Below, piece after piece: positions 1 through 36,124 of a DNA stretch of 36,124 nt. The stretch comes from Candidatus Aerophobota bacterium (lineage in GTDB: Bacteria > Aerophobota > Aerophobia > Aerophobales > JAGGXI01), in the NCBI GenBank assembly GCA_021163155.1, contig JAGGXI010000043.1, positions 1 to 36,124 on the forward strand. Direction: 5' to 3'. The position numbers were made by a program, and so were the translations under genes. The notes beneath the pieces are model-generated. The model did no database searches. It saw nothing but the letters and a program-made list of their open reading frames with translations, and was not told the DNA's origin. Every line of letters starts with the position of its first letter. The stretch's first letter is position 1.

Positions 1-861
1 TGCTAACATTTCTCTTGGTTTTATTCTATTCATCTTAAGACCTAACTCTTCCTGAGGTATACCCAGAGCAAGGCCAAGAATTTGGGGGTAATAAAAAACG
101 GGCAATTTATACTCTGTCTCAAATTGCTTTTCTATCTTTTTTTGGCTTCCTTCATACATAATACTGCAGAAAGGACATATCAAGCAGATAGCATCCGCTT
201 TAGCAGCTTTTATATGGTCAAGTTTATTCTTAGCTACTTTTAGAGCTGTCATCTCATCTATACCTAAAATTCCTCCACCACAACATCCAAGTTTATCCTT
301 GTAAGGAACAGACTTTGCTCCTGTTACCTCAATTAACTCATCAAGAGTTTTTGGATTCTCGGGGTCATCAAATCCTTCATATATTTCTGAAGGTTTTAAG
401 TAATGACAGCCATAGTGAGCAGCAAGCTTAAACTTAGATAAACCAACTTTTATATTTTCTCTTATCTTATCAATACCAACATCTTCGTATAAAATCCGAG
501 CAAAATGTTTTACCTTTATTTTCCCCTCATATTTTCTCCCTACAATTGAGAGTTCTTTATTTACTTTTTTTCTTAGCTCTTCATCTTCCTTTAATTCTTT
601 ATTTACCTCTGTTAAAACGGAACAGCATGCACTACAAAGACAACATATATCTAAACCTTTCTCTTCCGCTAAACTTAAATTCTTAGCCGCCATTAAAAGA
701 AAAGTATCTCTATCTACTGATTTTACCGGGAAACCACAACAATTAAAATCATTTATATCCACAAGCTCTATACCTAATTTATCCGCTACTTTCCTTGTAG
801 AAATCTCATAATTTAAAGCTCTCACTGGAACAGTACATCCCAAAAATAAAGCGTATTTCAT
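1..861 (-). CDS. hdrB: Heterodisulfide reductase subunit B (second set), 3' end cut by window edge
   Basis: HdrB carries the CCG-domain non-cubane [4Fe-4S] clusters that reduce disulfides, acting with HdrC and HdrA in the cytoplasm. Reading the minus strand from an ATG at 861 gives 287 open codons to the window edge; the family is usually about 290-300 residues, so only the last few are missing. The first CCG half is visible as C9, C41-C42 (NCCGFP) and a cysteine cluster at C73-C80. The second half has a YGC motif, a GCCGGG motif and CLICPFC. The ATG shares one base with the hdrC stop (TAATG), so translation is coupled. It is the last gene seen in the operon led by gntR and the second hdrB there; the other is at 10795-11682. 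Family assignment is very firm. The physiological disulfide is unknown: no CoM/CoB pathway genes are in the window. Confidence 0.93.
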   Translation of the reverse strand, partial: MKYALFLGCTVPVRALNYEISTRKVADKLGIELVDINDFNCCGFPVKSVDRDTFLLMAAKNLSLAEEKGLDICCLCSACCSVLTEVNKELKEDEELRKKVNKELSIVGRKYEGKIKVKHFARILYEDVGIDKIRENIKVGLSKFKLAAHYGCHYLKPSEIYEGFDDPENPKTLDELIEVTGAKSVPYKDKLGCCGGGILGIDEMTALKVAKNKLDHIKAAKADAICLICPFCSIMYEGSQKKIEKQFETEYKLPVFYYPQILGLALGIPQEELGLKMNRIKPREMLA

Positions 862-1385
862 TATTTTTCCTCCCTGGCACTTACCAGTTTATCTACACCT
901 TCTTGTTTAAATAATTTTTTTGTATCCTCGGCACTTTCCTCTATTTGAGGAAGACCGGCCTTTACTCGCTTTTTGTTATCAAATTCCCCTATTTCATAAA
1001 GTCTACCATGGGAGTTTAAAAATCCCATTTGAGCTACAAAAGATGGATGGATATGCCCCTCTTTTACAGCTATATTTTTTATGGCATTCATTAGGTCAGT
1101 AATCTTTACATCCTGAGGGCACCTTTCAGTGCAGCTATAACAGCCAGCACATAACCAGATAAAATCACTGGAAAGTACCCTTTCCTTCATTCCCAATAAA
1201 GCCATTCTAATAATCTTTCGGGGATTATACTTTTCATTTACTTCTCTAATGGGACATGTGGCAGTGCAAGTGCCACAAGCAAAACAGCGAGACATATTCT
1301 CACCCCCGGGTTCCGCTTGAATCTCATATTTAAAATTTGGGTTTAATTCATTTACCTTGATGATTTTTTCTTCTTTTTCACTCAT
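861..1385 (-). CDS. hdrC: Heterodisulfide reductase subunit C (second set)
   Basis: A 174-residue iron-sulfur protein that would pass electrons between HdrA and HdrB. Two [4Fe-4S] motifs are visible: C34-x2-C37-x2-C40-x3-C44-P and C79-x2-C82-x2-C85-x3-C89-P, spaced as in HdrC. A C-terminal tail of about 60 charged residues follows. It starts one base after the FrhB-like gene and its TAA overlaps the hdrB ATG by one base, so FrhB-like, HdrC and HdrB are surely co-translated. No membrane segment is seen, which separates it from HdrE/DsrM-linked systems. Family assignment is firm. Its partner is inferred from gene order; it could equally dock on the fused HdrA encoded at 3086-6103. Confidence 0.93.
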   Translation of the reverse strand: MSEKEEKIIKVNELNPNFKYEIQAEPGGENMSRCFACGTCTATCPIREVNEKYNPRKIIRMALLGMKERVLSSDFIWLCAGCYSCTERCPQDVKITDLMNAIKNIAVKEGHIHPSFVAQMGFLNSHGRLYEIGEFDNKKRVKAGLPQIEESAEDTKKLFKQEGVDKLVSAREEK

Positions 1386-1386
1386 T

Positions 1387-2514
1387 TTATTCCTCCCCTA
1401 CATTTTGAAGTTCTTCTTCCTTAAAAGTGGTAAGTGGTAACGGCTCTTCTAAATCTCTTCCTGGAACATATTTAAAAATCTCCTGCACATTATAACCTAC
1501 TGTCTTAAATATTTTAAGAAGTGGAATATTACTTGGGCAAGCTTGCTCACAAGCTCCGCATCCTACACAAGAAGTAGCCATATGACTCATTCTTCCTAAA
1601 TGGAAAAGAATAGTATCTGTGGGCATCTTGATAGAGCCTTTTCTTTTAGCCCATCCAAGGTATTTTCCTGAATCAAATTCAAAAGTAGGCGATTCAAAAA
1701 AACACTCTCTACAATAACAAATAGGACAGACTTTCATACAATTATGACAGTTAATACAGGTGGAAAAAACCGAAAGTAAATTCTCCCAACCGCTTGCCTC
1801 TTCTTTTGTCTGAGAAAAAAGAGTATCCCTTTTTTCTATCTTCCCATTAATGTATTTAGAAATAGATTCCTTTCTTTCCTTTAATTGGTTAAATTCTGAG
1901 AAAGAGAACTTTTCTAAAATTTCTTCTCCTTTTTTAGTATGGGACTCAAGAAGAATATTTTTTTCAAAATCTACTCCTATTAAGCCAATAACTAAATCGG
2001 CATTAGAGGGAATAGGGTATTCACACACCCGACAGGCTTCTCTTAATTGGGCATCTTCTTCTCCCTCCTTGAATTTTCTTAAGAGTTCATCCGAAGGTGA
2101 ACTTCCTTGCTTACAAAGGCTTTGATAATCACTGACTGAATAAGTCCCTAAACAATCTACCCCAATTATAAGTAGATTATCTAAAGAAGCCTGCTTCAAT
2201 TTAACCAGCTCTATCAATGCTCTTATCTCACAGGATCTAAGGATAACGCCTACAGGACTTTTATAAGGACTAAGTCTTGTCATATCAGAGATAATTCCTG
2301 CTGAATTAACAGGAAGGACAGGCGCAATAACATTTGCTTCCTTTAGTTCATCAGGATTATTCACCAGACTTTGAGCTACATTATCCTTTGAGGGAACCTC
2401 TCGAGGAACCAGAAGTGCACTTACCAGATTCTTTTCAAGAAGACCATTCAAAAAAGAATTAATCGTTTCCTTTACTTTACCATCCTTCACCTCAACAATT
2501 ACTTCTTTTGCCAT
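1387..2514 (-). CDS. FrhB/FdhB-like iron-sulfur oxidoreductase subunit linked to Hdr
   Basis: A 375-residue protein of the FrhB/FdhB-like (coenzyme F420 hydrogenase/dehydrogenase beta) superfamily. The N-terminal part (about 1-240) resembles the flavin-binding fold, with scattered cysteines C95, C121, C134, C161 and C164. The C-terminal part has two ferredoxin-like motifs, C253-x2-C256-x2-C259-x3-C263 (followed by extra C266, C268 and C271) and C316-x2-C319-x2-C322-x3-C326. In known Hdr clusters such subunits feed electrons from formate, F420H2 or a pyridine nucleotide into MvhD and HdrA. No catalytic FdhA or F420-reducing hydrogenase subunit lies nearby, so its electron donor is not evident. 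It lies 12 bases after mvhD and one base before hdrC. The symbol is left empty because FrhB, FdhB and related subunits cannot be told apart by eye. Confidence 0.8.
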   Translation of the reverse strand: MAKEVIVEVKDGKVKETINSFLNGLLEKNLVSALLVPREVPSKDNVAQSLVNNPDELKEANVIAPVLPVNSAGIISDMTRLSPYKSPVGVILRSCEIRALIELVKLKQASLDNLLIIGVDCLGTYSVSDYQSLCKQGSSPSDELLRKFKEGEEDAQLREACRVCEYPIPSNADLVIGLIGVDFEKNILLESHTKKGEEILEKFSFSEFNQLKERKESISKYINGKIEKRDTLFSQTKEEASGWENLLSVFSTCINCHNCMKVCPICYCRECFFESPTFEFDSGKYLGWAKRKGSIKMPTDTILFHLGRMSHMATSCVGCGACEQACPSNIPLLKIFKTVGYNVQEIFKYVPGRDLEEPLPLTTFKEEELQNVGEE

Positions 2515-2526
2515 TTTTTACCTCTA

Positions 2527-2949
2527 TTATATTGACCAATATTTATTTATTGGATTAGGGCCTAATTCTTTTATATAAGCTGTCATCTTAGACATAGTGT
2601 TAGCATATATTTTACCTTCACTGGTACTCACCCATTTAACCCAAATTCGATTATCACCTAACCCCAGAGTCTTTAAAATGCTCCTTAAAACAGTGACTCT
2701 TCTTCTCATTTTATAATTTCCATTTACATAATGGCAATCTCCCGGGCGACATCCACCAATAAAGACCCCATCGGCTCCTCTTAGTAAAGCCCAAAGAACA
2801 TAGGCAGGGTCAACTGACCCTGAACACATCACCCTAATAGGTCTAATATTTGGCGGATATTGTATCCTCAAAGTACCAGCAGTATCTGCTCCTGCATAAG
2901 TACACCAATTACACAAGAAACCAACTATTTTTGGCTCAAAATTGTCCAT
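2527..2949 (-). CDS. mvhD: MvhD/FlpD-type [2Fe-2S] electron-transfer subunit
   Basis: A 140-residue protein of the methyl-viologen-reducing hydrogenase delta subunit family. It connects an electron-donating module (hydrogenase, formate dehydrogenase or FrhB-like protein) to HdrA. The family cysteines are present: C13 and C16 (CNWC), C42 (MCSG), C67 and C72 (GGCRPGDC), which bind a [2Fe-2S] cluster in the family. Length is typical. The ATG has a strong GAGAAGGAGG site. It is directly downstream of the fused hdrA, after a 136-base gap holding REP-like hairpins, and just upstream of the FrhB-like gene. The order HdrA-MvhD-FrhB-like-HdrC-HdrB suggests one complex. No MvhA or MvhG hydrogenase subunit is encoded here. 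Confidence 0.93.
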   Translation of the reverse strand: MDNFEPKIVGFLCNWCTYAGADTAGTLRIQYPPNIRPIRVMCSGSVDPAYVLWALLRGADGVFIGGCRPGDCHYVNGNYKMRRRVTVLRSILKTLGLGDNRIWVKWVSTSEGKIYANTMSKMTAYIKELGPNPINKYWSI

Positions 2950-2990
2950 TAATTACCTCCTTCTCATCTTAAAAATCTCTTTTTGCAATC

Positions 2991-3077
2991 GGTAGCCGCA
3001 GGCTTCAGTCTGCGCAACTTAAAAGCTGTGGCTATTATATCTCCCCTGCCACTGGTAGTCGCATGGTTTATTCTGCG
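2991..3077 (+). repeat. Pair of REP-like GTAG-headed hairpins
   Basis: Two short units lie in direct orientation between mvhD and the fused hdrA. Each begins GGTAG followed by an imperfect hairpin: 2991-3014 (arms around CGCAGGCT/AGTCTGCG) and 3054-3077 (CGCA...TGCG). A relic of an inverted copy (GCTGTGGCTA) lies between them at about 3025-3035. Related units occur at 8754-8836 and 23372-23446. A GTAG tetranucleotide at the foot of a hairpin is the hallmark of REP sequences mobilised by RAYT transposases; no RAYT gene is in the window. Confidence 0.7.
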
Positions 3078-3085
3078 TTCCATAT

Positions 3086-6000
3086 TTATATTGCCGCATC
3101 AACAACGGAAAGAATTTGTTTATCTTCATACCCTTTTAATTTTGTTGCTCCATTAGGACAGACCGTAGTGCAAATACCACATCCACGACAAAGAGTTGGT
3201 ATCACTTTAGCTATCTTTTTTTCCTCATCTATCACTCTTGCTTTAAAAGGACAGGCAGAGATACAGACCTCACAACCACTGCACCATCTCTCATTTACTT
3301 CGGCAATATACCTTCTGGATAAGATTCTCTCTTGAGATAATAATATTACAGCCTTAGCGGAAGCTGCATTAGCTTGAACTATCGATTCCTCAATAGAGCG
3401 GGGGGAATGAGCTAAACCACAAACAAATATTCCGTCTCTTAAGAATTCAACTGGTCGAAACTTAATATTAGCTTCCTCAAAAAAACCATCCTCATTCAAT
3501 GGAACATCTAAAACTTTAGCTAAAGAACGATTATCCTCGGGTATCATTCCAGTACTTAACACAACAAGACCAGGATTTATAACCAATTCTTCATTTAATA
3601 CAGGATCAGTAACTCTTATCTCTAATTTATTCTCTTTAATTTCAAGATGGGGTTTATTTTCTACATCGTATCTAATAAAGGATATCCCCATCTCCCTTGC
3701 TTTTGTATAATACTCTTCTTTAAACCCATAAGTCATTATATCTCGATAGAGAATATATATATTTGCTTTGGGATTCTCTTCCTTTATCTTTAGGGCATTC
3801 TTTATGGCTTGAGAACAGCACACCCGGCTACAATAAAGATGCGGCTCTTCCCGCGAACCTACACATTGAATCATAACTATTGAACTTTGGGAATTAACAT
3901 CTATTTCTCTATTTGCAATTAACTTTTCTATCTCTCTTTGAGTGATTATCCTTTTATCTTTACCATAAAGATACTCTTTGGGTTTATTCTCTTTTGCTCC
4001 AGTCGCCACAATAATAGCTCCATAAGGAACAACTTTAGATTCTGATTGGTCTATTTTAAGTACTGCCTTAAAATTTCCAGCATAACCGGTAACTTCTTCA
4101 AGCTCTGTATTTTTATAGATATTGATTAACTTATTTTCTTCTATCTGTTTTATCTTCTCTTTAAGAAAATTCTGAGCATCCAATCCTTCCAAAGTCCAAT
4201 AAATTTCTCTTGCATTACCTCCAAGCTCGGAGCTTTTCTCTATTAAATCAACCTCAAATCCCTGTTTAGCAATGGAGAAAGCCGCAACCATACCAGATAA
4301 GCCTGCACCAATAACTAATACCCTTTTAATCACAGAATCTGTTATTAAAGGCAATGGCTGTTGTAAGATGCTTTTTTCTACGGCCATAGAGAGAAATTTT
4401 TTTGCTTTTTCTGTAGCTAATTTTTTATCTTTATGTACCCAGGATATCTGCTCTCGAAAATTTACTATCTGCAAAAGAGAAGGGTTAAGCCCTACTTGGC
4501 GAACAGCCTTTTTAAACAAAACCTCATATTTATAAGAAGTACAGGCAGCAAAAATCACCCTATTTATCTTAGAATCAGCTATCTCTTTTTTGACTTTATC
4601 TAAATCAGATTTAAAACAGAGATATTTAAAATCTTTAACCAATTGGACATTGGAAAGTTTACTTGCAAATTTTTCTACTTCCTTTATATCAATTATACTG
4701 CTAATCTCTTGACCACAATGACATATAAAAATACCTATTTTGGGATCCTCATTAGTTGCATCAATCTCTTGAGGATAATTATCTTCTCCAGAAAATTTTC
4801 CTCGAGAAGATAGCATTACTCTGGAAACCTCAAGAGCAGCTGCACTTGCCTCAACAATAGTTTCTGAAATATCTTTAGGGCCTGAAAAAGAACCGCAGGT
4901 ATATATACCCTCTTTTGCTATCACATTAGAAAAATCGATTGTTTTGCAAAATCCATACTTATTTAATTTTAACCCTAAAGTCTCACTTATATTTTTAGCT
5001 TTATCAGGAGGCGTTTGTCCAACAGATAAAATAACTAGGTCAAATTCATCTTTAACATAATCCCCTTTTTCTGTCTCATAAATAATTTTTAAATTTTTTG
5101 TATCTGAAAATTCTTCTATTGCAGGAACTTTACATCTTATAAATTTTATACCTTTTTCTTTTACTTTTTCATAATACCTATAATATCCTTTACCAAAAGT
5201 TCTCATATCCATAAAAAAGATTTGAACATCAATTGTTGGGTCTATATCTTTTATAATCATAGCCTCTTTTAAAGCGATCATACAGCAGGCAGATGAACAG
5301 TAATCTCTTTCTTTATCTCTTGAACCGATACACTGCAGAAAAGCAATTTTTCGAGGCATTTTTCCATCTGAGGGGCGAATAAATCTACCATTATAAGGGC
5401 CCATTCCACTAAGCATTCTTTCAAGCTCTATACTGGTAACAACATTTGGATACTCTCTGTACCCATATTGATGTAAACTGTGGGGATTAAATTCTTCAAA
5501 ACCGGAAGAGAGAATGATAGCTCCTACTTCTAATTCAAGAATTTCATCCTTCTGAGAAAGATCAATAGCATTGGTAGGACATACCTTTACACATTCTCCA
5601 CATCGATTACAAGATTCTATATCAATAGTATATAAATTAGGAATTGCTTGAGGGTACTTAATATAAATTGCTTTACGAGAAGTTAAACCTTCATTAAACT
5701 CATCTTTCACTTCAATTGGGCAAACCTCCGTGCATAATCCACATCCAATACACTTATCCTCTTTTATATACCTTGCTTTTTTCTTAAAAGAAATTTTAAA
5801 GTTTCCTACAGAGCCTTCTACTTTTTCTACTTCTGTATTAGTCATAATCTGGATATTGGGATGAGTTAAATCTCGACGAAGACAAAATTCAGAGGCCTCC
5901 TCTCTCTTAAAAATTGGCAGCATTTGGCACATACCACAATCATTTGTAGGAAACTGTTTATCTAATTGAGAAAGCGTTCCTCCTATATTTGAACTTTTAT

Positions 6001-6103
6001 CTATTAAATAAACTTTAAATCCTAATTCCGCTAAATCAAATGAAGCTTTTATTCCCCCTATTCCAGCACCTACTACCATTACTGCGCCAATATCTTTCTC
6101 CAT
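3086..6103 (-). CDS. hdrA: Tandem-fused double HdrA-like flavoprotein (1005 residues)
   Basis: HdrA is the FAD-containing, electron-bifurcating subunit of Hdr complexes, normally about 650 residues. This protein holds two HdrA-like flavin modules. Module 1 (about 1-440) begins directly with a Rossmann motif (GAGIGG, 12-17) and carries an inserted ferredoxin (C118, C121, C124, C128 and C165, C168, C171, C175). A complete HdrA N-terminal domain follows (about 455-590, CHCG at 461-464). Module 2 (about 594-925, GAGLSG at 599-604) lacks the inserted ferredoxin. The protein ends with a two-cluster ferredoxin (C941-C951, C972-C982). ATG at 6103 has an AGGAGG site. It sits between frdA and mvhD. I see no frameshift, so it is one polypeptide. 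Two FADs and about four [4Fe-4S] clusters are inferred. Confidence 0.93.
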   Translation of the reverse strand: MEKDIGAVMVVGAGIGGIKASFDLAELGFKVYLIDKSSNIGGTLSQLDKQFPTNDCGMCQMLPIFKREEASEFCLRRDLTHPNIQIMTNTEVEKVEGSVGNFKISFKKKARYIKEDKCIGCGLCTEVCPIEVKDEFNEGLTSRKAIYIKYPQAIPNLYTIDIESCNRCGECVKVCPTNAIDLSQKDEILELEVGAIILSSGFEEFNPHSLHQYGYREYPNVVTSIELERMLSGMGPYNGRFIRPSDGKMPRKIAFLQCIGSRDKERDYCSSACCMIALKEAMIIKDIDPTIDVQIFFMDMRTFGKGYYRYYEKVKEKGIKFIRCKVPAIEEFSDTKNLKIIYETEKGDYVKDEFDLVILSVGQTPPDKAKNISETLGLKLNKYGFCKTIDFSNVIAKEGIYTCGSFSGPKDISETIVEASAAALEVSRVMLSSRGKFSGEDNYPQEIDATNEDPKIGIFICHCGQEISSIIDIKEVEKFASKLSNVQLVKDFKYLCFKSDLDKVKKEIADSKINRVIFAACTSYKYEVLFKKAVRQVGLNPSLLQIVNFREQISWVHKDKKLATEKAKKFLSMAVEKSILQQPLPLITDSVIKRVLVIGAGLSGMVAAFSIAKQGFEVDLIEKSSELGGNAREIYWTLEGLDAQNFLKEKIKQIEENKLINIYKNTELEEVTGYAGNFKAVLKIDQSESKVVPYGAIIVATGAKENKPKEYLYGKDKRIITQREIEKLIANREIDVNSQSSIVMIQCVGSREEPHLYCSRVCCSQAIKNALKIKEENPKANIYILYRDIMTYGFKEEYYTKAREMGISFIRYDVENKPHLEIKENKLEIRVTDPVLNEELVINPGLVVLSTGMIPEDNRSLAKVLDVPLNEDGFFEEANIKFRPVEFLRDGIFVCGLAHSPRSIEESIVQANAASAKAVILLSQERILSRRYIAEVNERWCSGCEVCISACPFKARVIDEEKKIAKVIPTLCRGCGICTTVCPNGATKLKGYEDKQILSVVDAAI

Positions 6104-6133
6104 CTTAAAATCCTCCTCTATTAAAACTCGCTT

Positions 6134-6162
6134 AGAGATTTCTGGAAAATTCAGAAATCTCT
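6134..6162. repeat. Hairpin repeat, AGAGATTTCTG family, copy 1
   Basis: A perfect 11-bp inverted repeat (AGAGATTTCTG at 6134-6144, CAGAAATCTCT at 6152-6162) lies in the 152-base gap between the fused hdrA and frdA. The same hairpin with the same following bases (TGATT.CA.AGAT.AAA) recurs at 13816-13843, so it is a dispersed element rather than a local terminator. It lies within the operon, where it could act as a processing or stability signal. Confidence 0.6.
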
Positions 6163-6255
6163 GATTTCACAGATAAAAAATTGAAATTACACAGATTAGC
6201 AGAGGACTCTGGAGGTTTTTCAGAGGCCTCGGTTAAAGTTTTTACTTTTATTTAT

Positions 6256-7920
6256 TTAATAAAATATATCAATTTTTCTTGCTAATACCGCTCTCCCTCT
6301 GTACTCTGGAAGAAGTATTGGAGCTTTTCTCTCAGGCTTTATACCAGTCTCTTTAAGCATATTTACATATTTTTTAACATGCTCTAATGATAGTTTTCCG
6401 TTGCTTTTAACTGATTTTATATATTCTGCACTATACATTCCAGCCCTTCTACCAAAAACCAGACAATCAAGAGTTGAGTTTCCCATAAGTCTATTCTTGC
6501 CATGCACACCACCTGATATCTCTCCTGCAACAAACAAACCTTCTACATTGGTTTTCCCTTGAGGGTCTGTCTCCACTCCCCCATTTTGATAGTGGAGTGT
6601 GGGAAAAACAAGGACAGGGTCTTTTATCATATTAACTCCAAATCTTTTAAACATCCTCACCATAGCTGGAAAAGAGCGTTCAATCCTACCTTTACCATTA
6701 ATAATATCAATGAGAGGTGTGTCTAACCATATTCCCCTCATTCCTGTAGGTGTTATAATTCCCTTATCCCTGGTATAACATTCTCTTATAAAAGCAGAAG
6801 CTTCTACGTCCCGTGGTTCAAGAGGAAATACAAATACTTCACCGTCTTTATTCACTGGCTGGGCCCCACTCGTTCTTAATTTCTCGGTAAGGAGAAGGCC
6901 TATTATTTGCTGAGGATACGCAGCCCCAGTAGGATGGTATTGAACAGTATCTGTATCCCTTAATTTTGCCCCAACACGATATGCAAGAACAACTCCATCA
7001 CAGGTAGCACCATAATGGTTAGTTGTCGGGAATCCTCTTATATGAAGCCTTCCAAAACCACCGGTAGCCAGAATAGTTGCTTTAGCCTTTACAATTTTAT
7101 ACTCCCCTGTTTCCAGACCCCATAAGACTGCACCAGCTACTTTGTTCTCAGAATTAGTGATAAGTTCAATAGCCGGATAGAATTCAAGAACCGTAATTCT
7201 TCTATTTCTAAACTCATCTCTTAAAACACGCAGCTCCTCCATTCCAGTATAATCTCTGCAGGCATGCATTCTCCTTCTCGAAGTGCCCCCACCTGTTAGT
7301 TCCATAAAATTACCATTAACATCTTTATCAAACATAGCTCCAAGCTTCTCAAGCCACTGCATTACCTGAGGAGCATCTTCCACAAGCGCTCTTAACACAT
7401 CGGGCTTGTTCGTAAAATGCCCTCCTCCAAGACCATCAATATAATGAATTACTGGACTATCTTCTGGGCGGTCTGCTGCCTGAGTACCACCTTGTGCCAT
7501 CATAGAATTAGCATCTCCATGCCTTAGTTTGTTGGTAAGCAAGATCTTCTCTGCAGAAATCCCATAGTCATTTGCCAGAAGAGCAGCACTTGTTCCAGCA
7601 AGACCGCCGCCTATTATTAAAATATCTGGCTCATAATCTACTTTACTTAAATCAATCTCTTCAGGCTCTATCACTGGATACGCCTCAAGTAAATCCACTA
7701 CTTCATTAGGAGCAATATCCCCCTTATTGGGACCAATTTTTATTTCTCTTTTGCCACCGGGAGTATAATCTGGATGATAACGGTTTAAAACTTTTTCTCT
7801 CTCCTCAGGCGTCATCTGAGGAGGTAATTTTCCTATTCTCTTTGGTCGTGTTCTCTCAACAAGCTTAATTGATTCACGCATATATTCAGGATAACCACCT
7901 ATAAATTTAAGTTCAGCCAC
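6256..7920 (-). CDS. Soluble fumarate reductase/succinate dehydrogenase-type flavoprotein subunit
   Basis: A 554-residue FrdA/SdhA/TfrA-family flavoprotein for fumarate/succinate interconversion. An unusual extension of about 98 residues precedes the FAD motif GGGLAG (104-109). Further family marks are AQGGTQAA (142-149), QYHPTG (327-332), an RTSG site at 349-352 where the family has the catalytic Arg (usually RGEGG), a PTLHY motif and HGKNRLMGNS near the C-terminus, where the substrate-binding Arg lies. The His that binds FAD covalently in FrdA/SdhA aligns with Asn138, so FAD should be non-covalent as in aspartate oxidase and soluble reductases. Start is GTG at 7920 with an AAGGAGG site. It follows frdB by 14 bases. 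No membrane anchor (FrdCD/SdhCD) is present. Aspartate oxidase is less likely because of the FrdB partner and the fumarase and malic enzyme neighbours. Confidence 0.88.
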   Translation of the reverse strand: MAELKFIGGYPEYMRESIKLVERTRPKRIGKLPPQMTPEEREKVLNRYHPDYTPGGKREIKIGPNKGDIAPNEVVDLLEAYPVIEPEEIDLSKVDYEPDILIIGGGLAGTSAALLANDYGISAEKILLTNKLRHGDANSMMAQGGTQAADRPEDSPVIHYIDGLGGGHFTNKPDVLRALVEDAPQVMQWLEKLGAMFDKDVNGNFMELTGGGTSRRRMHACRDYTGMEELRVLRDEFRNRRITVLEFYPAIELITNSENKVAGAVLWGLETGEYKIVKAKATILATGGFGRLHIRGFPTTNHYGATCDGVVLAYRVGAKLRDTDTVQYHPTGAAYPQQIIGLLLTEKLRTSGAQPVNKDGEVFVFPLEPRDVEASAFIRECYTRDKGIITPTGMRGIWLDTPLIDIINGKGRIERSFPAMVRMFKRFGVNMIKDPVLVFPTLHYQNGGVETDPQGKTNVEGLFVAGEISGGVHGKNRLMGNSTLDCLVFGRRAGMYSAEYIKSVKSNGKLSLEHVKKYVNMLKETGIKPERKAPILLPEYRGRAVLARKIDIFY

Positions 7921-7934
7921 ATCTTTCCTCCTTT

Positions 7935-8693
7935 TTAGTAAACTTCACGTGTTCTTTGCTGCTCTGTATAAAGATTCTTAAGCTCATCGCTGCTAAGGCT
8001 CATAACTCTATCAAACTCTTTATCGAACTTACCCTTTTTTATTTCCTCAACTCTTTTCTTAACATTTTTCTCCTCAGGAGAACCATACCTTCCATACATT
8101 CTTCTTGCTAGTTGGGCTAGATGATACTGTACAATATCAGCAGGGCACCTTATTGCACAAAGTCCACATTGAATACATTCAAAGGAGCCCTCAGCAACTG
8201 CAGCAAAGTCACCTTTAATTGCTGCTTGAACATAATCCATTACCTCAAGATCTTGAGGGCACGATTTTGTACAAGTATTACAAGATACACATCTTGTAAT
8301 TTCCGGGTAGTATTTGAAAAATACAGATATATCATATTGCTCTTTATTAATATCATAAATAGCCTTTTCTGCAGGAGCAAATGGAATTTGGACCAGATAC
8401 ATCCCATCCTCAACTCTTGTTTGACATGCCATAGCTGTCCGGAGTTTATATTCTCCTTTTTTCCTGTATACAGTGGAGCAGGCTCCACAAAATCCTGCTC
8501 TGCATCCACAAGATCTGATAAATTTATACCCGGCGTACTCCATAGCTTGCATAATTGTCAGAGCTGCAGGAACCTTATACTCCTTTCCCATTATGTAAAT
8601 TGTTACCCAATGTTCTACCTCTTTCTCATCCACTCCTTTGGTAACCGCCTTGTTTGCCTCAGCGATTTTTTCCATGATACTTTTTTCTTCCAT
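7935..8693 (-). CDS. Fumarate reductase-type iron-sulfur subunit (TfrB N-terminal-like)
   Basis: A 252-residue FrdB-like protein. The N-terminal plant-type ferredoxin domain has C62, C64, C69, C72 and C90 for a [2Fe-2S] cluster. The C-terminal domain has two full cubane motifs, C135-x2-C138-x2-C141-x3-C145-P and C173-x2-C176-x2-C179-x3-C183-P, instead of the [4Fe-4S] plus [3Fe-4S] pattern of membrane FrdB. This recalls the thiol:fumarate reductase subunit TfrB, but the CCG (HdrB-like) domain of TfrB is absent here and is supplied by a separate hdrB in the operon. The ATG at 8693 with GGAG seven bases upstream is preferred over an in-frame TTG at 8726, which lacks a ribosome site. It lies between hdrA and frdA. 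Confidence 0.88.
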   Translation of the reverse strand: MEEKSIMEKIAEANKAVTKGVDEKEVEHWVTIYIMGKEYKVPAALTIMQAMEYAGYKFIRSCGCRAGFCGACSTVYRKKGEYKLRTAMACQTRVEDGMYLVQIPFAPAEKAIYDINKEQYDISVFFKYYPEITRCVSCNTCTKSCPQDLEVMDYVQAAIKGDFAAVAEGSFECIQCGLCAIRCPADIVQYHLAQLARRMYGRYGSPEEKNVKKRVEEIKKGKFDKEFDRVMSLSSDELKNLYTEQQRTREVY

Positions 8694-8753
8694 TTTATCA
8701 CTCCAAAACAAAGATAATTTTTTCAAAAATATCTTTTCTCTTTTTGCAAAATT

Positions 8754-8836
8754 GGTAGTCGCGAGGCTCAGAGCCTGCGTAACCTAAACCCTCTTAGATG
8801 TTACTACTATCTAACGGGGTAAAGGTTGCGGCTACC
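8754..8836. repeat. REP-like palindromic element with inverted GGTAG/CTACC ends
   Basis: An 83-base element between hdrA and frdB. It begins GGTAGTCGC and ends GCGGCTACC. Inside are a hairpin (GAGGCTC/GAGCCTGC region) and a second, longer imperfect stem (AACCTAAACCCTCTTAGAT pairing with ATCTAACGGGGTAAAGGTT, 15 of 19 positions). It is related to 2991-3077 and 23372-23446. Being inside the operon it may form a strong RNA structure between hdrA and frdB. Confidence 0.7.
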
Positions 8837-8841
8837 GTTTT

Positions 8842-10791
8842 TTACCTAACAAAAGCATCTACCATCTCAAATATCTGCCTTTTACTAAAATTATTATGTT
8901 GCATTGCCCCCGAAGGACAGGCAGCACAACAAGCACCGCATCCTTCACAAACAGCTGAATTAACCTTGGCTTTTTTTGTCCTTAAATCAAGTTCAATAGC
9001 ATCGTAAGCACAAACATCCACACAGTTGCCGCATCCCACACAGACTTCCTCATCAACACTGGCTATAATTGGTTCGTGGTATAATACATCTTGGGAGAAA
9101 AGACTATCTACTTTGCTTGCTGCACCTGATGCCTGAGCTACTACATCAGGGATATCTTTTGGTCCTTGAGCAGCTCCGGCAAGAAAATAACCAGCAGTAA
9201 GGCTTTCAACGGGACGAAGTTTAGGATGAGCCTCGGTTAAGAAACCATAATCATCTGCAGTAATCCTTAACTTCCTTGCTAATTCTTTTACTCCTTTACT
9301 GGGAACCACAGCCATAGCCAAAACAACCATATCTGCTGAAATTTCAATTTTCCTTCCTGTAAGTGTATCTGCTCCCCAAACCTTGATTTTATCTCCATCC
9401 TTAAATAATTTGGAAACCCTACCCCTTAAATAAAGAATCTTGTTTTCTTCCATCCCTTTCTGAAGAAACTCTTCATAGCCTTTCCCATCACACCGAATGT
9501 CCATATAAAATACATAAGCCTGGCCATCAGGAACCACATTCTTGTAAAGCATAGCTTGTTTAACAACATACATACAGCATACTTTTGAACAGTATGGGTA
9601 ATAATGCTCCGGGTCACGTGAGCCCACACATTGAATAAAAACTATTTCTTTAGGAATTTTACCGTCGGATGGTCTATGAGGTATACCTTCAGTGGGACCG
9701 GAAGGACAAAGTAATCTCTCCATTTGTAAACCATTAATGACATCCTTATATTTTCCAGCGCCATATTCACCAATTTCTGCCTTATCCATAAGGTCATAAC
9801 CCGTAGCTACAACAATTGCCCCTACATCTTCTTCAACAAAAGTATCTTTTTGGTTAAAATCTATAGCTTTTGCTAAACAGTTCTTCTCACAAGCCCTACA
9901 TTTTCCTTTTGTAAGATAAAGGCAATTATTGGAATCAATCACAGGTTTATTGGGAACAGCCTGAGGGAATAAAGTGTAAATAGCTTTTCTTTTAACTAAA
10001 AGCTCATTAAATTCCGACGGGACCCTCACGGGACACTTTTCTACACAGAGACCGCAACCAGTGCATTTATTCCAGTCAACAAAAGAAGCTTTTCTCCTAA
10101 TTTTTACTTTAAAATTCCCCACATAACCAGAAACCTCTTCTACTTCTGAATAAGCAAGAAGCTTTATCTTTGGGTGTTGCCCTACTTGCACCATCTTTGG
10201 GGTAGCAATACATTGAGGACAATCAAGCGTAGGAAAAGTTTCTGAAAGCTGAAGCATATGCCCACCAATTGATTGATTCCTCTCTACCAGAACAACCTCG
10301 TATCCGCTATCAGCAATATCTAAAGAAGCCTGAATTCCAGCTATTCCCCCTCCAATAACTAATGCTCTTTTAGTAATGGGAACACTTAGAGGGATAAGAG
10401 ATTTATCCAACTTTAATTTTTCTATAGTAGCTTTAACAATTTCTACTGCTTTTTCTGTAGCTATTTTTTTATCTTTGTGCACCCAGCTACACTGCTCTCT
10501 TATATTGGCAATCTCACATCTATAAGGATTTAATCCCACAGAAGCTACTGTATTACGAAAGGTTGTCTCATGCATTGTAGGTGAACAACAAGCTACCACT
10601 ACACCATTGAGTTTTTTCTCTTTAACTATCTCTTTTATCATATCCTGTCCCGGATCAGAGCACATATATATATAATTAGTAGCATAAACAACACCAGGGT
10701 AATCACTTATAATATTAGCTAACTTTTCTACATCTACTGTCTGAGCGATATTTAAGCCGCAATGACAAACAAAAACGCCTATCCTATTCAT
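8842..10791 (-). CDS. hdrA: Heterodisulfide reductase subunit A (canonical length)
   Basis: A 649-residue HdrA of normal architecture: N-terminal domain (1-135) with CHCG (9-12) and ACCS (67-70); FAD Rossmann motif GGGIAG (147-152); inserted ferredoxin (C243, C246, C249, C253 and C298, C301, C305); NAD(P)/FAD-reductase-like half; C-terminal ferredoxin (C584, C587, C590, C594 and C615, C618, C621, C625). In characterised complexes this FAD bifurcates electrons between a high-potential disulfide (through HdrBC) and low-potential ferredoxin. It starts three bases after hdrB and is followed by frdB after a 148-base gap holding a REP-like element. HdrC-HdrB-HdrA-FrdB-FrdA is thus a continuous block. 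The electron-accepting redox partner is inferred, not shown. Confidence 0.95.
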   Translation of the reverse strand: MNRIGVFVCHCGLNIAQTVDVEKLANIISDYPGVVYATNYIYMCSDPGQDMIKEIVKEKKLNGVVVACCSPTMHETTFRNTVASVGLNPYRCEIANIREQCSWVHKDKKIATEKAVEIVKATIEKLKLDKSLIPLSVPITKRALVIGGGIAGIQASLDIADSGYEVVLVERNQSIGGHMLQLSETFPTLDCPQCIATPKMVQVGQHPKIKLLAYSEVEEVSGYVGNFKVKIRRKASFVDWNKCTGCGLCVEKCPVRVPSEFNELLVKRKAIYTLFPQAVPNKPVIDSNNCLYLTKGKCRACEKNCLAKAIDFNQKDTFVEEDVGAIVVATGYDLMDKAEIGEYGAGKYKDVINGLQMERLLCPSGPTEGIPHRPSDGKIPKEIVFIQCVGSRDPEHYYPYCSKVCCMYVVKQAMLYKNVVPDGQAYVFYMDIRCDGKGYEEFLQKGMEENKILYLRGRVSKLFKDGDKIKVWGADTLTGRKIEISADMVVLAMAVVPSKGVKELARKLRITADDYGFLTEAHPKLRPVESLTAGYFLAGAAQGPKDIPDVVAQASGAASKVDSLFSQDVLYHEPIIASVDEEVCVGCGNCVDVCAYDAIELDLRTKKAKVNSAVCEGCGACCAACPSGAMQHNNFSKRQIFEMVDAFVR

Positions 10792-10794
10792 TTT

Positions 10795-11682
10795 TTATAC
10801 TCCACCTATTAAATGTTTACTTTCTAGTAAAGGTCGAGGGTCAACAAAATTCAATTCAAAACGACAAACCTTTTCATCAAGACCCAAAGAAAGAGCTAAA
10901 AGCTGGGTAAAATAAAATATTGGTATATTCTTAAAGTCCGAAAATTTCTCTTTTATCTCTTTTTGTCGATTGTCCAAATTAAAACCACACAAGGGACAAC
11001 TTAAAACAATTGCTTCTGCTCCCTGGTTAATAGCTGATCTTAAAATATTATAAGCTCGTTCAACAACCAAATCAACATTTGCAACAGTATTATAAGAACC
11101 ACAACACTCTGTTTTATAGGGATAATCAATTACTTCTGCACCAGTAGACTCCAGGAGATTCTCCAAAATGGTAGGGTTTTCAGGATCATCTATCCCTACC
11201 TCTGGAGGACGTAGAAGGAGGCAACCATAATAAGGAGCTACTTTTAATCCTTTAAGAGGTATCTTTACCTTTCTGGCAATTTGCTCAAAACCAATCTCAT
11301 TTTTCAAAATTTCTAAAAGATGTAAAACTTTAACCTTTCCATCGTATTTTACATCTTCTCTGTACATAAGATCATTAAGTTTGTCCAACTTCTCTTTATC
11401 TTCCTGAACTAATTTATTTGCTCTCTTTAAGGTATTGTAACACATAGAACAAAGAGTCACTACCCGATTATCCTTTTGTTCTTCCACTCGAATGAGATCA
11501 CGAATAGGAGCCAGTTGATGAATTAAATCATCGGAAGTTAAAGAATAAACTGTTCCGCAACAATTCCATCGTTGGAGTTCTACCATCTCTATGCCTAAAG
11601 AAGACGCAGAAGCTAAAGCTGAATCTTCAAAATTTTTTGCCATCGTTTTTAAAGTGCATCCTGGAAAATAAGAAATTTTCAT
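10795..11682 (-). CDS. hdrB: Heterodisulfide reductase subunit B (first set)
   Basis: A 295-residue HdrB with two CCG domains: C9, C41-C42, C78, C81 and C154, C193-C194, C229, C232, the ligands for the two non-cubane [4Fe-4S] clusters that split disulfides in this family. The ATG at 11682 (MKISYFPGC) is chosen because AAAGGGG lies six bases upstream and the family starts with this motif. A longer reading from 11811 would run through the repeat array at 11706-11879 and is rejected. The stop is three bases before hdrA. A 218-base gap separates it from hdrC upstream, which is unusual for an hdrCB pair and is filled by repeats. Confidence 0.94.
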   Translation of the reverse strand: MKISYFPGCTLKTMAKNFEDSALASASSLGIEMVELQRWNCCGTVYSLTSDDLIHQLAPIRDLIRVEEQKDNRVVTLCSMCYNTLKRANKLVQEDKEKLDKLNDLMYREDVKYDGKVKVLHLLEILKNEIGFEQIARKVKIPLKGLKVAPYYGCLLLRPPEVGIDDPENPTILENLLESTGAEVIDYPYKTECCGSYNTVANVDLVVERAYNILRSAINQGAEAIVLSCPLCGFNLDNRQKEIKEKFSDFKNIPIFYFTQLLALSLGLDEKVCRFELNFVDPRPLLESKHLIGGV

Positions 11683-11705
11683 CTTTACCCCTTTCATCAA
11701 ATCAA

Positions 11706-11879
11706 GTAAATGGGTAAATGGGATAATGGGTAAATGAGTTAACTGGGCAAACTCTTTGGTACTATTTCTTACAGCTTTTTCACCTATACTTGAGAGTACT
11801 AAGAGGAGCAATCTTTCTCATTATCTTCATACATTAGCATCTACTCATTCACTCATCTACTCATCTACCCAGAGTTAAT
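11706..11879. repeat. Degenerate heptamer-like repeats in inverted arrangement
   Basis: The hdrC-hdrB gap holds two facing arrays. The left (about 11706-11752) repeats variants of GGGTAAATG. The right (about 11833-11879) repeats ACTCATCT on the plus strand, i.e. AGATGAGT on the minus strand. GGGTAAATGAGT at 11728-11739 pairs with ACTCATCTACCC at 11859-11870 (11 of 12). The flanks also pair (TTAACTGGG with CCCAGAGTTAA). The about 95 bases between show no gene. This looks like an inserted palindromic repeat element rather than coding DNA. Confidence 0.6.
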
Positions 11880-11900
11880 TTTAATACTTTTCTCATATCA

Positions 11901-12308
11901 TCAACCACTAAATTTCCGAAGAGCGCTAACCAAAGCTATCTGAGGAACTTGAGAAAGAGTTTCCCTGGGGATAGACAAAGGATTAACATAATCTACATTT
12001 TTCCTGAGAGTGATCTGTCTAAGAGCTTCCATAATTTTTGCTACATCTACCCCCTTAGGACAACGGGTAACACAGGTAAAACAAGAAGCACAAACCCAGA
12101 TTGTTTTGGAATTTAAAACCTCTTCTTCTCCTCCAAGTTGGACAAGGCGAATAATCTCACTGGGAGATATATCCATCTCTGATATGCTGGGACAGCCTGC
12201 AGAACATTTCCCACATTGGTAACACGCATAGATGTTCTGTTCACTCAACTCCTCTACTTTATCTAAAAATTTACTTTTAGTATTTTTAATAGAAATTTCT
12301 GCCCTCAT
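11901..12308 (-). CDS. hdrC: Heterodisulfide reductase subunit C (first set)
   Basis: A 135-residue iron-sulfur subunit with C29-x2-C32-x2-C35-x3-C39-P and C73-x2-C76-x2-C79-x3-C83-P, the two [4Fe-4S] motifs of HdrC, and helical spacing typical of the family. It carries electrons between HdrA and HdrB in the cytoplasm. The ATG has TGGAGA upstream. It begins two bases after the lipoate-ligase gene, so the ligase, the lipoyl carrier and the Hdr set are tightly joined. It is separated from hdrB by a repeat-filled 218-base gap. Assignment is firm. Confidence 0.94.
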   Translation of the reverse strand: MRAEISIKNTKSKFLDKVEELSEQNIYACYQCGKCSAGCPSISEMDISPSEIIRLVQLGGEEEVLNSKTIWVCASCFTCVTRCPKGVDVAKIMEALRQITLRKNVDYVNPLSIPRETLSQVPQIALVSALRKFSG

Positions 12309-12310
12309 TT

Positions 12311-13360
12311 TTATTTCTCCACTTTCATTGCCTTTAAAAAATCTTCTGATGCAACACCGGGAGATTGAACTTTCTCCTTATCATAGAACTCTTCTATTTT
12401 AGAATCCAGCAGGCTCCTTTTGCGAATTTTTCCCTTTAAATTACTCTCTAATCCTTCAAGGCAATCTTTCGGATAAAGTGTAAAATCACCTGAGAGATCA
12501 ATCTCATTTATTCTCTCTTTCTCTACCTCCTGAGCAGCTCTTATCAATCCGCCTTTTGCTTTATGCATTCCATAAATAACCTCTACCCCTTCCCTTATTT
12601 TTACGCCAGTTAACATTTTCGGTGTTTTTTTAAAAAGAAAAACCGGGGAAGTAAACTCTTTTTCTAAATTCTCCATTAATTTAATCATTCTTGGAGTAAG
12701 CTCCACTGGCTCAAGCTTTCCAAAAAGTTTCTCAAATTTTTCAATTAAAACAGATTTAATCTCTTCCCTTGGAGGAACTTCTCCTAACTCTTCCTTCATA
12801 GTAGTTAGATTTTCTTTCATACTTTTATAGATCTTATCTCTAAATTTTTCCTCAGGCACTTTCAATACTTTACTCATCGCCTTATAATTAAAATCTAAGA
12901 GAATTCCTCCCACCCAAACAAAACAATCTCCAATATCTCCACTTCCTTCACCATCAATCTTTCTTCCCTCTTTAGTAAGAATATCATTTACAGAACGAAA
13001 ATTTGTCTCAATCCCAAATTCTCTATAAGTCTCTATTATCGGAAGAGAAAACCTTTTATAATTTTCGCTTATCTTTCGGGAGAATATGGGATTATCTCTT
13101 TTTATAATCACTTGATGAAATATCTGGTTCTCGTCTAAATATGTAGCTCCCCCTCCTAACTCCCTCCTCATCACAGGAATATTTGCCTTTTTGCAGAATT
13201 GAAGGTCAACTTCTTCTTTGGCGTTTTGAAAATATCCTACACTCGCCAAAGGAGTTTTTGGAGAAACTATCACCAAAGCTTCTATTCCCATTCGTGCAAG
13301 AAGATGAAAAAAAAGCATAGATTGTTGTCCAGGGAGTTTATCTAGATTAAATAAATACAT
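12311..13360 (-). CDS. lplA: Lipoate-protein ligase A family protein
   Basis: A 349-residue LplA/BPL-fold protein predicted to attach lipoate (through lipoyl-AMP) to a carrier lysine. The lipoate-binding signature RRELGGGATYLDE is at 65-77, and the catalytic-lysine region NDILTKEGRKIDG at 125-137 places the key Lys at 134. The usual following S/N-A-Q is replaced by GEGSGD, a divergence from housekeeping LplA. Residues from about 230 on form a C-terminal accessory domain, as in two-domain ligases. It starts three bases after the GcvH-like gene and ends two bases before hdrC. The obvious substrate is that neighbouring carrier. Ligases of this type are known next to sHdr/LbpA genes; whether this one belongs to that clade needs a tree. 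Confidence 0.88.
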   Translation of the reverse strand: MYLFNLDKLPGQQSMLFFHLLARMGIEALVIVSPKTPLASVGYFQNAKEEVDLQFCKKANIPVMRRELGGGATYLDENQIFHQVIIKRDNPIFSRKISENYKRFSLPIIETYREFGIETNFRSVNDILTKEGRKIDGEGSGDIGDCFVWVGGILLDFNYKAMSKVLKVPEEKFRDKIYKSMKENLTTMKEELGEVPPREEIKSVLIEKFEKLFGKLEPVELTPRMIKLMENLEKEFTSPVFLFKKTPKMLTGVKIREGVEVIYGMHKAKGGLIRAAQEVEKERINEIDLSGDFTLYPKDCLEGLESNLKGKIRKRSLLDSKIEEFYDKEKVQSPGVASEDFLKAMKVEK

Positions 13361-13363
13361 TAT

Positions 13364-13792
13364 CTATTTTTCCTCCTTAGGATGCTTTGCTATTTCTCCT
13401 TTTAACCATTCAATTGCTTTTTCTCCCTTCATTAAATTATCAAGCTCAGTAGGGTCACTCATTTTTACTTCAAAAAGCCACCCTTCACCATAAGGGTCTT
13501 TATTCATCAGCGTAGGGTCATCCTCAACATCCTCATTCGTACTTACTATCTCCCCAGAAACGGGAGTATATAGCTTACCCAGCCATTTACCTGTCTCATA
13601 ACTACCTACAGCATCATCCTGTTTTACCTCATCCCCTTCCTCAGGTATTTCAATATAACTTATCTCACCAGCAAGTTTCTGGGAAAAATCATTCAAGCCG
13701 ACCCTAACCTTATCTCCCTCAACCTTTGCCCACATATGTTCCTTATGGTAATAAAGCTCATCAGGCATATCATAATCTTCTATCTTACTCAT
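13364..13792 (-). CDS. GcvH-like lipoyl carrier protein (LbpA-like candidate)
   Basis: A 142-residue protein of the glycine-cleavage H / lipoate-binding fold. The lipoylation site lies in a beta hairpin, ETGKWLGKLYTPVSGE at 66-81, with K69 the expected lipoylated lysine. In housekeeping H protein the residue after this Lys is usually small; here it is Trp70. The flanking GEISYIEIPEEGD and NKDPYGEGWL motifs are typical. No gcvP, gcvT or lpd is in the window. Instead it lies between fumarase and lipoate ligase/hdrCBA. GcvH-like carriers beside Hdr genes are known as LbpA in the sHdr sulfur-oxidation system. Here it may carry a dithiol for HdrB or the fumarate reductase, which is inference. Start ATG has a GGAGGAGAGGAG site. 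Confidence 0.88.
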   Translation of the reverse strand: MSKIEDYDMPDELYYHKEHMWAKVEGDKVRVGLNDFSQKLAGEISYIEIPEEGDEVKQDDAVGSYETGKWLGKLYTPVSGEIVSTNEDVEDDPTLMNKDPYGEGWLFEVKMSDPTELDNLMKGEKAIEWLKGEIAKHPKEEK

Positions 13793-13815
13793 TTCTCCTC
13801 TCCTCCTTTTTATTT

Positions 13816-13843
13816 AGAGATTTCTGACTTTTTCAGAAACTCT
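13816..13843. repeat. Hairpin repeat, AGAGATTTCTG family, copy 2
   Basis: An inverted repeat (AGAGATTTCTGA at 13816-13827, TTCAGAAACTCT at 13832-13843, one mismatch) in the gap between fumarase beta and the lipoyl-carrier gene. It is the same family as 6134-6162, with a similar downstream flank (TGATTACAAAGATTAAAT). It lies within the operon. Confidence 0.55.
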
Positions 13844-13868
13844 GATTACAAAGATTAAATCAAAATTC

Positions 13869-14423
13869 TTATTTAGCATATTTTGGTGGTTCACTCTCAT
13901 ATAAATTATTTCCCTTTGAATCTATCACCACAATTGCTGGAAAATCCTCTACATAGTAACGATGAATAGCCTCTGGACCTAAATCCTCATAAGCTACAAC
14001 TTCAGATTTCTTTATACTTTTAGCAATTAAAGCTGCTGCTCCACCAACAGCATGGAAATAAACTGCATTATTTTTCTTCATGCTCTCAACTACTTCTTTG
14101 GAACGAAGTCCTTTCCCAATCATTCCCTTAAGCCCTTTATCCAATAATGCTGGAGCGTAGGGGTCCATACGATAACTTGTAGTTGGACCAGCAGCACCAC
14201 AAGCATAACCAGGTGGAGTAGGAGCTGGGCCAACATAGTAAATAATTTGATTTTTAATTTCTATTGGCAACTTTTCATTCTTCTGTAGAAGAGAGAATAA
14301 GCGTTTATGAGCTGCGTCTCTGCCAGTGTATATATATCCTGTAATATTTACTGTATCCCCCGCTTTTAAGCTAAAAACTACCTCATCCGTTAAAGGAGTA
14401 ATAACTTTTATAATTTTTGCCAT
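13869..14423 (-). CDS. fumB: Class I fumarate hydratase, beta (C-terminal) subunit
   Basis: A 184-residue C-terminal-type subunit of the oxygen-sensitive [4Fe-4S] fumarase (two-subunit form; also resembles TtdB of tartrate dehydratase). It makes malate from fumarate with the alpha subunit. Family marks are the GYIYTGRDAAHKR region (about 29-41), GPAPTPPGYACGAAGPTTSYRMD (about 60-82) and AVGGAAALIA (about 125-134). The ATG at 14423 is chosen because AAGGAGGG lies upstream and the protein then starts MAKIIKVITPL as in the family. An upstream in-frame ATG at 14480 would overlap the alpha gene by 44 bases. It follows alpha by 13 bases. Malic enzyme upstream and fumarate reductase downstream favour fumarase over tartrate dehydratase. 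Confidence 0.9.
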   Translation of the reverse strand: MAKIIKVITPLTDEVVFSLKAGDTVNITGYIYTGRDAAHKRLFSLLQKNEKLPIEIKNQIIYYVGPAPTPPGYACGAAGPTTSYRMDPYAPALLDKGLKGMIGKGLRSKEVVESMKKNNAVYFHAVGGAAALIAKSIKKSEVVAYEDLGPEAIHRYYVEDFPAIVVIDSKGNNLYESEPPKYAK

Positions 14424-14436
14424 TGATAACCCTCCT

Positions 14437-15282
14437 TTATAAAGTTCCTTCTGCATGTCGAGCTGCATGACAGCAGACATTTACCGCCACTGGCATACCA
14501 GCAATATGTGTAGGAGTATATTCAATATTTACTGCCAGTGATGTGACTCTTCCACCCAAACCTCCGGGCCCGATTCCTAAATTGTTTATCCGCTCCAAAA
14601 CTTCCTTTTCCATCCTGGCATATCGCTCATCTCGACTATGCTCTCCAATTTTACGAAGAAGTGCCTTTTTAGCAATGACAAAAGCCTTGTCTACAGTTCC
14701 TCCAATACCCACACCTACTATAGTAGGAGGACAAGGATTAGGGCCTGCTTTCCTTACAGTCTCTACTATAAAATTTTTAATTCCTTCCGGACCATCAGCA
14801 GGTTTCATCATGGATAAGGCACTCATATTTTCACTACCAAACCCCTTAGGCGTAACCATAAATTTAATCTTATCTCCAGGAACAATACTGGTATATATAA
14901 TCGCTGGAGTATTTGTTCCTGTATTCTTTCGTGCAAATACAGGGTCATCTACAGTAGATTTCCTTAAATATCCTTCTACATAAGCTTCCTTAACCCCTTC
15001 ATTAATAGCCTCTTCAAAATTACCCCCTATAATATGAACCTCCTGCCCTATTTCTACATATAAAACAGCCAAACCTGTATCCTGGCAGATAGCAATTTCT
15101 TCATCCGAAGCTATTTTGTAGTTTTTTAGCAGCATATTAAGCACTGAGCGGCCGGTCTCTGAAACTTCTTTTTCTCGGGCTTCCTTCAGGGCCATTAAAA
15201 CATCCTCTCCAATATGATAGTTTGCCCTTAAAAATAGTTCTTTAACTTTATCTTTAACCTTATCTACCTCTATCTCACGCAT
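14437..15282 (-). CDS. fumA: Class I fumarate hydratase, alpha (N-terminal) subunit
   Basis: A 281-residue N-terminal-type subunit of class I fumarase. The three cluster cysteines are visible in AICQDTG (about 65), NPCPPT (about 187) and NVCCHAARH (near the C-terminus). GTNTPAIIY, TPKGFGSENMS and GGLGGR are further family motifs. With the beta subunit it hydrates fumarate to malate. Start ATG has GAAGGAG. It lies 60 bases after malic enzyme and 13 before beta. L(+)-tartrate dehydratase alpha is the main alternative; the operon context argues for fumarase. Confidence 0.92.
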   Translation of the reverse strand: MREIEVDKVKDKVKELFLRANYHIGEDVLMALKEAREKEVSETGRSVLNMLLKNYKIASDEEIAICQDTGLAVLYVEIGQEVHIIGGNFEEAINEGVKEAYVEGYLRKSTVDDPVFARKNTGTNTPAIIYTSIVPGDKIKFMVTPKGFGSENMSALSMMKPADGPEGIKNFIVETVRKAGPNPCPPTIVGVGIGGTVDKAFVIAKKALLRKIGEHSRDERYARMEKEVLERINNLGIGPGGLGGRVTSLAVNIEYTPTHIAGMPVAVNVCCHAARHAEGTL

Positions 15283-15342
15283 TATTTATCTCCTTCCCAT
15301 TTACCCTATTAGACAGTAAACATCTAACAAGGTTTACAGCTT

Positions 15343-16683
15343 TTATTCTGGAGGAGGCTGGATAAAACCTTTTTCCATATGGAGTTTGGTAATTTCCTGG
15401 GACTTTTTTATAGCTGAAGAGGCAAGCTCTCTTAATTCTTCTTTAGTTCTCTTTATTCTTGCTACTCCCTGTTCTATAGCCTTCAACCCTACGGCTACCG
15501 CCTCCTGGATAAACATTTCTGTTTCTCCCATAGTGGGAATTATATACTCTTCACTTAGTCCTTTTTCCTCTGCATAACTGGATATAGCCTTTGCTGCAGT
15601 AATACACATCTCATCAGTTATACTTCTCGCTCCCACATCCAGAACGCCTCTAAAAACAGCAGGAAATCCAAGAGAATTGTTCACCTGATTAGGAAAATCG
15701 GAACGGCCGGTAGCCACAATCCTTACTCCTGCTTCTTTCGCCTCCCAGGGCCATATTTCAGGAATAGGATTGGCGCAAGCAAAAACTATAGCATCCTTAG
15801 CCATACCAGCTATTTCTTCCTTCTTTATTGTACCGGGGCCAGACTTGGATAAAGCAATACAAACATCAGCACCCTCAAGAGCTTCCTTTATACCGCCAGT
15901 TCTTCCTTCTTTATTTGTCTTCTCACACATATTCCACTTAGTAGGCTCTTTCTTTAATTCTGTTCTTCCTTTATGGAGAATACCTTTACTATCCACCATG
16001 ATAACCTTTTCAGGATTTGCTCCAGCTAACATTATATACTTGGCATTGTTCATATTTGCTGCCCCTGCTCCAACAAAAGTAATGGAGACCTCTCCCAACC
16101 TCTTATTAACCACCTTTAAGGCACTAATTAATCCAGCTAAACTAATTAGTGCTGTTCCTTGCTGGTCATCATGCCATACAGGAATATTTAACTCTTTCTG
16201 TAATCTCTCAAGAATATAAAAACATTTCGGTTTGGCAATATCTTCAAGATTTATACCTCCAAATGTAGGAGCAAGCCATTTAACAGCAGTAATTATCTCA
16301 TCAGGATCTTTAGTATTTAAACATATAGGAAATGCATCTACCCCCCCTAAATATTTAAATAGCATCCCCTTACCTTCCATCACTGGTAAAGCAGCTTGAG
16401 GTCCTATATCTCCCAATCCAAGCACTCTTGTTCCGTCACTAACAATGGCAACAAAATTTCCCTTATTTGTGTGTTCATACACCTTAGATTCATCTTTTTG
16501 AATATCCAGGCAGGGTTCTGCTACGCCAGGAGTGTACCAGATAGCAAAATCTTCATAAGTTCTCACTGGAGCCTTAATCTCTACACCTATCTTTCCTCGG
16601 TAAAAGGGATGATATTTCATAGCAAACATTTTAGGCTCATTAGCCTTTGCCAAAAGTTCCTCTTTTGTCAGCTCTTTGCCCAT
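15343..16683 (-). CDS. maeB: NAD(P)-dependent malic enzyme (short bacterial type)
   Basis: A 446-residue malic enzyme, converting malate to pyruvate, CO2 and NAD(P)H. Visible motifs: WYTPGVAEPC (49-58, catalytic Tyr50), EGKGMLFK (103-110, catalytic Lys105), GGINLEDI (142-149) and HDDQQGTA (171-178) for the divalent metal, and GAGAAN (205-210) for the nucleotide. It is the length of the malic-enzyme domain alone, without the phosphotransacetylase tail of long MaeB. The third glycine of the usual GxGxxG is Asn210, so the cofactor preference is uncertain. It is the first enzyme gene after gntR, 28 bases downstream, and joins fumarase to pyruvate. Start has AAGGAG. Confidence 0.94.
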   Translation of the reverse strand: MGKELTKEELLAKANEPKMFAMKYHPFYRGKIGVEIKAPVRTYEDFAIWYTPGVAEPCLDIQKDESKVYEHTNKGNFVAIVSDGTRVLGLGDIGPQAALPVMEGKGMLFKYLGGVDAFPICLNTKDPDEIITAVKWLAPTFGGINLEDIAKPKCFYILERLQKELNIPVWHDDQQGTALISLAGLISALKVVNKRLGEVSITFVGAGAANMNNAKYIMLAGANPEKVIMVDSKGILHKGRTELKKEPTKWNMCEKTNKEGRTGGIKEALEGADVCIALSKSGPGTIKKEEIAGMAKDAIVFACANPIPEIWPWEAKEAGVRIVATGRSDFPNQVNNSLGFPAVFRGVLDVGARSITDEMCITAAKAISSYAEEKGLSEEYIIPTMGETEMFIQEAVAVGLKAIEQGVARIKRTKEELRELASSAIKKSQEITKLHMEKGFIQPPPE

Positions 16684-16711
16684 TATATTCTCCTTCTAAA
16701 AATTTATTTTT

Positions 16712-17389
16712 TTATTTATGCCTTGTTTTTAAAAAATAAAGCACATTCTTTTTAATATTCATACAATGATTTCTAATTAATTTCTCTGCCTTATCTACAT
16801 CTCCTTGAAGCATAGCATTTATAATCTCTTCGTGTTCCTTTAAACTCTTCTCAGCCCTACCAGGGACAGAAAAAGATTCCATTCTTCCTAATTGAATTTG
16901 GGCATTAAGATTATTCATTATCTGGATGAGTCTAGAATTTTGGCTGGATCTAACTAAGAAATTATGGAAGGCAATATCTGCTTTAATAAAAGGCTCCAAA
17001 TTACCTTCCTCTAAATAACTTTCGCATTTACGATGAAACTCATCTATCTCCAAAAGCTTCTCATTGAACTTTTCTTTATCAAGTTTTAAAAAAATTGATC
17101 TAATAGCTAACCCCTCTAATGTTCCTCTAAGATCGTATATCTCTTCTACATCTTTAGGGGAAAGATTAGTTACAAAAGTTCCATATCGGGGAATAATTTC
17201 TACTAATCCTTCTCTCTCTAACTTATTAATAGCCTCCCTCACAGGTGTCCTGCTTACTCCTAACTCTTCTGCTAACCACTCCTCTTTAATCCTGGTTCCC
17301 GGCTTCAAATCTTCATCGCCTAATCTTTTCTTAATCGCTTCATATACATCTTCACTTAAATTGGGACGCGTTCTTATCTTGTTCTCCAT
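16712..17389 (-). CDS. GntR-family regulator with FCD ligand domain
   Basis: A 225-residue FadR-subfamily repressor/activator. The winged helix (about 10-75) has the recognition helix region VSRTPVREAINKLEREGLV. The FCD domain (about 80-215) carries the metal-ligand set D138-x3-H142, H186 and H208. Such proteins commonly sense organic acids (lactate, glycolate, C4-dicarboxylates). It heads the long operon and diverges from glcD. A perfect palindrome at 17415-17433 overlaps its own -10 box, so autoregulation is likely. The ligand is not known; malate, fumarate, succinate or a hydroxy acid would fit the neighbours. Confidence 0.93.
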   Translation of the reverse strand: MENKIRTRPNLSEDVYEAIKKRLGDEDLKPGTRIKEEWLAEELGVSRTPVREAINKLEREGLVEIIPRYGTFVTNLSPKDVEEIYDLRGTLEGLAIRSIFLKLDKEKFNEKLLEIDEFHRKCESYLEEGNLEPFIKADIAFHNFLVRSSQNSRLIQIMNNLNAQIQLGRMESFSVPGRAEKSLKEHEEIINAMLQGDVDKAEKLIRNHCMNIKKNVLYFLKTRHK

Positions 17390-17414
17390 AATTAATTCTT
17401 TCTCCTATTAAATT

Positions 17415-17433
17415 ATTGTATATATTATACAAT
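17415..17433. promoter_or_regulatory. Operator-like palindrome for the GntR regulator
   Basis: A perfect 8-bp inverted repeat with a 3-bp centre, ATTGTATA-TAT-TATACAAT, 26-44 bases upstream of the gntR start. FadR/VanR-type GntR sites often take the form TNGTATACNA, so the TTGTATA half-sites fit. An extra half-site GTTATACAA follows at about 17434-17442. It covers the -10 box of the gntR promoter. Confidence 0.65.
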
Positions 17434-17451
17434 GTTATACAAAATAGTCAA
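17424..17451 (-). promoter_or_regulatory. Promoter of the gntR-malic enzyme-fumarase-Hdr operon
   Basis: On the minus strand: TTGACT (-35, 17446-17451), a 16-base spacer and TATAAT (-10, 17424-17429), 35 bases before the gntR ATG with AGGAGA (17401-17406) between. This is the only strong promoter I see for the whole minus-strand operon that runs to the start of the window. The rest of the 449-base gntR-glcD gap holds a plus-strand promoter candidate (17623-17651) and an inverted-repeat element (17685-17760). Confidence 0.65.
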
Positions 17452-17622
17452 CCCCCCAAATTAAATTTTGTCAACCAAATTTTGCAAGAAACTCATCTTG
17501 TTAGATTTTTAGAGTATCTTGAAATCCGTAATATTTGCATTAATAACGATCTATGTAAAGAAGAGAAAGATTAATTTCAAAATTACAGATTCCACATTTA
17601 TTGATAAATTTGATGCGAAATA

Positions 17623-17651
17623 TTGACTAAAATTATCTTCTTATATATAAA
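17623..17651 (+). promoter_or_regulatory. Candidate glcD promoter
   Basis: TTGACT (17623-17628), a 17-base spacer and TATAAA (17646-17651) on the plus strand, about 190 bases upstream of glcD. The inverted-repeat element at 17685-17760 lies between it and the gene. The region is very AT-rich, so a chance match is possible. Confidence 0.4.
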
Positions 17652-17684
17652 TATAAAGTAACTATTCGGGCACTCTGTAATAAC

Positions 17685-17760
17685 TTTAGCCCAGGATTCG
17701 ACAATCTATTAAAACTCTTATAATAGCAGCACCCTAACAGTTTGCCGAATCTGGGTTTAA
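17685..17760. repeat. Small inverted-repeat (MITE-like) element, copy 1
   Basis: A 76-base stretch whose ends are imperfect inverted repeats: TTTAGCCCAGGATTCGACAA at the left and TTGCCGAATCTGGGTTTAA at the right. The left 29 bases match 23457-23485 (opposite strand) at 28 of 29. The right end matches 23245-23263 at 17 of 19. The larger copy at 23244-23486 has a different interior. It sits in the upstream region of glcD. Confidence 0.65.
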
Positions 17761-17838
17761 ATTATTGTCCAGCTAACAAAAGCATTCAGTTACAAATTAT
17801 TATGAATAAGTGATAATTATTTAAAGGAGGATGAATCA

Positions 17839-19263
17839 ATGAAGTATAAGAAAATAAACAATGAAGTGATAGGAGAATTAAAAAAAATTGTGGGCGGAGA
17901 TAATATTATTTTGGATAAAGAGAAAATGGTAGAGTATTCTCATGATGAATTCTCCCTCAACTGGGTCCAACACTTTCCAGAAGTAGTAGTGAAACCGAAG
18001 GATAAAAAAGAGATCTCTCAAATTATGAAGTTAGCCAATAAGGAGAGATTTCCTGTCACTCCTCGGGGAGCAGGGACAGGTTTGGTTGCTGGCTGTGTCC
18101 CTGTTTATGGCGGTGCGGTTCTATCCCTTGCGAGAATGAACAAAGTTTGGGAGATAGATAAAAGAAATCTAATGGCAACAGTTGAACCTGGAGTTACCCT
18201 TATGGATTTCTATGAAAAAGTAGAATCATCGGGGCTTTTCTTTCCACCCCATCCTGGAGATGAGACAGCTTTTATAGGAGGTGCTATAGCCACTAATGCT
18301 GGTGGAGCGAGAGCAGTAAAGTACGGAGTAATGAGGGATTTTGTAAAGGGATTAGAGATTGTTCTCCCCAATGGTGAAATTTTAGAGCTCGGGGGTAAAC
18401 TTATGAAAAATTGTACAGGCTATAGTCTTTTGCATTTAATGATTGGCTCAGAAGGTACATTGGGTATTATTACCAAGGCAGTGATACTTCTAATGCCTCC
18501 ACTTAAGAGTGTAATAACCCTCATTGTCCCTTATGATTCGTTACATGATGCCATAAAGACGGCTCCTGAAATAATTTTAGCTGGTATAAGGCCTATAACT
18601 ATAGAATTTATACAAAGTGATGTTATCCCTCCTGCAGAAAAAATGCTTGGGAAAAAGTGGCCTTCTAAAAAAGGGAAAGCATTTCTAATGATAATTGTAG
18701 ATGGTCCCACCGAAGATGAAGTAAGTAAACTATCTGAGAAGATAGCAGAAGTTTGTATGGGTAATAATGCCAAGGATATTTTAGTGGCGGAGAGTAAAAA
18801 AAAGCAAGCAGACATTTTGGCAATTAGAAGCAACCTCTATGAAAGTTTAAAACCTAATCTCATTGAAACATTAGATCTTACAATTCCTCTTTCTGAAATA
18901 GTAAATCATATAGATAAAGTAAATGAGATATCTGAAGAATATGGTGTATGGCTTCCCAGCTATGGTCATGCAGGAGATGGAAACGTACATACGCATATTA
19001 TGAAGCTTAGAAAAGAGAAAGGGAAGTTTAAGGTGCTGGAAGAAGAGGAATGGAAGGAGAAATATCCTATAATCAGGGAATTGCTACATGAAGATTGTAT
19101 AAAACGTGGCGGGGTAATATCTGGAGAACATTGTATAGGTGTTATTAAAAAAGAGTATGTTCCAATGGCATTAAGCAATGCACATCTTGGAATGCTAAGA
19201 AAAATAAAAAGGGCATTTGATCCAAATAATATTTTAAACCCTGGTAAGATGTTTGATTTATAG
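17839..19263 (+). CDS. glcD: FAD-linked oxidase, GlcD / D-lactate dehydrogenase family
   Basis: A 474-residue PCMH-type flavoprotein that oxidises a 2-hydroxy acid such as glycolate or D-lactate. FAD-binding motifs: PRGAGTG (75-81), GGAIATNAGG (147-156) and GSEGTLG (203-209). The C-terminal FAD-oxidase domain has the YGHAGDGNVH motif (near 374), the SGEHCIG motif and the terminal DPNNILNPGK. Start ATG has AAAGGAGG. It is the only intact plus-strand gene here and diverges from gntR, so both may share regulation. No glcF or glcE follows: the next DNA is an IS3 remnant. The CCG-domain partner it normally needs (GlcF) may be replaced by an Hdr/Etf partner elsewhere. Substrate not assignable by eye. 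Confidence 0.92.
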   Translation: MKYKKINNEVIGELKKIVGGDNIILDKEKMVEYSHDEFSLNWVQHFPEVVVKPKDKKEISQIMKLANKERFPVTPRGAGTGLVAGCVPVYGGAVLSLARMNKVWEIDKRNLMATVEPGVTLMDFYEKVESSGLFFPPHPGDETAFIGGAIATNAGGARAVKYGVMRDFVKGLEIVLPNGEILELGGKLMKNCTGYSLLHLMIGSEGTLGIITKAVILLMPPLKSVITLIVPYDSLHDAIKTAPEIILAGIRPITIEFIQSDVIPPAEKMLGKKWPSKKGKAFLMIIVDGPTEDEVSKLSEKIAEVCMGNNAKDILVAESKKKQADILAIRSNLYESLKPNLIETLDLTIPLSEIVNHIDKVNEISEEYGVWLPSYGHAGDGNVHTHIMKLRKEKGKFKVLEEEEWKEKYPIIRELLHEDCIKRGGVISGEHCIGVIKKEYVPMALSNAHLGMLRKIKRAFDPNNILNPGKMFDL

Positions 19264-19268
19264 GGTAT

Positions 19269-19740
19269 AGTGGACCCTAAAAATTGGACAGTACATTAAG
19301 ATACTGTAAAATAAAAAAGTGCCCAAAGATGGGGAAAATACATAGACAATATTCACCAAGTTTCAAGGTAAAAGTAGCTCTAGAGGCAGCAAGAGAGGAA
19401 GAAACCATAGCTGAACCGGCTTACGAAACTTGTGGGAATTGAAGCTATTTATTCTAAGCCGAATTCCAGTAGACCTTATCCTGGCCACAAAATATACCCA
19501 TATCTTTTGAGAAACCGAGAAATTGCTCGAGTTAATGAGATGATATTACCTACATCAGAATGAGGCACGGCTGGTTGTATTTGACGACGATTATGGACTG
19601 GATGAGCTGATATGTCCTCTCCTGGGAGCTATCCATTGGTATGGATGTTGATTTCTGCATAATAGCTCTTAGAAAGAGCGCTTACTATTGGTATTCCTGA
19701 GATCTTCAACTCTGATTAGAGCTCTCAGTTTACCAGCTTA
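19269..19740 (+). mobile_element. Decayed IS3-family insertion sequence
   Basis: The left end AGTGGACCCTAAAAATTGGA at 19269 is of IS3-family type. From an ATG at 19329 a 36-codon OrfA start can be read (FKVKVALEAAREEETIAEPA) that stops early. OrfB follows only in pieces: KPNSSRPYPGHKIYPYLL (from about 19455), then after a frameshift RHGWLYLTTIMDWMS, a stop and YVLSWELS, then after another shift GIPEIFNSD-stop-SSQFTSL (about 19690-19735). The middle of OrfA/OrfB is deleted and the right end is not found. It is non-functional. It abuts the broken arginine-deiminase-like gene. It fills the gap between glcD and that gene. Confidence 0.85.
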
Positions 19741-19940
19741 GATTTCATCAAATTATTTTTATTGAGAAACTCCCTGAATTTATTATGCTTTTCTTGGCCT
19801 TTTTTCAAATCAAAAGGATAAAGAAAATTTGCAGAGTTTACCTTAAGAATGTCAAAAAGTGTTTCTATATTAGGTCTATACAGCGCAACAACCTGAGCTT
19901 TTCCCCATTCACTTGGCTGTGAAGGAGTTATATTTATCAT
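19725..19940 (-). pseudogene. N-terminal stub of an arginine-deiminase/amidinotransferase-like gene
   Basis: About 62 native codons remain, then a short tail read through IS DNA. The start MINITPSQPSEWGKAQVVAL followed by a RPN motif, a hydrophobic LYPFDLKKGQEKHNKF stretch and REFL resembles the N-terminus of arginine deiminase and related amidinotransferase-fold enzymes (SEWG, HRPG and D-x-EHD motifs). The catalytic Cys/His part is gone, cut off by the IS3 remnant. Its ATG overlaps the amidohydrolase stop by four bases (ATGA), so it was once a genuine downstream gene of that operon. Assignment rests on a short stretch and is moderate. Confidence 0.55.
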
Positions 19941-21493
19941 TTTTCTCTCCCATAAACAACTTTTCCTTCTATAATAGTCATCTCGATATTGATATCTCTT
20001 ATTTTTTCAGGGGAAACTCGATAAGGATCTTCGGAGAGCAATACAAAATCTGCTAATTTTCCTTCTTCAATAGTTCCTTTTTCTTTTTCTTCAAATCCTA
20101 TTTTAGCTCCATTGATTGTGTAGAGTCTAATAGCCTCATTAAGAGTAATTCTTTGATCTTTATTGGGGTGAGTAAGGCAAGCCTGAATCCCTGCTAAAGG
20201 GTTCATCAAGGTAACAGGACTATCAGATCCTCCAGCAACTAAAATTCCTTCATTTAAAATAGATCGGAAAGGATTAGATCTTCTTGTCCTTTCTTCTCCT
20301 AAAAATTTTCTATAAATTTCTAAGTTGGAACCCTCAGCAACGGGTATAAACATAGGCTGCATAGCTAAAGTTATTCCTACTTTAGCTGCCCGCTTAATCT
20401 GTTCCACAGTAGGAATTTCAAAATGTTCAATTCGATGACGATGATCATCACGAGGATATTTTTTGAGAACTTTTTCATACATCGAAAGAACTTGTTCGAT
20501 AGACCGATCCCCCTCACAATGGACAGAAATTTGAAAACCAGCCCGATGAGCCTTTTCGAGAAAGTGCCGTAATTCTTCATCACTATAGTAAAGCATTCCC
20601 AGTGTAGTTAAATCGTCAGTATAAGGTTCGAAAAAAGCACCTGTACGAGCTTCAATAGACCCATCAGATATAATAGCAATGCAAGTTTCGTCTCGAAGAA
20701 TATCAGAACTAATTATCTCGTCTAAATTCTCCAATCTCATAGGATGAAGTAAGATAAGAGGTTTAATTCGGATGTGTATATGGTCTTTGTTTTTAATGAT
20801 AAGTTTAACATTGTGGGGATCTTCCTTCATATGAAGAGTAGTAATTCCTACCTTAAGGGCCTCTTGAGTAGCAGCTATTACAGCTTTTAAACGATCGTTC
20901 TCATCAGATAGATCTTCAACTTTACGCATAATGTCGGCACTAAGAGGGTCTTCAATTAACCCCGTAGGCTCACCTTTTAAATTCTTGTGAACTCCTTCTA
21001 AACCTATTGAAATATTAAATAGTTTATAAGCCATACTATTCACTATAGAAAAATGCAAATCATAATGTTGAATATTAATGGGATGCCTTGTAGAGATAGC
21101 ATCCAGTTCTTTTATTGTAGGAAATCTTTTTTCTTTAATTAACATCCGATTGAATCGATAACACAAAATCCATTTCCCTGGGGGAGTTATTTTGACCCTA
21201 TCTTTAATTTTTTCTATGGTTTCATCAAGGGATTTAACATTGGACAAATCGACTCCCAACTTAACTCTTCCCGTAAACACTGGATGCATATGGGTATCTA
21301 TAAAACCGGGGAGAATGGTTTTATCCTTTTGATCAATAAATTTAGTAGAGTTACCTTCTCTTTTTTTTACTTCATTCAGGGATCCAACAACGGCGATTCT
21401 TCCATCTTTAATGCCTATAGCTCTTGCCCGAGGCTTTTGGTTCACCATAGTTATTACATTCCCCTCCAAAATAAGATCAAGATCTTGTTTCAT
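19937..21493 (-). CDS. YtcJ-like metal-dependent amidohydrolase
   Basis: A 518-residue amidohydrolase superfamily (amidohydro_3) enzyme that hydrolyses an amide bond of an unidentified small molecule. The metal-binding GFIDTHMHP (63-71, H68 and H70), a HCEGD motif and a HRIEH motif in the C-terminal half, and SDSPV with the final Asp are in family order; the beta-sandwich ends flank the barrel (LEGNVITM and GKLADFVLL). Length is normal. Start ATG has AAAGGAG. It lies 28 bases downstream of the truncated aminotransferase and overlaps the arginine-deiminase-like stub by four bases. Neighbouring carbamoyltransferase and deiminase suggest an amine or amino-acid derivative as substrate, but that is inference. 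Confidence 0.85.
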   Translation of the reverse strand: MKQDLDLILEGNVITMVNQKPRARAIGIKDGRIAVVGSLNEVKKREGNSTKFIDQKDKTILPGFIDTHMHPVFTGRVKLGVDLSNVKSLDETIEKIKDRVKITPPGKWILCYRFNRMLIKEKRFPTIKELDAISTRHPINIQHYDLHFSIVNSMAYKLFNISIGLEGVHKNLKGEPTGLIEDPLSADIMRKVEDLSDENDRLKAVIAATQEALKVGITTLHMKEDPHNVKLIIKNKDHIHIRIKPLILLHPMRLENLDEIISSDILRDETCIAIISDGSIEARTGAFFEPYTDDLTTLGMLYYSDEELRHFLEKAHRAGFQISVHCEGDRSIEQVLSMYEKVLKKYPRDDHRHRIEHFEIPTVEQIKRAAKVGITLAMQPMFIPVAEGSNLEIYRKFLGEERTRRSNPFRSILNEGILVAGGSDSPVTLMNPLAGIQACLTHPNKDQRITLNEAIRLYTINGAKIGFEEKEKGTIEEGKLADFVLLSEDPYRVSPEKIRDINIEMTIIEGKVVYGREK

Positions 21494-21520
21494 TTAACAA
21501 TCTCCTTTCTTCTTATTATT

Positions 21521-21862
21521 TTATAACTCGGGAGCAACTTTTCGAAAAGCTTCCAAGAACTTTTCAACATCTTCTTCACTATGCTACACAGAAATAGTCC
21601 AATGCTCATCTGCACAAGGAGATATCCATATTCCATTATTCATTAACTCAAACCAAAGTCTCGTGAGTCTATCAACATCAAAATATTTCACAAAACTTCT
21701 GTAATTAGAGATTTCATATTCTGTAAAGAAAACCATTCCGCATACACCTATGCTATTAACATAACCAGGAATATTACTATCCTTCATTATCTTCCTGATA
21801 CCTTCTGCTAATTTATCCTCAATCTTTACAGCATGTTCAAAGTTTTTCTTTGTTAAAACATC
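21521..21862 (-). pseudogene. Truncated GSA-type aminotransferase, C-terminal fragment
   Basis: 342 bases match 35503-35844 with about 20 differences (about 94% identity). The fragment covers only the last 113 or so codons of a class III aminotransferase. It has lost the PLP-lysine part and carries a premature TAG where the intact copy reads Gln (CAG-to-TAG change in VQHT near the end). Homology ends abruptly at 21862, ten bases from the end of the carbamoyltransferase gene. It is the relic of duplication or recombination. Confidence 0.9.
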
Positions 21863-21871
21863 ATTACTATT

Positions 21872-22873
21872 TCAAGAAAGTTTTCCCATTATTTTATTTA
21901 TCTCTTTATAATAGATATTTTCTTTATCTTTTTCCCATGGTTTTAGAGTTCTCCCTATAAAAGCAATTAATAAAGCTTCCTCTGTATATAGACGGTTTTC
22001 TGCTTCATCGAAGACGATGGATTGTTCGCTATCTATTACATTATCGGTTACTTCAGTATTTCTACTTGCAGGAAGACAATGCATAAATTTAGCATGCAAT
22101 GGTGCCAGTTTCATAAGTTTCTCATTCACTTGATATTTAGGCATAAAGGCTGCTCTTCTTTCTTCTTCCTCGTCTTCTTGCCCTATCCAATACCATAAAT
22201 CAGTGTAGACAAAATCTGCTTGTAAGACAGCCTCTTTCGGGTCTTCAGTGATAACTATTTCTGACCCACTTTCTTTTGCATTCTTAAGGGCTTCATTAAG
22301 AATGCTCTCTTTAGGTTGATATTTTTTAGGTGAAGCCATATAAAAGTTCAAGCCCAATTTTGAGGAGATAAATAATAGAGAATTAAAATTCTCTGTGCTA
22401 TCACCAATAAATGTTAGATTTAGCCCCTTTATTTTTCTTGCGTTTTCATACATAGTAAATATATCACAAAGGGACTGGGTTGGATGTTGATAATCAGTGA
22501 GCCCGCTTATTACAGGGACAGTTGCATATTTTACAAGCTCAAGTATATTCTTATGCTTTAGAAGCCTTGCTTCTATTCCATCACACATTCTGCTTAATAC
22601 TTGAGCCGTATCGCCGATTGTTTCCCTCGCCCCCAAATGAATCTCTCCCGGCTTCATATAGATAGCATGACCTCCCAATTCAGTCATAGCTACTTCAAAA
22701 GATGTTCTTGTCCTTGTTGAGGGTTCTTCAAAAATCATAGCTAAAGAAGCTTTGTAAAGCAAGTCGGGCAAAGCTCTCTCTTTGCTTGCCTTTTTCACTA
22801 TTTCAATAAGATAAATAAGTGTTTTCAGCTCATCCGCAGTAAATTCTTGAATATCAATAAAATCTCTCTTCAT
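21872..22873 (-). CDS. Putrescine/ornithine carbamoyltransferase
   Basis: A 333-residue member of the aspartate/ornithine carbamoyltransferase family. The carbamoyl-phosphate motif STRTRTSFE (52-60), the HPTQ motif (about 130) and HCLPA (about 268) are intact. The start MKRDF, the segment LGGHAIYMKPGEIHLGARET and KYQVNEKLMKLAP-x-HAKFMHC resemble putrescine carbamoyltransferase (agmatine deiminase pathway) more than anabolic ArgF; catabolic ornithine carbamoyltransferase is the alternative. It would release carbamoyl phosphate from carbamoylputrescine or citrulline for ATP formation. No carbamate kinase is in the window, and the adjacent deiminase-like gene is broken. Start ATG has CAGGAGAAAG. 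Confidence 0.88.
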   Translation of the reverse strand: MKRDFIDIQEFTADELKTLIYLIEIVKKASKERALPDLLYKASLAMIFEEPSTRTRTSFEVAMTELGGHAIYMKPGEIHLGARETIGDTAQVLSRMCDGIEARLLKHKNILELVKYATVPVISGLTDYQHPTQSLCDIFTMYENARKIKGLNLTFIGDSTENFNSLLFISSKLGLNFYMASPKKYQPKESILNEALKNAKESGSEIVITEDPKEAVLQADFVYTDLWYWIGQEDEEEERRAAFMPKYQVNEKLMKLAPLHAKFMHCLPASRNTEVTDNVIDSEQSIVFDEAENRLYTEEALLIAFIGRTLKPWEKDKENIYYKEINKIMGKLS

Positions 22874-22945
22874 AATAGCTTTCTCCTGTTTCCCATAAAA
22901 TAAGGGATTTTAGCTTTAGTTTTTTCTCTTAACTACTATTGAAAA

Positions 22946-23250
22946 CTAAAAATACGCTTTTTTTATCTCCTCGATATTTAAGTTTTCTTTATCTTCTTCA
23001 AATGTTATCCTTCCCTTTTTCAACATATAGGCTCTATCAGCTAATTTTAGTGCATATTTAATTTCCTGCTCAATTATAAGCACAGTAATTTTTGTTTTTT
23101 CAACAATTTCTTGAACTTTTTTGAATACAGCTTTCTTAAGAACTGGCGCCAGTCCAAGCGAGGGTTCATCCAACATTAAAAGAGTAGGGGAGGACATTAG
23201 ACCTCTTCCAATCGCCACCATACGTCTTTCTCCTCCGCTTAATGTTAAAC
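22946..23250 (-). pseudogene. livF: livF C-terminal fragment (branched-chain amino acid ABC transporter ATPase)
   Basis: About 102 codons with the ABC signature LSGGERR, the Walker B LLMLDEPSLGLAP, the switch region (LIIEQEIKYAL) and a normal LivF C-terminus. Full LivF is about 235 residues; the Walker A half is missing. The break is exactly at the end of the inverted-repeat element (23244-23486): the codons before LTLSGG are element sequence. Without Walker A it cannot bind ATP normally, so I call it a pseudogene. Confidence 0.88.
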
Positions 23251-23486
23251 CTGGATTCGGCAATTTGAATAATGATCATTAAGTTTATCCTAAAATATTG
23301 CTCTGAGTCTAATTTTCATGAAAATTAAATTTTTTAAAGCTTTTTAGGAACAAAAAATATTTTTCTTTTTTGGGTAGAGGCGATTTCAGTCGCCCTTTGC
23401 AAAATAAGAGTTAGAGTCTATTGGGAGGCTAAAGCCTCCCCTACCCTCTAGAGAGCTTTAATAGATTGTCGAATTCTGGGCTAAAC
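23244..23486. repeat. Inverted-repeat (MITE-like) element, copy 2, between liv gene fragments
   Basis: About 243 bases bounded by TTAAACCTGGATTCGGCAA (23245-23263) and its imperfect inverse TTGTCGAATTCTGGGCTAAA (23466-23485). The ends match copy 1 at 17685-17760. The interior is AT-rich and contains the REP-like unit 23372-23446. It sits precisely between a livF 3' fragment and a livH 5' fragment, replacing the middle of the operon. No transposase is inside, so movement would need one from elsewhere. Confidence 0.65.
23372..23446. repeat. REP-like unit with inverted GGGTAG ends
   Basis: A 75-base unit running from GGGTAG (23372-23377) to CTACCC (23441-23446). Next to each end is a hairpin: GGCGATTTCAGTCGCC (23379-23394) and GGGAGGCTAAAGCCTCCC (23423-23440). 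The two GTAG-headed hairpins face each other, as in paired (BIME-like) REP arrangements. Related to 2991-3077 and 8754-8836. Confidence 0.7.
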
Positions 23487-23556
23487 CTACAGCCATTGCC
23501 CCATATAAAGAACCCATAATAATTCCACTAATTATAGCATCTCCTAACATTTCCAT
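23484..23556 (-). pseudogene. livH: livH N-terminal fragment (branched-chain amino acid ABC permease)
   Basis: From an ATG at 23556 with AAAGGAG upstream, the first about 25 codons read MEMLGDAIISGIIMGSLYGA and AVGLA, the typical LivH N-terminus with its first membrane segment. The frame then enters the inverted-repeat element and stops at 23458. With the livF tail downstream, it shows that livH-M-G-F existed here and that its centre has been lost. Confidence 0.75.
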
Positions 23557-23656
23557 CTAAAGCTCCTTTAATAAAAAATAAACTTTTAGTATTTTTTCTC
23601 CATTTTACTTAGAGATAATAATTATTTCCCAAAAATTAAAAAGATTGTTCTTTTTT

Positions 23657-23856
23657 TTACGCTACAATCCATGCACCTGCTTTTCCTTCAAGAACTTGCT
23701 TTAAAGAACAAATTATAGCGCATTCACCGCCTAAATTTACAGATTAAATAGCTATCTTTACTTTGAGCCATATTTTTTAGAAGACGATCTTTTTCCAACT
23801 TAAGGAAAGTTCATCTTACCTAATTTTTTTTGGAAAGATTCTTTTTCTGCATCCAT
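23657..23856 (-). pseudogene. Degraded small gene of unknown family
   Basis: Two bases after gabT an ATG (23856) begins MDAEKESFQKKLGKMNFP and stops. A frame change continues LEKDRLLKNMAQSKDSYL. A further change gives a 27-codon stretch (GGECAIICSLKQVLEGKAGAWIVA) ending at a TAA. The pieces look like one small protein of about 65-80 residues broken by frameshifts. I do not recognise it. The remaining bases to livH (23557-23656) show only AT-rich sequence. Confidence 0.3.
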
Positions 23857-23858
23857 TC

Positions 23859-25187
23859 TCATCTTTCTTCTTTTTTAACTTTTTCTACCTCTTTCACTCC
23901 CTCTTCTAAAATAGAAAGCCCCTCTTCAAGTTCATCATCACTGATAACAAGAGGCATTAATGTTCTAATAACATTACCATAAGTACCTGCTGAGATAAGA
24001 ATTAATCCTCTCTCAGAGCATTTCTTTATCAAAAGATTAGTCTCCTCTTTTGCAGGTTCTTTACTCTTTCTATCTTTTACTAATTCCATAGCTACCATAG
24101 CTCCTAAACCTCTAACATCTCCAATAAGAGAATACTTTTCTTTCATCTCTTTAAACCTCTGTAAAACTCTTTTCCCAATTTTTCGAGCTCTGGAAACAAG
24201 GTCTTTCTTCTCAAATATATTAAATACAGCTAAACCAGCTCTGCAAGATAAGGGATTTCCTCCAAAGGTTGATCCTAAACCTCCCACATGAGGAGCATCC
24301 ATTATCTCTGCTCTACCTGTAATTCCACCCAAAGGAAGACCAGCAGCTATAGATTTAGCTGTAGTAATAATGTCTGGCTCAACATCATAATTCTCTACAG
24401 CAAACATTTTCCCTGTTCTCCCATATCCTGATTGAACCTCATCAGCAATAAAAACGATACCGTTATCTTCGCAAATTTCTTTTAATTTAGGGAGAAACTC
24501 TTTTGGAGGGACAACAAATCCTCCTTCACCTAAAACAGGTTCCACTATTAAGGCAGCTATTTTCTCTGCAGGGACATACGTATGAAAAACCTCTTTTAGA
24601 TGATCAGCACACCTTAGACCACAGGAAGGATACTTTTCTCCAAAGGGGCAGCGGTAACAGTAAGCATAGGGGATTCTATATATTTCAGAAGCAGAAGGGC
24701 CAAAGCCGAACTTATAAGGCTTTACCTTGCTTGTAAGACTTGCGGTTAATAAGGTTCTTCCGTGAAAAGCATTTTCAAAACAGATCACAGCATCTCTTTT
24801 CGTATAATAACGGGCTATTTTAATAGCATTCTCTACTGCTTCTGCGCCGCTATTGACAAACATAGTCTTTTTCTTAAAATTTCCTGGAGTTGCCTCATTT
24901 AACTTTTTAGCTAAAGCAATATAAGACTCATACATTACTACATGAAAGCAGGGATGAATATATTTTTCAGCTTGATCTTTTATAGCAGAGACAACCTCCT
25001 CAGCACAATGCCCCACATTTTCCACTCCTATCCCCCCGGTAAAATCAATATATCTTCTTCCCTCTACATCCTTAAGGATTGCTCCCTTAGCTTCAGAAAT
25101 AAAGAAGGGGGTAACATTGTAAGGACCCCGAGGAACCTGCTTTTGTCTTTCTTCAAATAATTCTTGATTAGTCTGTCGATTAGGCAT
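23859..25187 (-). CDS. gabT: Class III aminotransferase, GABA/ornithine type
   Basis: A 442-residue PLP enzyme of the acetylornithine/4-aminobutyrate aminotransferase family, moving an omega-amino group to 2-oxoglutarate or pyruvate. The PLP lysine is K278 (TTAKSIAAGLPLGG), the pyridine-N Asp is D249 (IADEVQSGYGRTG), and NSGAEAVENAIKIAR (112-126) binds phosphate. A cysteine-rich insert YCYRCPFGEKYPSCGLRC (176-193) is typical of a thermophile/anaerobe subgroup annotated as GABA aminotransferase. Start ATG has AAAGGAG. The neighbouring putrescine/ornithine carbamoyltransferase suggests GABA, putrescine or ornithine as substrate. Exact specificity cannot be read; gabT is the best of several labels. 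Confidence 0.88.
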   Translation of the reverse strand: MPNRQTNQELFEERQKQVPRGPYNVTPFFISEAKGAILKDVEGRRYIDFTGGIGVENVGHCAEEVVSAIKDQAEKYIHPCFHVVMYESYIALAKKLNEATPGNFKKKTMFVNSGAEAVENAIKIARYYTKRDAVICFENAFHGRTLLTASLTSKVKPYKFGFGPSASEIYRIPYAYCYRCPFGEKYPSCGLRCADHLKEVFHTYVPAEKIAALIVEPVLGEGGFVVPPKEFLPKLKEICEDNGIVFIADEVQSGYGRTGKMFAVENYDVEPDIITTAKSIAAGLPLGGITGRAEIMDAPHVGGLGSTFGGNPLSCRAGLAVFNIFEKKDLVSRARKIGKRVLQRFKEMKEKYSLIGDVRGLGAMVAMELVKDRKSKEPAKEETNLLIKKCSERGLILISAGTYGNVIRTLMPLVISDDELEEGLSILEEGVKEVEKVKKEER

Positions 25188-25275
25188 CTAAATCTCCTTT
25201 CTTAAATATTCATTCGTTTATCCCTAAAACATTACCAATTTAATACAAGATAAAAAACTTATCTATAATAATATT

Positions 25276-25294
25276 GAAACTTTTTGAAAGTTTC
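25276..25294. promoter_or_regulatory. Perfect palindrome upstream of the aminotransferase
   Basis: GAAACTTT-TTG-AAAGTTTC, 8-bp arms and a 3-bp loop, 89-107 bases upstream of gabT on the minus strand. No T-run follows, so an operator is as likely as a terminator for the fragment at 25301-25455. The 324-base gabT-korC gap otherwise holds that fragment and an IS3 end. Confidence 0.35.
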
Positions 25295-25300
25295 CCCTTA

Positions 25301-25455
25301 TTAATACCTTCCTTTAATTCGTTTACATCCCAGCACAACTCTTCTTACACTCTTTAAATGTCTTAACATAGCTTCGGCTGCTTTTTTACGATACATATCA
25401 TACCAGCTAATATTAAGTATACCTAATCGGGTGTTTTGTGCCCTGTCAAATATTT
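25301..25455 (-). pseudogene. Unrecognised C-terminal gene fragment
   Basis: About 50 open codons on the minus strand ending at TAA (25301-25303), with a protein-like reading that includes ILNISWYDMYRKKAAEAMLR and HLKSVRRVVLGCKRIKGRY. There is no start codon with a ribosome site, and its upstream edge is close to the IS3-type end at 25473-25497, so it is probably the tail of a gene broken by that insertion. I do not recognise the family. Confidence 0.35.
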
Positions 25456-25472
25456 TACTGCACTAACCCATT

Positions 25473-25497
25473 TTGTCCAGTTTTAGGGGTTCACTCC
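25473..25497 (-). mobile_element. IS3-family end remnant
   Basis: On the minus strand: AGTGAACCCCTAAAACTGGA followed by CAAA, closely similar to the end at 19269 (AGTGGACCCTAAAAATTGGA). No transposase frame is attached. It lies between korC and the unrecognised fragment and marks a second, almost fully lost, IS3 insertion. Confidence 0.55.
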
Positions 25498-25511
25498 AAT
25501 GTTATGCAATT

Positions 25512-26057
25512 TTATTTAATTACTACCTCTCCTATTTTTCTCCCCCTTTCTACCGCTTTAATATTCATCTCCTCTGTTCCTTTGGGGACACTCTCCCTTA
25601 CAGAATTTTTCAGTGCTTTTAGGGAAACAACTTCTGTTAAACTAACTAAAAAACCTAACATAATCATATTGGCTACTATAATCCTACCAAATTCATTAGA
25701 AGCAATTTGAGAAGCAGGAACTCGATAAAGAGAGAAGATATAATCTTCAGGTAAATCTTTCACTAACTCAGAATCAACTATTAATATACCTTTGGGCTTT
25801 AAATCTTTTACATATTTATCCAGAGCCTGTTGAGACATAGCTACTAAAATATCTGGATTTATAACTTTAGGATAATCTATATCCTCATCCGAGATAACAA
25901 TCTCTGACCTTGCTCCTCCTCCTCTTGCTTCTGCTCCATAAGATTGAGTTTGTATAGCTCTTTTTCTATCATATAAAACAGCAGCTTTTCCTAAAATTAC
26001 TCCAGAAAGAACCACTCCCTGTCCGCCAAATCCTGCAATTCTTATCTCCTTTTTCAT
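25512..26057 (-). CDS. korC: 2-oxoacid:ferredoxin oxidoreductase, gamma subunit
   Basis: A 181-residue gamma subunit of the PFOR/KGOR superfamily, with GFGGQGVVLSG (9-19), the TQSYGAEARGG motif (37-47) and the NPDILVAMSQ motif. Together with korD, korA and korB it forms the CoA- and thiamine-diphosphate-dependent enzyme that oxidises a 2-oxoacid to acyl-CoA and reduced ferredoxin. It overlaps korB by four bases (ATGA) and is the last gene of the cluster. 2-Oxoglutarate is the default substrate for this subunit arrangement; a branched-chain 2-oxoacid is possible. Confidence 0.93.
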   Translation of the reverse strand: MKKEIRIAGFGGQGVVLSGVILGKAAVLYDRKRAIQTQSYGAEARGGGARSEIVISDEDIDYPKVINPDILVAMSQQALDKYVKDLKPKGILIVDSELVKDLPEDYIFSLYRVPASQIASNEFGRIIVANMIMLGFLVSLTEVVSLKALKNSVRESVPKGTEEMNIKAVERGRKIGEVVIK

Positions 26058-26872
26058 CCTATTCTCTCCCTCATTTTTGCTATTTCCTCACAGAGCTCCG
26101 GCTCCTCCCTATCTATAAATTCTCCTACTATTATCTTTCCTTTAAGCTCATTTTCTTTTAGCTTATCTACCTTTTTAATACTTACCGAATTTTTTTTATA
26201 ATTCTGCATCATAGTTACCGCATTTCCTGCCCCTGTTCTTCTACCGAACTGAACAGGGCATTGAGAGATAACCTCGATAAAGGAAAAACCCTTCTTTTGG
26301 ACTGCTCTCTTTATAGATTTTGTCAGCTGCCGGGCATGATAGGTTGTCCAGCGAGCAACATAAACTGCTCCTGCTGCTTTTGCAAGATTAGGAAGGTCAA
26401 AAGGCCTCTCTAAATTTCCGTAAGGAGTAGTAGCAGTCTTGAGACCTGAAGGAGTAGTAGGCCCTACCTGCCCTCCAGTCATTCCATAGATTCCATTATT
26501 AGCGCAAATTACTGTTAAATCAATATTTCTTCTTGCAGCATGAATAAAGTGGTTCCCTCCTATAGCTACAAGATCCCCATCACCACTGACAACCATTACC
26601 CTTAGTTTAGGATTGCTCAATTTAACTCCTGTGGCAAAAGCTATAGGTCTACCATGAGTTGTATGTAGAACATCGGCATTAAAAAAGGGACTGGGAATCC
26701 AGGCAGCACACCCAATTCCAGAGACAAAAACAAAATCATCTATATCCATTTCAAGTTCATCAACTGCCCTTAGAATACTTTGAGCTATAATACCATTCCC
26801 ACAACCAGCACAATTTGTAGTGGAAAGGAAACCCGGCCGAACATATTTTATTAAAGGATGTACTATTTTCAT
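26054..26872 (-). CDS. korB: 2-oxoacid:ferredoxin oxidoreductase, beta (TPP) subunit
   Basis: A 272-residue beta subunit. The thiamine-diphosphate/Mg motif is GDGDLVAIGGNHFIHA with NNGIYGMTGGQ about 30 residues on. The N-terminal NCAGCGNG and later cysteine GIGCAAW are family cluster-linked motifs. GPTTPSG is the typical KorB/VorB loop. The ATG shares one base with the korA stop (TAATG), so the subunits are made in equal amounts. Substrate as for korC. Confidence 0.94.
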   Translation of the reverse strand: MKIVHPLIKYVRPGFLSTTNCAGCGNGIIAQSILRAVDELEMDIDDFVFVSGIGCAAWIPSPFFNADVLHTTHGRPIAFATGVKLSNPKLRVMVVSGDGDLVAIGGNHFIHAARRNIDLTVICANNGIYGMTGGQVGPTTPSGLKTATTPYGNLERPFDLPNLAKAAGAVYVARWTTYHARQLTKSIKRAVQKKGFSFIEVISQCPVQFGRRTGAGNAVTMMQNYKKNSVSIKKVDKLKENELKGKIIVGEFIDREEPELCEEIAKMRERIG

Positions 26873-28020
26873 TAGATTACCTCCTTAACCTTATCTACAA
26901 TATAATCAGGCTTATGAAGTGTTCCCAGCACTTGAGGAGGAAGAAAGATAACCTCAGCTTCACCTTTAACTGCAGCTTTAATATAGGTAACTATCTGACC
27001 TAAATTATTTTCCAATACAATGATTTTTTTAACTTTTTTGGCTAAATCCTCAATCTCCTCCTCAGGAAATGGCCATAAAGTAATAAGACGAAAACTTCCC
27101 ACATTGATATTATCTCTTTTAAGCATTTTTCTTGCTTCTCTGACAGCCCTATAAGTAGTGCCATAGGAAATTAAGACAACATTGGAATCTTTTATCTCAG
27201 AATCCACAGAAATTATCTCCCTTTTATGTTTACTGATTTTTTTACTTAAAAGTTTGACCTCGTAATCAAGTGCCTCATAATTGGTAACATCTCTTTTCCC
27301 ATAACTATTATGAGTAGAACCGGTCACATGGGACTTAAATCCATGACCAAATATGGGCATAGGAGCTACATTCTCATCAAGAGAACTCTTATATTCATTT
27401 AAACTCATTTTGCAAGGAGGCAGCTTTCTTTTCACTATATTAATCTTACTCTTATCAGGAATTAAAACCTCCTCTCTCATATGTCCGATAAAGGCATCGG
27501 CAAGAAGAAAAACGGGGGTTCTGAACTTTTCTGCTAAATTAAAAGCCTTAATAGTTAAATCAAACATCTCCTGAGAGGAAGAAGGGGCTAAAGCAATCGT
27601 TTCATATTCACCGTGAGAGCCTCTTCTTGCCTGCAAAATATCTCCTTGAAAAGATAAAGTCGCACTGCCTGTTGAAGGAGCTCCCCTTTGAACATTAACA
27701 ACTACACAGGGAGTCTCTGTAGCTATAGCATAGCCAATATTTTCCAGCATTAAACTAATTCCCGGTCCAGAGGTAGCCGTCATTGCCCTGGTTCCTGTCC
27801 AGGAAGCACCAATTATTGCTGCCATCGAACCTAACTCATCTTCCATTTGAGCATAAGTTCCTCCAACTTCAGGTAATCTTTTTGCCATTCTTTCAGCAAT
27901 CTCAGTTGCCGGAGTTATAGGATAACCAGCAAAGAACCTGCAGCCAGCAGCAATAGCTCCCTCAGCGCAAGCAATATCACCCTGCATAAAATGAAGACCT
28001 GTTAAGACTTTATTAGACAA
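26872..28020 (-). CDS. korA: 2-oxoacid:ferredoxin oxidoreductase, alpha subunit
   Basis: A 382-residue alpha subunit with YPITPATEIAE (35-45), QMEDELGSMAAIIGASW and TATSGPGISLMLE, the pyrimidine-binding and TPP-contact motifs of KorA. Start is TTG at 28020, with GGAGGAG five bases upstream, and it overlaps korD by eight bases. No in-frame ATG lies near enough to give the family N-terminus (GLHFMQGDIACAEGAI), so TTG is preferred. It supplies acyl-CoA and reduced ferredoxin, which could serve the CoA-transferase and the AOR enzymes encoded upstream. Confidence 0.94.
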   Translation of the reverse strand: MSNKVLTGLHFMQGDIACAEGAIAAGCRFFAGYPITPATEIAERMAKRLPEVGGTYAQMEDELGSMAAIIGASWTGTRAMTATSGPGISLMLENIGYAIATETPCVVVNVQRGAPSTGSATLSFQGDILQARRGSHGEYETIALAPSSSQEMFDLTIKAFNLAEKFRTPVFLLADAFIGHMREEVLIPDKSKINIVKRKLPPCKMSLNEYKSSLDENVAPMPIFGHGFKSHVTGSTHNSYGKRDVTNYEALDYEVKLLSKKISKHKREIISVDSEIKDSNVVLISYGTTYRAVREARKMLKRDNINVGSFRLITLWPFPEEEIEDLAKKVKKIIVLENNLGQIVTYIKAAVKGEAEVIFLPPQVLGTLHKPDYIVDKVKEVI

Positions 28021-28225
28021 TCTTCTCCTCCTTCCCTATAACAATAGCTAAATCCGGGCAGTACAACATGCAATTTCCACATAAAGTGCAATCTTTTTCA
28101 TTTATCACCTCAGGAGGATGAATCCCTTTTTTAGTGAGTTTATTTGACATTTTTAACACATCTTTAGGACAAAAGGCAACGCAAAGACCGCATCCTTTAC
28201 ATAATTCTTCGTTTATCTCAATCAT
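28013..28225 (-). CDS. korD: 2-oxoacid:ferredoxin oxidoreductase, delta (ferredoxin) subunit
   Basis: A 70-residue two-cluster ferredoxin subunit: C-x2-C-x2-C-x3-C-P at both ends (CKGCGLCVAFCP and CTLCGNCMLYCP), with the KKGIHPPEV linker common in KorD. The ATG at 28225 has AAGGAGAG eight bases upstream; a TTG at 28243 lies inside that ribosome site and is rejected. It is the first of the kor genes, 27 bases after the CoA-transferase. Confidence 0.93.
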   Translation of the reverse strand: MIEINEELCKGCGLCVAFCPKDVLKMSNKLTKKGIHPPEVINEKDCTLCGNCMLYCPDLAIVIGKEEKIV

Positions 28226-28252
28226 AGACTTCTCTCCTTCCAACTTAATAGG

Positions 28253-29464
28253 CTAAATTACTTTTTCTTTTCTTAAACGGAGAATCTCATCTTTATTGTA
28301 TCCAAGTAAACCAGAAAGAATCTCGTTGGTATGTTCACCAAGAAGAGGAGGTGGAGTCTTAACAAGAGCTGGAGTGCGAGAAAGCTTCATAGGAATACCA
28401 GCAAGTTTAATTTTACCTGCCGAGGGATGATTAACCTCAACAACCATACCTCTATCTAATACCTGCGGATCATTAAACACCTTATCAATAGTATTTATGG
28501 GACCACAAGGTATTCCCTTATCTCTACATAATTTAACCCACTCTTTCCCTCTTTTTTTTAACATTACCTTATTTAAAATTCCTATTAACTCCTCTCGATT
28601 ATCAACTCTTTTGGAATTTATTTTAAACTTAGGATTTTCTGCTAATTTCTCAATTCCAGCTAATTTACAAAATTTTTTCCATTGTAAATCATTTCCTATT
28701 GCTAAAGCAATATATTCATCCTTTGTTTTAAATGTTTGATAGGGAACTATATTCGGGTGAGCGTTACCATACCTTTTAGGAACTTTACCGGAAATTAGAT
28801 AATTACTTCCCACATTAGCTAACCAAGCTACTTGAGATTCAAGAAGAGATGTTTCTACTTTTTGTCCCTCGCCTGTTTCCTTCCTATAAATTAAAGCAGC
28901 TAAAATCGCACTTGTAACATATAATGCTGCTGTTATATCCACTATAGCTACCCCTACTTTCATTGGAGCTCCCACAGGCTCTCCCGTAATACTCATAATT
29001 CCACCCATTGCCTGAATGAGAAAATCATAACCTGGTAAATCTCGATAAGGTCCTGTGGATCCAAAACCGGAGATAGAGCAATAAATAAGCTTTGAATTAA
29101 TCTTTTTAAGCACCTCGTAGTTCAATCCAAATTTATTCATTGTTCCATAACGAAAATTCTCAATAAATATATCGCTTTCCTTAACAAGTTCCTTTACAAT
29201 CTTTATTCCTTCAGGATGTTTTAAATCAATAGTTATACTTTTTTTATTTCGATTTATACAGAGAAAATAAGCACTTTCCCCTCCTTTAAAAGGGGGACCC
29301 CATTGCCTTGTCCCATCGCCAACTTCAGGCTGCTCAACTTTAATAACTTCTGCTCCCAAATCACCTAACATCATAGAACAGTATGGTCCTGCTAAAACTC
29401 TGGATAAATCAAGTACTCTTATCCCTTCCAATGATTGATTATTTGTGCAATTCACTTGCTTCAT
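28253..29464 (-). CDS. Family III (CaiB/BaiF) acyl-CoA transferase
   Basis: A 403-residue formyl-CoA-transferase-type enzyme that moves CoA between two carboxylic acids. The catalytic Asp is D147 in LPGYDFLIQA; the N-terminal GIRVLDLSRVLAGPY (14-28) and LGDLGAEVIKVE (33-44), and the SGFGSTGPY motif, are classical. It lies 37 bases after the AOR gene and 27 before korD. In this setting it may recycle CoA between the acid made by AOR and the acyl-CoA made by Kor, or between succinate and another acid. The substrate pair cannot be read from sequence. Confidence 0.92.
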   Translation of the reverse strand: MKQVNCTNNQSLEGIRVLDLSRVLAGPYCSMMLGDLGAEVIKVEQPEVGDGTRQWGPPFKGGESAYFLCINRNKKSITIDLKHPEGIKIVKELVKESDIFIENFRYGTMNKFGLNYEVLKKINSKLIYCSISGFGSTGPYRDLPGYDFLIQAMGGIMSITGEPVGAPMKVGVAIVDITAALYVTSAILAALIYRKETGEGQKVETSLLESQVAWLANVGSNYLISGKVPKRYGNAHPNIVPYQTFKTKDEYIALAIGNDLQWKKFCKLAGIEKLAENPKFKINSKRVDNREELIGILNKVMLKKRGKEWVKLCRDKGIPCGPINTIDKVFNDPQVLDRGMVVEVNHPSAGKIKLAGIPMKLSRTPALVKTPPPLLGEHTNEILSGLLGYNKDEILRLRKEKVI

Positions 29465-29501
29465 TTATATCAAACTCCTAAAACACAATTTTTGTATCTA
29501 C

Positions 29502-31253
29502 TTAACCCCTTGGTCTTCCCTCCTCATCCCATCCTCTTAAACCATAATAATCGGAAAGCATTCTCTCATAATCTTCTCTTTTTATCACTTTTCCATTCTC
29601 AATAGGTTCGCTAAAGAATCGAGGGGGAGGAAGATCATCCTTTTTAGTTAACCCCTCTCTTATATTAAACTTTCTGGTAACATCCATTATATTGCAGCAA
29701 ATTCTCTTTAAATCTTCTTTGCTTAATTTAAGACCTATAGTTGCTTCATAGATAGTACTTAAATCATCCCAACCAATAAGGTCTCTATAAAATCGGCAAA
29801 GGATTAATGTATCAAAAAGGGTATGTCTATCCTCAAAATCTACAAAAATTTCAGCTTTTCCCTCAATAGCATCGGGAGCAATCATCCCGGATAGCTCTGC
29901 TTTATATATAGTAGATCTTAAATGGCAGGCTCCCCTATCAGAGGTTCCATAAGCTAATCCCATCCCTTTTAAGGTGCGAGGGTCATAACCTGCTGGCTCC
30001 AAACCCTTCACATGAATAGCTAAATCCTCTAAGTTAAGTTCTTTGCTAACTGACTTTATTCCCTGAGAAAGGATAGCTCCTAATCCTTCTTTTTTAGCGA
30101 TATCTTTAATTAATTTAGCTGCTCCATCAACATCACCATAATTTAATTTAGTATTGATAAGACCTCTTTGAGAAGCTTCCATAATAAAACCCACCAAATT
30201 GCCTGCAGTCATTGTATCGATTCCTAAACGGTCACAGAGATCATTTAAATAAACTATTTCCTCCAAAGTTTCAATTAAGCAGAGTCCTCCAAAGACATAG
30301 ATTGTCTCATATTCAGGCCCTTCGATAGTCAATCCCTTATGCCTTCCTTTTAATACCTCACTGAGTTTTCCACAAGCCATAAAACAGCCTGTACAAGCGG
30401 TTGACTTTACCTTTAACTCTTTGATAAGGGTATCTCCACTTATTCTCTCCCAATCATCGCGATGTCCCTTTGACCAGTATTTAGTAGGGAATGCTCCCGC
30501 CTTGTTATTTATAGCTACCATCTGGGTAGTACCCAATCTTCTATAAGCAGCTACACCAGGATTATCTTTCCCTTTAGCCCTTAAATCCTTAATATATTTT
30601 TTTAAAAGGTTCTCATTAAAAAATTTCCTCTGCTTTCCCCCATGAAAGACTACAGCCTTTAATTTCTTGGAGCCCATCACCGCTCCCATACCGCATCTTC
30701 CTAAAGAACGCCAGTAATTATTTTTGACACAGGCAAATCTAACCAAATTCTCCCCCGCTGGCCCTATAACCACTGCTTGAGCTTGAGGGATATTTACTTC
30801 CTTTAAAACAGCATCTTCAGTCTCATAGGTCTCTTTTCCCCAAAGATGAGAAGCAGAATGAAATTTAACTCCTTTATTAGAAATCTCTACAAAAACAGGA
30901 GATTTAGAAACTCCCTCAAAGATAATGGCATCATAACCTGTTCTGCTTATCTGAGGGGCTACCTTTCCTCCAGCATAAGATTCTCCATAAAAATTAGTTA
31001 AAGGTGATTTAGTGAATACCCCGAATCTACTGGCAGCAGGGATTTTGCTATCCGTTGCACTACCTATAGCAAAGATTAATTTGTTATCTTCAGATAAAGG
31101 GTCAGCTTCTTTTTTAATCTCATTTAACAAAAGATAACTCCCTAATCCTTTACCTCCAAGATAGGTTTTAAGAACTTCATCTGATATATCTTCTGTCCTA
31201 TAACCCTGATTACTTAAATCTACTCTCAAAAGTCGATTAAAGAATCCATACAT
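29502..31253 (-). CDS. aor: Tungsten aldehyde:ferredoxin oxidoreductase, copy 1
   Basis: A 583-residue AOR-family enzyme oxidising aldehydes to acids (or reducing acids with ferredoxin) with a tungsto-bispterin cofactor. Cluster cysteines C287, C290, C294 and C486 match the family C-x2-C-x3-C...C pattern. EGPEYET (311-317) and the GLAYGTSDRGACH motif (432-444) line the pterin site. The N-terminal MYGFFNRLLRVDLS is typical. It is 72 bases after copy 2. The two copies share the family motifs but differ clearly, so they are not a recent duplication. Likely substrates are aldehydes from amino acid fermentation. Confidence 0.93.
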   Translation of the reverse strand: MYGFFNRLLRVDLSNQGYRTEDISDEVLKTYLGGKGLGSYLLLNEIKKEADPLSEDNKLIFAIGSATDSKIPAASRFGVFTKSPLTNFYGESYAGGKVAPQISRTGYDAIIFEGVSKSPVFVEISNKGVKFHSASHLWGKETYETEDAVLKEVNIPQAQAVVIGPAGENLVRFACVKNNYWRSLGRCGMGAVMGSKKLKAVVFHGGKQRKFFNENLLKKYIKDLRAKGKDNPGVAAYRRLGTTQMVAINNKAGAFPTKYWSKGHRDDWERISGDTLIKELKVKSTACTGCFMACGKLSEVLKGRHKGLTIEGPEYETIYVFGGLCLIETLEEIVYLNDLCDRLGIDTMTAGNLVGFIMEASQRGLINTKLNYGDVDGAAKLIKDIAKKEGLGAILSQGIKSVSKELNLEDLAIHVKGLEPAGYDPRTLKGMGLAYGTSDRGACHLRSTIYKAELSGMIAPDAIEGKAEIFVDFEDRHTLFDTLILCRFYRDLIGWDDLSTIYEATIGLKLSKEDLKRICCNIMDVTRKFNIREGLTKKDDLPPPRFFSEPIENGKVIKREDYERMLSDYYGLRGWDEEGRPRG

Positions 31254-31325
31254 ATTTTAGCTCCTTTTAAAAACTCAGGTTCTCGTTATATTGTTAATCC
31301 TTATCCCACCAGCAAAATCTATAAG

Positions 31326-33140
31326 TCAATTTCCTTTCTTTAAATACCTCTCAAACTTTTTAATTACTCCTTCATCCACCTCTAACTCTTTAAGTTTCTT
31401 TTTAAAAGGAATTCCTTCTTCATCCCATCCGCGGAGGTGATAATATTCCAAAAGAGTTTTCTCAAATTCTTTTTTTGGTAATACTTTACCCTTTGCCGGA
31501 CCCTCAGGAAGAGGTTCAGTAAAGAAACGCTCGGGTAATATATCGTCTTTCCTACGAAATCCCGCCATAACATTAAAGATTCTACCTAAATTCCAGATTC
31601 TCTCTCCACCTTTTGTTAAGTCTTCTCCAGTTACATTACTTTCTGTAGCCATATTTAGTAATTTTGCTAAGAGATCAAGATCTAAAGCCCATAAATCACA
31701 TACACCAACACTAAACTTTATAGAATTATAATGTTGACCATCTATAACAAGTTTTGCTTTTCCTTCAAATGTAAATGGTTCCACTGTTTTTTCAATAACC
31801 TCCTCTGTTATCGGAAATGCTCTCATATGACAGGCTCCTCTATCAGATGTAGCATAAGCTAATCCCATCCCCCAGGAACCTCGAGGGTCATAAGAGGGTA
31901 CCTCCAACCCTTTTACTTGCATAGCAAACTCTTTCCCCCCATATTTTTCAGATAAAAATTTCACCCCCTCTGCAAGTTCATTACCAACCCCTTTTCTATA
32001 AGCAATTCTTTCTGGAAGTTTTAAATAATTTTCTACATCTCCAAAAGAGAATCCAAAATCGTGGATACCTTTTTCCCTCATTTCCATTGCATAAGCAATT
32101 ATATTTCCTACAGAGATAGTATCCAACCCTAAATCATCACAGTCTTTATTAAACTGAGTTATTGCCTTTAAATCAGCAATGCCACAATTACATCCTGCCA
32201 TATTAAGTGTTTCATACTCAGGCCCTTCTAAGGTCACATTATTGATCTTAATGTAATTGCCACAAGCAAGAGCGCATCCAAAGCAAGCTTTATTACCTTT
32301 TTTCCTTTTATCTACTATTTCTAAATGTAATTTTTTATAAATTGGAGAAACTCCAGTTTGAAAATTTCGTGTAGGCAGTATTCCTCCATCATTCATAAGA
32401 TCACCAAATATTAATGTTCCATCTGAAACAGTCCAACTATTATCAGGAATAAGGATATTCTTTTTATTAATCTCATAAACAGTTTTAACAAAAGATGAGA
32501 TATCAGGGGCATTTACATCTTTCCATCCCTTGACGGCTACTGCTTTAAGATTTTTACTGCCCATAACAGCAGCAATACCTCCCCTTCCTTGTTGTCTATA
32601 AAGCTCAGATGTTATGCAGGCGATTTTAACTAAATTCTCTCCTGCAGGACCTATACTTATAATCTTTATCTCCTGATCTTTTAACTCCTTTTTTAACATA
32701 AAATCAGTTTGATGAGTTCCTTTTCCTTTAAGAAATTTGGCATCTCTTACCTCAGTTTTATCAGGAGTAATATAAAGATATACTAAATGTTCAGCTTTCC
32801 CTTTAATTATAATGGCATCATAACCAGCATATTTAATCTCTGCTCCCATAGAGCCTCCCACAGAACCATCATCAATTGTTCCCGTGGCTGGAGACTTGGA
32901 GGCAATCGCCAACTTTCCCGCAGAAGAGACAATAGTTCCTGCAAAAATACCCGGAATTAATATAACTTCATTCTCTGAAGACAAAGGGTTAATATTAGGC
33001 TCTATATCCTCAAGCAAGTAACGAATTCCAAGACCCTTTTGCCCATAATATTTATTTAGCCATTCTTCCTTAGTTTTCTCCTCTATTACCTTTCCAGATG
33101 AAAGGTCTACCCTTAATATCTTTCCCATATAGCTTTTCAT
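31326..33140 (-). CDS. aor: Tungsten aldehyde:ferredoxin oxidoreductase, copy 2
   Basis: A 604-residue AOR-family protein. Cluster cysteines C286, C289 and C293 lie in KACFGCALACG; EGPEYE is at 305-310, and the GLAYATSDRGACH motif is present. The ATG at 33140 overlaps the ferredoxin stop by four bases (ATGA) and has GGAGGT six bases upstream; a start at 33179 would extend deep into the ferredoxin gene and is rejected. The coupling means this copy is the direct partner of the four-cluster ferredoxin. Confidence 0.93.
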   Translation of the reverse strand: MKSYMGKILRVDLSSGKVIEEKTKEEWLNKYYGQKGLGIRYLLEDIEPNINPLSSENEVILIPGIFAGTIVSSAGKLAIASKSPATGTIDDGSVGGSMGAEIKYAGYDAIIIKGKAEHLVYLYITPDKTEVRDAKFLKGKGTHQTDFMLKKELKDQEIKIISIGPAGENLVKIACITSELYRQQGRGGIAAVMGSKNLKAVAVKGWKDVNAPDISSFVKTVYEINKKNILIPDNSWTVSDGTLIFGDLMNDGGILPTRNFQTGVSPIYKKLHLEIVDKRKKGNKACFGCALACGNYIKINNVTLEGPEYETLNMAGCNCGIADLKAITQFNKDCDDLGLDTISVGNIIAYAMEMREKGIHDFGFSFGDVENYLKLPERIAYRKGVGNELAEGVKFLSEKYGGKEFAMQVKGLEVPSYDPRGSWGMGLAYATSDRGACHMRAFPITEEVIEKTVEPFTFEGKAKLVIDGQHYNSIKFSVGVCDLWALDLDLLAKLLNMATESNVTGEDLTKGGERIWNLGRIFNVMAGFRRKDDILPERFFTEPLPEGPAKGKVLPKKEFEKTLLEYYHLRGWDEEGIPFKKKLKELEVDEGVIKKFERYLKKGN

Positions 33141-33535
33141 TCTGCCACCTCCAGCTTTAAACATTCTCTTGGGCACCACTCAACACAATAGGGATTACCC
33201 TCGCAGAAGTTACAGATAGTTGATTTATCCTCATCATTTAAGAAAATTACCCCTTGAGGACAAACATCAACGCATTCTCCACAACCTGTGCAGAGCTCAT
33301 CATCAACAGTAAGCCACTCGTCATTAAAAGTTATCGCTTCTGTTGGGCAAGCCTCTAAACACTTCTTACATAAAGTGCAAAACTTTCCCGTTATTTCTCT
33401 ACCTTTATCTGTATAATAATCAATTATCTTTAATCGTGCCTTTTTAGGATTAAAAACACCTTCATTTTTAGCTGAGCAGGCTAATTCACACAGCTTACAT
33501 CCTGTGCATTCCTCTATATTTAAAACCAATCTCAT
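33137..33535 (-). CDS. Four-cluster ferredoxin, AOR electron-transfer subunit
   Basis: A 132-residue protein with four [4Fe-4S] motifs of the HycB/FdhB/AorA type: C10, C13, C16, C20; C53, C56, C59, C63; C82, C85, C88, C92; and C108, C111, C117, C121. Such small subunits accompany tungsten AORs in multi-subunit complexes, where they wire the catalytic subunit to other acceptors. Overlap with the AOR copy 2 gene supports that. A third flavin subunit (AorC-like) is not found, so the acceptor may be free ferredoxin. It starts a new unit after the terminator at 33565-33606. Confidence 0.92.
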   Translation of the reverse strand: MRLVLNIEECTGCKLCELACSAKNEGVFNPKKARLKIIDYYTDKGREITGKFCTLCKKCLEACPTEAITFNDEWLTVDDELCTGCGECVDVCPQGVIFLNDEDKSTICNFCEGNPYCVEWCPRECLKLEVAE

Positions 33536-33564
33536 TATACCCCCCTTTATCTGTTTAAAATAGA

Positions 33565-33606
33565 GGAGTTAATTAAGCAATAGTATAAAATTCCTTAATT
33601 AACTCC
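33565..33606 (-). terminator. Terminator after the symporter gene
   Basis: A perfect 13-bp stem (GGAGTTAATTAAG and CTTAATTAACTCC) with a 16-base loop, 27 bases after the symporter stop on the minus strand, followed by TCTATTTTAAA. It separates the symporter from the ferredoxin-AOR-Kor genes. Confidence 0.75.
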
Positions 33607-33632
33607 CTTTTCTATGTGATATTTCTAATTAA

Positions 33633-35261
33633 TTATTTTCCCTTAATAATTCCCATTGCTTTTTCCCACTTCGCAGTTCCCCAACCAACCCAATTTTTAA
33701 TGGCAAGAGGCTTTCCATCTGTGTCAACAATAGGCTTTGGAGGATTTATCTTCTGAGTAAGAAGAGAGACGACGATAAGAGTAACAATGGAAATGATAAA
33801 ACCCCAGGTAGAAGCTATATAAACTGCATCCCATACAGCCCAATCCATATAGACTTTACCCTCCTCTACTATTCCTACATTAGCTTCCATAGTTGCAGGA
33901 AGATAGTGGTAGATAAGCATAATCCAAGAACCAAAACCAGCAAAAAGAGAAGCTAAAGCGCCGATATGATTAGCTTTTTTCCAGAAAAAAGCCGCAGCGT
34001 AAGATGCGAAAAGACCCACAAGAATAATTGTCCAGGCAATAACCATTAGTTTATAGATAGTTTGTAGCCGTAAAGCTATAAACAGAGCTACTATAGTTAC
34101 AATAGGCACCATAATTCTTGACCAGCGAAGAACATCCTTATCCGTAGCATCTGGCTTAAACATCTTCTGGAGATTATTCCCAAAAAGAGAAGCACTGGCC
34201 AAAATGGCGCTATCAGAACTACTCATAAGAACCGCAAACAGACCACACACAAAAAACACCGCAAGATAAGGAGGTAAGAAATGAGCAGTCATCCAGGGAA
34301 TTATTAACTCTGTGTCTGCTATGGTAAGATTAGGATTTATTGCGTACATAGCAATTCCTAAAAGAGGACCAATCAGACCAATAGTGAGATATATGCCTGT
34401 GCTTGTATAACATGCACGAACAGTCACTGTTTCGTTTTTTCCGGCAAGCACTCTTTGCATAAGGTCTTGAGCACAAATACTCCCTACAGCAATAGATAAC
34501 CAGGCAGCAATGTAATAAAGCCAGCCCATAGAACCTGTATACCCAAGGTAACCAGCATCTCCTTTTACTGGAGTAATAGCCCAGGTAGGAAGCTCAGCCC
34601 AGTTACCAGCTTTAGCCACAAAAGAGCCCCATCCTCCTAAATGGCCAATAACCAGAGGAAAAGCAATCAATAAAGCAGCAGTTAAGATGAGAAACTGAAT
34701 CACATCTGTGAGAGTTACGGCCCACATTCCTCCAAGGTAAGTATAACCTATTAGCACAACACAGGATATAATTATCCCGTATGCCATAGGTAAACCGGTA
34801 AATACGTTAAGAATAGCGCCAAAAGCTACAAGTTGAGAGCCAACCCATCCCATTTCTGCAATAGATAGAACGATAATACTAAAAACACCCATTGTTTTCC
34901 CATAACGAACAACAAAAACATCTCCTAAAGTTATAAATCGAGCTCGACGCATTAAACGAGCAAAGAAAATGCCGGTGAGAAGAAAACATATGGCAGCCGA
35001 GAAGGGGTCAAAAATTACTCCTTGCATGCCAAAAAGGTAACCATTGGCTGCCCCTCCCATTATAGGTCCAGCGCCAAACCAAGTAGCAACAAGTGTCCCT
35101 ACAAGCATCCAGTAGGGAAGACGTCTACCAGCAACTATATAATCAGTAGCTCCCTTTACATAATGTGAAGCCCACCATCCTATGAATACCATCACCGCCA
35201 TATATATAGACACTCCTCCTATTACCCACCCACTGTAAGCATAATGTCCAATTTCTAACAT
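33633..35261 (-). CDS. Sodium:solute symporter (SSS family)
   Basis: A 542-residue inner-membrane transporter with about 13 predicted hydrophobic segments. SSS marks: GATDYIVAGRRLPYW (38-52) near the start, the TLVATWFGAG segment, the GGMWAVTLTDVIQF signature in the centre and the LMSSSDSAILASASL segment that forms the sodium site. It imports an organic solute with Na+. Substrate is not readable from sequence; an organic acid, amino acid or polyol is possible. It has its own terminator and starts with AAAGGAG, so it is likely a single-gene unit. Neighbours hint at an amino or organic acid. Confidence 0.93.
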   Translation of the reverse strand: MLEIGHYAYSGWVIGGVSIYMAVMVFIGWWASHYVKGATDYIVAGRRLPYWMLVGTLVATWFGAGPIMGGAANGYLFGMQGVIFDPFSAAICFLLTGIFFARLMRRARFITLGDVFVVRYGKTMGVFSIIVLSIAEMGWVGSQLVAFGAILNVFTGLPMAYGIIISCVVLIGYTYLGGMWAVTLTDVIQFLILTAALLIAFPLVIGHLGGWGSFVAKAGNWAELPTWAITPVKGDAGYLGYTGSMGWLYYIAAWLSIAVGSICAQDLMQRVLAGKNETVTVRACYTSTGIYLTIGLIGPLLGIAMYAINPNLTIADTELIIPWMTAHFLPPYLAVFFVCGLFAVLMSSSDSAILASASLFGNNLQKMFKPDATDKDVLRWSRIMVPIVTIVALFIALRLQTIYKLMVIAWTIILVGLFASYAAAFFWKKANHIGALASLFAGFGSWIMLIYHYLPATMEANVGIVEEGKVYMDWAVWDAVYIASTWGFIISIVTLIVVSLLTQKINPPKPIVDTDGKPLAIKNWVGWGTAKWEKAMGIIKGK

Positions 35262-35461
35262 TTATATTTCTCCTTTAAAATTTAAAATTTCTTTTCTTTA
35301 TACATAACAGCGCTCCCAAAAGCTCTTCTTTCACCCCCCTTCAACTTTTTAATTAAAAGTAGTTATACTTAAAAGCTATTTCTATATTTATTTTGAGAGT
35401 TCTGATTCTTCAAAGAACAAAAATACTTTTATTAACTTTTTGCATTAACAAAGGTGAAACA

Positions 35462-35494
35462 AGGTTATCCCACAGTTAGGCTATGGGATAACCT
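35462..35494 (-). terminator. Hairpin after the edge aminotransferase
   Basis: An 11-bp perfect stem (AGGTTATCCCA and TGGGATAACCT, loop of 11) eight bases after the stop of the minus-strand aminotransferase, followed by TGTTTCACC on that strand. The T-run is weak, so confidence is moderate. The rest of the gap to the symporter start (35262-35461) shows no gene. Confidence 0.6.
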
Positions 35495-35502
35495 GACATC
35501 TT

Positions 35503-36124
35503 TTATAACTCGGGAGCAACTTTTCGAAAAGCTTCCAAAAACTTTTCAACATCTTCCTCTGTATGCTGCACAGAAACAGTCCAATGTTCATCTGCACGAG
35601 GAGATATCCATATTCCATTATTCATTAACTCAAACCAAAGTCTCGTGAGTCTATCAACATTAAAATATTTCACAAAACTTCTGTAATCAGAAATTTCATG
35701 TTCTGTAAAGAAAACCATTCCGCATGTACCTATGCTATTAACATAACCAGGAATATTGTTATCCTTCATTATCTTCCTGATACCTTCTGCTAACTTATCC
35801 TCAAGCTTTACAGCCTGTTCAAAGTTTTCCTTTGTTAAAACATCCCTTAAAGCTACTGTACTTGCTTTTACAGCAAGTGGATTTGCGTTATATGTCCCTC
35901 CATGAGCAACCTCTCCATGGCATAAGTGTTCCATAATCTCTCTTTTACCTCCAAATGCACCTAAGGAAAAACCACAAGCAAGAGATTTACTAAGAGCAAT
36001 TAAATCTGGCTTTATATGATAATACTCTGATGCTCCACCAGCTGCTATCTTGACTCCTGTTTTTACTTCATCAAAAATCAATACTACATTATACTCTTCG
36101 GTAAGTTCGCGTAATTTCTCTAAA
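35503..36124 (-). CDS. GSA-type class III aminotransferase, 5' end beyond the window
   Basis: About 207 C-terminal codons of a glutamate-1-semialdehyde aminotransferase-like PLP enzyme. IFDEVKTGVKIAAGG (pyridine Asp), ALSKSLACGFSLGAFGG (PLP lysine in LSK) and GTYNANPLA are visible. The reading frame continues open to the window edge. Housekeeping HemL normally has FDEVMTGFR and LGKIIGGG; the differences here and the catabolic neighbours suggest another amino compound rather than heme synthesis. Its last 342 bases are repeated, in broken form, at 21521-21862. Confidence 0.88.
   Translation of the reverse strand, partial: LEKLRELTEEYNVVLIFDEVKTGVKIAAGGASEYYHIKPDLIALSKSLACGFSLGAFGGKREIMEHLCHGEVAHGGTYNANPLAVKASTVALRDVLTKENFEQAVKLEDKLAEGIRKIMKDNNIPGYVNSIGTCGMVFFTEHEISDYRSFVKYFNVDRLTRLWFELMNNGIWISPRADEHWTVSVQHTEEDVEKFLEAFRKVAPEL

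Follow-up and report, generated by a model that had tools for sequence, protein, structure and literature searches.

Many bacteria and archaea that produce neither CoM nor CoB nevertheless encode HdrABC homologues, which raises the question of the disulfide used at their HdrB sites. In methanogens, TfrAB performs a thiol-driven reduction of fumarate by means of an SdhA-like flavoprotein, a 2Fe-2S/4Fe-4S wire, and CCG chemistry.

Soluble fumarate reductase systems linked to Hdr proteins have been proposed earlier (PMC6315080; PMC7282089). For Pseudoclostridium thermosuccinogenes, a Flx-Hdr-linked fumarate reductase was presented, with proposed ferredoxin coupling (PMC7282089, citing a 2019 preprint); for tubeworm symbionts and Thioflavicoccus, flxABCD-hdrABC genes interspersed with korABCD and tfrAB were reported and a direct electron-transfer complex was suggested (PMC6315080, PMC11636981). 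The sHdr-LbpA systems of sulfur oxidation have a GcvH-like protein encoded with Hdr-like genes and a ligase of its own, with sLpl and LipS1/S2 described (PMC6067878, PMC10332631); LbpA has two conserved Cys residues (N- and C-terminal) in most lineages, which are missing in some archaeal LbpAs (PMC6067878). GcvH has also been suggested as a disulfide carrier for HdrB in the Ehe cluster of Culexarchaeia (PMC9723716).

Organisation of the operon

The window, i.e., the whole stretch of 36,124 nucleotides analysed here, belongs to a candidate Aerophobetes MAG that is 93% complete and represents an uncultured, anaerobic bacterium. The minus strand of positions 1-17389 carries 16 co-directional genes, 15 of them metabolic or redox genes and one a GntR regulator, and the operon is truncated by the contig start inside its last gene, HdrB2. 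The genes are listed below in their 5'→3' order, preceded by two upstream features.

17839..19263, plus strand: GlcD-type FAD 2-hydroxyacid dehydrogenase, divergent (PF02913, PF01565)
17424..17451, minus strand: sigma-70-like promoter candidate TTGACT-16-TATAAT, 5' of GntR (best of 51 scan matches)
16712..17389, minus strand: GntR/FCD-family regulator, first gene (PF00392, PF07729)
15343..16683, minus strand: malic enzyme (PF00390, PF03949; NADP-dependent malic enzyme model)
14437..15282, minus strand: class I fumarase alpha subunit (PF05681; NF004885 410 bits, cut-off 276)
13869..14480, minus strand: class I fumarase beta subunit (PF05683; NF005310 above cut-off)
13364..13792, minus strand: Hdr-associated lipoyl carrier, GcvH-like, with lipoyl Lys69 followed by Trp70, 'KW type' (PF01597)
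12311..13360, minus strand: lipoate-protein ligase LplA with LplB-like C-terminal domain (PF21948, PF10437)
11901..12308, minus strand: HdrC1 (TIGR03290 76.7 bits, below cut-off 160)
10795..11811, minus strand: HdrB1, likely ATG at 11682, both non-cubane cluster motifs (PF02754 twice; PDB HdrB matches)
8842..10791, minus strand: HdrA1, 649 aa, FAD (HdrA2 model 779 bits)
7935..8726, minus strand: FrdB-like protein, one 2Fe-2S and two 4Fe-4S motifs, without CCG domain (PF13510, PF13187)
6256..7920, minus strand: FrdA-like flavoprotein with fumarate reductase active site (PF00890; catalytic residues in 34/34)
3086..6103, minus strand: tandem HdrA-like protein HdrAA, 1005 aa (HdrA2 model, three stretches; PDB HdrA matches)
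2527..2949, minus strand: MvhD/FlpD, electron connector to HdrA (PF02662 170 bits)
1387..2514, minus strand: FdhB/ElpB-like electron-input subunit, FrhB family (PF04432; model pLDDT 85)
861..1385, minus strand: HdrC2 (TIGR03290 117.5 bits, below cut-off 160)
1..861, minus strand: HdrB2, cut at contig start, both non-cubane motifs (TIGR03288 312 bits, below cut-off 345)

Nine of the 15 junctions are overlaps or gaps of less than 30 bases, and the remaining gaps span 60, 76, 89, 115, 136, and 152 bases. The operon is real: since a contig of a sister Aerophobetes genome repeats all 16 genes in identical order, this arrangement is not due to chance. In the sister genome the operon extends by at least five further genes, encoding a nickel-pincer isomerase, GlcD, an HdrD-like subunit, and SucCD; the divergent GlcD-type dehydrogenase of the window (17839..19263) probably serves related metabolism. 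The original prediction of a single strand-uniform operon joining Hdr, Frd, MvhD, FrhB-like, fumarase, and malic enzyme genes, mostly with overlaps or short gaps, was thus borne out, and so were the predicted lack of a membrane anchor for FrdAB (no convincing transmembrane segments in any operon protein) and of a hydrogenase catalytic subunit (no NiFe hydrogenase gene found across the whole genome). As for the one recognisable promoter that it described, the best-scoring match lies 5' of GntR, but the total of 51 matches does not exceed that in shuffled sequence (58 ± 8.5).

Two CCG motifs for non-cubane 4Fe-4S clusters are present in both HdrB copies and in 49 of 52 homologues, and ten Cys of HdrB1 are invariant in 24 relatives. 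The best PDB matches to the structure model of the FdhB-like subunit were 7bkb_E (FdhB of Fdh-Hdr) and 8rvu_E (ElpB of Elp-Hdr). FlxA and FlxB are absent from the operon in the window, where MvhD and the FdhB-like protein are found instead, while FlxAB is present at other loci; the operon is therefore a variant of Hdr-linked Frd and not the Flx form. The F420 ligase CofE was not found in the 93% complete host MAG, which makes F420 an unlikely donor, and, given the missing NiFe hydrogenase as well, F420 and H2 were both rejected as electron inputs in this host.

Predicted Hdr-linked soluble fumarate reductase

The FrdA-like flavoprotein is about 31% identical to each of E. coli FrdA, SdhA, and NadB. 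In the phylogenetic tree (FastTree supports), it belongs to a family of 34 members forming a clade of its own, in which the FAD-linking position is occupied by Asn. All six catalytic residues (His, Thr, Glu, Arg, His, Arg) are kept in the 34 members, and by sequence the fumarate/succinate active site of FrdA is complete. L-aspartate oxidase (NadB) was ruled out by the tree and by the position of its Glu121, which is Gly or Phe throughout the family; TfrA was ruled out by the score with the TfrA model (296.6 bits versus a cut-off of 718), the separate clade, and the residues. In FrdB, 12 Cys are invariant in 23 relatives, both 4Fe-4S motifs are ordinary, and no sign of a quinone-side 3Fe-4S cluster was seen in the sequence; by its sequence, the protein is a 2Fe-2S/2x4Fe-4S wire lacking the quinone-side cluster. 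Its weak structure model (pTM 0.58) gave no structural match.

Members of the FrdA family adjoin HdrC-HdrB genes in many phyla of bacteria and archaea, and the FrdBA-HdrCB loci carry interchangeable input modules (MvhAG, FlxAB, or FdhB-like). Since the catalytic residues are kept, aspartate oxidase and TfrA are ruled out, and HdrC-HdrB neighbours recur across phyla, there is good support for a fumarate reductase/succinate dehydrogenase that is soluble and linked to Hdr. A soluble, quinone-independent fumarate/succinate module with HdrA-type proteins had been the core of the original prediction, which named as contrary evidence a grouping of the flavoprotein with aspartate oxidase or a lack of linkage between hdrCBA and frdAB. 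The flavoprotein proved clearly distinct from aspartate oxidase and linkage to HdrCB is recurrent, so the prediction has largely withstood its main test, although at some Stahlbacteria loci FrdBA occurs without HdrB nearby. The coupling to ferredoxin and NAD(P) that it also envisaged is a putative one.

Putative Hdr-associated lipoyl carrier protein

The GcvH-LplA pair, of which the original prediction made little use, proved to be the most informative part of the operon. The lipoyl motif of the operon GcvH is ETGKW, while that of glycine-cleavage GcvH is E(S/A)VK(A/S); Trp follows the lipoyl Lys in 67 of 67 KW-type sequences versus none of 56 canonical ones, and in WOR-3 the GcvH scores are bimodal (KW-type at least 172 bits, canonical at most 146 bits). 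The operon GcvH is thus assigned by sequence to a family separate from the host's glycine-cleavage GcvH. The latter, an ordinary GcvH, adjoins gcvPA and gcvPB and has its own LplA/LipL-like gene, and LipA is present, so that the operon pair is an extra one. A LipS1 probe, used without a positive control, matched nothing in the host.

In a comparison covering two phyla and uncorrected for relatedness, Hdr-type genes were found in the neighbourhood of 28 of 40 KW-type genes versus 2 of 40 canonical ones (p=1e-9), while GcvPA was found near 4 of 40 and 23 of 40, respectively. On the basis of these counts and the second gcv cluster, glycine cleavage was rejected as the role of the operon GcvH. For a CCG gene alone in Thermoplasmatota, no significant enrichment was seen (5/20 KW-type versus 1/20 canonical, p=0.18). 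Immediately 5' of HdrC1, Aerophobota carry GcvH-LplA or just GcvH; in one relative, FumB directly precedes HdrC1 with no GcvH-LplA between, and no GcvH was found in that MAG. An archaeon carries the same-strand block HdrC1-HdrB1-FrdB-FrdA-Kor-HdrAA-MvhD-FrhB-FlxB-FlxA-LplA-LipT-LipS2-LipS1-GcvH, and in two further Thermoplasmatota GcvH and FrdA share a strand and are 11–13 kb apart. Many KW-type genes adjoin GlcD-HdrD, not FrdAB, and in WOR-3 the neighbours are LarA-GlcD-HdrD; some WOR-3 KW-type genes adjoin DsrE/DsrH-like genes. The expected co-occurrence of hdrABC, frdAB, gcvH-like, and lplA genes was found in the sister genome and the archaeal block. An obligatory use of KW-type GcvH is contradicted by its absence from 33 of the 48 genomes that encode this FrdA, so HdrB there must use something else or nothing. 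Among the matches listed in a plasmid search for LbpA-like relatives there were just ordinary GcvH or unannotated places.

Proposed mechanism and alternatives

We consider it somewhat more likely than not that the product of the operon is a fumarate reductase/succinate dehydrogenase that is soluble, works without quinones, and is built on an HdrABC scaffold, within a malate-fumarate-succinate pathway and with its own lipoyl carrier as the HdrB partner. FrdAB would dock on HdrC1-HdrB1-HdrA1, and HdrAA-MvhD-FdhB-like-HdrC2B2 could form a second unit for electron input or output, like Elp-Hdr but without F420. LplA would lipoylate the GcvH-like protein, whose dihydrolipoyl/lipoyl couple would serve HdrB as thiol/disulfide substrate in place of CoM-SH/CoB-SH. 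Reduction of fumarate (about +30 mV) by dihydrolipoyl (about -290 mV) would be downhill, whereas succinate oxidation in the reverse direction would need ferredoxin through HdrA.

Alternatively, FrdAB could simply accept the high-potential electrons from a bifurcating HdrA complex, with direct passage through HdrC1/HdrB1 to FrdB and no free thiol, while GcvH-LplA would serve, e.g., GlcD-HdrD. Such an arrangement would fit the lack of KW-type GcvH in most FrdBA-HdrCB genomes and the presence of GlcD-HdrD beside it in WOR-3 (with LarA) as well as in the sister operon; fumarate/succinate is a strong enough acceptor for driving ferredoxin reduction, and a bifurcating Flx-Hdr-Frd has been proposed (PMC7282089). 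However, HdrB1 keeps all ten Cys of the two non-cubane clusters, an arrangement of disulfide chemistry, and the position of GcvH(-LplA) directly upstream of HdrC1 in Aerophobota has its counterpart in the archaeal linkage, and we regard direct transfer as unlikely, though deserving serious consideration.

Other readings have far less in their favour. It is very improbable that GcvH and LplA are in the operon by accident and serve glycine cleavage or lipoylation in general: the protein does match PF01597 and the GcvH model above cut-off, but elsewhere the host encodes a gcvH-gcvPA-gcvPB cluster that comes with a ligase-like gene, and KW-type proteins form their own group with few GcvPA neighbours. 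A sulfur-oxidising relative of sHdr-LbpA, in which the lipoyl protein carries sulfur and not electrons, would fit the fact that sHdr loci, too, combine Hdr-like genes with those for a GcvH-like protein and its ligase (PMC6067878) and could account for the DsrE/DsrH-like neighbours of some WOR-3 KW-type genes; the absence of Cys in the window protein, compared with two conserved in most LbpA lineages (PMC6067878), and an operon holding malic enzyme, fumarase, and FrdAB without Tus, Dsr, or rhodanese genes make this highly improbable. That FrdA acts on L-aspartate or another enoate could be argued from its equal identity to the three E. coli enzymes and its separate clade, but seems extremely improbable considering the conserved catalytic residues, the missing Glu121, and the fumarase, malic enzyme, SucCD, and Kor genes recurring as FrdA neighbours.

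The proposed lipoyl-dependent fumarate reductase/succinate dehydrogenase would explain fumarate reduction or succinate oxidation in anaerobes without a quinone pool. More broadly, one could hypothesise, with slightly less than even confidence, that non-methanogens use the KW-type GcvH family as a general, diffusible thiol/disulfide currency in the role of CoM-SH/CoB-SH, with electron exchange with CCG-domain enzymes (FrdAB-HdrBC, GlcD-HdrD dehydrogenases, and HdrA-MvhD units) and with dedicated machinery for lipoate attachment in both domains. With its lipoyl site, its association with Hdr-type enzymes across domains, and often its own ligase, this family is a concrete, testable candidate for the HdrB partner.

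Comparison with known systems

The locus shares with methanogen TfrAB the SdhA-like flavoprotein, the 2Fe-2S/4Fe-4S wire, and CCG chemistry. However, the CCG domain is fused in TfrB, whereas here FrdB lacks it and HdrB1 is separate; TfrA has Cys where FrdA has Asn, FrdA belongs to a different clade, and the host is a bacterium. Elp-Hdr of Methanothermobacter marburgensis likewise feeds HdrA through MvhD-type and FdhB-like proteins without an active hydrogenase or formate dehydrogenase, but uses F420H2 (PMC12350162), while no F420 ligase was found in the host here.

In the sHdr-LbpA systems, too, Hdr-type proteins are accompanied by a GcvH-like lipoyl protein and ligase of their own; the window protein, with zero Cys, differs from the published description of most LbpA lineages, and FrdAB, fumarase, and malic enzyme take the place of Tus, Dsr, rhodanese, or other sulfur-transfer genes. 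HdrBC, SdhA, HdrA2B2C2, and GcvH occur together in the Ehe cluster as well, but this is centred on a membrane group 4 hydrogenase and CdhA, and was described for a single lineage with no cross-genome test (PMC9723716).

The original prediction knew of no named system with such a gene set. Indeed, a literature search under several spellings found no named Hdr-Frd complexes; nevertheless, the claim is not supported, since Frd linked to Hdr/Flx had already been proposed for P. thermosuccinogenes and tubeworm symbionts. In the former, fumarase, Hdr, and a soluble fumarate reductase likewise share one succinate operon, but the input is Flx (NADH) instead of HdrAA-MvhD-FdhB-like with malic enzyme and GcvH-LplA, and no lipoyl cassette is described in the excerpts (PMC7282089). 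In tubeworm symbionts and Thioflavicoccus, too, the genes for fumarate reductase, Hdr, and Kor are intermingled, but within a reductive TCA cycle with ATP citrate lyase, and the excerpts mention no lipoyl carrier (PMC6315080, PMC11636981). Hdr-linked Frd itself had thus been proposed before, and the lipoyl cassette is the new element; a lipoic-acid carrier may be the missing thiol partner of Hdr-type proteins in non-methanogens.

Structure of the operon

The window represents contig C43 in full, part of a 1.83-Mb, 93%-complete host genome. Sixteen genes separated for the most part by short junctions follow one another on its minus strand, from 17389 down to 1:

Minus strand, first part: GntR, malic enzyme, fumarase alpha, fumarase beta, GcvH-like protein, LplA, HdrC1, HdrB1
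Minus strand, second part: HdrA1, FrdB-like protein, FrdA-like flavoprotein, tandem HdrA (1005 residues), MvhD, FrhB/FdhB-like protein, HdrC2, HdrB2 (incomplete, the gene being cut by the contig start)

No clear membrane segment was found in any of the operon proteins. A second co-directional block (25512–35261) encodes a four-subunit 2-oxoacid:ferredoxin oxidoreductase and a class III CoA-transferase, together with two aldehyde:ferredoxin oxidoreductases, a sodium:solute symporter, and a small Fe-S protein. The carbamoyltransferase at 21872–22873 passes the cut-off of the ornithine model; the putrescine carbamoyltransferase model scores higher (446 bits), yet below its own cut-off of 500. A lone 105-residue piece of a LivF-like ABC ATPase (22946–23263) is perhaps a decayed gene.

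Phylogeny and gene context of the reductase

The FrdA of the window shows about 31–33% identity to TfrA of the methanogen thiol:fumarate reductase and likewise to FrdA, SdhA, and NadB of E. coli. On a FastTree phylogeny, 34 sequences form a single clade (support 0.94) in which the six catalytic residues are invariant; the glutamate of aspartate oxidase is missing, and asparagine replaces the histidine that binds FAD, at a site where TfrA has cysteine. The 12 invariant cysteines of FrdB make up one 2Fe-2S motif and two 4Fe-4S motifs of the ordinary kind. FrdA of this type was found at 80 loci, in Aerophobetes, WOR-3/Stahlbacteria, Aminicenantes, Bipolaricaulota, Sumerlaeota, Omnitrophota, Thermoplasmata, Archaeoglobi, and others; FrdB lies 5' of FrdA in nearly all of them, and HdrC-HdrB usually adjoins FrdBA. 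The electron input module differs among loci, being an MvhAG hydrogenase (e.g., L029), FlxBA (L008, L009, L033), or an FdhB-like protein. Neither a hydrogenase nor an F420 ligase was found in the 93%-complete host genome. For the FdhB-like subunit, whose fold is predicted with confidence, the top matches are FdhB from the Fdh-Hdr complex and its Elp-Hdr counterpart, ElpB.

The Aerophobota search covered 17 genomes, and the best FrdA relative (93%) belongs to a candidate Aerophobetes MAG. The operon is conserved between the host and its sister, whose contig L003 carries a matching set of sixteen genes in identical order. The sister operon runs on into a nickel-pincer isomerase (NF052515) and a GlcD-type dehydrogenase, behind which come an HdrD-like Fe-S/CCG protein and SucC-SucD. 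The isomerase (L279:1760-3025) belongs to group 22 and, together with GlcD-HdrD, may provide a D-2-hydroxy acid feed. In the host, a separate contig, C17, holds GlcD and HdrD-like genes, SucC and SucD, Kor-type genes for four subunits, and a gene resembling glutamate dehydrogenase (SucC/SucD, Kor, and glutamate dehydrogenase named by eye from sequence).

Identities between window and sister are 78–93% from GcvH through FrdA versus only 55–62% for fumarase; therefore, the lipoyl pair shares the history of HdrCBA-FrdBA and not that of fumarase, and the operon is, as judged from these values, a mosaic. The tandem HdrA (3086–6103) shares just 49% identity with the sister's far longer protein (1485 aa, L003:11710-16164), compared with 80–93% for its neighbours, which suggests that it was replaced as a gene within the operon. 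A third Hdr set of the host (contig C30, L277:446-4201) consists of a 797-aa HdrA, HdrC, and HdrB (62% identity to HdrB1), with no adjoining FrdAB.

A distinct family of lipoyl proteins

The lipoyl-site motif of the operon GcvH is ETGKW, as opposed to E(S/A)VK(A/S) in glycine-cleavage proteins. In a 131-sequence set, tryptophan follows the lysine in 67/67 KW-type and 0/56 canonical proteins, and seven divergent relatives group with the KW-type in the tree. WOR-3 profile scores do not overlap (at least 172 bits for KW-type, at most 146 for canonical). Since the node support is only 0.33, the motif and the score gap are the better evidence for a separate family. The canonical GcvH of the host adjoins two genes for GcvP subunits, and a LipL/LplA-like gene is close by; LipA is present elsewhere in the genome.

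Gene neighbourhoods out to about 8 kb were compared between 40 KW-type and 40 canonical GcvH genes, all of them from WOR-3 or Thermoplasmatota. With shared ancestry ignored, Hdr-type genes (HdrB/HdrD, HdrA, or MvhD) neighboured 28 of the 40 KW-type versus two of the 40 canonical genes (Fisher p=1e-9), CCG genes in WOR-3 neighboured 17/20 versus 0/20, and GcvPA 4/40 versus 23/40. The CCG difference in Thermoplasmatota (5/20 versus 1/20) was not significant. After collapse at 70% identity, an Hdr-type neighbour was present in 8 of 12 testable clusters.

KW-type contexts include LarA-GlcD-HdrD, DsrE-DsrH-ALDH next to FlxA-HdrA-HdrB, and LplA-LipT-LipS2-LipS1, several of these names being given by eye from sequence. 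The archaeal contig VMTD01000002.1 carries, in one same-strand block, HdrC1, HdrB1, FrdB, FrdA, Kor subunits, and HdrAA, followed by MvhD, FrhB, FlxB, FlxA, LplA, LipT, LipS2, LipS1, and GcvH. In two other Thermoplasmatota, FrdA and GcvH are 11–13 kb apart on the same strand.

Four WOR-3 loci (L178, L179, L180, L181) combine DsrE-/DsrH-like small proteins, named by eye, with KW-type GcvH and aldehyde dehydrogenase near FlxA-HdrA-HdrB, a possible sulfur-transfer branch. At another WOR-3 locus (L174, about 1300–10400), KW-type GcvH, LplA, and HdrB lie next to larger ORFs of about 300 and 440 aa, whose GcvH-like domains lack the KW motif.

KW-type GcvH is present in only 15 of 48 genomes carrying FrdA of the window type. 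In the Aerophobota relative G006, fumarase is followed directly by HdrC1 without the GcvH-LplA cassette, and no GcvH was found in this MAG; in another, G008, GcvH immediately precedes HdrC1, with no LplA there. The lipoyl carrier is therefore not universal for the reductase.

Proposed mechanism and comparison with known systems

HdrB1 and HdrB2 both retain the full set of ten cysteines for two non-cubane clusters, and a thiol/disulfide substrate is therefore expected; the lipoyl protein is the obvious candidate. The fumarate/succinate couple lies near +30 mV. With the lipoamide couple near -290 mV (PMC6067878), lipoamide-driven fumarate reduction would therefore be strongly downhill. Running in reverse, succinate oxidation would need energy, perhaps from ferredoxin via HdrA.

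The TfrAB enzyme of methanogens uses CoM-SH and CoB-SH to reduce fumarate; the window operon has the same parts as separate subunits. It also resembles Elp-Hdr, in which MvhD-type and FdhB-like subunits supply Hdr without a hydrogenase (PMC12350162). Hdr-linked fumarate reductases were proposed earlier (PMC6315080, PMC7282089), a similar GcvH carrier was proposed for one archaeal cluster (PMC9723716), and LbpA of sulfur oxidisers is a proven precedent (PMC6067878). New here are the distinct lipoyl protein family, its recurring linkage across two domains, and its position within the window operon.
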